The position numbers were made by a program, and so were the translations under genes. The notes beneath the pieces were generated by a model. That model was given only the letters and a program-made list of their open reading frames with translations, ran no database searches and had not been told where the DNA came from. A stretch of DNA of 64,000 bases, taken from the NCBI RefSeq assembly GCF_016774335.1, contig NZ_JAETWA010000006.1, positions 49,330-113,329 of the forward strand. The letters run 5' to 3'. Origin of the DNA: Luteimonas saliphila (GTDB lineage: Bacteria; Pseudomonadota; Gammaproteobacteria; Xanthomonadales; Xanthomonadaceae). Of this stretch, positions 1-64,000 are shown one piece after another. Each line of letters starts with the position of its first letter. Position 1 is the stretch's first letter.

Positions 1-2
1 TG

Positions 3-779
3 GTGTTGCGCGATGTCGCCACGGCCGCATGGGCGCACGGCGATCCGCAACTGCTGCGGCGCGTGCTGCAGAACTTCCTCGCCAACGCCGTTCGTTACAC
101 GATCGCGGGCGGTGTCCTGATCGGCGTGCGTCGCGAAGGCAGCGGGCTGCGCGTGGAGGTACACGACACCGGTCCCGGCATCGAGGCCGCCCAGCAAGGG
201 CCGATCTTCGAGGAATTCCGGCGCGGCGACGGCGCCCCCGGACAGGGGCTGGGGCTCGGGCTGGCGATCGCCGACCGCATCGCGCGCCTGATGCGGGCAA
301 GCATCGGGCTACGCAGCGAGGTAGGGCGCGGCACCGTGTTCTCGCTGCACCTGCAGCGGGTCGCCGCCGCGCCGCGCAGCGAGGCAGGCGCCGCGCGGAC
401 CGGATTGTCGGGATGCAGGGTGCTGGTGGTCGACAACGATCCAGCCGCGGTGGCGGCGTTGCGCGCGCTGCTCGAAGGCTGGGGCTGCCTGGTCGACGCC
501 GCCGTCGACGGCGCCAGTGCGCAGGCGTTGTTGCAGCGGCATCCAGCCGCATTGTGGCTGTTCGACTATCACCTGGACGATGGCGACACCGGAATCGCCC
601 TGCACGCCCGCCTGGCCGCGCGCTTCGGCCCGTGCCCGACACTGATCCTCAGCGCCGACGACAGCGGCGACGTGCGCCGCGCCGCACTCGAGCACGATCT
701 GGCGCTGCTGCGCAAACCGGTACGGCCGCTGGCGCTCAAGTCCACCCTCGACCGGCTGCGCGCGATGCGCATGGGCTGA
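3..779 (+). CDS. Hybrid sensor histidine kinase, C-terminal part (5' end outside window)
   Basis: This is the C-terminal end of a hybrid two-component sensor kinase. The sensor, dimerisation and phospho-acceptor His parts lie left of the window, and the reading frame is open to the edge. The visible part starts with a HATPase_c domain containing an N box (NFLANAVRY), a G1 box (DTGPGI) and a G2 box (GLGLGLAI). From about residue 138 a receiver domain follows, with an acidic pocket (VVDND), the likely phospho-acceptor Asp in LFDYHLDD and the conserved Lys in LRKPV. No DNA-binding output domain follows the receiver, so it probably works in an internal phosphorelay. The signal cannot be inferred. 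The gene is convergent with the DUF2721 gene. Confidence 0.85.
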   Translation: MLRDVATAAWAHGDPQLLRRVLQNFLANAVRYTIAGGVLIGVRREGSGLRVEVHDTGPGIEAAQQGPIFEEFRRGDGAPGQGLGLGLAIADRIARLMRASIGLRSEVGRGTVFSLHLQRVAAAPRSEAGAARTGLSGCRVLVVDNDPAAVAALRALLEGWGCLVDAAVDGASAQALLQRHPAALWLFDYHLDDGDTGIALHARLAARFGPCPTLILSADDSGDVRRAALEHDLALLRKPVRPLALKSTLDRLRAMRMG

Positions 780-825
780 GACTGGCTGCGCGAGGCCCAA
801 GGGCGCACGACCGCCCACGTCGAGG

Positions 826-1305
826 TCACAGCAACGGGCTGCGCCGGTTCGCGAAGCGGTGGCCGTCGTCCATCTCGTCGTTGACCGCGCGCACCGCCAG
901 CGAGGCCTCGCTGGCCAGCAGCAGGCTCGAGCCGAACATGGCCAGCACGCCCAACACCGCCATGATCGTCGGCCAGGGACCGAAGACGTGGTCGAAGAAC
1001 GAGTCGCCGGCGACCAGCAGGCTGGTGGCGACGAAGCAGCTGATCGCCACGTACAGCAACTGGCTGGCGCGCAGGATGGTCAGGCTGCGGCGGCGCTGCA
1101 CGGCGATCCGTCGTTCCAGCAGCGCGCGTTCCTCGACGTCCTCGCTGTCGGCCAGGTCCTTGAGCAGGGTCCGCGCGCGGTCGATGATGCGGGCCAGGCG
1201 CGCATTGGCCGATGCCAGCAGCGCCGCAGTCGCGGTCAGGAAGAACGCCGGCGCGAGCATGGCGGTCAGGATCGCGTAGTGGGCCAGGGAGGCGTTCGGG
1301 GGCAT
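826..1305 (-). CDS. DUF2721 family membrane protein
   Basis: A protein of 159 residues, of the length and type of the DUF2721 family, whose function is unknown. The start ATG ([10 protein letters not shown]) was chosen because upstream frame extensions overlap orn on the other strand and have no membrane-protein character. A first hydrophobic segment covers about residues 8-30. A charged middle part with many Arg and Glu follows ([11 protein letters not shown]). Two further hydrophobic segments near residues 80-130 sit around the Trp/Pro-containing [11 protein letters not shown]. It is predicted to lie in the inner membrane. It is divergent from orn, with the two starts about 60 bases apart, so the promoters share a short intergenic region. 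Confidence 0.75.
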
Positions 1306-1366
1306 GGGGGTCGGGGCGGATGGGCGCCGGGGTATGATGCCGCGTCCCGGCAACGACTGCGAGCGC

Positions 1367-1948
1367 ATGGCACTGCACGACACCGCACAGGGCGAGGGTC
1401 GCCTGGTCTGGATCGACCTGGAGATGACGGGTCTCGACACCGACCGCGACTCGATCCTCGAACTCGCCACCGTGGTCACCGATTCGGCGCTCAACGTGCT
1501 GGCGGAAGGTCCGGTGTTCGCGATCGCGCATCCGATGTCCGCGCTCGAGGCGATGGACGACTGGAACCGCACCCAGCACGGTCGGTCGGGTCTGTGGCGG
1601 CGGGTGCTGGAGGAGGGCGTGTCGGCGGCGGACGCCGAGGCCGGCACGCTCGAGTTCCTGGCGCGCTGGATCGGACCGGGCCAGTCGCCGATGTGCGGCA
1701 ATTCGATCTGCCAGGACCGGCGCTTCCTGCATCGCGAGATGCCGGCGCTGGAGCGGTACTTCCACTACCGCAACCTCGATGTCAGCACGCTCAAGGAGCT
1801 GGCGCGGCGCTGGGCACCGCAGGTGCTGGCGGGGGTGAAGAAGAGTGCCGCGCACACCGCGCTCAGCGACGTGCGCGATTCGATCGAGGAACTGCGCCAC
1901 TACCGTCGTTTCATGGGCGAACTGGCGGGGTCCGCGGCCGTCTCGTGA
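1367..1948 (+). CDS. orn: Oligoribonuclease
   Basis: The 193-residue protein is a DEDDh 3'-5' exonuclease that degrades 2-5-nucleotide RNAs to monomers and clears pGpG during cyclic-di-GMP turnover. The N-terminal exonuclease motif [12 protein letters not shown] holds the first Asp and Glu. The second-motif Asp lies in [11 protein letters not shown], and the final His and Asp lie in [10 protein letters not shown]. Family landmarks such as [12 protein letters not shown] are intact. The start at [11 protein letters not shown] places the IDLEMTG motif where the E. coli protein has it. In-frame upstream ATGs would add an atypical basic extension. It is probably essential housekeeping, as in most gammaproteobacteria. 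Confidence 0.95.
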
Positions 1949-2008
1949 ACCGGGCTGCGTCCACGTTCCGGTGTGCACCGGCGGTGTCGTGAGACGGCGG
2001 GCGCTGGC

Positions 2009-2866
2009 ATGACGCGCACGATCGCACACGCGAGCGGCATCGAGGCGGACAGCCTCGACCATGCGAACCTGCGGCGCGCCGTCGAACTGCTCGAGGCGCC
2101 GACGATCACCGCGCGCATGGCCAACCTGGTCGGCGCACCGCTCGAGTTCGCGGTGCGGGCACTGCCGGAGAGGGTGTCCGCGCGGATCCACGGCGCGGTC
2201 GAGGCGGCCCTGTACAAGTCGGCGCAGGCCGCGTTGTGGAGCATGGCCAACGTTCCCGGCCGCGCCGCCTCGACGCGCTGGCACAAGCTGGCCGCGGCCG
2301 GCACCGGTGCGGTGGGCGGTGCGTTCGGCTTCGCCGCGCTGTTCCTGGAGCTTCCGGTGTCGACCACGATCATGATGCGCGCGGTGGCCGACGTGGCGCG
2401 CAGCGAAGGCTTCGACCTCGCCGACCCGTCCACCCGGCACTCGTGCCTGGAAGTGTTCGCCCTCGGCGGCCCCTCCGGCCAGGACGACGCCAGCGAAACC
2501 GGCTACTACCTCGCGCGCGGCTTCACCGCCGACGTCATGCGCCACCTGTCGGCGGAACTGGCCGGGCGCACTGTGGCGGGGCGGGGAATGACCACCGGAC
2601 TGGGATCCAAGGAGGCCGGCAAATGGCTGGCCAAGCTGGTCGAGCGCGTGGCCACCCGCTTCGGCGTGGTGGTGACGGAGAAGTTCGCGGCACAGGCGGT
2701 GCCGATCGTGGGCGCCGCCACCGGCGCGGCGCTGAACACGATGTTCACCGACTACTACCAGGACGTGGCGCGCGGCCACTTCATCGTCCGCCGGCTCGAG
2801 CAGCGCTACGGCGAGGCGGTGGTGCAGGAGGCCTACGCCGAGATGGCGCTGCACCGGCACGGTTGA
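2009..2866 (+). CDS. EcsC family protein
   Basis: A protein of 285 residues resembling the EcsC family, named after a Bacillus ABC-exporter-associated protein whose biochemical role is unclear. The first 90 residues are amphipathic, with no signal peptide. A glycine- and alanine-rich hydrophobic stretch (AAAGTGAVGGAFGFAALF) sits at about 95-112. The family-like segment LPVSTTIMMRAVADVA follows, with two more hydrophobic glycine-rich stretches near residues 200-245 (VPIVGAATGAALNTMF). The start was set at MTRTIAHASG because the preceding residues overlap the tail of the orn region and look non-coding. It is convergent with ppsA. Confidence 0.75.
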   Translation: MTRTIAHASGIEADSLDHANLRRAVELLEAPTITARMANLVGAPLEFAVRALPERVSARIHGAVEAALYKSAQAALWSMANVPGRAASTRWHKLAAAGTGAVGGAFGFAALFLELPVSTTIMMRAVADVARSEGFDLADPSTRHSCLEVFALGGPSGQDDASETGYYLARGFTADVMRHLSAELAGRTVAGRGMTTGLGSKEAGKWLAKLVERVATRFGVVVTEKFAAQAVPIVGAATGAALNTMFTDYYQDVARGHFIVRRLEQRYGEAVVQEAYAEMALHRHG

Positions 2867-2883
2867 TTGCGGCGGGTGCGACA

Positions 2884-2906
2884 CCTTCCCCGGAGGTTGG
2901 GGAAGG
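2884..2906. terminator. Hairpin between convergent EcsC-like gene and ppsA
   Basis: A perfect 8-bp stem (CCTTCCCC / GGGGAAGG) with a 7-base loop lies between the convergent ends of the EcsC-like gene and ppsA. There is no clear T run on either side, so it is at best a weak or bidirectional terminator. Confidence 0.4.
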
Positions 2907-2926
2907 CGCCTGCAGGAATCGCGGCA

Positions 2927-5347
<2,421 letters not shown>

Positions 5348-5449
5348 TCCAAAGGAAGAACGACGCAAGGATCGGGCGTTGCCCGACCGAAAACGCTATT
5401 TTAGCCCCTACATCGGCCACGGCATCCGCCAGGGGCCCGGGAGACAGCG

Positions 5450-6271
5450 TTGTCAACGATCAGACCGGTGTTCTACGTCTCCGATGGAACCGGTATCACT
5501 GCCGAGACCATCGGCCACAGCCTGCTCACGCAGTTCGCGGGCACCAAGTTCAGCACCAACCGCATCCCGTTCGTCGACAGCGTGGAGCGTGCGCTCGAAG
5601 TCGCCGACCGCATCCGCGCCACCGGAGAGGCGCAGGGCGTGCGTCCGATCGTGGTCAATTCCTCGGTCGATCCGGACATTTCGGCGGCGATCGCCCGGAG
5701 CGGTGCGCTGATGCTGGACGTGTTCGCGCCCTTCATCGATCCGCTCGAGGCCGAACTCGGCGAGAAGCGGCAGCCGAAGGTGGGGCAGGCGCACGGCATG
5801 GTCGACTTCGAGACCTACCACCGGCGCATCAACGCCATGAACTTCGCGCTGACGCACGACGACGGCATGTCGATCAACTACGACCACGCCGACGTGATCC
5901 TGGTCGCGGTCTCGCGCGCCGGCAAGACGCCCACCTGCATCTATCTCGCGCTCCACCACGGCGTGGCCGCGGCCAACTATCCGCTCACCGACGAGGATCT
6001 GGAGCACGACCGCCTGCCGCCGCGCCTGCGCGCGCACCGGTCGAAGCTGTTCGGCCTGACGATCGACCCCGTGCGCCTGCAGCAGATCCGTCAGGAGCGC
6101 CGTCCCGACTCGCGCTATGCGCGGCTGGATACCTGCCAGCGCGAGGTGAGCGCGGCGGAGAAGCTGTTCCGCGCGGAGCGCATTCCCGTGCTCAGCACCA
6201 CGCACGTGTCGATCGAGGAAATCTCGAGCAAGGTGATGTCCACGCTGGGCATCCAGCGGGTCATGTACTGA
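5450..6271 (+). CDS. ppsR: PEP synthase regulatory protein (bifunctional kinase/pyrophosphorylase)
   Basis: A 273-residue DUF299-family protein. It inactivates PEP synthase by ADP-dependent phosphorylation of the Thr next to the catalytic His, and reactivates it by Pi-dependent dephosphorylation. The family signature [16 protein letters not shown] is at the N-terminus. The nucleotide-binding loop [14 protein letters not shown] begins near residue 154, and the conserved [18 protein letters not shown] follows. The start codon is TTG, preceded by a GGGAG Shine-Dalgarno sequence. The gene is divergent from ppsA with about 100 bases between them, the usual arrangement for this pair. The ATG at 5792 seen in another frame is not relevant. 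Confidence 0.95.
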
Positions 6272-6425
6272 GGCCTGCGACCGCAGGGCCGGGCGGGCAC
6301 GCAGCCCCGCGATCGGGACGGTACGGTACCGATCCATGAATGCATCGCAGGAACACTTAACGTAGGCGCTCGCAGCGGATCCGTCAATGCTGCACGCGCG
6401 CGATTCCAGCGTGTAGGATCGGGCC

Positions 6426-6926
6426 ATGCACGAAGTCGTCGCCCGCACTCCCGTCATCCCCAGGCTGGGCCGTTTCGGCTGGCTGATGGCGCTGTACGCG
6501 GAGAACTTCCGGCGCATGACCCGCCTGTTCGAACCCGCCGACCTCGAGGCCGGGCGCTATGTCTCGACCATCGGCGACGGGCTCGACATCCAGCTCGATG
6601 TCCTGCATCAGCACGTCTACACGACGGAACTCCGGCTGACCTACGGCGTGATCGACCCGGTGACCGGGGAGCCGGACCCGTCCGCGTTCCTGCGCCTGTA
6701 TCGCGACGCCAAACAGGCCGAGGCCACCCACTGCTACGTCGGAAGGCGCTGGCAGGACGTGATCGGCATGTATCCGCCGCCGGCCGAGGTGCTCGACCAT
6801 CGCATGCGCATGAACACCTTCCTGGGCAAGTGGCTGCAGTACCTGGCCGAGAGCGGCCATGGGGTGGCCACGCTGCGGCACAGCCCGGATGCGCTGGAGG
6901 CGGGAGCGGGTTCGGCCGCCCGCTAG
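6426..6926 (+). CDS. DUF1249 family protein (YqiB-like)
   Basis: A 166-residue soluble protein of the DUF1249 family, related to E. coli YqiB, of unknown function. The family pattern is clear: an N-terminal LYAENFRRMTRLF helix, a central beta-rich part with YTTELRLTYGV, and a C-terminal RLYRDAKQAEA followed by RMRMNTFLGKWLQYLAESGH. There is no signal peptide or membrane segment. It stands alone, about 155 bases after ppsR. In E. coli yqiB sits next to nudF and cpdA, which are not present here. Confidence 0.8.
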   Translation: MHEVVARTPVIPRLGRFGWLMALYAENFRRMTRLFEPADLEAGRYVSTIGDGLDIQLDVLHQHVYTTELRLTYGVIDPVTGEPDPSAFLRLYRDAKQAEATHCYVGRRWQDVIGMYPPPAEVLDHRMRMNTFLGKWLQYLAESGHGVATLRHSPDALEAGAGSAAR

Positions 6927-6971
6927 ATCCCGCGGCCGCTGGCCGGGGGCGAGAACGACCTGACGGATCGT

Positions 6972-7184
6972 TCAGCCGCAGGCACCGACCAGCACGTTGT
7001 CTCCGCAGCGCATGCGCACCCGTACTCCGGTGGGGACGCCGATCGAGGCGTGGCAGTCGCGCGCCATCTCGATGGCGCATTCGATCGCGATCGCCCGCTC
7101 CACGTTGCGCGCGACCTGATAGTGGTCGATCCGGACCTGCCAGCCCGGCCCGTCCGGCTCCACGGCGATCAACGTGCGTTCCAT
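6972..7184 (-). CDS. Small hypothetical protein, 70 residues
   Basis: A short gene supported by a good Shine-Dalgarno sequence (GGGAG, about eight bases before the ATG) and strong third-position GC bias. The protein begins MERTLIAVEPDGPGWQVRID, continues with an alpha-helical part rich in Ala, Ile and Glu (VERAIAIECAIEMARDCH) and ends in VRMRCGDNVLVGACG. It has three cysteines and no signal peptide. The layout of a beta-hairpin followed by a helix resembles small DUF2188-like proteins, but I cannot assign a family with confidence. No function is proposed. Confidence 0.55.
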   Translation of the reverse strand: MERTLIAVEPDGPGWQVRIDHYQVARNVERAIAIECAIEMARDCHASIGVPTGVRVRMRCGDNVLVGACG

Positions 7185-7585
7185 GTGGCGACTCCCGATC
7201 ACGCTGCCTTCCGGCCTGATCGGCCGTGGTGACAGCATCCGCCGGCGGCGGCCGCGGCGCAGTCGGACGATGGGGCGGGTCGCTGTAGGAAAAACCTGAC
7301 CTGCCGGAACCGGGACGGGCCCTCGGATGAATGGCGGGGTGCGAGGCCGGTCCCGCAGCGGGCCTGACGCGATGCGGGCGCACAGCGAGCCGCGGTCATG
7401 GCATGGGGCGAGCGGACGCCAGGCAGGCTGGCGCGGCGTGGCCAGCCGGAGCGTCTCCCGACGTCCCGCCACACCCGTGTCGACAGAAGCCGCCGCGTCG
7501 CTGGCGCGAAGAAGAAGAGGCCGAGGCGCAGGAGGCGCCGACGGCCCCTGATCGGCCCGGCCGCCATGCCGATCCCGACAGCCAC
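7185..7585. other. Gene-poor intergenic stretch left of the tRNA terminator
   Basis: About 400 bases of very GC-rich DNA (mostly CG dinucleotides) between the small hypothetical gene and the tRNA terminator. Open frames exist on both strands, but they are Arg/Pro/Ala-rich, overlap one another and lack credible starts. I see no gene here. Confidence 0.5.
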
Positions 7586-7614
7586 GAAAAACAAGGGCCC
7601 GGTTGCCCGGGCCC
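7586..7614 (-). terminator. Rho-independent terminator after tRNA-Ala/tRNA-Glu
   Basis: On the minus strand an 8-bp GC stem (GGGCCCGG / CCGGGCCC, loop of about four) is followed by TTGTTTTT. It lies immediately 3' of tRNA-Glu and would end the tRNA transcript. Confidence 0.85.
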
Positions 7615-7624
7615 CTGCATGAAT

Positions 7625-7700
7625 TGGCGTCCCCACGGGGATTCGAACCCCGGTCGCTACCGTGAAAGGGTAATGTCCTAGGCCTCTAGACGATGGGGAC
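7625..7700 (-). tRNA. tRNA-Glu (TTC)
   Basis: A 76-base tRNA with an encoded CCA end. The acceptor stem GTCCCC pairs with GGGGAC. The anticodon loop contains CTTTCAC, giving anticodon TTC (Glu), and the T loop GTTCGAATC is standard. It lies 62 bases after tRNA-Ala on the same strand, and the two are probably cotranscribed. Confidence 0.97.
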
Positions 7701-7762
7701 GCGGTGAAGCTGATGTCCGGCTTCCACGCGGCCTGTGCGCGGAAACTTGTCGACGGAAAATC

Positions 7763-7838
7763 TGGTGGAGCCAGGCGGGATCGAACCGCCGACCTCCTGC
7801 ATGCCATGCAGGCGCTCTCCCAGCTGAGCTATGGCCCC
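7763..7838 (-). tRNA. tRNA-Ala (GGC)
   Basis: A 76-base tRNA with an encoded CCA end. The acceptor GGGGCC pairs with GGCTCC with normal wobble. The D arm AGCTCAGCTGGGAGAGC is standard, and the anticodon loop CATGGCATG gives GGC (Ala). It is the first gene of a two-tRNA transcript running toward the left. Confidence 0.97.
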
Positions 7839-8150
7839 ACGGCTGGAAAGCGCGGAATTGTAGTGGTGCCACGCTGTCACCGTCAACAGTGACCCGGTTG
7901 GCGACGCACGGAAGTTCAGGGGATTTCGCACCGTTGCCGCTCTCGGCTCGCGGTAGCTCTGGGCTTGGCACTAGGCTCGGCCCGGTTACTGGCCGACGGT
8001 GCCGGCATCGCGATCGTATTCGGGGCGATGAACCGCGATCTGGTTGTGAGCGCATTCGTCGGCGGGAAATGGGCTCGCGTCGGGTCCGCCGTCGTGGCTG
8101 CTCCGACGCCGGAGGTAGGATGCTGCATCCCGTGTCGTATCCCCACCGCG
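7839..8150. other. Intergenic region between tRNA-Ala and the GlxA-type gene
   Basis: About 310 bases holding the tRNA promoter (leftward) and presumably that of the GlxA-type regulator (rightward). In-frame extensions of the regulator into this stretch lack family similarity. I see no direct repeat of the tRNA 3' end that would mark an attachment site. Confidence 0.4.
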
Positions 8151-9137
8151 ATGTCCAGACTCGTCTGCATGCTGATCTTCGACGGCGCCCAGTCGCTGGA
8201 CATCAGCGGCCCGCTGGAGGTGTTCGCGCTTGCCAGCCGCCAGACGCAGGAGGATGCGCCCGGCGCGCTGCCGCCGTATGCGCTGCGCGTGGTAGCCCGC
8301 GATGCCGGCGCGGTGACGCTGGCCTCCGGAATGCGCCTGCTGGCGGACGCGAGCTGTGCGCAACTGCCCGAGGATGTCGACACGCTGCTTGTCAGCGGCG
8401 GCATGGGTGATGCGCTGGACCGGGCGCGCGCCGATCCTGCGCTGACGGACTGGCTGCGTGCCGCCGCACCCCGCGCCCGGCGCATCGGATCGATCTGCAA
8501 CGGCGCGTTGCTGCTCGCCGAGACGGGCCTGCTCGACGGCTGCGAGGCGACGACGCACTGGAGCGACATCGCCGAACTGCAGCGGCGCTATCCATCGGTG
8601 CGGGTGGTTCCCGATGCGATCTACACCCGGAGCGACCGGATCTGGACCTCGGCCGGCATCACCGCGGGCATGGATCTCGCCCTTGCGATGGTGGCCGAGG
8701 ACTGCGGCCTGCCGCTGGCCTGGAAAGTGGCCAGGCGGATGGTGCTGGCGACGCGGCGTTCCGGAGGCGACAGCCAACTCGGCCGCCTGCTGGCCGAGCT
8801 GGACCTGCCCGACCACTTCGCCGAACTGGCGCAGTGGATCCGTGCGCAGCTGCATGCCCGGCTCGACGTCGGACGCCTGGCCGAATGGGTGCACATGAGT
8901 CCGCGACAGTTCACCCGTCGTTTCCGTGCCGCGTTCGGGACGACACCGCAGAAGTACGTGGCCCGGTTGCGCATCGAGGCGGCGAGGGCACAGCTCGAAC
9001 ACACCGCCAAGGACCTCAAGCGGATCGCGGCCGACTGCGGCTTCTCCACGGAAGAGGCGATGCGCCGCAGCTTCGTGCGTGAGCTCGGCGTGCGCCCCGG
9101 CGAATATCGCCAGCGCCTCGCGCCGTCGCGGGTCTGA
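8151..9137 (+). CDS. GlxA family transcriptional regulator (DJ-1/PfpI domain plus AraC-type HTH)
   Basis: A 328-residue regulator of the GlxA type. The N-terminal DJ-1/PfpI-like domain (about residues 3-185) starts MSRLVCMLIFDGAQSLDISG and carries the nucleophile-elbow sequence GSICNGALLLAE with its Cys. The C-terminal AraC-type domain (about 225-320) has two helix-turn-helix units: LAEWVHMSPRQFTRRFRAAF, and the second ending in CGFSTEEAMRRSFVRELGVRPGEYR. The start ATG gives the usual family length. Regulators of this type often respond to amines or other small metabolites, but the ligand is unknown here. It lies 86 bases upstream of a secreted DJ-1-like protein on the same strand, which is its likely target. 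Confidence 0.88.
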   Translation: MSRLVCMLIFDGAQSLDISGPLEVFALASRQTQEDAPGALPPYALRVVARDAGAVTLASGMRLLADASCAQLPEDVDTLLVSGGMGDALDRARADPALTDWLRAAAPRARRIGSICNGALLLAETGLLDGCEATTHWSDIAELQRRYPSVRVVPDAIYTRSDRIWTSAGITAGMDLALAMVAEDCGLPLAWKVARRMVLATRRSGGDSQLGRLLAELDLPDHFAELAQWIRAQLHARLDVGRLAEWVHMSPRQFTRRFRAAFGTTPQKYVARLRIEAARAQLEHTAKDLKRIAADCGFSTEEAMRRSFVRELGVRPGEYRQRLAPSRV

Positions 9138-9223
9138 TCTGTCCGGATTGGCGGGCGGAATGTCCGTATCCGCCGGCCCGCGCGTTTCAGACTGACGGCT
9201 CTCCGGTTATTGGAAACACCGCG

Positions 9224-10273
9224 ATGGTGCGTGCATCGATCCGGGCGCTTGCGCTCGCGTTCCTGCTGTCTTCCCTCGGACTGGCCGCGACCGCGGATGC
9301 CGCGCATGCGGGGCGCGGCGCGGCCCCGGTGCGCGTAGGTATCGTGCTGTTCGATGGGGTCCAGATCATCGACTTCGCCGCGCCCTACGAGGTGTTCGGG
9401 CAGGCCGGTTTCAGCGTGGCGACGGTATCGCCCGACGGCAGGGCGGTGAGCACCGCGATGGAACTGTCCGTGTCCCCGGACCATGGCTTCGCCGATGCGC
9501 CCGCGTTCGATGTGCTGCTGGTGCCCGGTGGCGATGTCCACGCCGCGGCGGCGGACGAGGCCATCCTGGCTTTCGTCCGTGCGCGCAGTGCCGGGGCCAA
9601 GCACGTCCTGTCGGTATGCACCGGGTCGCACATCCTGGCAGCCGCCGGGATGCTCGATGGACTGACGGCCACGACGTTCTATCCCGCCGTCGGCCAGCTC
9701 GCCGCGGACTATCCGAAGATCCGAGTCGTCAGCGACCAGCGCTGGGTCGACAGCGGCAGGATCGTCACCTCGGCCGGACTGTCCTCCGGCATCGACGCCG
9801 CGCTGCACGTGGTCGCGCGCCTGCGCGGCGAGGATGCGGCACGAACCACCGCGTTGCACCTGGAATACGACTGGCGTCCGGACGACGGCTTCGTCCGCGG
9901 GCGCATGGCCGACCGCTACCTGCCCGGTCTGCGGGACGTGGCATGGCCGTCCGACATCGCCTTCGAGCGCCTCGTTGCGGTCGGCGACGAGGACAGGTGG
10001 CGCATGCGCTACCGCGTCGCCAGCCAGACGCCGCGGGAGAAACTGCTCTCGCGCATCGCCCACAGCATCGACGGCGACGGCGATGGCTGGCGGCGCGATC
10101 CGGACGAAGACGGTTACCGCTGGCAACGCAACGTCGATGGCCGGCGACTTGTCCTCACCGTTGCGACCTGGCCCGGGGAACGCGACGGCATGTTCGAACT
10201 GGAGTCCCGCCTCGTGATCGCTCAAGGCTTCGCGCAAGAAGGGCAGCCGGACAAGCCGGGCGCACGACGCTGA
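9224..10273 (+). CDS. Secreted DJ-1/PfpI family protein with C-terminal extension
   Basis: A 349-residue protein with a clear Sec signal peptide (hydrophobic ALALAFLLSSLGLAATADA). The DJ-1/PfpI domain (about residues 34-205) has VGIVLFDGVQIIDFAAPYE, the elbow VCTGSHILAAAG with its Cys, and an RIVTSAGLSSGID end. It is therefore paralogous to the amino half of the neighbouring GlxA-type regulator. Residues about 210-349 form an extra domain of unknown type. From about residue 283 this contains DGDGDGWRRDPD, which fits the spacing of an EF-hand-like calcium loop. It is probably periplasmic. The stop codon lies about 26 bases before the truncated S9 peptidase frame, suggesting a recombination junction. 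Confidence 0.8.
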   Translation: MVRASIRALALAFLLSSLGLAATADAAHAGRGAAPVRVGIVLFDGVQIIDFAAPYEVFGQAGFSVATVSPDGRAVSTAMELSVSPDHGFADAPAFDVLLVPGGDVHAAAADEAILAFVRARSAGAKHVLSVCTGSHILAAAGMLDGLTATTFYPAVGQLAADYPKIRVVSDQRWVDSGRIVTSAGLSSGIDAALHVVARLRGEDAARTTALHLEYDWRPDDGFVRGRMADRYLPGLRDVAWPSDIAFERLVAVGDEDRWRMRYRVASQTPREKLLSRIAHSIDGDGDGWRRDPDEDGYRWQRNVDGRRLVLTVATWPGERDGMFELESRLVIAQGFAQEGQPDKPGARR

Positions 10274-10298
10274 CGCGCGTGCCACGAGCCGGCTGCCG

Positions 10299-11777
10299 GT
10301 GTGGTCATCGGATTCGCGTCGCCTGGCGCTCGCCACGCGCTTGAGCTATTCATCGCTGCCCTCGACCGGCGACGATGCCTGCTGGGAAGTCGACATCGCC
10401 ACGCGTTCGGTCCGTCACTGGTCGGCGCTTTCGGTTGCCGACGCCGAGTACATCGCCGCGCTCGTTGCCGCGACACCGGCCGCGGACGTGGACGCGGTGG
10501 TGAATGGCCGGCAGGCGCTGGCGGATCCGCCCATGGGCATGGGCGGCGGCCAGGTGATGGCGCGCGCCTGGATGCTGGCACCCGGCTTGGTGTCCAGTTG
10601 GGCCGGCGAGACCCTGAGCCTGGCGCAGGGCTCCGAAGTGCGTGTGCTGAGCGACGCCTGCGCGACGGTCGCTTCGCCGGTGGCGATGCGCAATGGTGGT
10701 CAGTTGATCGTGGTCACGCGCAAGGACGGTCGCTTCGAGGCGATCCGCGTGCACGACGGACAGCATCGAGTGCATACGCTCGAGATGCCGGCGACGGCCA
10801 GCCTGCTGTCCGCGACCGTGGACGGACGCGTGTGGTGTCGGTTGGACGCGAACGATGGCAGTTGGCTCTACGTGGCCGGACGCGACGCATCCGACGTGAC
10901 GTCACCGCTCGTGCTCAACCGGCATCTCGCTGAGATTCGCCGGCCACGTGCACGCGAAGTGGAACGGACCTCCTCGGACGGCAAGCGCCTGACCGGGGTG
11001 CTGATGACGCCTACCAGTACACCCGCGGGAACGCGGTCACCGGTGATCCTCTGGGCCTATCCCAATTCAGTGCCGCGTCTGGATGGCTGGTTGAGCCGGC
11101 TCAACGACGATTCAGCGATCACCTATCCGTTTCAGTATCTGCTGGCGCAGGGTTTCGCCGTGTTCCAGGCGCCGCTGCCGATGCTGGACCGGCCGGACGC
11201 TGCGGAACCGCTGGACTACGTCTCCGGCCTCATCCTGCCTTGGCTGGGCGTGCTGGACCAGCAACCGGAGGTGCAGGCCGGGCAGTACGGGTTCTGGGGG
11301 CATTCCGACGCCGGCTATGTCGCCCTGGCGTTGCTGGCGACGACCGACCGCTTCAAGGCGATCGCCGCGGCATCGACCTTTCCCGATCTTGCGGCAACAC
11401 TGTATTCGGCGCGATTGCCATTCCAGACTTTGGACTGTGCGGCGCACCTGATCCAGACCGACCGCTGGTATTACGAGGCTGATACCCAGCGTTACCGCGT
11501 GGGCGGAAGCCTGTGGCGCAATACCGAGCGCTTCGTTCGCAACAGCGCGCTCTTTCGCTTGGAGCATGCGACCACGCCGACGTTATTGATGGTCGGCGAG
11601 TACGATGCCGTGCCGCGGTCGATGGAACAGGTCTACTCCGTCCTGCACGGGAAGGGCGTGCCGGTGGAGCTGGCCTACTACTGGGGTGAGGGGCACATGA
11701 TCTCCAGTCCCGAGAACCTCCACGATCTTTGGACCCGCAGCGAGCAGTTCTTCCGGCGCAATCTCTGGCTGTCTTGA
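10299..11777 (+). pseudogene. S9 family serine peptidase, 5'-truncated
   Basis: This is the C-terminal two-thirds of an S9/prolyl-oligopeptidase-like enzyme, 492 residues against about 700 for complete relatives in this window. The frame begins in the middle of a beta-propeller blade (VWSSDSRRLALA) with no signal peptide or upstream blades, directly after the stop of the DJ-1-like gene. The alpha/beta-hydrolase domain is intact: nucleophile region GHSDAGY (an unusual Ala in place of the second Gly), Asp region MVGEYDAVP and His region WGEGHMIS. It has conventional Asp chemistry, so it resembles the module-4 peptidase more than the isopeptidase-like ones. It is probably the leftover end of another receptor/peptidase module. 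It may still be translated from the GTG used here. Confidence 0.65.
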
Positions 11778-11985
11778 CCCGATGCGGCCGCGTTCGCGTA
11801 CCACTCGATACACGAGCACTCGAGGGAAGCAGCGACGGGTCCGTGCCCACCCTGACGATCTACCGACTGCGAGGCGAGATCGAAGGCGCAGAGCCGTGCA
11901 TTTCATGACATATGTGGCCGCGCGGGTTCAGGTCGGCCACTTGCAGTGCATTAGGCATTAGGGCAAGAAGGGGCGGGAAGGTCGA

Positions 11986-12015
11986 GGTACCCACATTTCC
12001 CCATTGGACGCTCTT
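11986..12015 (+). promoter_or_regulatory. Putative module-1 ECF promoter, sigma gene copy
   Basis: The sequence GGTACCCAC, 13 bases, then ACGCTCTT lies about 50 bases before the sigma-1 start. The same two blocks with the same 13-base spacing occur directly upstream of the module-1 TBDT gene. Reading them as -35 and -10 elements of the cognate sigma factor is inference. Confidence 0.6.
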
Positions 12016-12064
12016 GTTGATCAGGAGCATCCTTGGGCGTGGCCGGCGCTGGTCGCGGCCAGGG

Positions 12065-12646
12065 ATGACGGCCATCCACTCATCCATCCGCATGCCCCAG
12101 AGCTGGAAACACACGTTCCTGACTACGATGGCCTCCCTGCACGGGCGGCCGCTGCTGCGTTTCTTCGTTTCCCGGCTGCCCGACGCCGCGGAGGCCCCGG
12201 ACATGGTGCAGGAGGTCTACCTGCGCCTGTTGCGTCTCAACCGGCCCGATCTGATCCAGTCCCCGGAGGCCTACCTGTACACCATCGCCGCCAACATCGC
12301 GCGGGAGCAGCGACTGAAGCTGGTGACTCGCCCGGCGAATATCGCGCTGGACGACGCCCCGGCCGAGGCATTGCCGGCCGATACGGATCCCTTCGCGGCC
12401 GCCACGCCGGAAAGCGCCGCCCTGAACGCGGATCGCCTGGAGCGGCTGCAAACCGTGCTGATGCAACTCTCGCCCAAGGCCCGCGCCTGCTTGGTCTGGC
12501 ACCGCCGCGACGGCCTCACCTACAAGGAGATCGGCGCGCGGCTGGGCATTTCCACCAACATGGTCAAGAAGTACCTGTCCCAGGCGATGGCGCATTGCCA
12601 CCAGCGCCTGGGCGCCGAGCAGGGAGGACCCGAGCGTGTCGCGTGA
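12065..12646 (+). CDS. ECF sigma factor, FecI type (module 1)
   Basis: A 193-residue sigma-70 family factor without region 3 or region 1. Region 2 is LLRFFVSRLPDAAEAPDMVQ followed by EVYLRLLRL. Region 4 is LSPKARACLVWHRRDGLTYK with the helix-turn-helix EIGARLGISTNMVKKYLSQA. The start at MTAIHSSIRM lies downstream of the putative promoter; longer frames would run through that promoter. It overlaps the FecR gene by 11 bases, so the pair is translationally coupled. By analogy with FecI it should direct transcription of the adjacent receptor once FecR releases it. Confidence 0.9.
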   Translation: MTAIHSSIRMPQSWKHTFLTTMASLHGRPLLRFFVSRLPDAAEAPDMVQEVYLRLLRLNRPDLIQSPEAYLYTIAANIAREQRLKLVTRPANIALDDAPAEALPADTDPFAAATPESAALNADRLERLQTVLMQLSPKARACLVWHRRDGLTYKEIGARLGISTNMVKKYLSQAMAHCHQRLGAEQGGPERVA

Positions 12647-13715
12647 CCCGCACGCCATCGCGCCGCAGATCAGCCAGGCTGCTGCCGAGTGGTTCATCAT
12701 CATGCGTGAACCCGTGGTGTCCGAAGCCGACCGGGCCGCGTTCGCCGCCTGGCTGCAGGCTTCGCCCGTGCATGTGCGTGCCTACCTCGAAGTGACCCGG
12801 CTCTGGGGAGACGCCGCGCAGCTCGATCCGGAACTACCGGTAGCAGAGGATTTTGAACTAGCCGCCGCCAACGTGCTGCCGATGCGCGAAGCGGTGCAGC
12901 CACGCAAGGATGCCGCAACGGCCAGCCGCGAACCTGCATCCGCGGCGCCCCCGCGAAAGACACGCCGCCGACCCTTCGCTGTTGCCGCCTCCATCGCACT
13001 CATGGCTGGGTTGGTGGGCGCCGCCATTTGGTGGCAGTTCCATCAGCCGCCGACCTACATCACGGACGTCGGCGAACAGCGCGTCCTCACCTTGGAGGAT
13101 GGTTCGATCATCCGGCTGAACTCCCGCTCCGAGGTCAAGGTGCGGATGCTCCCGACGCAGCGCCTGATCGAACTGGTCGACGGCCAGGCCCTGTTCGAAG
13201 TAGCCAAGGATGCACAGCGCCCGTTCATCGTGCGCAGCGGCAACGTCACCACGCGCGCAGTCGGCACCCAGTTCGACGTCTACCGCAAGCCGACCGGCAC
13301 CGTGGTCACGGTGGTGGAAGGGCAGGTGGAAGTGCGCACCGAACCGGCCGTCCGGAAGGCCGATGCCGACATCGCAGGATTGGCATTGTCGGTATCCGTC
13401 AAGGCGGGCGAACAGGTGATCGTCGGCCGCGCCGGCGCCGTCGAGCAGCACAGGGACGCCAACGTCAACGCCGCCACCCGCTGGCTGCAGCAGGAACTGG
13501 TGTTCGAAGAGCAGCCGCTGAGCGCAGTGGTGGAGGAGTTCAATCGCTACCAGCGCATCCCCATCGTCCTCCACGATCCCGCGCTGGGCGAACTGCGCGT
13601 CAATGCCGTGTTCAACACCACCGGCCCCGAGCCCCTGCTGCGCTTCGTCGGTCGCATGGAGGATGTGCAGGTGGAACGCACTGCCCGGGAAATCCGAATC
13701 ACCAGAAAACAATGA
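12636..13715 (+). CDS. FecR family anti-sigma factor (module 1)
   Basis: A 359-residue inner-membrane sigma regulator starting with GTG. The cytoplasmic N-terminal DUF4880 part includes AAEWFIIMREPVVSEADRAA and WLQASPVHVRAYLEV. A single membrane helix lies near residues 110-130 (FAVAASIALMAGLVGAAIWW). The periplasmic FecR domain has VLTLEDGSIIRLNSRSEVKV, GQALFEVAKDAQRPFIVRSG and AVGTQFDVYR. The C-terminal DUF4974 domain (LVFEEQPLSAVVEEFNRYQR) is expected to contact the STN domain of the receptor. Its stop codon abuts the second copy of the module promoter motif. Confidence 0.92.
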   Translation: MSRDPHAIAPQISQAAAEWFIIMREPVVSEADRAAFAAWLQASPVHVRAYLEVTRLWGDAAQLDPELPVAEDFELAAANVLPMREAVQPRKDAATASREPASAAPPRKTRRRPFAVAASIALMAGLVGAAIWWQFHQPPTYITDVGEQRVLTLEDGSIIRLNSRSEVKVRMLPTQRLIELVDGQALFEVAKDAQRPFIVRSGNVTTRAVGTQFDVYRKPTGTVVTVVEGQVEVRTEPAVRKADADIAGLALSVSVKAGEQVIVGRAGAVEQHRDANVNAATRWLQQELVFEEQPLSAVVEEFNRYQRIPIVLHDPALGELRVNAVFNTTGPEPLLRFVGRMEDVQVERTAREIRITRKQ

Positions 13716-13745
13716 GGTACCCACTTTTGCCGCGCGAACGCTCTT
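13716..13745 (+). promoter_or_regulatory. Putative module-1 ECF promoter, TBDT copy
   Basis: The sequence GGTACCCAC, 13 bases, then ACGCTCTT is identical in both blocks and in spacing to the site before the sigma-1 gene, while the 13 spacer bases differ. It starts at the base after the FecR stop codon and lies about 70 bases before the TBDT start. Confidence 0.62.
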
Positions 13746-13814
13746 ACTCCAGGTGACAGATCAATGACACGCCTCGGGCGCCTGCCTGCGGCATCACTTG
13801 GGGAGAAAGGTTTC

Positions 13815-16505
13815 ATGATCAAGCGTTCCTGTCTGTGCGCAGCCCTGCTGCTGGCGTTGGCCGGCACAACGCCCGTGTTGGCGCAATCCGAAGCCCGGCA
13901 TGCTGTTGAGCTTCAGGCGCAGGATCTGGGGACGGCGCTCAAGCTGCTGGCGCAGCAGACGAAGCTCCAGATCGTGTACTCGGCCGATCTGGTGCAGGGG
14001 AAGCGAGCGCCGGCACTCGATGGTTCGCTGACGGCGACAGAAGCCTTGAGCGAGCTACTGAGGGGGACTGGCCTCAAGTACGAGTTTCTGGATCCGCAGA
14101 CGGTGACGTTGTCGCCGCTCGGTGCCGCTGCCCAGCGGCTCTCGGGAGGGGCAGGACAAGCAAGCGCCTCGGGCTCCGCCGGCGACGCAGAGAGAGGCGC
14201 TTCCGCCACACCGCCTGCATCAGCCCAACAGGATCAGCTGCAGCCTGCGACAGGAGGAAGAGACCAAGCGCTGGATCTTGAAAAGGTCGTGGTCACGGGA
14301 ACGCGTATCCGCGGAGGTGCTACACCATCCCCAGTGATCGCCATCGGTTCGGAGCGGATCCGGGAAGAAGGCTTCACCGATCTCGGCGAGGTGATTCGCA
14401 GCGTGCCACAGAACTCATCGGGCGGTCAGAACCCAGGTGTCCTGATGGGGAACGTGATCGGAGCCGGCGTTCAGAACCAGAATCTGACCGGAGGATCCGC
14501 ATTGAACCTGCGAGGCCTCGGCCCGGACGCGTCGCTGACGCTGCTCAACGGGCGCCGCATGGTTTACAGCGGTTTCGTGCAGGCGATCGATATCAGCGCG
14601 ATTCCGATCGAGGCGGTGGAGCAGATCGAGATAGTTGCCGATGGTGCTTCCGCCATCTATGGCTCCGATGCGGTGGGTGGCGTGGCCAACGTAATTCTTA
14701 AGCGAGACTTCGATGGCTTCGCTTTGGGCGCGTCATATGGTGGAGCGACGGATGGGGGGCTAACGACACGCGAGTACACCGCAACGGCCGGCAGTGTTTG
14801 GGCCAGCGGTGGGTTGATTGCAACCTTTAAGGACGTCTCCATCGATCCGGTTTACGCGCGTGAGCGCGAGTACACCGCTCATCTGATGGATCCGCAAATG
14901 CTTCTTCCAAGCAGCGATTTGCAAAGCGGCTTGCTTAGCGCCTATCAATCGCTCGGAGACAGCGCCGAACTACGTTTGGATGCGCTGCGAACCGCACGTG
15001 AGCAACTGTATTACTTCTACGGAACTAGTCCAGCCTTCTACAACGTACTGACTCCGGAAACGACCACTACCTTGGTGTCCTCCAGTCTTGACTTTTTTCT
15101 GTCGAACGACTGGACACTCTCGATTGCAGGAGCGTGGGGAAAGGATGACTTCATCGAGAATCAATCTAGGTTCACTTTCGCAACAGGGGCAATAACGCCG
15201 TTGGTTTTCGGCTGCTATTGCAATCGGAGTCGTGCTTACGAAGTTGGTGCGGAAGGTCCCTTGTTTGAAACACCAGCGGGTGACGCGCGCTTGGCGGTTG
15301 GTGTTGGCTATAGGGAAAACGAGATCACTCTACCAAGCTATCTGACAAGCGGAGTAAGTACTCCGAGAGGAGATGAGAGCAGTCGCTTTGCGTATGCCGA
15401 AATGTACCTTCCGCTGATCAGTTCTGACGCGAGTATCGGCGGTGTTCATCGATTTGATATCACTGCGGCGGTACGTGGTGAAGATTACGATAGTTTCGGC
15501 AGAGTACGCACACCAAAACTAGGCCTGATCTATGGGCCAAGCGCTGATTTGACGTTCAAGACGTCATGGGGAAGGTCCTTCAAGGCACCCACGCTTCTTC
15601 AGATACTGCGTCCACACGCAGTTCAGGTCCGCCTTGCATCTAGCGTAGGCGCCGTTGGGTATCCCGCAAACGCGTTGGTGCTTGCTTCATTTGGTGGAAA
15701 GCCGGATCTAGACCCGGAGCGGGCACGGGTCTGGACTACTTCCATGGCGATTCATCCCAACGCAATACCTGGCTTGGAAGCGGAGCTGACCTGGTTCGAC
15801 ATCGACTACACGGACCGTATCGTCGAGCCAATTACTAACATTGTGCAAGCAATGAGTAATCCTGCATTCGCTGAGTTCATTCAGTTGAATCCGACGGCCC
15901 AGGAGCAAGCAGCGCTAATTGCCAGCGACTATGACGGAGTAATCTTGAATAGTACGGGCTTGTCTTACGATCCGAGAAATGTGGTCGCGATCGTAAATGG
16001 CAGATACATCAATGCAGTGAGGCAACGCATTAGGGGCCTTGATCTATCCGGATCGTACGGCATCGAGCTTGGCGTGGGACGACTTACGATCCGTGGATCG
16101 ACGAGTTGGCTCGACAGCGCGCAACAAAGTACTGATACAACTTTTGATCTCGCTGGAACGCTCCATAATCCGACGAAGATCTCCAGTCGCATCGGAGCCA
16201 TCTGGAATCAGGGAGGTTTGATTGCATCGGTCTTCGCGAACTACAAGAGCGGCGTGAGGAATGTGGTCGAAGACGAAAAGCTCGCATCTTTCACGACCGT
16301 GGATGCAACGATTCGCTACGCAGCTGATCGCAACAGTGGCGCTTGGTCCGATCTGGAATTTGCGTTGTCCGCGCAGAACCTGTTCGATCGGCCTCCTTCC
16401 TTGTACACCATTGCAGCGAATCGCCAGCACGTTCCGCCATATGATTCGACGAACTATTCGCCAGTCGGCCGCTTCCTGAATTTCTCCATATCGAAGCGCT
16501 GGTAA
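13815..16505 (+). CDS. TonB-dependent receptor with STN signalling domain (module 1)
   Basis: An 896-residue outer-membrane transducer. The start MIKRSCLCAALLLALAG has a good Shine-Dalgarno sequence (GGGAGAAAGG) and gives a signal peptide ending in VLAQ. The STN domain (about residues 30-100) includes LQAQDLGTALKLLAQQTKLQ. A Gln/Ala/Pro-rich linker follows, then the TonB box region and plug from about residue 158 (VVVTGTRIRGG, SLTLLNGRRMVY, GASAIYGSDAVGGVANVILK). A 22-strand-type barrel ends in a terminal Trp (SISKRW), the outer-membrane assembly signature. The plug and C-terminus are nearly shared with the module-2, -3 and -4 receptors, while the loop-containing middle differs. It is probably in an operon with the peptidase 53 bases downstream. 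Confidence 0.93.
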   Translation: MIKRSCLCAALLLALAGTTPVLAQSEARHAVELQAQDLGTALKLLAQQTKLQIVYSADLVQGKRAPALDGSLTATEALSELLRGTGLKYEFLDPQTVTLSPLGAAAQRLSGGAGQASASGSAGDAERGASATPPASAQQDQLQPATGGRDQALDLEKVVVTGTRIRGGATPSPVIAIGSERIREEGFTDLGEVIRSVPQNSSGGQNPGVLMGNVIGAGVQNQNLTGGSALNLRGLGPDASLTLLNGRRMVYSGFVQAIDISAIPIEAVEQIEIVADGASAIYGSDAVGGVANVILKRDFDGFALGASYGGATDGGLTTREYTATAGSVWASGGLIATFKDVSIDPVYAREREYTAHLMDPQMLLPSSDLQSGLLSAYQSLGDSAELRLDALRTAREQLYYFYGTSPAFYNVLTPETTTTLVSSSLDFFLSNDWTLSIAGAWGKDDFIENQSRFTFATGAITPLVFGCYCNRSRAYEVGAEGPLFETPAGDARLAVGVGYRENEITLPSYLTSGVSTPRGDESSRFAYAEMYLPLISSDASIGGVHRFDITAAVRGEDYDSFGRVRTPKLGLIYGPSADLTFKTSWGRSFKAPTLLQILRPHAVQVRLASSVGAVGYPANALVLASFGGKPDLDPERARVWTTSMAIHPNAIPGLEAELTWFDIDYTDRIVEPITNIVQAMSNPAFAEFIQLNPTAQEQAALIASDYDGVILNSTGLSYDPRNVVAIVNGRYINAVRQRIRGLDLSGSYGIELGVGRLTIRGSTSWLDSAQQSTDTTFDLAGTLHNPTKISSRIGAIWNQGGLIASVFANYKSGVRNVVEDEKLASFTTVDATIRYAADRNSGAWSDLEFALSAQNLFDRPPSLYTIAANRQHVPPYDSTNYSPVGRFLNFSISKRW

Positions 16506-16558
16506 TCTTTACCCGATCTTGGCTTGCAGATATGCGCCGACGGTACTGGAACAGGTTC

Positions 16559-18685
16559 ATGGTAGCGAACAGAATCTCGAAACGGCTTCTGGCTGGCAGC
16601 TTGCTGGTCGCGTTGACCTTCCTATGGCAGGCGCAAGCAACGTCTCCGCGTGCGATCGTCGAGATGGTCGACTTCAACAGTCCGCTGGTTTCGCCAGATG
16701 GCAGCATGGTCACCTTTCGGACAGAGCAAGCTTCCATTGAACACAATCGCTACGAGGCGAATTGGTACGTGCAATCATTGGATGGTGCGCTGCCGCCGCG
16801 TCGGGTGGCTAGTGGTGGCGTTCCCCTGTTCAGTTCTGCTGGATTGCCATTGCCGGCTCATGCCGCTTGGTCGCCAGATGGGCGCTGGATCTATTTTCGC
16901 GCCATGGTGGACGGCAAGATCGACGTATGGCGGGCAGCGACAGACGGATCGGGTGCCGAACCCGTGACACTTGATCCTGCGGATGTCCAGGGTTTTCTGT
17001 TGGGCGTGGATGGGCAGGTACTGAAGTACAGCGTTGGCGCCACCCGCGAAGAGGTCACTGCAGCAGAACTGGCTGAGTACGACCAAGGCATCCACATCGA
17101 TGAATTGACGCCGTTTGGACAAAACCTGTTTCGATCCGGCTACACAGAGGGACGGCTAGCAACACAGCGGTTAGGAAACTGGTGGGACCGGGTTCCGTTG
17201 CGGGCCGATGTGCCGGATCGCTGGAGGGCGGTTGACTTGACAACATGGACGAACCGGGAACTCGACCCATCTGATGTTCCGCCAAAGCCGCTGGTTGCCT
17301 CCGATCTAACTGAGCGGCTGGGCGAAGAGCCTTGGAAGTTGTCACCCGACATACATGGCGGGCGGATCGCCGTTCTGACGCGAGTCGGGAACCGTGCCAA
17401 CTTCCGGGATAAACCCTATGCTGAACTGGCCATGCTACCAAGCAAAGGGCACCACGATCCGGTTAGATGTCAGGCCGAGTTGTGCACGGACAAGGCAATC
17501 ACTGACATTCAATGGAGACCCGATGGTGACGAGGTGCTGTTCACAGTGACCGACCCCGATGAGGGGCTGGCGCAGTCGATCTTCCGATGGAATGTCCGGA
17601 CGGGTGAGGTGCATCCTGTCGCCTATTCCCGTGGCCTGATCAGTGGCGAGATGCGTTGGACGCCCGGCATCTGTGGCGCGTCATCTGCGGCATTGGTCTG
17701 TGTGGCCGCAGAGGCAGATGGACCGCCGCGGCTGGAGCGAATTGATCTGGAAACGGGTGATCGGCAGGTGTTGTTCGATCCAAATGCTGCGCTCGCCCGG
17801 GACATGGAAAATACCGTACGAGTGCGACTTCTCCGCTGGGCGGATGCGGAGGGTCGGCAGTTCACAGGTCAGTACTTTTCGGCGCATCGCACCGGCGCTG
17901 CTCCAGCGCCGCTGTTCGTTAACTACTACAGATGCCTGGGTTTTCTGCGCGGTGGCGTGGGTAATGAGTGGCCTTTGGCGGCAATGGCAAGGAACGGCAT
18001 CTCCGCCCTCTGCATCAATTCGTTGCCACATGACAACAATGCATCAGCGCGCTACGACGCGGGCCGTTTGGCCGTAGAGAGTGTAGTGGAGCTGCTGGCT
18101 GCGGAGGGTGAGGTCGACCGCACCAAGGTAGGTATGGGAGGACTCAGCTTCGGTGCAGAGACGACGCTATGGACGGTCATCCACTCCGATTTGATCACCG
18201 TCGCTTCAGTGGCGACGCCAGTGATTTCACACCTGTACTACCTGCTGGGTAGCATCAGGGGCGACACTTGGTTTTTTTCGCAACTGCAGCGTAACTGGCA
18301 ACTAGGTGCTCCTGATGAGACACCTGAGCAATGGCAGAAGATTTCCCCGGCTATGAACTTGGACAAGATAAAAGCGCCTGTCCTGATGCAGCTGTCGGAG
18401 CAGGAGCTCTTTTTCTCGCTTGACTACGCTATTCCGTTGATTCGGAATCGTCGCGCGGATGTGTATGTCTTCCCGCACGAGCCGCATCAGAAGTTCCAGC
18501 CGCGACACAAGTTTGCCGTGTATCAGAGAAACTTGGACTGGTTTCGATTCTGGCTGCAGGGATTCGAGGACAATGATCCTCGCAAAGCCGAACAGTACAC
18601 GCATTGGCGCACCATGCGATCACATCAGTGCAAGGATGCTGCGAGCATGGGCAATATACCTTGGTACTGTCAATCCAGAGAGTAG
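16559..18685 (+). CDS. AtxE2-type lasso-peptide isopeptidase-like S9 peptidase (module 1)
   Basis: A 708-residue secreted serine hydrolase. It has a signal peptide (LLAGSLLVALTFLWQAQA), a beta-propeller from about residue 35 (SPDGSMVTFRTEQAS, WSPDGRWIYFRA) and an alpha/beta-hydrolase domain from about 440. The likely triad is Ser530 (GGLSFG), Glu616 (SEQEL) and His643 (HEPHQKF). Acidic Glu in place of Asp is the arrangement known for AtxE2, which opens the isopeptide bond of lasso peptides. Paired cysteines (C-x4-C near 310, CGxS-x5-C near 385) and the C-terminal SHQC...PWYC tail recur in the sister genes. Linearising an imported lasso peptide in the periplasm is inferred from family resemblance. 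A general peptidase is the alternative. Confidence 0.78.
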   Translation: MVANRISKRLLAGSLLVALTFLWQAQATSPRAIVEMVDFNSPLVSPDGSMVTFRTEQASIEHNRYEANWYVQSLDGALPPRRVASGGVPLFSSAGLPLPAHAAWSPDGRWIYFRAMVDGKIDVWRAATDGSGAEPVTLDPADVQGFLLGVDGQVLKYSVGATREEVTAAELAEYDQGIHIDELTPFGQNLFRSGYTEGRLATQRLGNWWDRVPLRADVPDRWRAVDLTTWTNRELDPSDVPPKPLVASDLTERLGEEPWKLSPDIHGGRIAVLTRVGNRANFRDKPYAELAMLPSKGHHDPVRCQAELCTDKAITDIQWRPDGDEVLFTVTDPDEGLAQSIFRWNVRTGEVHPVAYSRGLISGEMRWTPGICGASSAALVCVAAEADGPPRLERIDLETGDRQVLFDPNAALARDMENTVRVRLLRWADAEGRQFTGQYFSAHRTGAAPAPLFVNYYRCLGFLRGGVGNEWPLAAMARNGISALCINSLPHDNNASARYDAGRLAVESVVELLAAEGEVDRTKVGMGGLSFGAETTLWTVIHSDLITVASVATPVISHLYYLLGSIRGDTWFFSQLQRNWQLGAPDETPEQWQKISPAMNLDKIKAPVLMQLSEQELFFSLDYAIPLIRNRRADVYVFPHEPHQKFQPRHKFAVYQRNLDWFRFWLQGFEDNDPRKAEQYTHWRTMRSHQCKDAASMGNIPWYCQSRE

Positions 18686-19081
18686 TGCGGATTCAACTGA
18701 TAGAGTTTTGGGACTTAGCTAAATAGATCGCCAATTAGCTGCGTCCCATGAGATTGGGTCGCCGAGGCGTACCGGCACGTTCTCATCCCAGGCATTGACC
18801 TCAGTGGCAGGTTCCTCCAGCCAACAAAGGGGACGTAGCCAATTAAACCGTGCGTGTAGAGGTTAGGGGTGGGGCGATCGCCCTTGAGGCCGCCAGCGAA
18901 ACCTGAAGCCTTTGGAAATATTTGCGTTCGTATCATGGTGCGTAGACGCCCGACCGCAAGACTGTCCGACGTTCAGATGGTGCGACAGGACGCGGTGCCA
19001 TGGCTTACAGGGAGATCGAAGTTGCCGGCATTCACGTGTTTGCTATGAAGCATTCGCCACAGTGTGGTCAAAATAGGGTGG
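18686..19081. other. Intergenic stretch after module 1, possible remnant on the minus strand
   Basis: About 400 bases with no convincing complete gene. On the minus strand at 18719-18862 a 47-codon open segment encodes protein-like text (WLEEPATEVNAWDENVPV, DPISWDAANW) but begins after an in-frame stop, so it would be the decayed end of some gene. I cannot name the family. Confidence 0.3.
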
Positions 19082-19110
19082 GGGGTTTTCCCTTCTTGTG
19101 CGTCTTATAG
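19082..19110 (+). promoter_or_regulatory. Orphan ECF-type promoter
   Basis: The sequence GGGGTTTT, 11 bases, then CGTCTTATAG. It matches the module-5 sigma promoter (GGGATTTT, 11 bases, CGTCCTATAG) and the module-5 TBDT promoter (GGGGTTTT, 11 bases, CGTCTC) in sequence and spacing. No sigma or receptor gene follows; instead two hairpins and a strong terminator do. Confidence 0.55.
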
Positions 19111-19203
19111 GGAAGCGGCGGCAGTTCTCTCTCTATCGCCGCTATTGCCCCCTTGAGTTGAAATTTGCGATCCCCGGCGTACCCCCGCCGGGGCTCTTTT
19201 TTT
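19111..19203 (+). ncRNA. Candidate small RNA ending in a rho-independent terminator
   Basis: Just after the ECF-type promoter there is a hairpin GCGGCG (19115-19120) / CGCCGC (19137-19142). A perfect terminator stem CCCCGGCG / CGCCGGGG (19172-19193, loop of six) follows, then CTCTTTTTTT. A transcript of about 90 bases would have two stems and no coding frame of note. Promoter and terminator are seen in sequence; that a stable RNA is made is inference. An alternative is that promoter and terminator are leftovers of a deleted operon. Confidence 0.4.
19172..19203 (+). terminator. Strong rho-independent terminator
   Basis: An 8-bp all-GC stem with a six-base loop, followed by seven consecutive T. 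It is oriented for rightward transcription and would also insulate the GNAT gene from read-through out of module 1. Confidence 0.8.
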
Positions 19204-19500
19204 CGGGTTGCGCCGATGGTGACAGGGTCAGCGAAATGCTTGTGCGGGTGTTGACCGAGGCCAACGGGAATCGTTACCACGGGCTGCGGCTGGTCATGGC
19301 CCAGGAATGGCTGGCGCTGTCGAGTCCAGAGATCGTGCACGAGTTGGCGTTCTTCGCGCGTTTTGGCAAAAGGGGTTTTGGGCAGGGGCCCGGGATCGCT
19401 GCCGGTGGGCAGCCGGATGGTACTCGCGAAAAGAGGACACCGCATCGTCGGCAGCAAAGCGGCATCCCGTTGACAGGTCACGTGAACAGAAGGGGCATGC
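19204..19500. other. Intergenic stretch before the GNAT gene
   Basis: About 300 bases between the terminator and the acetyltransferase. A plus-strand frame from an ATG at 19236 gives a plausible first 45 residues but then turns Arg/Gly-rich and overlaps the GNAT gene. I do not call it as a gene. Confidence 0.35.
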
Positions 19501-20031
19501 ATGCAGTCGCTACTGCAGATCAGGTGTTTATCGGAGGCGGATGCTTCTGTGTACTACGCGTTGCGCAGGCGATCGACGGAAGGGCTGGTGGCCGCTGTCG
19601 AGGCACAGGTCTTCCGTGAAATCGAGGCCGGTCCCAACGGCATCGCCGCGAAACTGTCCGGCTACGTGTCCGAAGGCACTCGGGTTTGGGGCGCGTACAG
19701 CGGCGATACATTGATCGCCGCGGCTGCGCTGACGCGGGAATATCATGCGACGCATTGCGGTCTCGGTGTGCTGTGGGGCGTGTACGTGTTGCCGCGCTAC
19801 CGGGGTACACCAGCATCTCGCATGCTGATGGAGTCAATTATCGATGACTGCAGGAACGACGGCGATATCCGACAGATCCGGGCGTCATGCAGCTACGACA
19901 ATGTGGCCGGGCAGAGATTCCTGCAGCGCCTCGGGTTCGAGGCGACGACCGCGACGAAGGGTGATGCCTTGTGCGACGGGCCGCTGGGCATGTACTACTT
20001 GCAACTGCAGCGCCATAGCGATGAATCATGA
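19501..20031 (+). CDS. GNAT family N-acetyltransferase
   Basis: A 176-residue protein with the GNAT fold pattern: a beta strand (LIAAAALTREY), the strand-4/helix-3 region GVLWGVYVLPRYRGTPASR that holds the acetyl-CoA pyrophosphate loop (YRGTPAS, a variant of RxxGxG/A), and FLQRLGFEAT near the end. It transfers an acetyl group from acetyl-CoA to an amine that cannot be identified here. It has a Shine-Dalgarno-like AAGGGG upstream of the ATG. It overlaps a MarR-type gene by 11 bases; fused or adjacent MarR-GNAT pairs are common. It is inserted between modules 1 and 2 and may be unrelated to them. Confidence 0.8.
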   Translation: MQSLLQIRCLSEADASVYYALRRRSTEGLVAAVEAQVFREIEAGPNGIAAKLSGYVSEGTRVWGAYSGDTLIAAAALTREYHATHCGLGVLWGVYVLPRYRGTPASRMLMESIIDDCRNDGDIRQIRASCSYDNVAGQRFLQRLGFEATTATKGDALCDGPLGMYYLQLQRHSDES

Positions 20032-20488
20032 TTCCGCCCCAGGAGCAACGACGCGAGGTGAGTCCGCAGAACAGTTGCTGCTGGCAACGCTGGAACAGCA
20101 GATCCACCTGCTGGCACGCGGTTTGGCGTCAGACGATCTACGGGTAGGTTTTACTCCGCGCGAGTGGAACGTCCTCACCCAGCTTGTCAACGACTCCGGG
20201 CTTTCGTTGACAGCGCTTGCGGAGCGGACGGAACTGAACATGAGTACGGCATCCAGAATCCTGCAGAAGCTGGCAAGCCATGGCCTGGTCGACTGGAACA
20301 GGCTGCCGGAGAGCCAGCGGACGTATGCCATCCGGATCACTCCGGCCGGCCGCCAGAGATACGCCGCCGCGAAGCCAAGGGCGAGTACCGGAACGCGTGC
20401 CGCTGTCGAACAGCTGTCACGGGAAGAACTTTCGACGATAGTCGGGATCCTGGGAAGGTGCCTTGAGCGGCGGGTTCCGGACAGGTAG
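20021..20488 (+). CDS. MarR family transcriptional regulator
   Basis: A 155-residue winged-helix regulator. The DNA-binding part (about residues 40-110) has FTPREWNVLTQLVNDSGLSL, the recognition helix region LAERTELNMSTASRILQKL, and the wing (HGLVDWNRLPESQRTYAIRI) ending in TPAGRQR, all typical of MarR. Helices at both ends would form the dimer interface. The start overlaps the GNAT stop, so the two are translationally coupled and probably form an autoregulated unit. Ligand unknown. Confidence 0.85.
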   Translation: MNHDSAPGATTRGESAEQLLLATLEQQIHLLARGLASDDLRVGFTPREWNVLTQLVNDSGLSLTALAERTELNMSTASRILQKLASHGLVDWNRLPESQRTYAIRITPAGRQRYAAAKPRASTGTRAAVEQLSREELSTIVGILGRCLERRVPDR

Positions 20489-20539
20489 CCGACAGCTGGC
20501 GGTTCAGGCTGAAGGGCGATTTTTGGTGCTATCAGAAGG

Positions 20540-20574
20540 CCGGATGGGGGGAATTCCCTGTTCGCGTGTCTTAC
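20540..20574 (+). promoter_or_regulatory. Putative module-2 ECF promoter, sigma gene copy
   Basis: It contains GGGGAATT, 11 bases, then TGTCTTAC, the same layout as the module-5 and orphan sites. Over the whole 35 bases it aligns without gaps to the region upstream of the module-2 TBDT, sharing CCGG.TGGGGG and TCGCG. It lies about 110 bases before the sigma-2 start. Confidence 0.45.
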
Positions 20575-20682
20575 TGAAAATGGCCATTGAAATCATGGGT
20601 TTGTCGCGACAATAAGTGCTGGCACAGCCGCTTGCGCTGAGGTCATCCGTCGGCGTACGGTGCTGAGAATTGTTCCGCGCCC

Positions 20683-21234
20683 ATGACGATGCCAGACACC
20701 CCGCCCGATGGCTTCACCCGGTTCGTTGCAGAGACCTGCCAGTCCCTGCGGCGCTACGTGCAGCGCTTCGTCGGTTCCTCCGTAATGGTGGAGGACATCG
20801 TGCAGGAAGCTTATGTGCGAACCTACGAGCAGGGCCGGAAAGTCGAACAGCCCAAGGCGTTCCTGTTCGTGACGGCGCGTAACCTTGCGCACAATGCACA
20901 CCGGCACGAGCGCATTGCGGCGACCGATCTGGTGGGGGATATCGACTCGACCGGGGCCTGCTTCGATGAGGGACGGTCGCCTGAGGATGGACTGATCGCG
21001 GATGAGGAGGCGCGGTTGCTGCAGCAGGCAGTGGAGCGCTTGCCGCCACAGTGTCGGGCGGCATTCGCGATGAAGGTTTTCCAGGGATGTGCTTACAAGG
21101 AAATCGCCGGAGAATTGGGCATCTCGACCAAGACCGTCGAGAAGCACATCGCCAAGGGGCTGCGCGAGACGCACGCATTCATGAGCCGCCGCTACCAGCT
21201 TTCCGGCAAGGACCCGAGGCGGTCGCATGAGTGA
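20683..21234 (+). CDS. ECF sigma factor, FecI type (module 2)
   Basis: A 183-residue sigma factor. Region 2 is SLRRYVQRFVGSSVMVEDIV followed by QEAYVRTYEQ and FLFVTARNLAHN. Region 4 is LPPQCRAAFAMKVFQGCAYK with the helix-turn-helix EIAGELGISTKTVEKHIAKG. The start is the first of two nearby Met codons. It overlaps the FecR-2 gene by eight bases. It is clearly different in sequence from the module-1 factor, consistent with its own promoter specificity. Confidence 0.92.
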   Translation: MTMPDTPPDGFTRFVAETCQSLRRYVQRFVGSSVMVEDIVQEAYVRTYEQGRKVEQPKAFLFVTARNLAHNAHRHERIAATDLVGDIDSTGACFDEGRSPEDGLIADEEARLLQQAVERLPPQCRAAFAMKVFQGCAYKEIAGELGISTKTVEKHIAKGLRETHAFMSRRYQLSGKDPRRSHE

Positions 21235-22228
21235 CATCCATCGATTGCCGGATGTGGAAACCGCGATGAGCGAGGCCAGCGAGTGGATTGCGCGGTTGCA
21301 GGCTGAAGACGTCAGGGTCGAGGATCGCGTGCGCTTCGAAGCCTGGCGGACGGCGCATCCCCGCAATGGCCGTGCCTATGCTGAGCTGATGGGCACTTGG
21401 AGCCGGTTCACGGCGGCTGGCCGCACCGTGCGTGCGGTATCGTTCGGAAATGCGATGCAAGGCGCCACCCGTGCGCGGCGGCGTCGCGGATTCCTGAGCA
21501 TGGCTGCGGCCGCCATTGTGGCCGTCGTAGCCCTGGGGTGGTGGTGGCAACATCAGCCGCCTTCCAGCTTCGAGACAGGCATCGGAGAACACGCATCAAT
21601 CGCGCTCCCCGATGGTTCCCGGCTGGAACTCAACAGCAACAGTGCCGTGCGTGTGGACTACAGCGATGCGGCACGGGTAATCCACCTGGCGCGTGGCGAG
21701 GCGTTCTTCACCGTGGCACATGCACCGGAGCGCCCGTTCTGGGTCGTGGCCGATCGCACCTGGGTGCGAGCGGTTGGTACAGCCTTCAACGTCTATCGCC
21801 GCGAGGATGGCGTGCGCGTGACGGTCAGCGAGGGTCGGGTCAAGGTAGCCACCGTCGCCAGCCGTGGAGCGCCGTCGGACGCAGTGCTCGAACGAGTCCC
21901 CGCGTCGCTGCTTGGTGCAGGCCAGCAGGCAGAGATGCAGGGCACACACGCCAGCGTGCGCGCGTTGCCGGCACCGGAGGTCCACCGTGAAGTTTCCTGG
22001 CGCAGCGGCACCGTCTATTTCGAGGATCGCCCGCTCGATGAAGTCATCGACGAGATCAGTCGTTACACCCCCTTGCGGATCGAAGTCGGCCCGCGGGCGC
22101 GGACGATGACTGTCGGCGGCACGTTCCAGACCAATCCACAGGGTGCCGAGATGCTGCTTGCCATGCTGAAGGAAGGCTTGGGGCTGGAGGTGCGCCGCGA
22201 CGGCAAACAGCGCGTCTACGTAGATTAG
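21227..22228 (+). CDS. FecR family anti-sigma factor (module 2)
   Basis: A 333-residue membrane sigma regulator. The N-terminal DUF4880 part has ASEWIARLQAEDVRVEDRVR and RTAHPRNGRAYAELM. The membrane helix lies near residues 90-106 (LSMAAAAIVAVVALGWWW). The periplasmic FecR domain has IALPDGSRLELNSNSAVRVD, GEAFFTVAHAPERPFWVVA and AVGTAFNVYR. The C-terminal DUF4974 domain begins at VYFEDRPLDEVIDEISRYTP. Four to five consecutive Arg before the helix (RARRRR) fit an inside-positive orientation. Confidence 0.92.
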   Translation: MSDIHRLPDVETAMSEASEWIARLQAEDVRVEDRVRFEAWRTAHPRNGRAYAELMGTWSRFTAAGRTVRAVSFGNAMQGATRARRRRGFLSMAAAAIVAVVALGWWWQHQPPSSFETGIGEHASIALPDGSRLELNSNSAVRVDYSDAARVIHLARGEAFFTVAHAPERPFWVVADRTWVRAVGTAFNVYRREDGVRVTVSEGRVKVATVASRGAPSDAVLERVPASLLGAGQQAEMQGTHASVRALPAPEVHREVSWRSGTVYFEDRPLDEVIDEISRYTPLRIEVGPRARTMTVGGTFQTNPQGAEMLLAMLKEGLGLEVRRDGKQRVYVD

Positions 22229-22241
22229 GGATGGAACGGAT

Positions 22242-22276
22242 CCGGCTGGGGGATTCGTGCTGCTCGCGGTTCGTTG
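22242..22276 (+). promoter_or_regulatory. Putative module-2 ECF promoter, TBDT copy
   Basis: The segment shares CCGG.TGGGGG and, at the same offset, CTG.TCGCG with the segment before the sigma-2 gene in an ungapped 35-base alignment. The -10-like block is less clear than in the other modules. It lies about 55 bases before the TBDT start. Confidence 0.4.
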
Positions 22277-22330
22277 TCAACGGGGCCAGTTCACGCAGGC
22301 CGCGGACAACCATCACCGGGGAAGAGACCA

Positions 22331-25048
22331 ATGACGCAGCAGGCATGCACCACCACCCTACATAGGAGCATCGTCAAAGCATTGCATGCAGGTGCGCTTG
22401 TCGCCGCATTCGGTCTTCTGGCATCCACCACCGCATTCGCACAGACAGCCGAACCCATCGGATTCGACATTCCGGAACAACCGCTTTCCGCCGCCCTGAA
22501 GGCGTTTGCCGAGCAGTCCGGGATGCAATTGCTTTATCGGCCGGAATCCATCAACGGTGAAACCTCCCGGCCGTTGAGGGGGCAACTCGACAAACGTCAG
22601 GCGTTGCGGCAACTCCTTGCAGATACCGATCTGGAAGTGGTGTACAGCGCCGAGAACGCGGCAACGATTCGCCCGCGGGGGAAAGAGCCCGTCACCAAGG
22701 AGGGAAACACAAGCGAAGCAGCCACGGAGGTTGGCTCTGGCGTCCAGGGCGCCAATGTGGGCGATGCCAGCGACGTAGGAAACGAACAGCCAACGGCTTC
22801 GGAAAGAAGCGGGCGGGCGCAGGATCTTGAAACGGTGGTCGTCACGGGCACGCGTATCCGTGGAGGCGAAACGCCATCCCCGGTCATCACGATCGGATCA
22901 GAACGGATTCAGGAGGAAGGCTTCATCGACCTTGGTGAAGTGATTCGGAGCGTGCCGCAAAACTTTACGGGCGGGCAGAACCCGGGTGTCCTGATGGGGA
23001 ATGTGGCGGGAGGCGGTCTCGCTAATCAGAATGTCACCGGCGGCTCGAGCCTGAATCTACGCGGGCTCGGCCCCGATGCCTCGCTGACGTTGCTCAATGG
23101 CCGCCGCATGTCCTATGGCGGCTTCGTGCAAGCAGTCGATATCAGCGCGATCCCAGTGGAGGCCGTCGAACGGGTCGAGATCGTCGCAGATGGCGCCTCG
23201 GCTATCTATGGTTCCGATGCTGTGGGGGGCGTGGCTAACGTAATTCTCAAGCGCGACTTCGATGGGCTCGCGTTGGGCAGCCGCTACGGCACTGCGACTG
23301 TTGGCGGACTGACGACACGCGAGTACACCGCAACGGCGGGCGCAGCGTGGGCAAGTGGCGGACTGATCGCGACGTATAAGAATGTCTCCACCGACCCAAT
23401 CTATGCGCGTCAGCGCGACTATACGGATCAGCTGTTCGAGCCATCGACGATCTATCCTGGCAGCGGCCTGCGCAGCGGCTTGCTAAGCGCGTATCAGTCA
23501 ATCGGGACCATTGCGGAACTGCGCCTGGATGCATTAAGAACCGATCGCGAGCAAGACTACTATTACTACTACGGTAGTCCGTCGCCCTACAACGTACTCA
23601 CGCCGGAGAGTACGACGTCCCTCGTGTCTCCGAGCATTGAATTCTCACTGCCAAACGATTGGCTGATGTCGATCGCCGGGGCTTGGGGGCGGGATAGGTA
23701 TACCAACGACCACGCGATAGTTTCCAATGAGAACGGACTGTCTACGCCATACTTGTATGAATGCTGGTGCAACGAGAGCCGAGCGTACGATGTGGGTGCT
23801 GAAGGCCCATTGTTCGCGTTGGGCGGTGATGTCGCGCGGCTGGCGATCGGCGTGGGCTACAGGGAAAATGAGTATGTCCAGAACAACTTTCTGACAGGCA
23901 GCATCGCCATTCAGGCCGATGAAGGCGTTCGTTATGCCTATGCCGAAGTCCATCTACCATTTATGGGCGCTGGGTCGAATATCGCTGGGATGCGCCGGCT
24001 GGCACTGACTGCGGCAGTGCGCAGCGAGGACTACGAGAGTTTCGGTAGTGTCACCACGCCAAAGCTTGGCTTGGTCTACGGCCCAAGCGCCGACTTCACG
24101 ATCAAGGCATCTTGGGGGGAGTCCTTCAAGGCACCCACGTTGTATCAGCGCTACAACGCCATGATCGGCGTCGCCATTCATCCAAGCGCTTTCGGTGGAA
24201 GCGGGTATGCCGAAGACGACACGTTGCTCTTCTTGAACGGCGGAAGTAGAGATCTGGACGCTGAACGGGCGCGAACTTGGACTGCTTCGCTGGCCTTCCA
24301 CCCCGATTCACTACCGGGCTTGGATGCGGAATTGACCTGGTTCGACATTGACTACACTGACCGCGTGGTGCAACCGATCACCACTGCCTTCGGTGCGTTG
24401 GACAACCCGATTTATGCCGAGTTCGTCGATCATTCGCCGACAGCCGAACGGTTGGTCGCGATAGTGTCCCGCCTGGACGCGTTCTACAATTTCACGGGTG
24501 CGCCGTACGACTCGGACAACGTGGTTGCAATCCTCGATGCGCGGTACGTCAATGCGACCCGACAACGCATCAAAGGCTTGGACTTGTCCGGTTCGTACCG
24601 TTTCGACCTTGGCACCAGCCAACTGACGATCCGGGGGGCGGCAAGCTGGCTCGATAGTACGCAGCAGACTGCGGGAGTTCCAAGTCCTTACGATCTGGCT
24701 GGTACCCTGCACAACCCTGCAAAAGTCAATAGCCGCATTGGCGCCGTCTGGAGTCAAGGTGGCTTCTCCACTTCGACCTTCGCCAACTACACGAGCGGTG
24801 TAACCAACACCGCTGATGGAGAGAAAAGTGCTTCGTTCACGACGTTCGACGTCACTCTGCGCTATGTGACGAGGGAACGCGATGACACATGGTCTGGAAT
24901 CGAGTTCGGATTGTCGGCCCAGAATCTGCTGGACCGGGCTCCACCATTGTACTTGCCGACATCTCCCATGTACGTACCGCCGTACGATTCGACCAACTAC
25001 TCGGCTATTGGCCGCTTCCTGAGCTTCACCATCTCGAAGCGTTGGTAG
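22331..25048 (+). CDS. TonB-dependent receptor with STN signalling domain (module 2)
   Basis: A 905-residue outer-membrane transducer. The start at MTQQACTTTLHRS follows GGGGAAGAG, and the signal peptide ends at AFAQ. The STN domain (about residues 45-110) has FDIPEQPLSAALKAFAEQSG. After a Glu/Ser-rich linker, the plug starts near residue 168 (VVVTGTRIRGGETPSPVI, LNLRGLGPDASLTLLNGRR, GASAIYGSDAVGGVANVILK). The barrel contains SFKAPTLYQRY and ends in SISKRW. The plug is almost the same as in module 1, and the barrel loops differ. The peptidase gene starts 70 bases downstream, which indicates an operon. Confidence 0.93.
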   Translation: MTQQACTTTLHRSIVKALHAGALVAAFGLLASTTAFAQTAEPIGFDIPEQPLSAALKAFAEQSGMQLLYRPESINGETSRPLRGQLDKRQALRQLLADTDLEVVYSAENAATIRPRGKEPVTKEGNTSEAATEVGSGVQGANVGDASDVGNEQPTASERSGRAQDLETVVVTGTRIRGGETPSPVITIGSERIQEEGFIDLGEVIRSVPQNFTGGQNPGVLMGNVAGGGLANQNVTGGSSLNLRGLGPDASLTLLNGRRMSYGGFVQAVDISAIPVEAVERVEIVADGASAIYGSDAVGGVANVILKRDFDGLALGSRYGTATVGGLTTREYTATAGAAWASGGLIATYKNVSTDPIYARQRDYTDQLFEPSTIYPGSGLRSGLLSAYQSIGTIAELRLDALRTDREQDYYYYYGSPSPYNVLTPESTTSLVSPSIEFSLPNDWLMSIAGAWGRDRYTNDHAIVSNENGLSTPYLYECWCNESRAYDVGAEGPLFALGGDVARLAIGVGYRENEYVQNNFLTGSIAIQADEGVRYAYAEVHLPFMGAGSNIAGMRRLALTAAVRSEDYESFGSVTTPKLGLVYGPSADFTIKASWGESFKAPTLYQRYNAMIGVAIHPSAFGGSGYAEDDTLLFLNGGSRDLDAERARTWTASLAFHPDSLPGLDAELTWFDIDYTDRVVQPITTAFGALDNPIYAEFVDHSPTAERLVAIVSRLDAFYNFTGAPYDSDNVVAILDARYVNATRQRIKGLDLSGSYRFDLGTSQLTIRGAASWLDSTQQTAGVPSPYDLAGTLHNPAKVNSRIGAVWSQGGFSTSTFANYTSGVTNTADGEKSASFTTFDVTLRYVTRERDDTWSGIEFGLSAQNLLDRAPPLYLPTSPMYVPPYDSTNYSAIGRFLSFTISKRW

Positions 25049-25118
25049 TTCCGGCTGGTATCAGTCGGAATTGGCAGCGCCAGGACAGTGTTGGTATGAG
25101 TCCACGGAGCCGCAGTAG

Positions 25119-27194
25119 ATGATGATCTTCTTGAGGAATTCACTGGTGGTTACGGCGCTGCTGGTTGTAGGCGCATGCCCATCCGTTGCGAAAGCGATCA
25201 CTCCACGTGCACTTGTGGAGGTCGTCGACTTCAATCAACCGGTTTTGTCGCCAGACGGGCGTAGTGTCGCGTTCCGGCTGGAGCACGCATCTGTTGAACG
25301 CAATTCTTACGACACCGCCTGGTATGTGCAGAATATGGACGGTGCGACGCCGCCACGGCGGGTCGGGGAAGGCGGATTTCTGCTGCGGGACTCGGCAGGC
25401 AATGCTTTGCCGACACCTGTCGCGTGGTCTCCCGACGGCCAATGGATCTACTATCGTGCTCTGCACGAGGGCAAGGTCAGCATCTGGCGCGCTGCCGCCG
25501 ACGGCTCCGGGACCGAAGCGGTGACGAACGATTCGGCGGATGTGAGAGCCTTTTATCTGAGCGACGATGGCACAACCCTGAGTTATAGCGTCGGCGCGAC
25601 ACGGGAAGAGGTCGTCGCTGCTGAGCTGAGCGAGTACGATCATGGGATTCGCATTGACGAGACCGTTCCTGTTGGTCAAGGGTTATTCCGTTCGAGCAGG
25701 GTGGATGGGCGATGGGCAACGCAGCGTTTTAACGGTCTGTGGTTTCAGCGAGTTCCGCTTTTGGCGGATACGCCAGATCGTTGGAAGACTATTGATCTGT
25801 TGAGCATGGTGACACGGGATCTTGCATCGTCGGATGTGCCTTTCAGGCCGATGGCGGCCTCCGATCTTCCCGATGGGCTTCCTGAGCCTTGGAAGCTGGC
25901 AAGTGAACCGGGGGGTGATCGTATCGCCCTGCTGGAGCGTCTCGACCGCAAGCCCAGTTTGCACCCCGTTGCGCAACTATCGATGCTGCCGAGCATACGT
26001 TCCCATCGCATGGTCAAATGCGACGCGGATCCATGCACGAACGAACAGATCACCAGTATCGCGTGGCGGCGGGACAGCGACGATGTGTTGTTTACGGTGA
26101 CGCAGCCTGAATTGGGGCATGCGCAGTCGATCTTCCGATGGAATGTCCAGACCGGTCTTGTACATGCTGTGGCGCACTCCCGCGGTTACATCGCTGGCGG
26201 AGAGCGTTATGCGCCGAGCGCTTGCGGCGTATCGTCCATAGCGCTGGCGTGCGTGGTCGCCGAAGCGGATCTGCCGCCGCGATTGGAGCGAATCGATATT
26301 GAGACCGGAAAGCGACAGGTTTTGTACGATCCGAATGCAGGTCTAGCTGCGGACATCGCGAACAGCGCCCCTGCACGCTTGCTTTCCTGGGTCGACGCGA
26401 GAGGCCGGATGTTTACTGGTCAGTACTTCGCAGCACGACGATCCAACGCCGATCCAGCACCGCTGTTCGTTACTTATTACTCGTGCCCAGGTTTCCTGCG
26501 AGGCGGGGTGGGCGATGAATGGCCGTTGGCGTCGCTCGCGATCCATGGCATATCCGCACTTTGCATAAACCAGTCTACCGAGTACGCCACCGATGCCGTC
26601 GAGCGTTATGGCCAAGGGTTGTCCGCGGTCGAAAGTGTGATCGATCACCTTGCCTCCAAGGGTGAGATCGACCGCGCCAAGGTGGGGGTGGGTGGGCTCA
26701 GTTTTGGCGGTGAGGTGGCGCTTTGGGTTGCCGTCGAATCCAGACTGATTTCTGCCGCATCGGTCAGTTCACCTGCGATTTCACCACTTTACTACCTGCT
26801 TGGCAGCCTGAAAGGCCAGCCCTTCTTTGACGAGCTGCACGCGACGTGGCAGTTGGGTTCGATGGAGGAGACCCCGGACCGTTGGCAGACTATTTCTCCC
26901 TCATTCAATCTGAACAAGGTGACCGCGCCAACTCTGTTCCAGTTGCCAGAGCAGGAGTACATGCACGCACTTGACTACACCATTCCATTGATTCGGCAGC
27001 GCCGTGCAGATGTGTACGTCTTTCCGAACGAGCCCCACATCAAGTTTCAGCCCAAGCACAAGCTGGCCGCATACGAGCGAAACTTGGACTGGTTTCGCTT
27101 CTGGTTGCAGGGCTTCGAGGACAATGATCCACGCAAAGCCGACCAGTACAGGCACTGGCTCGTCATGCGAGCCGCGTTGCAAGCAAATGACTGA
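25119..27194 (+). CDS. AtxE2-type lasso-peptide isopeptidase-like S9 peptidase (module 2)
   Basis: A 691-residue secreted hydrolase related to the module-1 enzyme over its whole length. The signal peptide is LRNSLVVTALLVVGACPSVA. The propeller begins at LSPDGRSVAFRLEHASVERN. The predicted triad is Ser528 (GGLSFGGE), Glu613 (PEQEY) and His640 (NEPHIKF). The C-x4-C (CDADPC) and CGVS-x5-C pairs are present, as is YSCPGFLRGGVGDEWPLA in the catalytic domain. It ends shortly after RHWLVMRAALQ and lacks the C-terminal Cys-containing tail seen in modules 1, 3 and 5. The proposed role is periplasmic opening of an imported lasso-like peptide, by family inference. Confidence 0.78.
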   Translation: MMIFLRNSLVVTALLVVGACPSVAKAITPRALVEVVDFNQPVLSPDGRSVAFRLEHASVERNSYDTAWYVQNMDGATPPRRVGEGGFLLRDSAGNALPTPVAWSPDGQWIYYRALHEGKVSIWRAAADGSGTEAVTNDSADVRAFYLSDDGTTLSYSVGATREEVVAAELSEYDHGIRIDETVPVGQGLFRSSRVDGRWATQRFNGLWFQRVPLLADTPDRWKTIDLLSMVTRDLASSDVPFRPMAASDLPDGLPEPWKLASEPGGDRIALLERLDRKPSLHPVAQLSMLPSIRSHRMVKCDADPCTNEQITSIAWRRDSDDVLFTVTQPELGHAQSIFRWNVQTGLVHAVAHSRGYIAGGERYAPSACGVSSIALACVVAEADLPPRLERIDIETGKRQVLYDPNAGLAADIANSAPARLLSWVDARGRMFTGQYFAARRSNADPAPLFVTYYSCPGFLRGGVGDEWPLASLAIHGISALCINQSTEYATDAVERYGQGLSAVESVIDHLASKGEIDRAKVGVGGLSFGGEVALWVAVESRLISAASVSSPAISPLYYLLGSLKGQPFFDELHATWQLGSMEETPDRWQTISPSFNLNKVTAPTLFQLPEQEYMHALDYTIPLIRQRRADVYVFPNEPHIKFQPKHKLAAYERNLDWFRFWLQGFEDNDPRKADQYRHWLVMRAALQAND

Positions 27195-27258
27195 CGATGG
27201 CCACCAAGGCATGGTGGCAACACAGTTTCTCACCTTTTTCTTCCCGCCATAAATCCGA

Positions 27259-27287
27259 GGTACGGTCCCGCCGCGCTGTATCGTCTC
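27259..27287 (+). promoter_or_regulatory. Putative module-3 ECF promoter, sigma gene copy
   Basis: The sequence GGTACGGT, 15 bases, then CGTCTC lies about 120 bases before the sigma-3 start. The same blocks with identical spacing occur before the module-3 TBDT. The distance from block to block equals that of the module-1 pair (23 bases start to start). Confidence 0.58.
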
Positions 27288-27405
27288 TAGATTGAATGAG
27301 CAGAAATGGCGGCCAGTCCCACACGCGCCTGGCAGCGAGAAACGCGCTTGTATCGAAACCGCGGATGCTCTACACATGGACCATCTTTAGGCGGCGGCGA
27401 CCGGA

Positions 27406-27987
27406 ATGACCAACGGGCGCGACAATCTGCTGGACCTGCCGCCGCGCGCTCCGGAAGCGCCGGATGAGGCCGTGCCCACCCACTTCGAAAGCTTTCTGCA
27501 GCAACATTACAAGGGGCTCGTGCAGTTCCTGCGCCAGCGCACCGTCACGGAACAGGATGCCGAGGACGCGGCGCAGGAAAGCCTGGCCAGGCTGTTGCGC
27601 TACCGCGAGTCAGAGCCGGCCCGCGCGTGGAAGCCGCTGCTGTTCCGCATCGCCACCAACGTGGCTAACGACCATATGCGGCAGACGCGGACGCAGCGCC
27701 AGAAGGCCCACGTGCCGCTGGAGGAGCAGGATCTTTCCGCCATCGGCGACAGCAACGAACCCACGCCCGAGCAGCGCCTGGCCGACCAGCGACAACTCAA
27801 GCGGGTGCTGGCAGCCATCCGCAACCTGCCCGACAAGTGCCGCCACGTCTTCCTGCTCAGCCGCTTCCATGGCATGAACAACCATGCCATTGCCCTGCGC
27901 TGCGGCATTTCCGTGCGCATGGTCGAGAAACAGATCACCAAGGCGCTGGCCGCCTGCCGGGACAGGGTACGGGATCACGGCGCATGA
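27406..27987 (+). CDS. ECF sigma factor, FecI type (module 3)
   Basis: A 193-residue sigma factor. Region 2 is FLQQHYKGLVQFLRQRTVTE followed by QDAEDAAQESLARLLRYRES and LLFRIATNVANDHMRQ. Region 4 is LPDKCRHVFLLSRFHGMNNH with the helix-turn-helix AIALRCGISVRMVEKQITKA. It overlaps the FecR-3 gene by four bases (ATGA), indicating translational coupling. Confidence 0.92.
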   Translation: MTNGRDNLLDLPPRAPEAPDEAVPTHFESFLQQHYKGLVQFLRQRTVTEQDAEDAAQESLARLLRYRESEPARAWKPLLFRIATNVANDHMRQTRTQRQKAHVPLEEQDLSAIGDSNEPTPEQRLADQRQLKRVLAAIRNLPDKCRHVFLLSRFHGMNNHAIALRCGISVRMVEKQITKALAACRDRVRDHGA

Positions 27988-28988
27988 ACGTCTCTGATGA
28001 CATGACTTCCGTAGCTGCCGGCCCCGAGGTACTAGCCGAAGCCGAACGCTGGTTCGCACGGCTGAAGACTAGCAACTGTTCGGCCGACGACCGCGCCGCG
28101 TTCGAGCGCTGGCATGCCGACCCCGGGCATGCCGCCGCCTACGCGCAGACAGAACAGTTATGGGAGGGCATCGGCACCCTGGCCGGCAATGCGGAACTGG
28201 AGGCGATGTCCGCGCAGGCCTTGCGCGCCACCGACCCGCGCAGTCGGCAGCAGCGCGCCGGCTGGCATATGCCGTTGGCGCTGGCCGCTTCGGTGGCGAT
28301 GTGCGCGCTGGTGCTGGTGTTCGCGCTCGGCGTGTTCGACCGCGTGCCGCCGCCCGTCGTCTATGCCACCGGCCCGGATCAGCGCGATACCGTGCGGCTA
28401 GCAGACGGCTCGCAGCTCACGCTTAACGCCGACACAGTCGTGGCGGTGCGCATGGGCAACGATCGGCGCGCGGTCGTGCTGGAGCAGGGCGAGGCCATGT
28501 TCGGCGTCGCCCACGATCCGCGGCGCCCGTTTCGCGTCGAGGCGGGCAACGGCACCGTAACGGCTCTTGGTACTCGCTTTCAGGTGCGCCATGACCAGGC
28601 GCAGGTCACCGTGACCCTGCTCGAAGGCAGTGTGGCGCTGGATCGACCGGACAGTGGCGAGCACTGGCAACTGTCGCCGGGCGACCAGGCTACTTACAGC
28701 GATTCCGGCACGCCCGTCGCTTTGCGCATGGTGGATACGGAAGTGATCAGCAGTTGGACGCGCGGGCGCCTGCTGTTTCGTTCCACGCCTCTGGCGGAGG
28801 TTGTGGCGGAAGTGAACCGTTATGCCGGCACGCAGTTGCGGTTGGAAGATCCGTTGCTCGGCGCGCTTCCCGTCAGCGGCACCTTCCCCATGGGCGACAG
28901 CGAGTCCGTCGCCTTGGCCCTGCAGGCGCTGTTGCCGGTGCGCGTTGAACAGGGGGGCGACGGGTCGATCTCCCTGCATCGAAAATAG
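27984..28988 (+). CDS. FecR family anti-sigma factor (module 3)
   Basis: A 334-residue membrane sigma regulator. The start ATG at the sigma-3 stop was chosen over a longer frame that overlaps the sigma gene. The DUF4880 part has EAERWFARLKTSNCSADDRA and WHADPGHAAAYAQTEQLW. The membrane helix is near residues 98-114 (LALAASVAMCALVLVFALG). The FecR domain has VRLADGSQLTLNADTVVAV, GEAMFGVAHDPRRPFRVEAG and ALGTRFQVRH. The C-terminal DUF4974 domain starts at RLLFRSTPLAEVVAEVNRYA. It is expected to hold and activate the module-3 sigma factor. Confidence 0.92.
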   Translation: MNVSDDMTSVAAGPEVLAEAERWFARLKTSNCSADDRAAFERWHADPGHAAAYAQTEQLWEGIGTLAGNAELEAMSAQALRATDPRSRQQRAGWHMPLALAASVAMCALVLVFALGVFDRVPPPVVYATGPDQRDTVRLADGSQLTLNADTVVAVRMGNDRRAVVLEQGEAMFGVAHDPRRPFRVEAGNGTVTALGTRFQVRHDQAQVTVTLLEGSVALDRPDSGEHWQLSPGDQATYSDSGTPVALRMVDTEVISSWTRGRLLFRSTPLAEVVAEVNRYAGTQLRLEDPLLGALPVSGTFPMGDSESVALALQALLPVRVEQGGDGSISLHRK

Positions 28989-29014
28989 TTCCGTGGCCAC
29001 TTCCCGGAAATCGG

Positions 29015-29043
29015 GGTTCGGTTGTGGCCTGATATCCCGTCTT
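29015..29043 (+). promoter_or_regulatory. Putative module-3 ECF promoter, TBDT copy
   Basis: The sequence GGTTCGGT, 15 bases, then CGTCTT, matching the sigma-3 site at 7 of 8 and 5 of 6 positions with identical spacing. It lies 26 bases after the FecR-3 stop and about 115 bases before the TBDT start. Confidence 0.58.
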
Positions 29044-29156
29044 GTCCCATGACACCGTCGCGAAAGCGCGGTGAACGCAGTGACATCGCATGCGTATCCC
29101 AACCGCGCGCGTCGTCATCAATCGCACCATGGCCAAGTGAACGGGGATAGCCGCCG

Positions 29157-31787
29157 ATGACCGCTTCTTCATTGCATAAGGGCAGGGCATTCAAGCCGCT
29201 GCTGCTCGCCTTTGCCCTTTCCACCGGATTGCACACGGGGACGGCACTGGCGCAAACCGCGTCCGCGGCGCAGACCATCGACATCCCGGCCGGAAACCTG
29301 TCGCAGGCGTTGGACAGGCTGGGCGAACTGACCGGCGTTTTGATTACGTATGAGCCCGGATTGGTGCAAGGGTTCAACGCGCCGCGCGTGTCCGGTCAGC
29401 TCACGCCGGGCGAGGCGCTGCGCCGCCTGCTGAGCGGCTCTGACATTCAGGTGGAAGCCGTCAACGACAGGACGTTCGTGTTGCGCCGGCTACCAGCAAC
29501 GAACCAGGTGCCGCCGGCGAGGGCTCCGCAGCAAAGTGCGCCAAGGCGCGAAACGCCGGATGAGCCCGAAACCCAGGATCTGGGCAGGATGACCGTCACA
29601 GGTAGCCGCATTCGCGGCGGCAGCACGCCGTCGCCGGTCATCACCATCGGAAGCGAGCGGATCCAGGAAGAGGGCTTCACCGATCTTGGGGGGGTGATTC
29701 GAAGCATCCCGCAAAACTTTGCCGGCGGGCAGAACCCGGGAATAGCCACAGGCGCGACAGGGGGAGGGATCGCGAACCAGAACATCACGGGTGGCTCAGG
29801 GCTGAACCTGCGAGGCTTGGGGCAGGACGCATCGCTGACGCTGCTCAACGGTCGGCGAATGTCCTACAGCGGCTACGTGCAGATGGTCGATATCAGCGCG
29901 ATTCCGGTCGAGGCGGTGGAGCGGATGGAAATCGTGCCGGACGGTGCCTCCGCCATCTACGGATCCGATGCCGTAGGTGGCGTAGCCAATGTGATCCTCA
30001 AGCGTGACTTCGACGGGTTGACGGTGGGGACCCGCTATGGAACAGCTGCTGATGGTGGGCTGACCACCCGGGACTACACCGCCACCGCTGGTACCGCTTG
30101 GTCCACGGGTGGTCTGATCGCCACGTGGAAGAAAACCTCCAACGATCCGATCTACTCCAATCAGCGCCACTACGCGCAAGACATGTACCAACCGGCGACG
30201 CTCTATCAGGGAGGGGACCTGCGTAGTGGCTTGCTCAGCGGCCACCAGTCATTGGGGAACCTTGCGGAAGTCCGCTTGGATGTGCTCAGGACAGAGCGCG
30301 AAATCCTTACGGATGCCGCGTACCCGACCAGCTACTACCGTTACGAGCCGGAGACTACGTCGACCCTCGTCTCGCCTAGCGTGGAGTTCAATCTTCTGAA
30401 TGACTGGACGCTCAATGTAGGTGCAGTCGTGGGAAAGGATGAATCCTTCTACTATCAAAGGCTCGTAGCGAGCGCGACGGGGGTGACATCGGCGAACTAC
30501 AGCGGTCTCTACCGCAATAAGGGCCGCACGTATGAAGTGGGTGCCGAAGGTCCGCTGTTTGCTTCGCCCGGCGGGGACGCCAGGCTCGCTATCGGGGCAG
30601 GCTACAGGCAGAACGATTTTCTATTTCAAAACATAAGCAGCAACCGAACCGACGCCGACGGTGACGAGCGCAGTCGCTTCGTCTATGCGGAACTGAACTT
30701 GCCCTTGATCGACCGGAATCACGTCATTCGTGGCCTGCACCGTCTCGCATTGACTGGTGCAATCCGTGCCGAGGACTACGACAGTTTTGGCGGAGTTGCC
30801 ACGCCAAAGTTCGGCGTTACCTACTCTCCCGTCAGTGATCTCACGTTGAAGGCATCCTGGGGCGAGTCGTTCAAGGCGCCTACGTTGCTGCAGCGGTATC
30901 AGAGTCGGAATGCCTATCTCTATCCCACGACCACCTTCGGAGGCGCCGGCTACGGTCCTGACGCCACGGTGCTGTACCTGTCGGGCGGAAATCCAGACCT
31001 GGAACCCGAGCGCGCCCGCACCTGGAGTGCTTCTTTGGCCTTCCATCCTGAGGCTCTTCCCGGACTGGAGATGGAACTGACCTGGTTCGACATCGATTAC
31101 ACGGATCGCGTCCTGCAACCGCTCGTAACGAGCCAGGCACTGAGCAATCCGATCTTTGCCGAGTTCATTCGCTACTCTCCGACAGCGGCCGAGCAGGCCG
31201 AAGTTCTGGCAGGATCAAGACTGTTCTACAACTATGCCGGCGCGGCGTACGATGCCAGCAATGTAGTAGCGATCATTCCCAACCGATACGTCAACACATC
31301 CCGGCAGTGGGCCAAAGGTCTCGACCTTACGGGAGCGTACCGGTTCGACATGGACGCCAGCCAGCTCACGGTTCGTGGCTCGATCAGCTGGCTGGACAGT
31401 ACGCAAGCCACTACCACGGCGCAGACTCCCTACGATTTGGCGGGGACATTGTTCTATCCGGCGAAAGTCAGCGGCCGCTTAGGCGTAGTGTGGCACCAGG
31501 GAGGCTTCTCCACCTCGCTCTTTGGCAACTACAAGAGCGGCGTCACCGATACGACGAGGGATGAGAGGGGATCCTCGTTCACGACCTTCGATACCACCCT
31601 GCGCTACGACACGGGTGAGCGAAAGGATGCGCTTTCTGGTCTGATGGTCGAGCTATCGGCGCAGAACGTGCTCAATCGGGCGCCACCCGTCTATATCGCA
31701 ACCTCGCCCACCAACGCGCCCTACGACTCCACCAACTACTCGGCTATCGGCCGCTACCTGAGTCTTTCCGTGTCCAAGCACTGGTAA
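29157..31787 (+). CDS. TonB-dependent receptor with STN signalling domain (module 3)
   Basis: An 876-residue outer-membrane transducer. The signal peptide is AFKPLLLAFALSTGLHTGTA with cleavage after ALAQ. The STN domain (about residues 40-105) has IDIPAGNLSQALDRLGELTG. The plug starts near residue 144 (MTVTGSRIRGGSTPSPVI, LNLRGLGQDASLTLLNGRR). The barrel includes SWGESFKAPTLLQRYQSR and ends in SVSKHW with a terminal Trp. It is closest to receptors 1, 2 and 4. The downstream peptidase starts 54 bases later after GGAGGTGACTT, a good ribosome-binding site. Confidence 0.93.
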   Translation: MTASSLHKGRAFKPLLLAFALSTGLHTGTALAQTASAAQTIDIPAGNLSQALDRLGELTGVLITYEPGLVQGFNAPRVSGQLTPGEALRRLLSGSDIQVEAVNDRTFVLRRLPATNQVPPARAPQQSAPRRETPDEPETQDLGRMTVTGSRIRGGSTPSPVITIGSERIQEEGFTDLGGVIRSIPQNFAGGQNPGIATGATGGGIANQNITGGSGLNLRGLGQDASLTLLNGRRMSYSGYVQMVDISAIPVEAVERMEIVPDGASAIYGSDAVGGVANVILKRDFDGLTVGTRYGTAADGGLTTRDYTATAGTAWSTGGLIATWKKTSNDPIYSNQRHYAQDMYQPATLYQGGDLRSGLLSGHQSLGNLAEVRLDVLRTEREILTDAAYPTSYYRYEPETTSTLVSPSVEFNLLNDWTLNVGAVVGKDESFYYQRLVASATGVTSANYSGLYRNKGRTYEVGAEGPLFASPGGDARLAIGAGYRQNDFLFQNISSNRTDADGDERSRFVYAELNLPLIDRNHVIRGLHRLALTGAIRAEDYDSFGGVATPKFGVTYSPVSDLTLKASWGESFKAPTLLQRYQSRNAYLYPTTTFGGAGYGPDATVLYLSGGNPDLEPERARTWSASLAFHPEALPGLEMELTWFDIDYTDRVLQPLVTSQALSNPIFAEFIRYSPTAAEQAEVLAGSRLFYNYAGAAYDASNVVAIIPNRYVNTSRQWAKGLDLTGAYRFDMDASQLTVRGSISWLDSTQATTTAQTPYDLAGTLFYPAKVSGRLGVVWHQGGFSTSLFGNYKSGVTDTTRDERGSSFTTFDTTLRYDTGERKDALSGLMVELSAQNVLNRAPPVYIATSPTNAPYDSTNYSAIGRYLSLSVSKHW

Positions 31788-31841
31788 CCACAGCTTCGCT
31801 GCCGGGTTAACCGACTTGCTGGGCCTGACTGGAGGTGACTT

Positions 31842-33962
31842 ATGACGTCCGTTTCCTTCCAGGGGACGACGAGGCGCTTGATCGTACTGGGGTTCGTTCT
31901 GGGCGCTTTGACCAGCGTACATCATGCGAATGCGATTAACTCGCGGGAACTGGTGGAGATCATCGACTTCAGTAGCCCGATAGTCTCGCCGGCCGGTGAC
32001 AAGGTTGCGTTCCGGACGGAGCAGGCCTCCATCGAACGCAACACTTACGACACCATCTGGTATGTGCAGGGCATGCACGGGGGGTCGTTCCCGCGCAGGG
32101 TGGCCGACGGCGGCGTCCCCCTGCGAGATTCGGCGGGGATCTCGCTGCCGGCAGTCGTTGTCTGGTCGCCCGACGGTCGCTGGATCTACTACCGCGCCCG
32201 CGTTGACGGCAGGATCGACGTATGGCGCGCGGCCACGGATGGCTCCGGAGCACAACCGATCACGCACGATCCGGCGGACATTCGCGATTTCGCGTTGGAC
32301 CAGAATGGCAAGGTTCTCAAGTACAGCGTTGGAGCAACGCGTGAGGAGGTCGCCGCCGCAGAGCAAAGCGAATACGACCTCGGGATTCGCATGGACGAAA
32401 CCGTGCCGATCGGTCAGGGGTTGTTTCGCTCAGGCAGTATCGAGGGCCGGCTGGCAACGCAGCGATACGACAAGATTTGGTTCGATCGTACCTCGCTGCT
32501 GGGAGGCACGCCCGATCGTTGGAAGGCGGTGGACCTTTCGACAGGCGCAATCCGGGATCCAAGCTCATCCATGGTTCGACCCAATCCGAACGCAGCCGAT
32601 GGTCCTGATGCTGGCAGGTCCGACGCCTGGCGGATGGCGCGCTCCCCGCACAACGGCCAAGTGGCACTGTTGACCCGTGTTGGCGAACAAGGGGGGCTCC
32701 GTCAGAAGCCGGATATCGAGATGTCGGTGACGCGCGTCGGTCGCGGCGGCGTACGGGTGTGCACGGGAGAACCGTGCAAGCGTAAGGCAATCACCGGAAT
32801 TCAGTGGCGCCCAAACAGCGACGAGGTTCTGTTCACGGTCACCGACCCAGATGCCGGAATGGCGCAATCGATCTATCGATGGAACGTCGAATCCGACGTG
32901 ATATTCCCGGTGGTCGACTTCGATGGACTTGGCAATGGCGGGCGCGACATTTCCAGCAACTGTGGCGTGTCCTCGACGGCACTGGCATGCGTGACCGCGG
33001 GGGCGAACCAGCCACCTCGCCTGGAGCTGGTCCGCCTGACGACCGGGGAACGCCGGCCTCTGTTTGAACCTAATGCGGCATTGGCGCATTCCTCGGCGAG
33101 CTCGACGCGTGCCCGGACGCTGAGGTGGATGGATGCGAAGGGCCGGGTGTTCACTGGTCAGTTCTATCCGGCGCATAGGGTTGGCGATGTTCGTCCCCCG
33201 CTGTTCGTGAGCTACTACAGGTGTACTGGCTTCGTGCGCGGCGGCATGGGGGACGAGTGGCCGCTGGCGGTGCTCGCGGAGCACGGCATCTCCGCACTCT
33301 GCATCAATTCGGCGCCCTCCGCCTTCGACGCAGTCGAGCGCTATGGAAATGGCCTGGCAGCGCTCGACGGGGCAATCCGCTTCCTGTCGGCACAGGGAGA
33401 GATCGATTCTTCCCGCGTTGGAATGGGTGGCCTGAGTTTCGGCAGCGAGGTGGCGATATGGGTCGCAATGAATTCGTCACTGCTGTCTGCTGTGTCGGTG
33501 AGTTCGACCTCGGTTTCGCCCAACTACTATCTTCTTTCCAGCCTCAAGGGCGAAGCTTTCTTCAGGCTGCTGCAGGACATCTGGGGGCTGGGCGCGCCAG
33601 ACGCAACGCCGGAACGGTGGCATGCGCTCTCCCCGGTACACAACCTGGACAAGATCGACGCACCGATCCTGTTCCAGATGCCTGAGCAGGAGTACATGCA
33701 AGCTCTGGACTATGCCATCCCGCTCATGCGAGATGGGCGTGCCGATATGTATGTCTTTCCGAACGAGCCGCACCAAAAGTTCCAGCCCAGGCACAAGCTG
33801 GCGGTGTACCAGCGGAACCTGGATTGGTTTCGTTTCTGGCTACAGGGAGTCGAGGACGACGACCCTCGCAAGGTGGAGCAGTACGAACACTGGCGCGTCA
33901 TGCGCTCCCATCAATGCGAGCGGACCGCTGCGGCGGATGCTTCTTCGCCATGGTATTGCTGA
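31842..33962 (+). CDS. AtxE2-type lasso-peptide isopeptidase-like S9 peptidase (module 3)
   Basis: A 706-residue secreted hydrolase. The signal peptide is RLIVLGFVLGALTSVHHANA. The propeller starts at VSPAGDKVAFRTEQASIERN. The predicted triad is Ser532 (GGLSFGSE), Glu617 (PEQEY) and His644 (NEPHQKF). The cysteine pairs C-x4-C (CTGEPC) and CGVS-x5-C, the RCTGFVRGGMGDEWPLA segment and the SHQC...PWYC tail are all present. It belongs to the same subfamily as modules 1 and 2. Its neighbourhood (receptor, FecR, sigma) is like that described for AtxE2, but without lasso biosynthesis genes. Substrate inferred only. Confidence 0.78.
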   Translation: MTSVSFQGTTRRLIVLGFVLGALTSVHHANAINSRELVEIIDFSSPIVSPAGDKVAFRTEQASIERNTYDTIWYVQGMHGGSFPRRVADGGVPLRDSAGISLPAVVVWSPDGRWIYYRARVDGRIDVWRAATDGSGAQPITHDPADIRDFALDQNGKVLKYSVGATREEVAAAEQSEYDLGIRMDETVPIGQGLFRSGSIEGRLATQRYDKIWFDRTSLLGGTPDRWKAVDLSTGAIRDPSSSMVRPNPNAADGPDAGRSDAWRMARSPHNGQVALLTRVGEQGGLRQKPDIEMSVTRVGRGGVRVCTGEPCKRKAITGIQWRPNSDEVLFTVTDPDAGMAQSIYRWNVESDVIFPVVDFDGLGNGGRDISSNCGVSSTALACVTAGANQPPRLELVRLTTGERRPLFEPNAALAHSSASSTRARTLRWMDAKGRVFTGQFYPAHRVGDVRPPLFVSYYRCTGFVRGGMGDEWPLAVLAEHGISALCINSAPSAFDAVERYGNGLAALDGAIRFLSAQGEIDSSRVGMGGLSFGSEVAIWVAMNSSLLSAVSVSSTSVSPNYYLLSSLKGEAFFRLLQDIWGLGAPDATPERWHALSPVHNLDKIDAPILFQMPEQEYMQALDYAIPLMRDGRADMYVFPNEPHQKFQPRHKLAVYQRNLDWFRFWLQGVEDDDPRKVEQYEHWRVMRSHQCERTAAADASSPWYC

Positions 33963-34446
33963 TGCCATCGCTGTAGATCAGGTTGCGGTCGCGTTGCCAG
34001 AGCATGCTCCACAGCACGATCAATCTTCAGGCGTCGAATTGCCTGGTCGGGATCCGACCAGGCATCATCGATCGCCTCAACGCCAATCGACAGATGGAGG
34101 AGGGATCCGGGCGTGATGCGGTTGGCGGCCTTCGTGCCATCGGCCACCGTCAGATGGATCAGTCCCGAGGGTGCCGGATGAGCGCGTCCGCCGACCCCGG
34201 GTAACTGCCGGTGTAATCATCAGGATGGGTGACATGGCTGCGTCGGGCCGGTAGCTCCCCGTTATTCTGAAGGCGACTAACACGCCCGGCCCAAGCATCC
34301 GGGGGCGAGGTTTCGAGCACGCCAATCCTATCGTGACGCATGCAAGGGCGGCGACCCCCAAACGATCTTCCGAAGCTGGAAAAAAAGTCCAGAAGTCGCG
34401 ATTCTTCTTGCTCAATCGAGCTGTGAACAAGGTTATCGTCGCCACC
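33963..34446. other. Spacer between modules 3 and 4
   Basis: About 480 bases. The left half carries the minus-strand remnant listed separately. The right half should contain the module-4 sigma promoter, but I found no two-block motif shared with the module-4 TBDT upstream region. No complete gene is seen. Confidence 0.4.
34020..34200 (-). pseudogene. Remnant of a Cys/Met-metabolism PLP-dependent enzyme C-terminus
   Basis: Read on the minus strand, two frames together give text like the end of cystathionine gamma-synthase / methionine gamma-lyase family enzymes. GSADALIRHPRD comes first, then after a frame change HLTVADGTKAANRITPGSL followed by LLHLSIGVEAIDDAWSDPDQ and AIRRL. In intact enzymes the corresponding text is the ESL..HP...TH segment followed by the GIxxGLxRLSVGxE segment. 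There is no start and the frame is broken. The assignment rests on recalled family pattern only. Confidence 0.35.
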
Positions 34447-35016
34447 ATGGCCAATGATCTCGACGACTGGTTCGCACGCGAGATCCTCGCGCATGAGCCC
34501 GCACTGATGCGCTATCTACTGCGCTGGTGGCCGCATCGCGATGATGCAGCGGATCTTCGTCAGGAGATCTACATCCGCGTCTACGAGACGTCGGCCGCGG
34601 CCTTGCCGGCGCATCCCAAGTCGCTGCTGTTCACTACCGCCCGTAACCTGATGACCGATCGCTGGCGGCGCAGCCGGGTGGTGCCGCTGGAAGCCCTGGG
34701 GGAGATCGATGCGCCGCAACTCCCGGTGGACGAGATCACGCCGGATCGACGGCTGGCTGCACAGCGTGAGCTGCGCAGCCTGGTGCGGGCTTTCGATCGC
34801 CTGCCACCGCAGCGCCGCAAGGTGCTGTGGTTGCGTCGCGTGGAGGAGTTGTCGATCAAGCAGATCGCCGAGCGCATGGGCATTACCCCGAAGACCGCCG
34901 AGAACCACTTGGCGCTCGCCACCCGGGCGATCACCGCCATGGTGCTGGGCGGAAGCGATTGTCCGCTGCCGCCTGCGCTGGCGCACTACGAGGAAGGACA
35001 TGGCGAACAACGCTGA
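34447..35016 (+). CDS. ECF sigma factor, FecI type (module 4)
   Basis: A 189-residue sigma factor. Region 2 has LMRYLLRWWPHRDDAADLRQ followed by EIYIRVYETS and LLFTTARNLMTDRWRR. Region 4 has LPPQRRKVLWLRRVEELSIK with the helix-turn-helix QIAERMGITPKTAENHLALA. The start at MANDLDDWF aligns with the module-5 factor (MAERDALKDWF), its closest relative here. Upstream in-frame codons give a basic, unlikely extension. It overlaps FecR-4 by 17 bases. Confidence 0.92.
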   Translation: MANDLDDWFAREILAHEPALMRYLLRWWPHRDDAADLRQEIYIRVYETSAAALPAHPKSLLFTTARNLMTDRWRRSRVVPLEALGEIDAPQLPVDEITPDRRLAAQRELRSLVRAFDRLPPQRRKVLWLRRVEELSIKQIAERMGITPKTAENHLALATRAITAMVLGGSDCPLPPALAHYEEGHGEQR

Positions 35017-36049
35017 AATCGAGCGAATCGCCGGCGAATGGCTGGCCCGGCGCGAGTCCGGCTGGGACGCTGCCGAGCAGGCGCGGTTCCAGTCGTGGCT
35101 GGAGGCGTCCACCGCGCATCGCGTGGCTTGGATTCGGCTGGAGGCGGGCTGGCAACGTGCCGCGCGGCTGAAGGCACTGGCCGCGGGACTGCCGGCCGGG
35201 GAGGTCCCCCCCGTCGGCGCCTGGCCCGAACTTCCGGGTGTGGAACCCCCGCAGGGGGACGCTGCCGATCCCGCGGCGGATCTGCATGCGTTCGTGTTTC
35301 GCGCGCCGGTGCCTCGGCGTGAGCGCAGGTGGGCACGCCGGTCCGCAACGGCCGCCTTGCTGTTGCTCAGCATCTGCATGGCAGGTTGGTGGTACGTCGG
35401 CGGGCTCGAACATGCCGCCTATGCCACCGCATTGGGCGAGACGCAACGGCTGCGGCTCAGCGACGGATCGGTGATCGTACTCAGCAGCGACAGCCGCGTG
35501 GAGCTCGCCTATGCCCGTCGCAAGCGCAGCCTGCGCCTCGAGCGAGGGGAGGTGTTTTTCGAAGTGGCGTCGGATCCGGATCGCCCGTTCTCGGTCGAGG
35601 CCGAAGGTCGTCGGGTAGTGGCCATCGGCACGCAGTTCTCGGTGCGGCGCGACGTCGGTGAACTACGCGTGGCGGTCACCGAAGGCCGCGTTCGCCTGGA
35701 GGATCAGGCGACAGGAGACTCCCCGACGCTGTTGATCGCGGGCATGGTCGCATCGGCCGGCAGCGAGGGGGTGCGGCTGCGGCAATCATCGCCGGAGCAG
35801 GTCGAGGATATGCTGCGTTGGCGCGAGGGCATGCTGGTCTTTCGCAGCACGCCGCTTGCCGAGGCGGTGGCCGAGTTCAATCGCTACAACGCGCACAAGC
35901 TATTAGTGGACGACCCGTCGATCGCCGATATTCCGGTCGGAGGCACTTTCCGCTGGGCCAATGCCGAAGCTTTCGTCCGCGTGCTGGAGCAGGGCTTCGG
36001 AATCAGTGCCGAGCGTGGGGACGCCGAGACTCGTCTGCATTCACGATGA
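35000..36049 (+). CDS. FecR family anti-sigma factor (module 4)
   Basis: A 349-residue membrane sigma regulator with a good ribosome-binding site (GAGGAAGG). The DUF4880 part has AGEWLARRESGWDAAEQARF and WLEASTAHRVAWIRLEAGW. A Pro-rich stretch follows, then a membrane helix near residues 116-132 (AALLLLSICMAGWWYVGG). The FecR domain has LRLSDGSVIVLSSDSRVELA, GEVFFEVASDPDRPFSVEA and AIGTQFSVRR. The C-terminal DUF4974 domain starts at MLVFRSTPLAEAVAEFNRYN. A much longer frame in the same register begins inside the sigma gene and is rejected. Confidence 0.92.
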   Translation: MANNAEIERIAGEWLARRESGWDAAEQARFQSWLEASTAHRVAWIRLEAGWQRAARLKALAAGLPAGEVPPVGAWPELPGVEPPQGDAADPAADLHAFVFRAPVPRRERRWARRSATAALLLLSICMAGWWYVGGLEHAAYATALGETQRLRLSDGSVIVLSSDSRVELAYARRKRSLRLERGEVFFEVASDPDRPFSVEAEGRRVVAIGTQFSVRRDVGELRVAVTEGRVRLEDQATGDSPTLLIAGMVASAGSEGVRLRQSSPEQVEDMLRWREGMLVFRSTPLAEAVAEFNRYNAHKLLVDDPSIADIPVGGTFRWANAEAFVRVLEQGFGISAERGDAETRLHSR

Positions 36050-36162
36050 CCCAACCGCGTGCGGCCTGTCGGATCAATCCGATTGGGGGAGGGCTGCCCG
36101 CTTCGCGTCACGGCATGCACAGGGTCCCGGTGCGGGGCCTGCCGGGGAATGAGGCAACGATA

Positions 36163-38775
36163 TTGAATACCAGACTGTTCCGTACGAGCCTGCTCGCAAT
36201 CGCCTGCTCGCTGTCGCTGGCCGTGTCCGCACAGGACAGTGCGCGCACGCCGATCGACATTCCGTCCGGCGACCTGGTTTCGAGCCTGCAGTCGCTGACG
36301 CGGCAATCGGGTGCGGAGCTGGCCTATCGCGAGGACCTGTTGTCGGGGTTGAAGGCGAACGCCGTACGTGGATCGCTGACGGCGGAACAAGCGCTTGAAA
36401 AAATGCTGGAAGGCACGGGCTTCACCTCCAGGAAGGATCCTTCCGGCGCATTGATGATCATCCGACGCGATGGTCCTGCCCGCAGGACCGAACCGCAGAC
36501 GAACGCGCCGCGCGCGTCGACGGCCGCGCCGCAACCGGAACCGCCGGTGGGCGAGCTGCAACGCCTCGTGGTCACGGGCACCCGCATCCGCGGCGGCAGT
36601 ACGCCGTCGCCGGTCATCGTCATCGGCAGCGAGCGGATCCAGGAAGAAGGCTTCAGCGATCTGGGTGAAGTGATCCGCAGCATCCCGCAGAACTTCAGTG
36701 GCGGGCAGAATCCCGGCGTGCTGGAGTCTGGCGGCACGATTGCGAACCAGAACCTGACGGGCGGGTCGGGCCTCAACCTGCGCGGTCTGGGGCCGGATGC
36801 AACCCTGACCCTGCTGAACGGGCGACGCCTGAGCTACAGCAGCATCTTCCAGGCGGTCGATATCAGCGCAATTCCGGTCGAGGCGGTCGAACGGATCGAA
36901 ATTCTGGCCGACGGCGCCTCCGCGATCTACGGTTCGGATGCCGTCGCTGGTGTGGGCAACGTCATTCTGAAGCGGGATTTCGAGGGCCTGCGCGTCGGGG
37001 CGCGTCACGGCGGTGCAACGGACGGTGGTTTGAGGAGCCGGGAGTACACCGCGACGGCGGGCGCGATGTGGATGAGCGGAGGCCTCATTGCCACCTACAG
37101 GGATCAGGATGCCGACCCTCTCTTTGCAAGCGACAGGGACTATGCCTCGTCGCTCTATGGTCCGCGATCGCTCTACCCGTCCAACGCGCTACGCAGTGGA
37201 TTGCTCAGCGCCCATCAGTCCGTCGGCGAGGCAGTCGATCTTCAACTGGACGTCCTGCGGACGGAACGGAAGAGTGATCGATACTCTGCCAGTGCGGCGA
37301 ACGTCACGCGTGTCCCGGCCGAAACGCGTTCAACCCTGATCGCACCCGGCATCGATGTGCACTTGCCTGCGGAATGGTCGCTGTCCTTGGGTGCAACCTG
37401 GGGCAAGGACGACTTTCACACGTGGTACGAAACGACCAACCGGGCCACCGATGCCGAGAGTTCCGCACTCGACGAGTCCTATGCGAACAGGACCCGATCT
37501 ATCGAGGTCAGTGGCGAGGGGCCAGTGTTTTCCCTAGGTGGTGGCGAGGCGCGCGTAGCGATCGGCGCCGGGTCGCGGACGTACGAATTTCTCGGCGTCA
37601 ACCATCTCGTGGGCTCGGTCAGCGTGCAGGGGGAGGAAAGCAACCGCTTTGCCTACGCCGAGCTCAGCCTGCCGTTTGTGGGTGCAGACAATCGTATCCC
37701 AGGTGTCGATCGACTGCTGCTGACGGCCGCGTTACGCGCAGAGGACTACGACGGATTCGACAGAGTGTCCACACCCAAGCTCGGCGTGGTTTACGGGCCG
37801 ACTCCAGACTTCACCCTCCGGGCGTCGTGGGGCAGGTCATTCAAGGCGCCGACGCTGCTCCAACGCTACCAGACCACACTCGTCTACAACCTGCCGGTGA
37901 TCTACGGCGGAGGCAGCGGATACCCGGCGGATGCAGCCTTCCTGATGACCTGGGGCGGCAATCCGGACCTCAAGCCGGAGCGGGCGAAGACGTGGACGGG
38001 AACGCTGGATTTCCATCCGCGCGCGCTTCCCGGGCTCAGGGCCGAGCTGACGTGGTTCGACATCGATTACGCGGACCGGGTCGTCCAGCCGATTGCCGGG
38101 TACTGGCTGGCGATGGACAACCCGATCTACGCCGCCCACATCCTGTACGCACCGACGGCCGCGGAAGTGGCCGCTGTCGCCGCGATCGCGCCGGTCATCG
38201 ATCAGGGCGGGCAGGGCTACAACCCGGACAACATCGTCGCGGTGTTCTTCAATCAGTACACCAATGCGATGCGGCAACGGGCGAGGGGGGCGGACCTGTC
38301 GGCCTCCTATCGCATGGACATTGGCGACAGCCGCATGACGTTGCGTGGTTCGGCAAGCTGGTTGGACACTACGCAGCAAACGGGCGCAAGCCAGCCTGAG
38401 TTCGAACTGTCGGGAAACATCTTCAACCCTGCGGACCTCAGCGCCCGCCTTGGTGCGGTGTGGGAGAGAGGGGGCTTGATGGCCTCTGCCTTCGTCAACC
38501 ACACGGCGGGGATATCCGTCAACGGATCCGTCGATGCAGGGCCTGACGGGAAGACGGGTTCCTTCAATACCTGGGATGCGACATTCCGATACCGGATCGG
38601 TGAAGGTGAGGGAATCTTCTCAGGCATCGACCTCACCATGTCGGCACAGAACCTGTTCAACCGGCCACCTCCCCTCTATGGGCCGGTGAACCTTACCGCC
38701 ACGGCTCCTTATGACTCGCTCAACTATTCGGCGATCGGGCGCTTCCTGAGTCTTTCCGTCTCGAAGCACTTCTGA
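36163..38775 (+). CDS. TonB-dependent receptor with STN signalling domain (module 4)
   Basis: An 870-residue outer-membrane transducer. I chose a TTG start preceded by GAGG because it gives an ideal signal peptide (NTRLFRTSLLAIACSLSLAV, cleavage after SAQ). An ATG 16 codons upstream (position 36115) is the alternative, and frames reaching back into FecR-4 are not credible. The STN domain has IDIPSGDLVSSLQSLTRQSG. The plug starts near residue 134 (LVVTGTRIRGGSTPSPVI, LNLRGLGPDATLTLLNGRR). The barrel includes SWGRSFKAPTLLQRYQ and ends in SVSKHF with a terminal Phe. It is of the same family as receptors 1-3 but is followed by a different peptidase type. Confidence 0.88.
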   Translation: MNTRLFRTSLLAIACSLSLAVSAQDSARTPIDIPSGDLVSSLQSLTRQSGAELAYREDLLSGLKANAVRGSLTAEQALEKMLEGTGFTSRKDPSGALMIIRRDGPARRTEPQTNAPRASTAAPQPEPPVGELQRLVVTGTRIRGGSTPSPVIVIGSERIQEEGFSDLGEVIRSIPQNFSGGQNPGVLESGGTIANQNLTGGSGLNLRGLGPDATLTLLNGRRLSYSSIFQAVDISAIPVEAVERIEILADGASAIYGSDAVAGVGNVILKRDFEGLRVGARHGGATDGGLRSREYTATAGAMWMSGGLIATYRDQDADPLFASDRDYASSLYGPRSLYPSNALRSGLLSAHQSVGEAVDLQLDVLRTERKSDRYSASAANVTRVPAETRSTLIAPGIDVHLPAEWSLSLGATWGKDDFHTWYETTNRATDAESSALDESYANRTRSIEVSGEGPVFSLGGGEARVAIGAGSRTYEFLGVNHLVGSVSVQGEESNRFAYAELSLPFVGADNRIPGVDRLLLTAALRAEDYDGFDRVSTPKLGVVYGPTPDFTLRASWGRSFKAPTLLQRYQTTLVYNLPVIYGGGSGYPADAAFLMTWGGNPDLKPERAKTWTGTLDFHPRALPGLRAELTWFDIDYADRVVQPIAGYWLAMDNPIYAAHILYAPTAAEVAAVAAIAPVIDQGGQGYNPDNIVAVFFNQYTNAMRQRARGADLSASYRMDIGDSRMTLRGSASWLDTTQQTGASQPEFELSGNIFNPADLSARLGAVWERGGLMASAFVNHTAGISVNGSVDAGPDGKTGSFNTWDATFRYRIGEGEGIFSGIDLTMSAQNLFNRPPPLYGPVNLTATAPYDSLNYSAIGRFLSLSVSKHF

Positions 38776-38785
38776 GCAGGCCGCC

Positions 38786-40936
38786 ATGTCGTTCAGGCAC
38801 CGCGGGTTCGGATGTCGCCCTCAAGGCAGCAAGATTTCCGGATTGGGGAAAGCAGTGGCGCTCGTTGCGGCGTTCTTGACGACGCCCACTTTTCTGCACG
38901 CGCAGGCAGGCGCGCCCGATGAGGCCTCGTTGGAGCGTGTCGTCACCTTCGAAGATCTCGATGGTGTGCGTGACCACAACGACACCCTGTTTGCCACCAT
39001 CGACCTGTCGGGGGACGGCCGGTATCTGGCCGTCGCTCGGGGCCAGGTGCTGGAAGTGCTGGATGCCGACACCGGCAGGACCCTGCACGCATTGGGCGAG
39101 GGAAGCCGGCCGCGTTGGTCCCCGATCGGCGGCCAGCTTGCCTTCTACTCCATCCGGTCGGGGGAGATGCAGCTTTGGCTTTGGACCGCCGTCGATGGCC
39201 AGGTCCGCCAGCTCACGCGCTTTCCGGAAGGTGTCGACCCCGATCCGACAACCCGGATCTCCGGGTTCGCCATCGACGCCTTCGATTACTCGTGGTCGCC
39301 GGACGGAACACGCCTGGTGTTCGCGTCGCGCGTCTCTTTTCCGCTTGCCGGGCAGCCGGCTGGCGGACCTCTCATTCTGGATCGAACCACCGCGCCCGAA
39401 CTGACACTGGCGGGAATCTTCGCCCATCCCAGCAGCCTGACGGGCGGGATCGCGGAATCTCCGGATGGAAAGCAGTGGCGATACCGGATGCAGCGTCCCG
39501 GCGAACGTCTGCTCAACCGTCTGTTCGTGATGGATATCCAAAGCAACGCGACTACGATGCTGGACACCGGAAGGGGAAACCTCTTCCATCCCCAATGGTC
39601 ACCGGATGGCGGTCGCATCGCTTTCGCCTCCGTCGAAGAGGGGGCCGAGATCCTGACGTCTACTTCCGGTGAAATCCGCGTGCACGAACTCGCTGGCGGC
39701 GCCGAGATCGTGATCTCGACCAGCGACGGCATGAAGTACCAGCCGCGCTGGTCGAACGATGGCACACGTATTGCCTATCTGTTCGGCGGCATCAAGCCGG
39801 ATATCGCGGTCGCATCCCTCGACGGTTCGAAACACGGGACCCATTCCTTTGGCCGGCACGTATGGAACTACCGTTGGGCGAGTGAAGGCGATGCGCTGCT
39901 TCTGTCCTATCCCGAAGGCGCCGCGGCGCGGTTGGGGCGGCTGGACCTGCAGGATTGGACTCTCGCGCCGTTGCTCGATGCGGATATCTGGTCGCTCTGG
40001 TCGCAAGCGCGTGACGGAAGCCTGGCCTGGATGGAAGGTGCGTCCGGTCCGGATGTCTGGGTCCGATCGGCCGAGAAGTCGGCCGCGGTGCGCCTGACCA
40101 ACCTTGCATCCGAGGAGTCGTCCGCGCAGTTCCGGCTGGGGCAGACGGAAACCGTTTCCTATCGCACGCCTAACGGCGACGCCCTGCAGGGCGTTCTGCT
40201 CTATCCGCCGGACTACGATCCCGCGAGGAAGTATCCGATGATCGTCGATGTCTATCCGTTGAGCCGCGGCGACCGCTGGATGCATCCGATGTCCGGCAAT
40301 CAGGCGTGGGCCGCGGCGGGCTACCTCGTCTTCAAGCCCTATGCGCGTGCCCCGCACGTGTGGGTGAACTGTTCCGGCGAGGTCGAATTCTGCCGGGCCA
40401 GTCGCGGCCCGAAAGCATGGGATGTCGCGGTCGATGACGTGGTGGCAGGCATTGACGAGGTGATTAGCCGGGGATTGGCAGACCCACGCAGGATTTGTGC
40501 CTACGGCTTTAGTAACGGCGGGGGCGCCGCCTCCCATCTGGTAACGCGTACGGACCGGTTCGCCTGCGCGGTTATCGTGGCGCCGGCGCTACCAAGCTGG
40601 ATCGGCGCGCCGCTCCTGGCGGCGACCAGCTGGCAACTGCTGGCCGACTGGGCGGGCGTGGATGTGCTGACGGATCCGGCCGCGCATGTCGCCCTTTCGG
40701 CCACCTTCCGCGCCAGGCATGTCCGGACGCCGGTCCTACTGGCTGCCGGGGACCAGGATGGCATGTTCCTCCTGGGCGCCATAGAGATGTACAACGCGCT
40801 GCGGTTCGCGGACAAGGAAGTAACCCTGTTGCGCTATCCCGATCAAGGGCACGTTTTCACTGGTGAGGGACTTCGCGATCTGTGGGAACGCCAGATGTCA
40901 TTCTTTGATCATTACTTGAATCCTGATCAAGAGTGA
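38786..40936 (+). CDS. Conventional S9 family peptidase with TolB-like propeller (module 4)
   Basis: A 716-residue secreted prolyl-oligopeptidase-type enzyme. The N-terminal hydrophobic stretch VALVAAFLTTPTFLHAQA is a signal peptide. The propeller has several WD40-like blades (SPIGGQLAFYS, WSPDGTRLVFAS, WSPDGGRIAFAS, WSNDGTRIAYLF). The catalytic domain has Ser576 (YGFSNGGG), Asp658 (AGDQDGM) and His689 (DQGHVF), the classic Ser-Asp-His triad. It lacks the Glu motif, the CGxS-x5-C pair and the C-terminal HQC tail of the other modules. It would act as a periplasmic dipeptidyl/oligopeptidase. It starts 10 bases after the receptor stop, so it belongs to module 4. Confidence 0.85.
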   Translation: MSFRHRGFGCRPQGSKISGLGKAVALVAAFLTTPTFLHAQAGAPDEASLERVVTFEDLDGVRDHNDTLFATIDLSGDGRYLAVARGQVLEVLDADTGRTLHALGEGSRPRWSPIGGQLAFYSIRSGEMQLWLWTAVDGQVRQLTRFPEGVDPDPTTRISGFAIDAFDYSWSPDGTRLVFASRVSFPLAGQPAGGPLILDRTTAPELTLAGIFAHPSSLTGGIAESPDGKQWRYRMQRPGERLLNRLFVMDIQSNATTMLDTGRGNLFHPQWSPDGGRIAFASVEEGAEILTSTSGEIRVHELAGGAEIVISTSDGMKYQPRWSNDGTRIAYLFGGIKPDIAVASLDGSKHGTHSFGRHVWNYRWASEGDALLLSYPEGAAARLGRLDLQDWTLAPLLDADIWSLWSQARDGSLAWMEGASGPDVWVRSAEKSAAVRLTNLASEESSAQFRLGQTETVSYRTPNGDALQGVLLYPPDYDPARKYPMIVDVYPLSRGDRWMHPMSGNQAWAAAGYLVFKPYARAPHVWVNCSGEVEFCRASRGPKAWDVAVDDVVAGIDEVISRGLADPRRICAYGFSNGGGAASHLVTRTDRFACAVIVAPALPSWIGAPLLAATSWQLLADWAGVDVLTDPAAHVALSATFRARHVRTPVLLAAGDQDGMFLLGAIEMYNALRFADKEVTLLRYPDQGHVFTGEGLRDLWERQMSFFDHYLNPDQE

Positions 40937-41276
40937 CCGCATGTTCACTGGAGTCAACATAGCCTAGTCCGATATGTCCCCGTCTCACCCGACGGACGGT
41001 GATTTGGCAGGGTTAAAGGGGGCACGAGAACGCGCCGATTGGATCTCAGCCAAATCGACCTGCGCCGCCGAGCCGTACCAATTGAAGCTGCAAACTCGGT
41101 GGAATCCGAGAGGATGGACATGCGCAAGAGTCGCTTCTCCACCAAGCAGATCACCGGATCAACTGTTACGGTCAGTGGGGCAGGTCCGTCGGCGATTGCC
41201 AAGCGCCCGCCGAGGTCGGATTCTTTAAAGCTTCGCAAGCTGAGCACTGTGCGCACTTCACGGGACGGAGTGCGCG
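40937..41276. other. Spacer after module 4 with a possible IS remnant
   Basis: About 340 bases between the module-4 peptidase and the leftward winged-helix gene. Apart from a short IS3-like fragment I see no gene. GC content and codon patterns change here, which fits a boundary between module 4 and an inserted three-gene block. Confidence 0.4.
41120..41161 (+). mobile_element. Possible 5' remnant of an IS3-family transposase orfA
   Basis: After AGAGG, an ATG opens the peptide MRKSRFSTKQIT, which matches the usual beginning of IS3-family OrfA proteins (M-R/K-K-S-R-F-x-x-x-Q-I). The similarity stops after about 12-14 residues. No second inverted repeat or orfB is present, so this would be a stub of an excised or deleted element. 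Confidence 0.35.
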
Positions 41277-41579
41277 TCAGCGCGACTCGCCAACAAGTTT
41301 GGCGATCACGTCGAGGTAATCCTTGAAAGCTTTCCGGCCGGCCGGCGTGAGCCGCGCGCGCGTCAGGGGCTTCCGGTTCAAGAAGGTCTTCTCGATCCGG
41401 ATGTAGCCCGCCTCTTCGAGCTTCCGGAGCTGGACTGAGAGGTTGCCCTGGGTGACTTCAAGTGCGTTCTTGAGCTCGGTGAAGTCTGCCACCTCGGCGT
41501 CCGCCAGATAGGCCATGACGCCAAGCCGCAGCCGGCCGTGGATGACGTCGTCGATCTTGCCGATATCAAAAGCGCTCAT
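41277..41579 (-). CDS. Winged-helix transcriptional regulator (HTH_34 type)
   Basis: A 100-residue DNA-binding protein of the small MarR/ArsR-like winged-helix type. It has helix 1 IDDVIHGRLRLGVMAYLADA, the helix-turn-helix FTELKNALEVTQGNLSVQLR with KLEEAGYIRI, a basic wing (FLNRKPLTRARLTPAGRKAF) and a C-terminal helix. It starts nine bases after the stop of the membrane-protein gene upstream, so both are in one transcript. Such regulators next to a small membrane protein often repress their own operon. Confidence 0.82.
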   Translation of the reverse strand: MSAFDIGKIDDVIHGRLRLGVMAYLADAEVADFTELKNALEVTQGNLSVQLRKLEEAGYIRIEKTFLNRKPLTRARLTPAGRKAFKDYLDVIAKLVGESR

Positions 41580-41588
41580 GGAAAAGTG

Positions 41589-42209
41589 TCAGGCGGCGTC
41601 ACGCGCCAGTCGCATCATGTACACGCCTGGGACGATCATCAGCACAACAGCTACTACAGCGAGCGCGGCACCGAACAAGGAGGCGCCCACAAGCGGGGCG
41701 AGGGCGATCGGCGCGGCGAACCACCCCCCGGCCATCATCAAGTTGAAGGTCCCCCGGCGCATGGCGTGGACGACGAGCCACAGCGCGCCCTGCGAAGCGG
41801 CCAGCACGAGCGGGGCGAGCTCCAGGATGAAGCCGCTCTGCAGGCGCATGGCGACGATGACCAACACGGTGAGCATGACGAGATGTGCCGCGAACGCGCC
41901 CAAGAATGCGGCGCCGCCGACGCGGCTCTTGACCCCGCCAGTGACCCTGCCGCGCGGGAAGCGCCAAGAGATCCAGATCGTGATGACGCTGAGGGCGGAA
42001 TAGAGGACCACGTAGGCGCCTATGACGAATGCGCCGCGCGGCACGAGTTCGGCGGACGCGGCCCACGAGATGGCGATGTGCAAACACAGGGCCATGCCGA
42101 TGACGGCGTAGAGTGCCCCGAAGGCCCACATGCGCGGGCGCCAGTCGTCGTCGACGAGGCCGCGCAGGAAGGCGAGATCCTCGCGGGCTGATTGGATGTC
42201 ATTGCTCAT
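41589..42209 (-). CDS. Polytopic membrane protein of unknown function
   Basis: A 206-residue protein. The short cytoplasmic N-terminus (MSNDIQSAREDLAFLRGLVD) is followed by about five or six membrane segments (for example FGALYAVIGMALCLHIAISW, AFVIGAYVVLYSALSVITIW, LVMLTVLVIVAMRL, APIALAPLVGASLFGAALAV). The start has GGAG eight bases upstream. It pairs with the downstream winged-helix regulator. Membrane proteins of this size with such a regulator are common in this group but uncharacterised. No function is proposed. Confidence 0.75.
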   Translation of the reverse strand: MSNDIQSAREDLAFLRGLVDDDWRPRMWAFGALYAVIGMALCLHIAISWAASAELVPRGAFVIGAYVVLYSALSVITIWISWRFPRGRVTGGVKSRVGGAAFLGAFAAHLVMLTVLVIVAMRLQSGFILELAPLVLAASQGALWLVVHAMRRGTFNLMMAGGWFAAPIALAPLVGASLFGAALAVVAVVLMIVPGVYMMRLARDAA

Positions 42210-42310
42210 TGGGGGGTCTCCTGCGCTGTCCGCCCTGAGGATCCTACTGGAAGGCGCCGGACCCCTGCGTAGTACGCCGGAGCCCGGTCCGAGACAGAGC
42301 CTGCTTCCGC

Positions 42311-43540
42311 TCATTCCGCCGCCGCGGGGCTTGCCGTCGCGGCCGGCACCTGTGGCCGGCGCCCGGGGATACGTTTGCCGTTCAGCACCCACCCGACGAA
42401 GGTGTTGCGGACCAGGACTTGGTAGCTGACGAGCATAAGGGCCGTGGCCAGCGCCAGCATGACCGGGAACTTCACGAACCAGGCCAGCGCAACGTTCGCA
42501 AACAGCACTTGGAATGCCATCACCACCGGCAGGTGTATCAGATAGATCCAGTAGCTTGAGTCGGCGAGATAGCGGACCACCTTGTTCTCCTTGGTGAGGA
42601 AGGCGACCGCCAGGCCGATCAGTCCCAGGCTCCAGGTCCAGATCGCCAACGGATAGGCCGCCGACGACAGGAGTCGTTCCGCGAGACTCATGTCGGCCAA
42701 GGCAGCTGGGTTTTCAGCGAGCGCCGAGTAGCGTAAGCAGAGCGCGGACAATACGGCAGCGCTCAGCAGATGCAGTGGCCACCAGCGCCGCCACACGGAG
42801 AGCAGGTCGATCTGGCGGTGCAGCAGCCAGCCGAAGCCGAAGGCGGTTGCGTAAGCGATGCAGGCCGGCAAGTACGGCAGGAGTCCGATATCCGGCGTTC
42901 GCACGCCGCCCCATGGAATCCAGGACTCCTTGAACGCGAAGAAGACGAACAGGGGCAGGGCGAGGACGACCGGCGCGAGTTGCGTCTTGACGATCAAGCG
43001 CACAAAGCCGTCGACGGCGACCCCGATTCGGCCCTTTGGGTCGATGAGGTGGAAGAACCCGACGACCGCGAGCGTCCCGACGTAGAGCCAAAGCAGCAGG
43101 TAGAGGAACCATACGTGCAGCAGCGGAACCGTGCGCCAGCTGAGGCCCGGTTGCCCTTCGGGTGGTTGCAACGCGTCCCCCGCGCCGGCGCGAATCGCCG
43201 ACCAGACGATGACCGCGATGAACGCTGCGAACAGAAGCGGCCAGCCAACGAAGAGCGGAATTCCGATCCGCTTGGCGCGGTCCGCGATGAAGCCGAGGGC
43301 CCCGCGTCGCAGGAACAGAAGCCGCGCGAAGAAGCCGGCGATCACGAAGAACAGGCTCATCCGGAAGATGTGCATGATCAGGAAGCTCGTCAGCAGCGTG
43401 CCGGACGGGTCGTTGTCGCGAATAGGCCATAACGGAATCGGCCAAAAGGACATGCTCATGTGCGCGACGATCCCGAGCAGCAGCGCGCCGCTCCTCACCG
43501 CATCCAGTGCATGCAGCCGCTCGATGTTCTGCGGTCCCAT
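42311..43540 (-). CDS. Acyltransferase family membrane protein (Acyl_transf_3, OpgC/MdoC-like)
   Basis: A 409-residue inner-membrane acyltransferase. The N-terminal LHALDAVRSGALLLGIVAHM has the typical helix-1 layout with the conserved His in GIVAHMSMSF. The RMSLFFVIAGFFARLLF segment and the basic loop RGALGFIADRAKRIGIPLF are family marks. About ten hydrophobic segments follow, including SSYWIYLIHLPVVMAFQVLF. Relatives add acyl or succinyl groups to periplasmic glucans, O-antigen or other surface sugars, and the acceptor here is unknown. It is the first gene of the leftward three-gene block, with 101 bases to the next start. Confidence 0.85.
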   Translation of the reverse strand: MGPQNIERLHALDAVRSGALLLGIVAHMSMSFWPIPLWPIRDNDPSGTLLTSFLIMHIFRMSLFFVIAGFFARLLFLRRGALGFIADRAKRIGIPLFVGWPLLFAAFIAVIVWSAIRAGAGDALQPPEGQPGLSWRTVPLLHVWFLYLLLWLYVGTLAVVGFFHLIDPKGRIGVAVDGFVRLIVKTQLAPVVLALPLFVFFAFKESWIPWGGVRTPDIGLLPYLPACIAYATAFGFGWLLHRQIDLLSVWRRWWPLHLLSAAVLSALCLRYSALAENPAALADMSLAERLLSSAAYPLAIWTWSLGLIGLAVAFLTKENKVVRYLADSSYWIYLIHLPVVMAFQVLFANVALAWFVKFPVMLALATALMLVSYQVLVRNTFVGWVLNGKRIPGRRPQVPAATASPAAAE

Positions 43541-43804
43541 GGTTTCCCTCCTGTCGCCCCTTGTCGGGCATGAGCCGACAGCGGTCGGCGCTTGGAGGAA
43601 ATTACGTAAACTAGTTTATAATGTCAACTACAGATTTCCCGCCCATCTTGGTCGCTGTCCCAGGCCTGTTCATGGCGACGGGCCGTGCCGGACGCCGCCG
43701 GGCGGACGAACGCACCCAGGGCGTGCATGGCCGCGGGGCAGGTCGCCCCGCGCCCGTCACCGCGCGGCACGCACACCAGAGCGGAAGCGCTGTTGCGCCC
43801 CGAC
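43541..43804. other. Intergenic region between the acyltransferase and module 5
   Basis: About 260 bases containing the leftward acyltransferase promoter (an AT-rich patch TTACGTAAACTAGTTTATAA at 43600-43619) and leading into the module-5 ECF promoter. No gene is seen. Confidence 0.4.
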
Positions 43805-43836
43805 CTAGGGATTTTCCGCTGCCCTCCGTCCTATAG
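43805..43836 (+). promoter_or_regulatory. Putative module-5 ECF promoter, sigma gene copy
   Basis: The sequence CTAGGGATTTTCCG then, six bases on, TCCGTCCTATAG. Put another way, GGGATTTT, 11 bases, CGTCCTATAG. The same CTAGGG.TTTTCCG...TCCGTC arrangement lies before the module-5 TBDT. It ends 22 bases before the sigma-5 ATG. Confidence 0.68.
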
Positions 43837-43857
43837 TCCTGATAAGGCGGACAAGAC

Positions 43858-44433
43858 ATGGCCGAGCGTGACGCCCTGAAGGACTGGTTCCAGCGCGAAG
43901 TGCTGCCTTTGGAGGGAGCGCTGATGCGCTACCTGCGGCGCAACTGGCGGGTCGAGGCAGAGGTGCCGGACCTGCGCCAGGATATCTACGTGCGCATGTA
44001 CGAGGCGGCCTGCCGGCAGGTGCCGCAAAATCCCCAATCATTTCTGTTCGTCACCGCGCGCAACCACCTGATCGACCGGGCGCGGCAGGCCAGCATCGTT
44101 TCGTTCGACCAGGTGGCGGATCTGGAGAACGCGCTGCCGCCGGAAGAGGCGCTGACGCCCCTGCGGGTGGCCAGTTCGCGCGAGGAACTGCGCCGCGTGC
44201 AGGCAGGCCTGGACACCCTGCCGCCGCGCTGCCGCGAGGTGATCGTGCTGCGCAAGGTGCAGGGACTGTCGCAGAAGGAGACCGCCATGCAACTCGGGGT
44301 CAGCATCAAGGCGGTCGAGCAGCAGACCACGCGCGGCATGCGCACGCTGATCGACTTCGTGCTCGGCGGCGGCGCGACCGACCGCCGAGCTGCGCACGAC
44401 ACCAGCGACAAGGAGGCCGAGCATGAGCGTTGA
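43858..44433 (+). CDS. ECF sigma factor, FecI type (module 5)
   Basis: A 191-residue sigma factor. Region 2 is LMRYLRRNWRVEAEVPDLRQ followed by DIYVRMYEAA and FLFVTARNHLIDRARQ. Region 4 is LPPRCREVIVLRKVQGLSQK with the helix-turn-helix ETAMQLGVSIKAVEQQTTRG. It is closest in this window to the module-4 factor. It overlaps FecR-5 by 11 bases and has an ECF-type promoter close upstream, consistent with autoregulation. Confidence 0.93.
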   Translation: MAERDALKDWFQREVLPLEGALMRYLRRNWRVEAEVPDLRQDIYVRMYEAACRQVPQNPQSFLFVTARNHLIDRARQASIVSFDQVADLENALPPEEALTPLRVASSREELRRVQAGLDTLPPRCREVIVLRKVQGLSQKETAMQLGVSIKAVEQQTTRGMRTLIDFVLGGGATDRRAAHDTSDKEAEHER

Positions 44434-45376
44434 ACGTATCGAACAGCAGGCCGTGCATTGGCTGGAGCGCCGCGAGCAGCCGGAATGGAGCGCCGTCGAC
44501 CAGGCCGCGCTCGATGTCTGGCTGGACGAGGCTACCGAGCACAAGCTGGCCTACTGGCGGCTGGAACATGGCTGGGCCAAGGTGGGCCGACTGGCCGCGC
44601 TGCGCGAAGTGCCACCGGCGACCCGCACGCCCCGTCGCAGCCTCCGGTTGTGGAGACCGGCGGCGATCGCGGCCTCATTGGCCGCGGTGGTGGCCGTCGG
44701 GCTGCTGTTGCTCGATATCCTGCCGGATCAGGGCAGGGAACATTACGAAACCCCCGTCGGCGGCCGGCAGACGCTGCCGCTGAGGGACGGTTCGCGCGTC
44801 GAGCTCAGTACCGATACCCGGATGCGCGCGGCCGTCACCGAAGAGGTGCGCGAAATCTGGCTCGACCGCGGAGAGGCCTACTTCGAGGTGAGGCACGACG
44901 CGCAACGGCCCTTCGTGGTCTGGGCCGGCGATCGCAAGGTAACGGTGCTCGGCACTAAATTCTCGGTCCGCCGCGACGGCGATGCGGTGCGGGTGGCGGT
45001 CGCCGAAGGCCGCGTCCGGGTGGAGCCGGCGAAATCGGATGCGCCGATGCGCCCGGAAGTGCTCGGACAGGGCGACATCGTGGTTGCGAAGGGCGTATCG
45101 ACGCTGGTCGCCAGTGCATCGGTGGAGCAGGTCGCCAACGCACTCAGTTGGCGTCGCGGCATGCTGAGCTTCGACCAGACAACGCTGGCCGAGGCTGCGG
45201 CGGAGTTCAACCGCTACAACGCCACCAAGCTTGTGCTGGGCGATCCGGGCGCCGCGCAGATCCGCATCGGCGGCACCTTCGAGGCGGAGAATGCGGATGC
45301 ATTCGCGCGACTACTCGGCTCGGCCTATGGCCTGCGTGTGGAGCATCGCGACGGCGAGATCGAGATTTCCCGTTGA
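44423..45376 (+). CDS. FecR family anti-sigma factor (module 5)
   Basis: A 317-residue membrane sigma regulator. The DUF4880 part has IEQQAVHWLERREQPEWSAV and WLDEATEHKLAYWRLEHGW. The membrane helix is near residues 80-95 (AIAASLAAVVAVGLLLLDI). The FecR domain has LPLRDGSRVELSTDTRMRAA, GEAYFEVRHDAQRPFVVWAG and VLGTKFSVRR. The C-terminal DUF4974 domain starts at MLSFDQTTLAEAAAEFNRYN. The TBDT copy of the promoter motif begins seven bases after its stop codon. Confidence 0.93.
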   Translation: MSVERIEQQAVHWLERREQPEWSAVDQAALDVWLDEATEHKLAYWRLEHGWAKVGRLAALREVPPATRTPRRSLRLWRPAAIAASLAAVVAVGLLLLDILPDQGREHYETPVGGRQTLPLRDGSRVELSTDTRMRAAVTEEVREIWLDRGEAYFEVRHDAQRPFVVWAGDRKVTVLGTKFSVRRDGDAVRVAVAEGRVRVEPAKSDAPMRPEVLGQGDIVVAKGVSTLVASASVEQVANALSWRRGMLSFDQTTLAEAAAEFNRYNATKLVLGDPGAAQIRIGGTFEAENADAFARLLGSAYGLRVEHRDGEIEISR

Positions 45377-45382
45377 GGGGAT

Positions 45383-45410
45383 CTAGGGGTTTTCCGTGCA
45401 GGTCCGTCTC
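45383..45410 (+). promoter_or_regulatory. Putative module-5 ECF promoter, TBDT copy
   Basis: The sequence CTAGGGGTTTTCCG then, six bases on, TCCGTCTC. It agrees with the sigma-5 site at 13 of 14 positions of the first block and all of TCCGTC, with the same spacing and a different spacer. It lies about 40 bases before the TBDT start. Confidence 0.68.
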
Positions 45411-45448
45411 CTGTTTCCTGACGGCAATCGCCAACGGGGAGAGGAAGG

Positions 45449-48106
45449 ATGGGCCGCAACAGACTGATGAAATCACTGCTCGCCGGTGCCTGCGCGCTGG
45501 TGCTTGCCAGCGGCGCGGCGTATGCGCGATCGCGCGACTTCGACGTCCCGGCGGGTGACCTGAAGGTCGCGCTAGATGCCTATGCGCGCCAGTCCGGCTT
45601 GCAGCTCATCTACCGGGTGGAGGACATCCGCGGTATACGGTCGCAGGGCGTGCGCGGGGCACTCGCGTCGGAAGAGGCGCTGGAGCGCATCCTCGCGGGA
45701 ACAGGATTTTCCGTGGTGCGCGACGCGAGTGGTGCGGCGGCGATCGTCAGGACTTCCGGCCAGCCGCGGCCGGAAAACGGCGCACGGCAGGAGCCGGCGC
45801 CGACGGGCCAATCGGCGGCCACCGAACCGCAGGAGGCGCCAGCTGCGGATGCGGTTTCCCGGAGCGCCCCCTCCGCCGAAGTCGGCGACTTGGACACGAT
45901 CGTCGTTACCGGCACCCGCATCCGCGGCGAGGGGGGCGCGGCACCGGCCTATATCTTCTCTCAGGAGGATTTCATCGCCAGCGGGGCCAGCTCCGTCCAG
46001 CAGGTGCTGCGGACGCTGCCGCAGAACTTCACGGGCGGCAGTTCGGAGACGGCCAGCGCCGTTGTCTCGACGCGCAACGGCAACGAGAACAACGTCGCCT
46101 TCGGCGCCGGCGTCAATCTCCGCGGTCTCGGCACGGAGTCCACGCTGGTGCTGCTCAACGGCCGTCGCCTGGCGCCGGGCGGGTTCGGGAACCTCACCGA
46201 CATGTCCATCGTGCCGCTCGGTGCGCTCAAGCGCATCGAGGTCGTGCCCGATGGCGCTTCGGCCATCTACGGATCGGACGCCGTCGGCGGAGTGGTGAAC
46301 CTGATCCTGCGCGACGATTTCGAAGGTGCGGAAACGCGGCTGCGCTACGGCACGGTCACCGACGGCAGCTTGCGCCAGTACGGCGCCAGCCAGCTCTGGG
46401 GCACCGCCTGGGACACGGGCGCGGTGCTGTTCAACCTCGACTACAGCCGCAACGAGCCACTGTTCGCTAGCGAACGTCCTTACGCGACCGGCCTGCAGCA
46501 GGGCACCACCCATCTGAGCCCCGGCGACGAGCGCCGCAGCCTGTTCATCAACGGTCAGCAGGACCTGACCGCCGACATGACGTTGTCGGCAGTTTTCTAC
46601 GACACGTCGCGCGATTTCGAAAGCATGATGTACGAGGCGGTCGCCGTTCGCCAGAGCAGGTACACCGGCACGACTGACCAGCGCGGCGGGACGCTCGCGC
46701 TGGATTGGCGTGCCGGCGACGATTGGACGTGGACGCTGGCGCATACGCGCAGCGGAACGGACGTCGAACGCAGGAATTTCTTCGGGGCTGGTCCTTCCGG
46801 GCCTGCGTTCGAGACCTGGGTGTTCTCGAGCCATGACGTCGCCGCGACGGAACTCGAGGCCGAGGGACGCGTCTTCGCTCTGCCGGGTGGCGAGGCGCGA
46901 CTCGCCTTCGGTGCCGAACGACGCGCGGAGGAGCTCTCCGTTCATCGCATCACGGGCGACGCCAGACTCAGGCATGAGCGGAAGGTAGGCGCCGGGTACG
47001 CGGAACTCTTCCTGCCATTGGTGGGCGAGGCCAACGCCAACGCATTCGCGAAGCGCCTCAATCTCACGCTCGCCACGCGCTACGAAGACTACGACGATGT
47101 CGGCGCTGCCGACACCTACAAGATCGGCCTGCTCTGGTCGCCGGTCGACAGCGTGAACCTGCGCGCGACCTACGGCACGTCCTTTCGCGCGCCCTATCTC
47201 TACCAGTACGATGCGAGCCTGAGCGGTGGCCTGGTCATCGACCTGCCCGATCCTGCGTCGGCGACGGGAACGACGCGCACCGCGATCGTGCTCCAGATGC
47301 CGGATTCGGACCTGGGCCCGGAGAACGCGACGATCTGGACGACCGGCTTCGACATCGACCCGGACCTGTTCGGGCTCCGCGTATCAGCCACCTATTTCGA
47401 CATCGACTACAAGGATCGCATCCGGGCGGCGCGCTTCACCGGAGCCGTCTTCACCGATCCGTCGCTGATGCCGCTGCTGAGCAGGCCGCCGGCTCCGGAA
47501 CAGATGGCCCTGCTCGATGAAGTTGCCCAGTTCTTCAACCTCACGCCCGGCGACCTCAGCACGGTGGAGGCATTCTTCGACGGGCGCACGCGCAACCAGG
47601 CCAGCACCCGGATGCGTGGCATCGACGTCAACATCGGCAAGGATTTCGCCACGCGCCATGGCGCCTTCTCCGCCGCCCTCAACCTCAGCAGGCTGCTGGC
47701 CCACGACATCCGCGAAGTCGCCGCCCTGCCGCCCGTCGACATCCTCGACACCATCTACAATCCGCTCGACCTGCGTGCACGCGCGAGCCTGGTCTGGAGC
47801 AAGGGCGCCTGGTCCGCCTCGGCGTTCGTCAACTACGCCGACGACTACGTGGACAACCAGCTGCCGGAAACGCCCTCCGGCGTTTCCTCCTGGACCACCG
47901 TGGATCTCGGCCTCGGCTATGCGTTCAGTGGCCGGATCCCGTGGCTTCGCGGGCTGTCGCTGCAGCTCAACGCCCTCAATGCCTTCGACCGGGATCCGCC
48001 GCGGATCACCGACCTGCTGTCATCGTACGGCAGCCCGGGCTACGACACCGAGAACGCCAGTCCGTTCGGACGCATCGTGTCCCTCGAGGTCCGCAAGTCA
48101 TGGTGA
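45449..48106 (+). CDS. TonB-dependent receptor with STN signalling domain (module 5)
   Basis: An 885-residue outer-membrane transducer, with a GGGGAGAGGAAGG ribosome-binding region. The signal peptide is LLAGACALVLASGAAYA. The STN domain (about residues 30-95) has FDVPAGDLKVALDAYARQSG. The plug starts near residue 150 (IVVTGTRIRGEGGAAPAYIF, VNLRGLGTESTLVLLNGRRL, GASAIYGSDAVGGVVNLILR). The barrel ends in LEVRKSW with a terminal Trp. It is the most divergent of the five receptors; its plug lacks the TPSPVI...IGSERI text shared by the others. Its stop codon overlaps the peptidase start by seven bases, so the two are translationally coupled. Confidence 0.93.
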   Translation: MGRNRLMKSLLAGACALVLASGAAYARSRDFDVPAGDLKVALDAYARQSGLQLIYRVEDIRGIRSQGVRGALASEEALERILAGTGFSVVRDASGAAAIVRTSGQPRPENGARQEPAPTGQSAATEPQEAPAADAVSRSAPSAEVGDLDTIVVTGTRIRGEGGAAPAYIFSQEDFIASGASSVQQVLRTLPQNFTGGSSETASAVVSTRNGNENNVAFGAGVNLRGLGTESTLVLLNGRRLAPGGFGNLTDMSIVPLGALKRIEVVPDGASAIYGSDAVGGVVNLILRDDFEGAETRLRYGTVTDGSLRQYGASQLWGTAWDTGAVLFNLDYSRNEPLFASERPYATGLQQGTTHLSPGDERRSLFINGQQDLTADMTLSAVFYDTSRDFESMMYEAVAVRQSRYTGTTDQRGGTLALDWRAGDDWTWTLAHTRSGTDVERRNFFGAGPSGPAFETWVFSSHDVAATELEAEGRVFALPGGEARLAFGAERRAEELSVHRITGDARLRHERKVGAGYAELFLPLVGEANANAFAKRLNLTLATRYEDYDDVGAADTYKIGLLWSPVDSVNLRATYGTSFRAPYLYQYDASLSGGLVIDLPDPASATGTTRTAIVLQMPDSDLGPENATIWTTGFDIDPDLFGLRVSATYFDIDYKDRIRAARFTGAVFTDPSLMPLLSRPPAPEQMALLDEVAQFFNLTPGDLSTVEAFFDGRTRNQASTRMRGIDVNIGKDFATRHGAFSAALNLSRLLAHDIREVAALPPVDILDTIYNPLDLRARASLVWSKGAWSASAFVNYADDYVDNQLPETPSGVSSWTTVDLGLGYAFSGRIPWLRGLSLQLNALNAFDRDPPRITDLLSSYGSPGYDTENASPFGRIVSLEVRKSW

Positions 48107-50307
48107 CCGCGACCCGACGCGCGCGCACCGCTGCGCTCTGCCTGCTGACGCTGGTATCCGCGGACGCCTGGGCGGACCCGTCGCCGGCCGGGACTCCCGG
48201 CATACCCTCGGTTCCGATCCCCGCGCCGGCCCCGGCGGAGATGCGGCTGATCACCACGGACGATCTGGCGCGCATCCGCGACATCGATACATTGAGCATT
48301 TCCCCCGATGGCGCGCGCTTCGCCATCCTCGTACGCCAGGCCGATCCGGAAGCGAACACCTATCGCATGGCCTGGTATGTGGGGCAGTTGGACGGGGGCG
48401 CGCTCACCTACGTAGGCGACGGCGGCGAGGCGCGTCTCATGACGTCGCCCAACGGTATACAGACCGGCGATTTCGAAGCCAGCCCCGCGCGATGGTCGCC
48501 AGATGGAAGCTCGATCGCCTACACGGTGCGGCGGATCGGCGAAGTGCAGCTCTGGACGAGCCGGACCGATGGCAGCGGTCAGCGCCAGGTCACGCGCAAC
48601 GCAGCCGATGTGCGCGATTTCGCCTGGAACGAGGATGGGCGTTCGCTCTTCTTCACTGTGGGTCAGGCTCGAGCGGCGCTGGCTGCGCGCCATGAGGCGG
48701 TGGAACGCAGCGGGCATCCGCTGCAGAGCTTCAGGACGCTTTACCACGCGGTCAATTCCGGCCCACCGCTGCCGTCGCTGGACGCGGCATTGGCCACCTG
48801 GATCGTGGACGCAGACGGGCGCGACGAACGCGCGGCGGCCGAGGCCGAGCAGGATGACTTCACCGCGATCCGCGAGCGCCAGTCGGGTGGCGGCGTGGCC
48901 GAGATCTCCGCGGCGCTTCGACCCCCGGTGATCGCCGCCGACGGTGCGATGGCGTGGCTGGAGCGCGACGATCCCGGGCAGACCGGCATGTTTCCCTTCG
49001 GCCGGCTTCGCGCGACCCTGGCGCCCGGCGGCGATCCCGTCGTGTGCGGGGATCCGCGCTGCGCAGGACAGATCATCCGCGAGATCTGGTGGCGCGACAC
49101 TGCGGACGAGGTGGCGATCTGGAGCCTCGACGGGCCGACCGACCTGCGCCAGAGCCTCTATGCATGGTCGCCACGGTCGGGGGCGGTTCGTACGGTCTTC
49201 TCCAGCGCCGAGACGCTTCTCGAAGCCTGCGGTCTCTCGCGCCATCGCCTTGTCTGCCTACGGGAAACTCCGCTCGAACCGCGCCATGTGGCTGCCATCG
49301 ACATCGCCAGCGGTGCGGTGACGAAGATCGCCGACGTCAATCCGGAGTTCGCGAACTTCCGCCTCGGGCGCGCCGAGCGGATCGAATGGGACACCGCAGC
49401 CGACATCGCGCGCATGGGCTATGCGCCGCGCGCGGGCGGCATCGTGCTCTATCCGCCGGATTACGATCCAGCCCGCGCGTACCCGCTGTTCGTCGCGCCC
49501 TACGCCTCGGGGCGCTTCCTGCGCGGGGACGTGGGCGACGAGCATCCGCTGCTGGTCTATGCGGCCAACGGATTCGTCGTGCTGAACTCCGCCTTCCCCC
49601 ACGCCATTCGCGCGTTCGTCGAGGGCGACGCCAACGTACTCGCCCAGCGTGCCTACGATCCGGCGTTCGATTACCCGCATCTGACCATGCTCAGCGAGAC
49701 GACGTTCGCTGGCATGGATACCGTCGCCGAACGCGCGAACATCGATGCCGCGCGGGCTGGGACGGGGGGCGTCAGCCACGGCGCCTTCGTGCCGCTGTAC
49801 ATGGTGCAGAAGCGCGACCGCTTCGCTGCGCTCTCCGTGGCGCATGGGAGCTGGCAGGACCTGGAGTATCACTTTGCCCGCCTTCCCTATCCTTATGGCG
49901 ATCAGCCGCAGCCGATGTTTCCCAAGGACGATGCCTTCTGGAAGCCGATCGATCTGCGCTGGCATCTCGATGAGGTCGAAGCGCCGGTGCTGTTTCACGC
50001 CGCCGCGGTGGAACTCCTCGGCATGGTGCGCCTGATCCGTGCAATGAGCGACGCGCGCCTGCCGTTCGAGGCGTACAGCTTCAACGACGAAACGCACATG
50101 AAGTGGCAACCCGCGCATCGGCTCACGATCTACGACCGCAACCTCGACTGGTTCCGGTTCTGGCTGCAGGACATCGAGGATCCCGATCCGGCCAAGGCGG
50201 AGCAGTACGAACGCTGGCGCCAGCTTCGTGAGCTGCAGTGCAAGAACCCGCGTTCGGTCCGCGACTATTGCGGCGTCGTCAGCACCCATGTGCAGATCGA
50301 ACACTGA
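48100..50307 (+). CDS. AtxE2-type lasso-peptide isopeptidase-like S9 peptidase (module 5)
   Basis: A 735-residue secreted hydrolase with signal peptide TAALCLLTLVSADAWA and a Pro-rich junction after it. The start ATG overlapping the receptor stop was preferred to a longer frame lying inside the receptor gene. The propeller begins at SISPDGARFAILVRQADPEA. The predicted triad is Ser559 (GGVSHG), Glu638 (AVELLG) and His666 (DETHMKW). C-x4-C (CGDPRC), CGLS-x5-C and the C-terminal RELQC...DYC tail match the pattern of modules 1 and 3. NLDWFRFWLQDIEDPDPAKA is close to the same segment in the sister enzymes. It is the most divergent family member, matching its receptor. Confidence 0.8.
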   Translation: MVTATRRARTAALCLLTLVSADAWADPSPAGTPGIPSVPIPAPAPAEMRLITTDDLARIRDIDTLSISPDGARFAILVRQADPEANTYRMAWYVGQLDGGALTYVGDGGEARLMTSPNGIQTGDFEASPARWSPDGSSIAYTVRRIGEVQLWTSRTDGSGQRQVTRNAADVRDFAWNEDGRSLFFTVGQARAALAARHEAVERSGHPLQSFRTLYHAVNSGPPLPSLDAALATWIVDADGRDERAAAEAEQDDFTAIRERQSGGGVAEISAALRPPVIAADGAMAWLERDDPGQTGMFPFGRLRATLAPGGDPVVCGDPRCAGQIIREIWWRDTADEVAIWSLDGPTDLRQSLYAWSPRSGAVRTVFSSAETLLEACGLSRHRLVCLRETPLEPRHVAAIDIASGAVTKIADVNPEFANFRLGRAERIEWDTAADIARMGYAPRAGGIVLYPPDYDPARAYPLFVAPYASGRFLRGDVGDEHPLLVYAANGFVVLNSAFPHAIRAFVEGDANVLAQRAYDPAFDYPHLTMLSETTFAGMDTVAERANIDAARAGTGGVSHGAFVPLYMVQKRDRFAALSVAHGSWQDLEYHFARLPYPYGDQPQPMFPKDDAFWKPIDLRWHLDEVEAPVLFHAAAVELLGMVRLIRAMSDARLPFEAYSFNDETHMKWQPAHRLTIYDRNLDWFRFWLQDIEDPDPAKAEQYERWRQLRELQCKNPRSVRDYCGVVSTHVQIEH

Positions 50308-50464
50308 CGACGCCTCCGGAAAACGACGAGCGATGACATGGCCGGAAGTCCACAGCGCGACCACGTCTCGCAAGATGATAGAGTCGAAAACGTTGGCCCT
50401 GGTCGGTGAAACCGGGGATGAAGGACGGAACCATTGCTCCTTCATTCGCAAGCCAGGCGGCGCG

Positions 50465-50523
50465 GTTCAACAATCCGCTGAGGCCGGTGACGCTTCGCGG
50501 CACGGCTTGACTTGGCGTTAGGC
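50465..50523 (+). repeat. Integron attC recombination site (59-base element)
   Basis: Exactly 59 bases. The left inverse core GTTCAAC fits RYYYAAC and the right core GTTAGGC fits GTTRRRY. Inside, AGGCCGGTG and CACGGCTT pair around the typical GCTTCGCGG loop. The site ends eight bases before the class D beta-lactamase start. No intI gene is present in the window. Confidence 0.82.
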
Positions 50524-50531
50524 AGGCGAAA

Positions 50532-51380
50532 TTGAAGCAATTGATGCAGGGATCCACCGCGGTCGTGATCGCCATTGCGATCACTTTCACGATCATGGTG
50601 GGTTGTGTCCGCTCCAACGAGCGTGCCGGTCCCTTTGAGGAAACGCAGGACGTCGATACCGACCGGGATCTGAGCGGTTACTTCGCGGGGCTCAACGGCA
50701 CCTTCGTCCTGCTCGACGCCGCTAGCGGCCGATACGTCCGCCACAACGCGGACCGCGCCGACGCACGGTTCGCACCCTGTTCGACGTTCAAGATCCCGAA
50801 TACGGCGATCCTGCTCGAGAGCGGAACGGCCCGCGATTCCGCACACACGCTTGCATACGATTCGTCTTTCAACGAGCCAACCCACTGGGCACGTGACTTT
50901 GACCTCCAGTCGGCCTTCAAAGCCTCGGCGATGTGGTACTACCGGCAGATGGCACTGAGGCTCGGCCTTGAATCGGAGCGGCGGTTCCTGGAACAGTTTG
51001 GGTACGGGAATGCCGATGTCAGCGGGGGACTTCTGGTTCCCTTCTGGATTGATGGAAGCCTGCGGATCTCGCCGAACGAGCAAGTGGCGTTCCTTCGGGC
51101 GTTCTACGAAGAACGGCTCGGGCTGTCGGAGCGGACGACCCGATTGACCAAGGAGATCATGCTGGCCGAGGAAACGCCGGGGTGGCGATTGAGTGCAAAG
51201 ACAGGCGCCTGCCAGCCCGACGGAGAGGAAACGTCGAACTGGTACGTGGGCTATGTTGAAAAAAATGCAAACGTCTACTACTTCGCCATCCAGCTCGGTG
51301 CCCCGGATTACGGTCGCGCCTACGATGAACGGATCCCAATCACCAAGCGGATACTGGTGGACCTCGGCATTCTTGATTGA
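50532..51380 (+). CDS. Class D (OXA-type) beta-lactamase
   Basis: A 282-residue serine beta-lactamase that hydrolyses beta-lactam antibiotics in the periplasm. The N-terminus is a signal sequence with a possible lipobox (IMVGC), so it may be a lipoprotein. Class D motifs are present: S84-T-F-K87 (APCSTFKIPN), S132-A-M134 at the SxV position (Met in place of Val), YGN at 158-160 (FGYGNADVSGG) and K223-T-G225 (SAKTGACQ). The start is TTG directly after the attC site; an ATG four codons later is possible. An attC site upstream and a decayed one downstream show that it entered as an integron cassette. Its resistance spectrum cannot be read from the sequence. Confidence 0.92.
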   Translation: MKQLMQGSTAVVIAIAITFTIMVGCVRSNERAGPFEETQDVDTDRDLSGYFAGLNGTFVLLDAASGRYVRHNADRADARFAPCSTFKIPNTAILLESGTARDSAHTLAYDSSFNEPTHWARDFDLQSAFKASAMWYYRQMALRLGLESERRFLEQFGYGNADVSGGLLVPFWIDGSLRISPNEQVAFLRAFYEERLGLSERTTRLTKEIMLAEETPGWRLSAKTGACQPDGEETSNWYVGYVEKNANVYYFAIQLGAPDYGRAYDERIPITKRILVDLGILD

Positions 51381-51383
51381 GAT

Positions 51384-51441
51384 ACCTGACACGCAAGCCG
51401 ACGCCGCTTCGGCGCGGGATGGTTCAAGCGTTTTGCCTGGA
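51384..51441 (+). repeat. Decayed attC site after the beta-lactamase gene
   Basis: It starts four bases after the stop codon and contains ACACGCAAGCCGACGCCGCT, then TCGGCGCGGGATGGTTCAAG and CGTTTTGCC. This follows the layout of a typical attC ending in GCGTTAGGC, but the right core is changed to GTTTTGC and the left core to a non-matching sequence. It is probably no longer recombinogenic. Confidence 0.6.
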
Positions 51442-51450
51442 AACGAACCG

Positions 51451-51786
51451 ATGATGAACGACTTCTATTGTGATGAAGTCTTGAGCGTGAGAACGCCCGT
51501 CACGATCGTGCGGGAGACGGACGACGTGCTGGCATTTCACCATACGCGCCCCTACTGGGCGGTTCATATCGTAGTTGTGCCGAGGGGGCGGCCGGTGTAT
51601 CCGAAGCGATCGCGCCGCGTATCGAAGATTAACGGATCCGATGTCGCTACAGACAGGCCCATCAGAATGATAAAGGACACGATGGACTGCCCTGACCCCG
51701 TATGCCGCGTGCGCTACAGCTCACTACAAAACATCCTTGGATGTCCACTCGTGGCGCCGATGCGGACGTTATCCAAGTGGGAATAA
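51451..51786 (+). pseudogene. HIT-family protein, truncated and fused to unrelated sequence
   Basis: The first about 42 residues (MNDFYCDEVLSVRTPVTIV, RETDDVLAFHHTRPYWAVHI, VVVP) are the N-terminal half of a HIT-domain nucleotide hydrolase/transferase. In intact proteins the text after VVVP continues as K-R/K-H-I-x-S and ends with the His triad HxHxHxx. Here it changes abruptly to an unrelated basic sequence, and the His triad is absent, so it cannot be an active HIT enzyme. The gene starts ten bases after the decayed attC, so it is probably the broken second cassette of the small array. Confidence 0.7.
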
Positions 51787-51918
51787 GGGTCGGTTATCGA
51801 GGGTAGGGCTGCTCGACTTGGTTCAATCCCGGTTTCGACGCACCTGCGCGTGGAGCATGGATGACCGGCGATGACGTAACAGTAGCTCGCCGGAACAGTC
51901 CGTCTCCGGACGATGTCT

Positions 51919-53280
51919 TCAGAATCGATACTGCAGCGTGAGACTGATCAGGCTCAGCGCATCACCGGCGCCGGCCTCACGCAGGAACGCGCCCGGCTGC
52001 GCATGGGCGAGGGCCGTGCTCGAGGACCAGCCCGGTGCTGGTCTCCAGTTGAGCGCGAGCGATGCGATGGTCGCGACATACCGGGCGCGACTGTCTCCCG
52101 CAGGCACGATCAGCATGCCGTTGGGCGCGTAGACGCCATCGCGGGTGCTGTGGCGCCAGAAGAAGTCGAGGCTGGCGTCCAGCTCGACCTGTGGCGAAAG
52201 CTGCAGGGTCAGGGCGGGGTGGATGTTGAAGAAGTTGCGAGGTCCGAGCGTGGCTTCGTCGCCGAAGTAGTTGCCGCGCGGGTAGAGGGGATTGACGGTG
52301 CCGAGGCGGTCGTCATGGGAATCCTTGTCGCCGCTGGCGACGGCTACGAGCAGCGCCAGCCGGGGTTGGCCCGCCACATCCTCGAAGGTGTAGCCGGTAT
52401 CGGTGGCGATCGACCAGGCGCGGATGCCGGCGTCGCCGAACTTGCCGCCCTGGATGATGGACTCCCAGTTCCAGTGCCAGGCTTTGCGGCTGCCGAACAC
52501 GCGGGCACCGAGCGTCCAGCGGCGTTCGTGCGCCACGCCCTGGACGTAGCGGGCGACGGTGTCCTCGTAGTGCAGCGCGTAGACGTCCCAGGACGTGACG
52601 GCTGCGGTGCGGGTGGCATAGAGGCCACGCAGTGCCTGGGTCTGCGAGCGGGCGTCGTCGAAACTGCCGGGACGGTGGTCGCGCGGCGCCGCGGCGAATG
52701 CATCGACGCGCCAGGGGCCGCTGGTCGCGTAGGCGCGGACGGCTTCGAAGCTGCGCCGGACGTTGGGGCCCTCGCGTGCATCGATGCCGCGCCCCGACCC
52801 GAACTGCAGTTCCTGGATGCCGATGCGCATCCCGGTGCCGCCGTCGCCTGTCGTCGCCGAGCGCCATTCGACGAACAGGTTGGTGGGGTCGAGGCGGTTC
52901 TCGTCCACCGGCGAGGGACCTGCAGCGCGGCCGTCGGCATGCGAGCTGGCCAGCTGCGCAAAGCCGCGCAGATGCCTGCCTACCCGCAGATCGACGAGCG
53001 CGGAGTGACGCTGCATCCACACGCCCCAGCGGTCCTGGGGTTCCAGGCCATAGCGGGGATTGGCCGTGTGCTCGTAGCGCCAGCGCAAGTCGCCGCCGAT
53101 GCTGACGCGGATGTGGTCGCCGACCTGGCGGTCCTTCCAGCATGCGCGTTGGTTGTCTTCGGCGCAGGCCTGGCGCTGAGCGCTGAAGTCGTCGTCGAAT
53201 CGCAGCGGACGGAACTGCGCCAGCGCGGCATCGGCGGCCAGCAGCAGGAGGATGCCGAGCCGGGTGGTCCGCATCTTCAT
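51919..53280 (-). CDS. Alginate-export family outer-membrane porin (AlgE-like)
   Basis: A 453-residue outer-membrane barrel of the alginate_exp type. The signal peptide is TTRLGILLLLAADAALAQ. The mature part has the family-like start IRVSIGGDLRWRYEHTANPR and GLEPQDRWGVWMQRHSALVD. Alternating beta-strand text runs throughout, and the terminal LISLTLQYRF ends in Phe. Many such proteins in organisms without alginate synthesis act as general or carbohydrate/acid porins, so export of alginate itself is not implied. It is downstream of the MFS gene on the same strand, with a 64-base gap. Confidence 0.82.
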   Translation of the reverse strand: MKMRTTRLGILLLLAADAALAQFRPLRFDDDFSAQRQACAEDNQRACWKDRQVGDHIRVSIGGDLRWRYEHTANPRYGLEPQDRWGVWMQRHSALVDLRVGRHLRGFAQLASSHADGRAAGPSPVDENRLDPTNLFVEWRSATTGDGGTGMRIGIQELQFGSGRGIDAREGPNVRRSFEAVRAYATSGPWRVDAFAAAPRDHRPGSFDDARSQTQALRGLYATRTAAVTSWDVYALHYEDTVARYVQGVAHERRWTLGARVFGSRKAWHWNWESIIQGGKFGDAGIRAWSIATDTGYTFEDVAGQPRLALLVAVASGDKDSHDDRLGTVNPLYPRGNYFGDEATLGPRNFFNIHPALTLQLSPQVELDASLDFFWRHSTRDGVYAPNGMLIVPAGDSRARYVATIASLALNWRPAPGWSSSTALAHAQPGAFLREAGAGDALSLISLTLQYRF

Positions 53281-53344
53281 GCCGCCTGATTGCGACGGGC
53301 GTCGCGATCTCCGGCCGGCAGCCTTTCGAGCAAGTATTCCGGGC

Positions 53345-55000
53345 TCATCCCAGGACCTGGACGTTGGACGCGCGGACCTGCTGCAGCGGCGCGCCCGGCG
53401 CGCCGCCGACGAAGTGCCGCACCCTCGGCATGCGGGTAGGGTCGGCCAGCAATTGCAGGATCTGGCCCTGCAATACGCGTTCGCTTTCGGTCACCCGTTC
53501 GTGCTGGCGCAGGTGCTCCAGCCAGGAGCCGTCGAGGAAGTACTCCAGGTAGATGCCCGGCGCTTCGGTGTCTTCGGCCACACCCCACTGCACGGCGCCA
53601 TCGCGACGACGGCTGCGGCCGAGGGGGTGCATCAGGCGCAGGAATTCATCGCGACGGTCCAGCGCGATCCTGTACTCGATCGTGATCAGCACCGGGCCGC
53701 GGTCGCCGGCGATGTCGTCCACCACGACCGGTTGGGGCCAATGGCCGGAGGGGGTGACATTGACGTTGGCCGCCTCGCCCAGGCGGAAGCGCAGCCCGAA
53801 GAACGCGGCCAGCACGGTGCCGGCGGCGGCGGCCAGCAGTGCCGCAGTGGTACTGGTCTGCTGGGCGAGAGTGCCCCAGCCCAGGCTGCCAATGGCCATC
53901 CCGCCGGAGAACACCACGATGTACAGCGCAAGCGCGCGGGCGCGCACCCATGCCGGTACCGAAGTCTGGGCGGCGATCTGCAACGACGACAGCACGGTGA
54001 TCCAGGCGAAGCCGTTGACGAGCGACACGACGTACAGCACCGGGATATTGCGCAGCAGCGCCAGCGCCAGCATGCAGCCGGCGTAGACCAGGGTCGCGAT
54101 CAGAACCAGACGGTCCGGCGCGACCTTGGCGCGCAACCTGGGCAGCAACACCGCCCCGCTGATCGCGCCGATGCCGATGAATCCGAGCAGCAGACCGTAG
54201 CTGCCGGCGCTGGCCTGCAGGTCACGATTGACGACGATCGGCAACAGCGCGGTCAGCGCGCTGGCGAACATGAAGAAGCTGGCGGCCTTGACCAGAACCG
54301 ACTGCAATACCGAGGCCTGGGTGGCGTAGCGCAGGCCCGCGCGCAGGGCGACGCCGAACGATTCTGGCGGCAGCACCGATCGGGTGGGCGCACGCTTCCA
54401 GATCAGCAGCACGACCATGATGCAGAGGAAGCTCAGGGCATTGAGCGCGAAGGCCCATTCGATGCCGGCGCTGGCCACGATCAGGCCACCGAGCGCTGGA
54501 CCGACGGCTCGCGCGATGTTCATGCTCAGCGACGACAGGGCCACCGCCGGGCTGAGCATGGCGCGCGGCACCAGCTCGGGCACAGTGGCCTGCTGCGCGG
54601 GCATCGCCATCGCCGCGCCGATGCCTAGCGCGAACGTCAATGCGATCAGGGTCCATGGCCCGAGCATGTCCAGGTGCGCGAGCAGGGCCAGCGTGCTGGC
54701 GACGATCAGCATCCACAGCTGGGCCAGGATCAGGTATTTGCGGCGATCGACGATGTCGGCGAGCGTGCCGGCGAACACGGCCAGCAGCACCACCGGCAGG
54801 GTGGTGGCCGACTGGACCGCGGCGACCATGAAGGGCGAGCCGGTGTTGTCGGCCATCACCCAGGCGGCGCTGACGTCGTGGATCCAGGTGCCGATGTTGC
54901 CGATCAGCACGGCCAGCCACATCATGCGGAACGTGGGCTGGGTCAATGGCGACCATGCGCCGGGTACGGATGCACTGGGCGGCGAAGAAGGTTGGCTCAT
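53345..55000 (-). CDS. MFS transporter, MFS_3/EntS-like, with C-terminal cytoplasmic domain
   Basis: A 551-residue protein with about twelve membrane segments over residues 20-405. The family mark between helices 2 and 3 is FAGTLADIVDRRKYLILAQL. The start at MSQPSSPPSA has AGGA seven bases upstream; an ATG eight codons earlier is possible. From about residue 420 a soluble domain follows (VLITIEYRIALDRRDEFLRL, YLEYFLDGSWLEHLRQHERV, TESERVLQG), as in the MFS_3 'transmembrane secretion effector' family, where this tail resembles an antibiotic-biosynthesis-monooxygenase-like fold. It is probably an exporter of an unknown small molecule. It follows the amidohydrolase by 50 bases. Confidence 0.85.
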   Translation of the reverse strand: MSQPSSPPSASVPGAWSPLTQPTFRMMWLAVLIGNIGTWIHDVSAAWVMADNTGSPFMVAAVQSATTLPVVLLAVFAGTLADIVDRRKYLILAQLWMLIVASTLALLAHLDMLGPWTLIALTFALGIGAAMAMPAQQATVPELVPRAMLSPAVALSSLSMNIARAVGPALGGLIVASAGIEWAFALNALSFLCIMVVLLIWKRAPTRSVLPPESFGVALRAGLRYATQASVLQSVLVKAASFFMFASALTALLPIVVNRDLQASAGSYGLLLGFIGIGAISGAVLLPRLRAKVAPDRLVLIATLVYAGCMLALALLRNIPVLYVVSLVNGFAWITVLSSLQIAAQTSVPAWVRARALALYIVVFSGGMAIGSLGWGTLAQQTSTTAALLAAAAGTVLAAFFGLRFRLGEAANVNVTPSGHWPQPVVVDDIAGDRGPVLITIEYRIALDRRDEFLRLMHPLGRSRRRDGAVQWGVAEDTEAPGIYLEYFLDGSWLEHLRQHERVTESERVLQGQILQLLADPTRMPRVRHFVGGAPGAPLQQVRASNVQVLG

Positions 55001-55050
55001 CGTGATGTCCTGGGGTCGCGTCATGGCGGAGGTGGGTGCGAGGGCCGCGC

Positions 55051-57006
55051 TCAGAATGCGAAGCAGGAACAGCCCAGCGCGCCCCAGAACCCCTGATGGT
55101 CGTCGGTCGGTGCGGCGTGATGCGCGGCATGGCCGTGGCCGTGCACGCTGCAACCGGCGCCATGCGCGGCGGCGAACGCGGCCGAGGCCTGGGCCAGCGT
55201 GGCGCCCTGGTAGCCGCCGAAGTGCCGCACCGGCGACCAGTCGGGCATGGGCGCGGGCAGCGCCGGTGCCAGCGCCGTGTAGTCACCATCGCCGTGGACC
55301 ACCTTGCCGCCGACCACGGTCAGCACGCTGGTAATGTCGAGGATCGCCTCGTCGGGCACGGCGAAGAAGTCGGCCGACAGCAGGCTGAAATCCGCGAACT
55401 GGCCGACGGCCAGCACGCCCTTGTCCGCCTGTTCGGTCGAGAACCACGCGCTGCCATGGGTCCACAGGCGCAGCGCTTCCTCGCGCTCGAGTCGGTTGTC
55501 TTCACCGTAGAGCTGCAGCCCGCCAATGGTGCGTCCGGTGCTCAGCCAATACAGCGCCACCCAAGGGTTGTAGCTCGCCACGCGGGTGGCGTCGGTGCCG
55601 GCGCCGACCGGCACGCCGGCATCGAGCATGCGCCGGATCGGCGGCGTGTGGCTCGCGGCCCGGGCGCCATAGCGTTCCACGAAATCCTCGCCTTGGTAGA
55701 CCATGCGGTGCTGCACGGCGATGCCGCCGCCCAGCGCACGCACCCGCTCGATGCTGCGATCGGAGATGGTCTCGGCGTGGTCGACGATCCAGTGCAGGCC
55801 GTCGAACGGCACGTCGCGATTCACCATCTCGTACACGTCGAGAATGCGCGCGATGCTCTCGTCGTAGGTGGCATGGATGCGGAACGGCCAGCGGTGTTCG
55901 GCCAGCAGCCGCACCACCTGCTCCAGGCCCGGTTCCAGCCCCGCCTGCAGAACGGGGCGCGGTTCGCCGAAGAGTTCGAAATCCGCGGCCGAGAACACCA
56001 GCATCTCGCCGGCGCCGTTGTGACGCAGCATGTCGTCGCCTTCGCGCGCGGACAGCATCTGCGTCCAGCGCTGGAAGTCGGCAAGCTCGCCGCCGTTGTT
56101 CTGGGTGAACAGGTTGTAGGCGATGCGCACCGTGAGCTCGTCGTCGGCGTGCAGCTTGCGGATGATCGCGTAGTCGTCGGGATAGTTCTGGAAGCCGCCG
56201 CCGGCATCGATCACAGAGGTGATGCCCAGGCGGTTCAACTCGCGCATGAAGTGGCGCGTGGAGTTGATCTGGTACTCGGGCGGCAGTTTCGGCCCAGCGG
56301 CCAGCGTGGCGTAGAGGATCAGCGCGTTCGGCTTGGCCAGCAACAGACCGGTCGGATTGCCGGCCCTGTCGCGCTGGATCTCGCCGCCGGGCGGATTGGG
56401 CGTGTCCTTGTCGTAGCCGACGGCACGCAGCGCGGCGCGATTGAGTAGCGCGCGGTCGTACAGGCGCATGATGAAGACTGGCGTGTCCGGTGCGGCCGCG
56501 TTGATCTCGTCGAGCGTCGGCAGTCGCTTCTCGACGAACTGGTATTCGGTGAAGCCGCCGATCACGCGCACCCACTGCGGCGCCGGCGTGCGTGCGACCT
56601 GTGCCCGCAGCATGGCCATGGCGTCGGCCAGCGAGCGCACGCCGTCCCAGCGCAGCTCCAGGTTGTAGTTCAGACCACCGCGGATGAGGTGGGTATGGCT
56701 GTCGTTGAGGCCGGGGATGAGACGGCGGCCTTCGGCATCAACGACGCGAGTGGCGCTGCCGGCTTTCTCCATCACCGTCGCGTCGTCGCCCAATGCCACG
56801 ACGACGCCGTTGGCTACGGCGATGGCGGTCGCCATGGGCCCCTTGGAATCTAGGGTAGTGATCCTGGCGTTGTGGACGATCAGGTCCGCCATGAAACGCT
56901 CCTGTGGACGGGTGAGTCCGTGGCCGGGCAGGCTGGCGACGGTGGCACCGGCGGCGAGCGCGCCGACGAAGCGGCGCCGGGAGGGGTCTTGGACAGGCGT
57001 GCTCAT
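55051..57006 (-). CDS. Amidohydrolase family protein (YtcJ-like), Tat-exported
   Basis: A 651-residue metal-dependent amidohydrolase. The N-terminus MSTPVQDPSRRRFVGALAAG is a twin-arginine signal. The metal-binding HxH is in LNDSHTHLIRGG, further His ligands are in RIHATYD and WIVDHAETI, and an Asp is in GAGTDATRV. LIVHNARITTLD near the start and DFSLLSADFFAVPDEAILDI at the end form the usual beta-sandwich. The C-terminus is unusual: a His/Cys-rich tail (GAGCSVHGHGHAAHH) ending in GALGCSCFAF, perhaps for metal handling. Substrate unknown. It overlaps the upstream doxX-like gene by four bases. A fragment of a paralogue lies at the right end of the window. Confidence 0.85.
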   Translation of the reverse strand: MSTPVQDPSRRRFVGALAAGATVASLPGHGLTRPQERFMADLIVHNARITTLDSKGPMATAIAVANGVVVALGDDATVMEKAGSATRVVDAEGRRLIPGLNDSHTHLIRGGLNYNLELRWDGVRSLADAMAMLRAQVARTPAPQWVRVIGGFTEYQFVEKRLPTLDEINAAAPDTPVFIMRLYDRALLNRAALRAVGYDKDTPNPPGGEIQRDRAGNPTGLLLAKPNALILYATLAAGPKLPPEYQINSTRHFMRELNRLGITSVIDAGGGFQNYPDDYAIIRKLHADDELTVRIAYNLFTQNNGGELADFQRWTQMLSAREGDDMLRHNGAGEMLVFSAADFELFGEPRPVLQAGLEPGLEQVVRLLAEHRWPFRIHATYDESIARILDVYEMVNRDVPFDGLHWIVDHAETISDRSIERVRALGGGIAVQHRMVYQGEDFVERYGARAASHTPPIRRMLDAGVPVGAGTDATRVASYNPWVALYWLSTGRTIGGLQLYGEDNRLEREEALRLWTHGSAWFSTEQADKGVLAVGQFADFSLLSADFFAVPDEAILDITSVLTVVGGKVVHGDGDYTALAPALPAPMPDWSPVRHFGGYQGATLAQASAAFAAAHGAGCSVHGHGHAAHHAAPTDDHQGFWGALGCSCFAF

Positions 57007-57452
57007 GGCGTGGCTCCCGTGTGATCGAACAGCAGCGCATCGAGCGACCAGTGCCCGCCGCCCAGCAGCGCCAACCCCAGCAGGGTCGCCGTCCACAGCA
57101 GCGGGTACTCCATTCCGCCGTGCATCCAGAACCAACCGCCCTCGCGGTTGAGCGCGGCGGTGAGGGCGAGGAAGGCGGCGCCCAGCGCTGCCGCGACGGG
57201 GGTGCACAGCCCGAGAACGACGCACAGCCCGACCAGGATCTGCATCGCCGCCAGCAGCAGTGGCAATGGCGTGGACGCAGGCAGGCCGAAACCGCGCAGC
57301 TCGGTGGCGAATCCGGCCAGGCCCGGCCCGCCGAACCAGCCGAAGAGCTTGCCCAGCCCATGCGGCAGCAGGAAGCCGCCGGCCGTCAGCCGCAACAGCA
57401 ACAGGGCGAGGTCGCTGCGCGATGGATCGGCAATAGCGATGTGCATGGGCAT
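57003..57452 (-). CDS. DoxX family membrane protein
   Basis: A 149-residue inner-membrane protein with four membrane segments and family text LALLLLRLTAGGFLLPHGLG followed by KLFGWFGGPGLAGFATELRG, then LVGLCVVLGLCTPVAAALGA and FLALTAALNREGGWFWMHGG. Relatives take part in quinone or thiol redox reactions, and the role here is unknown. The start MPMHIAIADP has GGAG about eight bases upstream. It is the first gene of an operon doxX-like, amidohydrolase, MFS exporter and perhaps the AlgE-like porin, with an overlap of four bases and then gaps of 50 and 64 bases. Confidence 0.85.
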   Translation of the reverse strand: MPMHIAIADPSRSDLALLLLRLTAGGFLLPHGLGKLFGWFGGPGLAGFATELRGFGLPASTPLPLLLAAMQILVGLCVVLGLCTPVAAALGAAFLALTAALNREGGWFWMHGGMEYPLLWTATLLGLALLGGGHWSLDALLFDHTGATP

Positions 57453-57630
57453 CCGTGTGTCTCCACGGGGAAGGGGAGGAGCGGAACGACGGACCAGGCC
57501 TGCTCGACAGGGCGAAGAGCGAGCTCGTGCATGACGCGTGGCGTCGACTTGCGAAACGGATGACCCTTTCCGCGCCGGCGCGGACGCCATGTCCCTTGCG
57601 GGAGACACGGCATCTGTCATCCCGAAACGG

Positions 57631-58287
57631 TCAGTGCCCGCCTTCGCTGGCGTTGAACATCGTCTTGGCGTAGGTGATGCCGATGCCGTAGGCGCCACCG
57701 TTGACCCGGGCGATGCCGGTACTCAGTTCGTAAGTCGCGGTGCGCGCCCAGTCCCGCTGGAGTTCCAGCAGGTACTGCATGCTGGTCAATGGTCGCGCGC
57801 CAGCCTGGACCATGCGCTGCACCGCGCGCTCATGCGCCTCGTCGCTGATGTCGCCGCTGGCGTCGGTGATGACATAGGCCTCGAAGCCCTGTTCGAGCGC
57901 AGACAGCACGGGACCGACGATGCATACGCTGGTCCAGAGACCTGCGAAAACGATGCGATTCTTGCCGATGGCGTTGACCTTCTCGGCAATGCGCGAGTCC
58001 TCCCAGGTGTTCATCGAGGTGCGGTCGATCTTCGGCTCGCCGGGAAATGCCTCGGTGATCTCGTCGAAGATCGGACCGGAGAAGCTCTTCTCGGCGACCG
58101 TGGTCAGGATGGTGGAGACCTTGAATCCCGCCGCGCTCCTGGCGACCAGCGCGGTGTTGTTGCGCAACACTTCGGCGGCGATCGACCGGGTCGCGAAGGC
58201 CATCTGCGACTGGTGGTCGATCAGGATCAACGTATGGTCTTTCGGGGTCAGCAGGCTCTTGGCCGGGCTCGGGGTGGCGGTAGGCAT
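57631..58287 (-). CDS. Isochorismatase-like (YcaC-type) cysteine hydrolase
   Basis: A 218-residue protein of the isochorismatase superfamily. The catalytic Asp is in LILIDHQSQMAFA, the Lys in TVAEKSFSGP and the nucleophilic Cys in AGLWTSVCIVGPVL, the YcaC-like triad order. YVITDASGDISDEAHERAVQ and RMVQAGARPLTSMQYLLELQ RDW text is typical of the YcaC branch, whose natural substrates are poorly known. The start at MPTATPSPAK was preferred to an upstream Met because the conserved part begins soon after. It is transcribed toward the doxX-like gene with a gap of about 180 bases, so it may or may not share that operon. Confidence 0.85.
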   Translation of the reverse strand: MPTATPSPAKSLLTPKDHTLILIDHQSQMAFATRSIAAEVLRNNTALVARSAAGFKVSTILTTVAEKSFSGPIFDEITEAFPGEPKIDRTSMNTWEDSRIAEKVNAIGKNRIVFAGLWTSVCIVGPVLSALEQGFEAYVITDASGDISDEAHERAVQRMVQAGARPLTSMQYLLELQRDWARTATYELSTGIARVNGGAYGIGITYAKTMFNASEGGH

Positions 58288-58651
58288 CGGGCGTTCCGTT
58301 GTCGAGGGGTAGGGAGGATTGGCTTGCGATGACATCCGTGTGCCGATGCAATCGGAAGCTCTTCTTCAAGAGAACCGGCATCGCTTCGCGGCGACCCGAC
58401 ATGCGCGGGTGGGATGACCATCGGAAGGCGCGCCTGCCAATGGCGATCCGCGTGGCCTTGCATGACTCCTTCAGGAGGTCCCGCAGGTCCTGGTTGAGCG
58501 GGTCCTTGTGGGTAATCGTCTATCCCATCGCGGTGACCGGGATAGACGATCAGGCAGGCACCCTTGACCCGGCGCCATGAAGGCGCGTCCGCGGCGGTGG
58601 ATGCAGCATCGCATCGCACCGACTAATGCCAGAACTGTCTCGAAGTCCGCT
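58288..58651. other. Intergenic region between the YcaC-like gene and gcvPB
   Basis: About 360 bases without a credible gene. It should carry the promoter of the YcaC-like gene and the end of the gcvP transcript. Its one clear structure is the perfect 12-bp inverted repeat listed separately. Confidence 0.4.
58515..58550. repeat. Perfect 12-bp inverted repeat with 12-base loop
   Basis: ATCGTCTATCCC and GGGATAGACGAT are perfect complements separated by 12 bases. No T run follows on either strand. It lies about 100 bases after gcvPB and 230 bases before the YcaC-like gene, so it could be an operator, an RNA hairpin or a factor-dependent terminator. Confidence 0.5.
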
Positions 58652-60205
58652 CTAGGCCGTTTGCGCCTGCTTCTTCTGGAAGGCGCGCCATGTCATTGCC
58701 CGCGTGGATGGATCGTCGATCATGCCTGGCTTCAGACGGTGGATCGCCTGGTTATGGGGTGAAGTCTTGACGAGCTCCGGATTGGAGTAGGCCTCGTCGG
58801 AGATGCGGCTGAGCACGGCGATCCATTGGTCCAGCGCTTCCTTGCCGTACATCTCGCCGGCTTCGGGCGTAAAGGGTTGGGGCAGGAGCCAAGGTTCGTG
58901 GCTTGCCCACAACGGATCAATCCCGAAATCTGACATCCGGTTCTGAACGTCGTGGATGTCGACGCCGGTCTCCTCCTTCATCGTCTGGAACGAGTAACGC
59001 GTCATTTCCATCCTGGGGGTCGTCTGCTCGGGATGGGAACGGGTCACGCCCCTGATCGCGAGCAGCCCCTTCTCCATGTAGTTGTTGGACATCACCGAAA
59101 TGTCAGAGGCCTGGGAAATACCGTCGGCGCCCATGGAGCGGGCCCATGCATAGGCCTTCAGGACCACCTGGACGTTGCCCAGGAACTCCCGGATCTTGCC
59201 GACGCTCTGCGGTCGGTCAGCGTCGAGGCGATAGCGGTCACCATCACGCACCACCAGGGGGGATGGAAGGAAGGGCGCGAGTTCAGCCGAGCACCCATAG
59301 GCGCCGGTCGCCGGTCCGCCGACCCCGGTCTTCGGCGCGCCGAAGGTCTTGTGCAGCATGAACATGCAAGCGTCGAATCCGATCTCGCGAGCACGGAGTT
59401 TCGACATGGTGGCGTTGAAGTTGGCGGCGTCGTAGAAGGCCAGACCGCCCGCTTCGTGAACGATGCGCACCCATTCCTTCATGTCAGGGTTGTAGACGCC
59501 CATGTCATCGGGGTTGTTGACCATGATTGCGGCGGTGCGATTGGAGACCACCGCCTTCAGCGCGTCGAGCGACGGGTAGCCGTTCTCGTCGAGCATCAGG
59601 GTAATGACCTTGAAACCGGCCGCTGCGGCGGTGGCCGGATTGCAAGGGTGGGTCTGGATCGTCACGATGATTTCGTCGCGCTGTTCCAGCTCGCCCTTCG
59701 AGGCGTGATAGGCGCGTGTCACCGCGCAGTTCAAGTAGGCCGCCTCGGACCCGCCCCCCGCCTGGAACACGAACTGGTCCATCCCCGACATTTCGCGCAG
59801 CACCAGATCCATGTTGTGCACGATCTCAAGTGCGCCCTGCATGGTGTCCTCATGCTGGAGGGGGTGGAGTTCCGTGATCTCGGGACGCCAGGCCAACTGC
59901 TCGTTGATCTGGGGGTTGTACTTCATGGTGCAGGTGCCGAAGAGGCTGATGCCCATCATGCCCAGTGTCTGCTGGGAGAGACGCAGATAATGGTAGAGAA
60001 CTTCGGGCTCCGACATCTCGGGCAAGGCCGGTTCGTCCTGCCTGCGCATGCCGGACGGGATCAAGTCCGACACGTCGCCGACACGCTGCCGGATCTCGGG
60101 TTCCGCGAGCGGAAAGAGCACGCCGCGGCGACCGGGATATCCCATCTCCATGATGACCGGCTCGTTCCAGACGGGGGCCTGGTATTGCTTGAGTTCGACG
60201 CTCAT
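58652..60205 (-). CDS. gcvPB: Glycine dehydrogenase (decarboxylating) subunit 2
   Basis: A 517-residue subunit of the split P-protein of the glycine cleavage system, which decarboxylates glycine on PLP and passes the aminomethyl group to lipoyl-GcvH. The PLP-binding Lys is near residue 286 in MLHKTFGAPKTGVGGPATGA. Other family text is RQDEPALPEMSEPEVLYHYL, SQQTLGMMGISLFGTCTMKY and FQAGGGSEAAYLN. The start overlaps the gcvPA stop by four bases, so the subunits are translationally coupled. Many gammaproteobacteria carry one fused gcvP, so a split two-gene version here suggests acquisition or a specialised second system. No gcvT or gcvH is visible nearby. Confidence 0.92.
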   Translation of the reverse strand: MSVELKQYQAPVWNEPVIMEMGYPGRRGVLFPLAEPEIRQRVGDVSDLIPSGMRRQDEPALPEMSEPEVLYHYLRLSQQTLGMMGISLFGTCTMKYNPQINEQLAWRPEITELHPLQHEDTMQGALEIVHNMDLVLREMSGMDQFVFQAGGGSEAAYLNCAVTRAYHASKGELEQRDEIIVTIQTHPCNPATAAAAGFKVITLMLDENGYPSLDALKAVVSNRTAAIMVNNPDDMGVYNPDMKEWVRIVHEAGGLAFYDAANFNATMSKLRAREIGFDACMFMLHKTFGAPKTGVGGPATGAYGCSAELAPFLPSPLVVRDGDRYRLDADRPQSVGKIREFLGNVQVVLKAYAWARSMGADGISQASDISVMSNNYMEKGLLAIRGVTRSHPEQTTPRMEMTRYSFQTMKEETGVDIHDVQNRMSDFGIDPLWASHEPWLLPQPFTPEAGEMYGKEALDQWIAVLSRISDEAYSNPELVKTSPHNQAIHRLKPGMIDDPSTRAMTWRAFQKKQAQTA

Positions 60206-61605
60206 AGTGAGATCACCTTCTGAAGGGCGCCAGCCAGGCGCTCGATATCGGCATGGGTGTGGACCTCGGTGACGCAGTAGAGTGCGCTCTGGCCGAGTTC
60301 GGGGAAGTCGAAGGAGAGGTCGTGGCCGCCGAAGATGCCTTCGGCGCGCAGGGCGTCATTGATCTCGGAGACGCTCTTCCCGGCGTCGTCGAAGTTGACG
60401 ACGAATTCCTTGAAAAAGCCCGAGGGGAAATTGATCCTGATGCCGTCGAGCTCGCCAAGGCGCTGCGCGGCATGGTGGGCGCGCTGCAGGATGATTTCAC
60501 CGATCTCGGCGAAGCCCTGCGGCCCCATCATCGCCATGTAGGCGGTCGCGGCGACCGACCACAGGTAGACGGAGTGGCCGATCCAGTCCTTGCCTTTTTC
60601 GCGCAGGTCGTAGGAAGACTGGTGGAGCATGGCGCGCCCGAACCCGAACTCGCCTGACTTGATGGTCTCGGCGATACTGATGCACAGCGTCGGATACTCC
60701 CCGGCGTAGCGAGGTTCGTCGCGCGTAGCAATGAAACCGCCGACCCCGCCGCCGGCATGGAGGTGGACGCCCAGGGGCTGGATGGTGCCGACGACAATGT
60801 CGGCGCCGTAGGCGGACGGCGGGGACAGCACGCCCAAGGAGATCGGGTCGACGCCCACGATGGTCTCGGCGCCGGCCGCGCGGGCGATGGCGGCGATCTC
60901 CGCAGCCTGATGTTCGATCATGCCAAGGTAAGACGGCACTTCGAAATAGACGGCTGCTGTCTGATCGCCGACCGCGGTCCGCAGATCCTCGAGATCGATC
61001 AGTCCAGTCGCTGGATCGTAGTCTACGAGGCGGATGGCGATGTGGTTCGACATCTCCGGCGGCTCGCAATAGTTGCGGATGATCGAAAGCCGCTCCGGAT
61101 CGATTGCCCGAACGACGGCAACTTCGTGACGGCCGGTCAGCCGGGCCGCCATTCGAAGGGCGTGGCCGGCGGCTGTGCCCCAACTACGCACGGGCATGCC
61201 GACCAGGTCGAGATTCAGCAACTCACCAAGCTGGCTGCAGAACTCGAACCAGGCCTGGTAGAGGCCATGGTCGGAACTGGGCTCGCCATAGATGGAGGTA
61301 AGCCATTCGTTGCGTCGGACGATCTCGTCGACGGCGGCGGGCACATGGTGCTGCCAGATGCCCGCACCGAGGAAGCTCAGGTTGTCCTCGGTGCTGCTGT
61401 TCTTGGCGAGGATCCCGACAATATGGCGGCGTAGTTCGCGCTCGCTCAGCGCCGGCGGCAGGTCGAGCGGACGGGTGAGGCGATGGTCCTGCGGGATCTG
61501 CACGAACAGGTCCTCGACAGTGTCGACACCGATCGATTGCAGCATCACCTGCTGGATTTCCGGCACCGAATTGGCCATGTAAGGATGGGGTGACACGTTT
61601 GTCAT
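60202..61605 (-). CDS. gcvPA: Glycine dehydrogenase (decarboxylating) subunit 1
   Basis: A 467-residue N-terminal-type subunit of the split P-protein. Family text includes HPYMANSVPEIQQVMLQSIG, EDLFVQIPQ, the SFLGAGIWQHHVPAAVDEIV segment with the usual Y/H pattern around the active site, and YLGMIEHQAAEIAAIARAAG. It partners gcvPB, forming an alpha2beta2 enzyme in characterised relatives. The upstream gene is the ATP-NAD-kinase-like protein, 22 bases away, so all three genes are likely one transcript. I looked for a glycine riboswitch in the upstream regions and did not find its conserved elements. Confidence 0.92.
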   Translation of the reverse strand: MTNVSPHPYMANSVPEIQQVMLQSIGVDTVEDLFVQIPQDHRLTRPLDLPPALSERELRRHIVGILAKNSSTEDNLSFLGAGIWQHHVPAAVDEIVRRNEWLTSIYGEPSSDHGLYQAWFEFCSQLGELLNLDLVGMPVRSWGTAAGHALRMAARLTGRHEVAVVRAIDPERLSIIRNYCEPPEMSNHIAIRLVDYDPATGLIDLEDLRTAVGDQTAAVYFEVPSYLGMIEHQAAEIAAIARAAGAETIVGVDPISLGVLSPPSAYGADIVVGTIQPLGVHLHAGGGVGGFIATRDEPRYAGEYPTLCISIAETIKSGEFGFGRAMLHQSSYDLREKGKDWIGHSVYLWSVAATAYMAMMGPQGFAEIGEIILQRAHHAAQRLGELDGIRINFPSGFFKEFVVNFDDAGKSVSEINDALRAEGIFGGHDLSFDFPELGQSALYCVTEVHTHADIERLAGALQKVISL

Positions 61606-61627
61606 GATGAATGCTCCTTGGGTTTGG

Positions 61628-62785
61628 TCAGGCCCGGACCTTGACCAGCGTGATGCGGTGCGGACCGGTGATGACGGGGATGTGTCCGGTCAGCATCACG
61701 TCGATTTCGGAGTCGCCTGTGTCGACCTGCAGCGCCCCGGCGGGCAGATTGATCAGCTTCTCGACAGTCGAGATCACGTTGATCCTGTCGCGTCCCACCC
61801 TGCGGATGACCTCGGCGCTGATCTGCTGGTTGCCGCGCCCGAACAGGCTGCCCTGTCCGCCGAGCACGCTGACGATGATCTCGGCCTCACGCCCTTCGAT
61901 GATCCGCAGGAGTGCCTGTTCATTGAGGTCCAGGCCAATGGCCTGACGATCCAGAACCGCATCGATACCCAACAGCGTGGACGGGATGCCGAGGGCGTCC
62001 GCCACACGCCGGGTGGTCGTTCCCGGCCCGAGGATGTAGATCCTGCCGGCGCGCATGCCCTCGGCTACTTGCCGCGCCACGGCGTCAAGTGTTTCGTTCT
62101 CGCCGGGGACCGAGCCCGCCTTTGCGTTCTGCACAAGGCGACGTTCGAACGGGCTGCGCGCGTGACCATACAGCTGCGCCGAGACCGTGCCCGCACGGAC
62201 CGCATCCTCGTCCAGGTCCATGACTTCGGCATCGCGCAATAGCGCGCGCGGGCTGCCAGCCAGGAACAGCGCGGCGAGGTGACCGGCGTTGGCGGGTGTC
62301 GTACCAAAGACGGCCGAGTGCATCTTTACGCCGGCAGGCACGCCCAACATCGGCACCTGCTGGCCGCTCGCGCCAAGGATGTCGCGCGCGGTACCGTCGC
62401 CGCCTGCAAAGAGGATCAAGTCGACGCCCCGGTCCGCCATGGATTCTGCGGCCTCGCGCGTATCGATGCTGGTGGATGACCCGACGTGTGGAATATCCAG
62501 CACGCTGGGCTCGATCCCCGCTTCGCGCACTACCTGCTCGCCCATTGGTCCGGCGACGGTGATGACATTCACCTGCGGCAACGATGCGGTCAAACGGTCG
62601 ATGGCTTTCGCCGCTCTTTCTCCTGCGACTGGGCGGGCGCCGCGACGCATGGCCTCGTTGACGGTCGCCTGACCATCCGTGCCCTTCAGGCCGACGCTCC
62701 CGCCCATTCCCGCGACCGGGTTGACGATGAACCCCAACAGAGGGGGGCTCCGGTCGGGAACACCTGTACGATCGGAATCAACCAT
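61628..62785 (-). CDS. ATP-NAD kinase family protein (AcoX-like)
   Basis: A 385-residue protein of the ATP-NAD/diacylglycerol kinase superfamily. The N-terminal LGFIVNPVAGMGG (NPxAG) and the LILFAGGDGTARDIL motif (GGDGT) are the nucleotide-binding signatures. VPMLGVPAGVKMHSAVFGTT and ILGPGTTTRRVADALGIPST are marks of the AcoX-like branch, found next to acetoin or amino-acid dehydrogenase genes. It is not the essential housekeeping NadK, which is shorter. The ATG start has GAGGTG upstream; a GTG four codons earlier is the alternative. It is the first gene of the gcvPA-gcvPB operon, suggesting a role in nucleotide or cofactor supply for glycine decarboxylation. Confidence 0.82.
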   Translation of the reverse strand: MVDSDRTGVPDRSPPLLGFIVNPVAGMGGSVGLKGTDGQATVNEAMRRGARPVAGERAAKAIDRLTASLPQVNVITVAGPMGEQVVREAGIEPSVLDIPHVGSSTSIDTREAAESMADRGVDLILFAGGDGTARDILGASGQQVPMLGVPAGVKMHSAVFGTTPANAGHLAALFLAGSPRALLRDAEVMDLDEDAVRAGTVSAQLYGHARSPFERRLVQNAKAGSVPGENETLDAVARQVAEGMRAGRIYILGPGTTTRRVADALGIPSTLLGIDAVLDRQAIGLDLNEQALLRIIEGREAEIIVSVLGGQGSLFGRGNQQISAEVIRRVGRDRINVISTVEKLINLPAGALQVDTGDSEIDVMLTGHIPVITGPHRITLVKVRA

Positions 62786-63323
62786 CGTGCACCTCACTTG
62801 TCAGCGGCATCGGTCTCTCGGAGACATGCGCCACGTCGTCTGTCAATGCAGGTCGCTGTGCGTGATGCCATCGACCGCGGCCATTCCGCTGGCGTCTCTG
62901 TCGACGTGGGTCTTGGCGGTCATTCGCTCGCGCTCCTCATGGCTCTGGATCGGCGGGAGGATGAGCAGGTCAGCCTCCTTGACGTCAGTGTCGATCAGGA
63001 GGGCGCAAAGCGATTGTCGTTCTATACGGTGATTTGGATCGAACCACCGCTGGAAATGTATTCCGATTCACTTGAGAGAGTGTGGGCATGCGCTGTTCGG
63101 CGAACTGAAACTCACTCCAGACTCCAACGGCACGCATCCACTGCGGGAGCGGCGTGCGAATCGCCTGCTCTGTGAGCATCGCCGAGGCATCCACCAGGGG
63201 TGGCACGCCGATTAGCGCTCCGCGGGATCGTCCACACCTACGCTGCGCCCGCCGTCTGCGTGGTCGAATTGGTATCGGCTAGAATTGGAATTGACGACGA
63301 CGCAATCTGAACCGGTGGACTCG
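62786..63323. other. Region between the gcvP operon and the LuxR-family gene
   Basis: About 540 bases with divergent promoters presumably at both ends. Next to the kinase-like gene there is a short hairpin GTCTC-CGA-GAGAC on the minus strand. The middle carries an amidohydrolase remnant. A minus-strand 26-codon frame starting MTAKTHVDRDASG is too short and isolated to call. No complete gene is seen. Confidence 0.4.
63066..63206 (-). pseudogene. Fragment of a YtcJ-like amidohydrolase
   Basis: About 47 codons whose product (DASAMLTEQAIRTPLPQWM, RAVGVWSEFQFAEQRMPTL, SQVN) aligns with the intact amidohydrolase of this window (DAMAMLRAQVARTPAPQWV, RVIGGFTEYQFVEKRLPTL, DEIN). It is similar but not identical, so it is the remnant of a diverged second copy. 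Both the start and the rest of the gene are missing. Confidence 0.65.
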
Positions 63324-64000
63324 ATGCGGCCCCGCGCTGGCGCACCACGGTTGTCTCTGCTCGGACGGCGCACCGAGCGTTCGACGATCGAGCGGGTGCT
63401 GGCCCGGGCGCAGGACGGGCAGGGCGGTGTGCTCGTGGTGCGCGGGGAAGCAGGCATCGGGAAGACTGCGCTGCTCGAGTACGCCCGCGCCACCGCGACG
63501 ACATCGGGGTTTCGGGCGGAGTACGCGGCCGGAGTGGAGTCCGAGACCCAGTTCGCGTTCGCGGGCCTCCACCAGTTGTGCGCGCCGCTGCTGGACAGGG
63601 CCGGCGCGCTGCCCGACCCGCAGCAGAGTGCCTTGGGCGTGGCGTTCGGCATGCGCGACGGCGCTGCGCCGGACCGGTTCCTGGTCGGGTTGGCGACCCT
63701 CAACCTGTTGGCCGAGGTGGCCGAGGACGGCCCGCTGCTGTGCCTTGTCGAGGATGCACAATGGTTGGATCAGGCGTCCGCGCAGGTCCTTGCGTTCGTG
63801 GCGCGGCGACTGGTGGCCGATCGGATCGCGTTGGTGTTCGCGCTGCGCGACCCGACCGATCGCGATGTCAGCGCCTTCGTCGACTTGCCCGAACTGCGGC
63901 TGGACGGGCTCGGACAGAAGGATGCACGGGCGCTGCTGGCCGCTGCCGTCGGCGCACCGCTCGACAACGCGGTGCGCGACCGGATCGTCGCCGAGGCGCG
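63324..64000 (+). CDS. LuxR family regulator with N-terminal AAA ATPase (LAL type), 3' end outside window
   Basis: The first 225 residues of a large ATP-binding regulator of the LAL (MalT-like) type. The start MRPRAGAPRLSLLGRRTERS is followed by a Walker A loop GEAGIGKT at residues 41-48. The region FAFAGLHQLCAPLLDR is typical of this family, and the Walker B is LLCLVEDAQWLDQAS. The frame stays open to the window edge. Full-length relatives are about 900 residues with a C-terminal LuxR helix-turn-helix, which is not visible here. Such proteins are most common in actinobacteria, so acquisition by transfer is possible. It is divergent from the gcvP operon. Confidence 0.8.
   Translation, partial: MRPRAGAPRLSLLGRRTERSTIERVLARAQDGQGGVLVVRGEAGIGKTALLEYARATATTSGFRAEYAAGVESETQFAFAGLHQLCAPLLDRAGALPDPQQSALGVAFGMRDGAAPDRFLVGLATLNLLAEVAEDGPLLCLVEDAQWLDQASAQVLAFVARRLVADRIALVFALRDPTDRDVSAFVDLPELRLDGLGQKDARALLAAAVGAPLDNAVRDRIVAEA

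What the first reader, a model, noticed from the sequence alone, without database searches (positions are those of the whole stretch)
10299..50307. Tandem array of five sigma/FecR/TBDT/peptidase modules, four with lasso-isopeptidase-like enzymes and no lasso biosynthesis genes
Seen: five same-strand four-gene modules (12065-18685, 20683-27194, 27406-33962, 34447-40936, 43858-50307), each with overlapping sigma-fecR genes, an STN-type TBDT and a secreted peptidase. Known: AtxE2-type isopeptidases lie with TBDT and FecI/FecR genes in lasso-peptide clusters. Inference: this is a repertoire for sensing, importing and linearising lasso peptides made by others, because no precursor, macrolactam synthetase (asparagine-synthetase-like), transglutaminase-like protease or RRE protein is visible. 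Scavenging, detoxification or eavesdropping would all fit.
Basis: partly seen in the sequence, partly recalled or inferred. Interest (0 to 1): 0.92.

Follow-up and report, generated by a model that had tools for sequence, protein, structure and literature searches.

The report
Tandem receivers for foreign lasso peptides
A bacterium carries side by side four gene sets that each pair a surface sensor-importer with an enzyme of the family that opens knotted "lasso" peptides, with no lasso-making genes beside them, so it likely senses, imports and cuts lasso peptides made by other species; in related bacteria such sets look as if they were assembled by joining a signalling half to a recognition half of the kind found in lasso makers.

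Summary
In detail: five sigma/FecR/STN-TBDT/peptidase modules, four with AtxE2-family isopeptidases (497-634 bits, cut-off 400); module 4 carries an ordinary S9 peptidase. No lasso biosynthesis gene was found in the window, but the same genome has two lasso clusters on other contigs, each with its own isopeptidase. So this is a likely lasso producer with an extra receiver repertoire.

Among 69 modules of the order, biosynthesis-free "receivers" carry adjacent sigma+FecR in 16 of 18 cases, producer clusters in 1 of 51. Receivers interleave with producers in the trees, several being sister to a producer of another species. In 0 of 12 testable receivers is the own cluster the nearest producer. 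Across 18 modules sigma, FecR and STN co-vary (r 0.77-0.88), plug+barrel and isopeptidase co-vary (r 0.92), but the two blocks do not (r -0.12 to 0.08); in alphaproteobacterial producer operons, the control, they do (0.54-0.81). Receivers thus look built from a signalling chassis and a ligand cassette joined between STN and plug. One relative has five receivers beside its own lasso cluster.

Best reading: likely piracy of, or eavesdropping on, foreign lasso peptides. Ligands of the window's modules are unassigned; nothing was tested at the bench.

The parts
12065..12646 (+). Module 1 ECF sigma factor
   Evidence: Pfam sigma regions 2 and 4; ATG at 12065
12636..13715 (+). Module 1 FecR anti-sigma factor
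   Evidence: PF04773 77 bits
13764..16505 (+). Module 1 TonB-dependent receptor with STN
   Evidence: STN 54, plug 59, barrel 105 bits; GC3 falls after STN, 0.75 to 0.55-0.59
16532..18685 (+). Module 1 AtxE2-family isopeptidase E1
   Evidence: NF033523 617 bits, cut-off 400; triad columns invariant
20683..21234 (+). Module 2 ECF sigma factor
   Evidence: Pfam
21227..22228 (+). Module 2 FecR
   Evidence: PF04773 82 bits; 71% and 68% identical to FecR of L055 and L171
22274..25048 (+). Module 2 STN-TBDT
   Evidence: STN 30, plug 62, barrel 111 bits
25119..27194 (+). Module 2 AtxE2-family isopeptidase E2
   Evidence: NF033523 634 bits; best solved structure AtxE2
27406..27987 (+). Module 3 ECF sigma factor
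   Evidence: Pfam
27984..28988 (+). Module 3 FecR
   Evidence: PF04773 84 bits; ATG at 27984
29157..31787 (+). Module 3 STN-TBDT
   Evidence: STN 31, plug 58, barrel 118 bits; GC3 falls after STN, 0.81 to 0.69-0.72
31842..33962 (+). Module 3 AtxE2-family isopeptidase E3
   Evidence: NF033523 633 bits; in a starred clade with producers L182 and L195 and a G433 receiver
34447..35016 (+). Module 4 ECF sigma factor
   Evidence: Pfam
35000..36049 (+). Module 4 FecR
   Evidence: PF04773 77 bits; ATG at 35000
36115..38775 (+). Module 4 STN-TBDT
   Evidence: STN 31, plug 70, barrel 137 bits
38786..40936 (+). Module 4 S9 peptidase, not AtxE2-family
   Evidence: 124 bits with NF033523, cut-off 400; best solved structure an S9 peptidase, 8wt1, 113 bits against 56 for AtxE2
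43858..44433 (+). Module 5 ECF sigma factor
   Evidence: Pfam
44423..45376 (+). Module 5 FecR
   Evidence: PF04773 79 bits
45449..48106 (+). Module 5 STN-TBDT
   Evidence: plug 55, barrel 97 bits, STN 25 bits (below the cut-off 28.4)
48100..50307 (+). Module 5 AtxE2-family isopeptidase E5, divergent
   Evidence: NF033523 497 bits (from 48229 on); predicted fold matches AtxE2 first; likely ATG at 48100

Best explanation
This is a tandem array of four modules, each with a sigma factor, an anti-sigma factor, a TonB-dependent receptor and an AtxE2-family isopeptidase but no lasso biosynthesis genes found beside them, by which a bacterium that itself carries two lasso clusters likely senses, imports and linearises lasso peptides made by other species. 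Proposed mechanism, inferred from the protein families: a foreign lasso peptide binds the barrel; the STN domain signals through FecR and frees the sigma factor; the sigma factor raises expression of that receptor and isopeptidase; the threaded peptide is pulled in and opened by cutting its isopeptide bond. What the cell gains (amino acids, a bound cargo, a signal, or protection) is undecided. Evolution, shown by sequence in relatives and less clearly in the window: receivers combine a signalling chassis (sigma, FecR, STN) with a ligand cassette (plug, barrel, isopeptidase) of the kind found in other species' producer clusters, joined between STN and plug.
For: Four peptidases pass the AtxE2 cut-off, keep Ser/Glu/His in invariant columns, and E5 folds like AtxE2 in prediction. 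No B, C or precursor found in the window. Receivers have sigma+FecR in 16 of 18 cases, producers of the order in 1 of 51; on nine independent pairs the association goes the same way in 8.6 on average and never the other way. Receivers interleave with producers, at least 12 (isopeptidase) and 15 (receptor) label changes being forced by starred branches. Own cluster nearest in 0 of 12. Chassis and cassette identities are uncorrelated in receivers but correlated in 11 alphaproteobacterial producer modules, with a sharp switch at DNA level in G433 module 2. Five receivers in a row in G433. One genome with a receiver and no B2 gene, G060. Published parallel: MbnT2 with MbnI2/MbnR2 takes up a foreign methanobactin (PMC9601215 passages).
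Against: No binding, import, induction or cleavage was tested. Eight of ten receiver genomes also hold lasso B2 genes, so own-peptide sensing is not excluded. No window module has a close producer match (best isopeptidase identity 60-63% for E1-E3, 38% for E5), and for none of the four does the nearest producer by isopeptidase come within the first three by receptor (ranks 36, 5, 23, 49 of 51 for modules 1, 2, 3, 5). For module 5 the own enzymes rank 3rd and 15th. The STN/plug GC3 switch is seen in modules 1 and 3 only. Receptor-isopeptidase agreement may reflect linkage alone. Eight of 51 producers also have STN-type receptors.
Confidence: 0.7

Rival explanations
1. Self-handling: the array recaptures and opens the host's own two lasso peptides, or times their production.
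For: The genome carries two lasso clusters; eight of ten receiver genomes hold B2 genes; G433's array lies beside its own cluster.
Against: Each own cluster already has its own receptor and isopeptidase. Own enzymes rank 37th-49th of 51 producers for E1-E3. The review read says isopeptidases act only on the peptide of their own cluster (PMC9266682 passages). G060 has a receiver and no B2 gene.
Confidence: 0.1
2. Defence: the modules take in and destroy antimicrobial lasso peptides of competitors, the uptake being induced by the peptide.
For: The enzyme family cuts lasso peptides; sigma/FecR/STN would give induction by the ligand (family knowledge).
Against: Active import of a toxin is an odd defence; known isopeptidase-type lasso peptides, except astexin-1, are reported to lack antimicrobial activity (PMC9266682 passages).
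Confidence: 0.1
3. The peptidases have left lasso peptides and the modules take up other peptides or nutrients.
For: Module 4 has an S9 peptidase outside the AtxE2 family in the same module layout; E5 and its receptor are divergent.
Against: E1-E3 score as high as the enzymes of the two lasso clusters (617-634 against 626-631 bits); receivers in relatives are up to 91% identical to producer enzymes.
Confidence: 0.07
4. The modules are remains of lasso clusters that lost their biosynthesis genes.
For: Receivers nest among producers in both trees.
Against: Receivers carry sigma/FecR that producers of this order nearly always lack; frames are intact; dN/dS 0.16-0.29 in six receiver-producer pairs of relatives (pairwise, so not specific to the receiver branch); no B, C or precursor found.
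Confidence: 0.03

Closest known systems
Isopeptidase-containing lasso clusters (astexin/AtxE2, benenodin, sphingopyxin, rubrinodin)
   Same: AtxE2-family isopeptidase next to a TBDT, often with a FecI/FecR pair (PMC9266682 passages; 11 of 12 alphaproteobacterial producer loci here have the pair beside at least one receptor)
   Different: No precursor, B or C beside the modules; several in tandem; in this order the sigma/FecR pair marks receivers rather than producers
Foreign-methanobactin uptake by MbnT2 with MbnI2/MbnR2 in Methylosinus trichosporium OB3b (PMC9601215, passages)
   Same: A RiPP producer takes up another species' RiPP through a receptor with STN plus ECF sigma/anti-sigma; the other species' own receptor lacks STN (plug 69%, barrel 61% identical)
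   Different: Methanobactin is a copper-binding RiPP; no ring-opening hydrolase was mentioned in the passages seen; no tandem array or chassis/cassette split was mentioned there
PfeA/PirA + PfeE enterobactin piracy in Pseudomonas aeruginosa (PMC8001512, abstract)
   Same: A foreign ligand is imported by a TBDT and opened by a dedicated hydrolase in a species that makes its own siderophores
   Different: The ligand is a siderophore and the enzyme an esterase; its regulation by two-component systems is recalled, not from a call
Cell-surface signalling (FecIRA; FpvA and FoxA type)
   Same: ECF sigma, FecR, TBDT with STN
   Different: Here the ligand part includes an isopeptidase and reassorts with the signalling part; the ligand is inferred to be a lasso peptide

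Membership tests
AtxE2-family lasso peptide isopeptidase | Over the curated score of NF033523 (400 bits) | tested here: met
   Four of five peptidases: 617, 634, 633, 497 bits
AtxE2-family lasso peptide isopeptidase | Over the curated score of NF033523, module 4 | tested here: not met
   124 bits
AtxE2-family lasso peptide isopeptidase | Ser-Glu-His triad of AtxE2 (Ser527, Glu610, His638, counted on the printed alignment) | tested here: met
   Aligned columns are invariant in E1, E2, E3, E5 and the two cluster enzymes
AtxE2-family lasso peptide isopeptidase | Open propeller plus alpha/beta hydrolase fold | tested here: met
   Only E5 was modelled: first hit AtxE2, TM 0.83/0.87, then SpI-IsoP
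AtxE2-family lasso peptide isopeptidase | Cuts the isopeptide bond of a threaded lasso peptide | not testable with these tools
   Needs an enzyme assay
Isopeptidase-containing lasso biosynthesis cluster | Precursor, B and C genes beside the isopeptidase | tested here: not met
   None found in the window; present on contigs C20 and C44
FecIRA-type cell-surface signalling | ECF sigma, FecR and TBDT with STN in one locus | tested here: met
   5 of 5 modules; module 5's STN below the curated cut-off
FecIRA-type cell-surface signalling | Ligand-induced sigma activity | not testable with these tools
   Needs a reporter assay
Heterologous RiPP receptor (MbnT2 type) | STN-bearing receptor in one species related to the receptor of another species' producer | tested here: inconclusive
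   Clear in relatives (for example G433 module 2 and the G497 producer); for the window the best producer receptors are 62-68% identical for modules 1-3 and 35% for module 5

The most novel reading that the evidence does not exclude
Bacteria of this order take part in a lasso-peptide social network: lasso makers also keep tandem repertoires of surface receivers for other species' lasso peptides, and the repertoires evolve by plugging receptor-isopeptidase cassettes from foreign producer clusters into reusable sigma/FecR/STN signalling chassis, so that ligand and output are re-wired independently.
Probability: 0.55. Interest if true: 0.9.

Novelty: new variant of a known kind. Interest (0 to 1): 0.8.

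Why it matters
A review calls the role of isopeptidase-type lasso peptides enigmatic (PMC9266682 passages). Receivers without biosynthesis genes point to a role between species and make it testable: in relatives, the match between a receiver and another species' producer names a concrete lasso core to try. The chassis/cassette split also offers a natural set of chimaeric receptors for studying and re-wiring surface signalling.

Tried and rejected
Tested and rejected: the peptidases as generic dipeptidyl peptidases (true only of module 4); receivers as one clade; receivers as recent copies of the host's own cluster (own cluster nearest in 0 of 12); receivers as decaying clusters; the asparagine-synthase-like gene 7.4 kb left of the window (C4:40829-41950, 283 bits with PF00733) as a lasso cyclase: its fragment scores best with asparagine synthase (196 bits) and 134 against a cut-off of 525 with the lasso cyclase model, this genome's own cyclases do not find it, and B2 genes were found only on C20 and C44.

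Led nowhere: the first marker gene (an aminotransferase-like gene of the window) gave 29-36% identity in all nine genomes, so rpoB was used. A first precursor motif missed many producers and gave chance hits; a second also gave chance hits, including in receiver loci; counts rest on the strict motif, which misses L173 (a likely precursor was seen there). The paper searches for orphan isopeptidases, lasso + FecR, lasso + isopeptidase + signaling, and eavesdropping or piracy listed no paper on lasso receivers without biosynthesis genes; only listings were seen for most papers, and the library lacks most subscription papers, so this is no proof of absence from print.

Rows dropped or limited: duplicates of one locus (89 modules to 85); L070 and L064 from the isopeptidase tree (83 rows), also L060 from the receptor tree (82 rows); L071, a near-copy of L065, from the alphaproteobacterial control, which also lacks L059_9959 (no FecR); L060, L070 and L073 from the order counts; L064 from the nearest-producer ranks (17 of 18). 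L060, a biosynthesis-free contig named Maritimibacter, is almost identical to a Sphingopyxis producer enzyme and starts near a contig end, so it was not used. Where a producer has two precursors the first found was used. Genome searches scored at most 4 or 3 candidates per genome, and one search kept 80 of 189, so receivers are probably under-counted: G433 has six modules but three were listed. G556 and G573 look like one genome (identical B2 places).
Full report
Where it is. The window is G000:C4:49330-113329, the end of a 113 kb contig in a 4.65 Mb genome of 48 contigs. By rpoB it is about as close to two Luteimonas (89.9 and 91.4% amino-acid identity) as to two genomes of its own genus group (89.8 and 89.9%), with Stenotrophomonas 88.5%, Pseudoxanthomonas 86.3% and Rhodanobacter 78.7%: probably Luteimonas or a near genus of the Lysobacteraceae.

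Observation. Five sigma-fecR-TBDT-peptidase modules on the + strand are confirmed. Four peptidases pass the curated AtxE2 cut-off; the fourth does not and resembles an S9 peptidase. With a profile of the six isopeptidases of this genome, AtxE2 is the best solved structure (322 bits; the next molecule, 5jrk, which names the sphingopyxin I isopeptidase, has 90). AtxE2's Ser527, Glu610 and His638, counted on the printed alignment, face invariant columns. E5, the most divergent, was modelled (mean pLDDT 83.5, pTM 0.88); its first match is AtxE2 (TM 0.83/0.87), then the sphingopyxin I isopeptidase. E1-E3 were not modelled.

The genome carries lasso clusters. NF033523 passes its cut-off at six places: four in the window, one each on C20 and C44. 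Beside the latter two lie B2 and cyclase-like genes, GntR-like regulators and TBDTs and precursors with predicted cores GPLGPQEGTGEGRPVIPGISDE (C20) and GPGVAGEGNGTPIGVGISEE (C44). The benenodin model hits the C44 precursor below its cut-off (25.5 against 33), and the cyclases stay below the cut-offs of the named cyclase models. C20 is a 12.6 kb contig of unknown place, so one cluster could lie near the array.

Comparison set. NF033523 was searched in 297 genomes of the family (24 with a hit) and 398 of the order (36 with a hit; the sets overlap), and relatives came from named genomes. Contexts were fetched and scored with local profiles. After removing duplicates the order gives 69 modules: 51 with lasB or lasC nearby (producers) and 18 without (receivers). 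In the family sample, 25 of 27 non-own isopeptidases are in producer clusters. Sigma+FecR lie beside 16 of 18 receivers and 1 of 51 producers (Fisher p 1e-12). The exceptions are L049 (neither gene found), L064 (a 4.2 kb contig that keeps FecR) and the producer L171. A receptor long enough for STN is found in 18 of 18 receivers and 8 of 51 producers. Pfam finds STN hits in those 8 producers (two below the cut-off, L195 and L171), in the two further receivers tested (L049, L187) and in 0 of 10 shorter producer receptors; 33 producer and 12 receiver receptors were not put to Pfam. On nine phylogenetically independent pairs sigma+FecR follow receiver status in 8.6 on average, never the other way, with no difference in 0.4 (median p 0.004).

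Arrays recur. G433, of another family of the order, has five receivers in a row at C16:146022-180331, one with a divergent sigma-fecR pair, next to its own producer cluster at 182315-189592. Two tandem receivers lie in G558 (L202) and in a Rhodanobacter MAG (L063). Of ten genomes with receivers in this set, eight have a B2 gene; G060 (99% complete) and the MAG of L064 do not.

Receivers and producers interleave. In the isopeptidase tree (83 rows) the label needs 15 changes, at least 12 forced by starred branches; in the receptor tree (82 rows, region before the plug trimmed) 17 and 15. Random labels need about 17, so receivers are hardly clustered at all. Pairs seen in both trees: G433 module 2 with the G497 producer, G433 module 5 with the G558 producer, G558's L202_13352 with the G418/G481 producers, L063_16733 with G463/G566, L048 with G186 and relatives. 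The nearest producer by isopeptidase is also the first by receptor in 8 of 17 receivers and within the first three in 10 of 17. It is not for any of the window's four (ranks 36, 5, 23 and 49 of 51 for modules 1, 2, 3, 5), for G433 modules 1 and 4 (20, 16), or for L155 (6). Where the genome's own cluster is known it is the nearest producer in 0 of 12; for modules 1-3 own enzymes rank 37th-49th of 51, for module 5 3rd and 15th, at only 34-36% identity.

Chassis and cassette. In 18 modules with all parts (17 receivers, one of them from the alphaproteobacterium Hephaestia, and the producer L171), identity matrices of sigma, FecR and STN agree (r 0.77-0.88), those of plug+barrel and isopeptidase agree (r 0.92), and across the two groups r is -0.12 to 0.08. 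Without Hephaestia, and without the two divergent modules, the picture stays, though receptor-isopeptidase agreement falls to 0.63 in the last case. In 11 alphaproteobacterial producer modules with the same five parts the groups do agree (r 0.54-0.81). Mantel p-values treat modules as exchangeable, which related modules are not. Examples: G433 module 1 and a Rhodanobacter receiver share sigma 95%, FecR 91%, STN 98%, but barrel 54-64% and isopeptidase 55%. G433 module 5 and G060 share 68/66/86% over sigma/FecR/STN, with isopeptidase 32%. At DNA level G433 module 2 is 70-90% identical to the G558 module up to about base 2700 and 52-68% beyond, while from about base 2400 to its end it is 91-97% identical to the G497 producer. 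In the window, module 2 shares its chassis type with Luteimonas XNQY3 (L055) and L171 (FecR 71 and 68%), whose isopeptidases are 53% identical to E2 and fall in other clades (E2's own place is weakly supported). GC3 drops after STN in modules 1 and 3 but not in 2, 4 or 5. So the split is strongly shown in relatives and only suggested in the window.

Ligands. Among 50 producers with a core, core similarity rises with isopeptidase identity from 0.22 (below 55%) to 1.0 (above 90%, three pairs), r 0.69. Inheritance in one cluster suffices to explain this, but it allows prediction: G433 module 2 would match GGTGQSEANGFPVIPGISED and module 5 GVLPIGNEFMGHAATPGITE. At 60-63% identity the window's modules 1-3 cannot be assigned; module 3 leans to the L182/L195 type by tree; module 5 matches none.

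Selection. Six receiver-producer pairs of relatives give pairwise dN/dS 0.16-0.29 over the isopeptidase, which speaks against decay but cannot be pinned to the receiver branch.

Interpretation. Shown: gene content, family membership, two own clusters, recurrence of arrays, interleaving, and the chassis/cassette split in relatives. Inferred: lasso binding, import, induction, cleavage, and that the ligand is foreign. The nearest tested precedent is uptake of a foreign methanobactin through STN-bearing MbnT2 with MbnI2/MbnR2 (PMC9601215 passages). PfeE is a receptor-plus-hydrolase parallel (PMC8001512 abstract). Isopeptidases are reported to act on the threaded peptide of their own cluster, and their purpose is called enigmatic (PMC9266682 passages); a siderophore-like role has been proposed (PMC11006600 passages). 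I therefore file it as a new variant of a known kind: surface-signalling piracy modules, here for lasso peptides and with exchangeable halves.

Noticed in passing
window 34447-40936: Module 4 has the same sigma/FecR/STN-TBDT layout but an S9 peptidase outside the AtxE2 family; its ligand class is unknown.
   Followed up: partly
window 50532-51380: A class D beta-lactamase-like gene lies just after the array (198 bits with the class D model, below its cut-off of 250).
   Followed up: no
window 51919-61605: Minus-strand genes after the array: alginate-export-like porin, MFS_3 transporter related to EntS, amidohydrolase, isochorismatase-like and two PLP-enzyme-like genes.
   Followed up: no
L178:637-5026: A producer of the same genus group has an extra sigma/FecR/STN-TBDT set beside its cluster with no isopeptidase next to it in the stretch held.
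   Followed up: no
L171:3478-9956: The one producer of the order whose own receptor carries the receiver-type sigma/FecR/STN chassis, with a GntR gene on either side of the cluster.
   Followed up: partly
L163:5327-5830, L165:14576-15085, L168:4751-5254: Sigma-like genes near producer clusters without a FecR beside them.
   Followed up: no
L189, L191, L192, L205 against L182, L195, L197, L199: Isopeptidase and receptor trees group these producers differently, hinting that receptor and isopeptidase are also exchanged separately at times.
   Followed up: no
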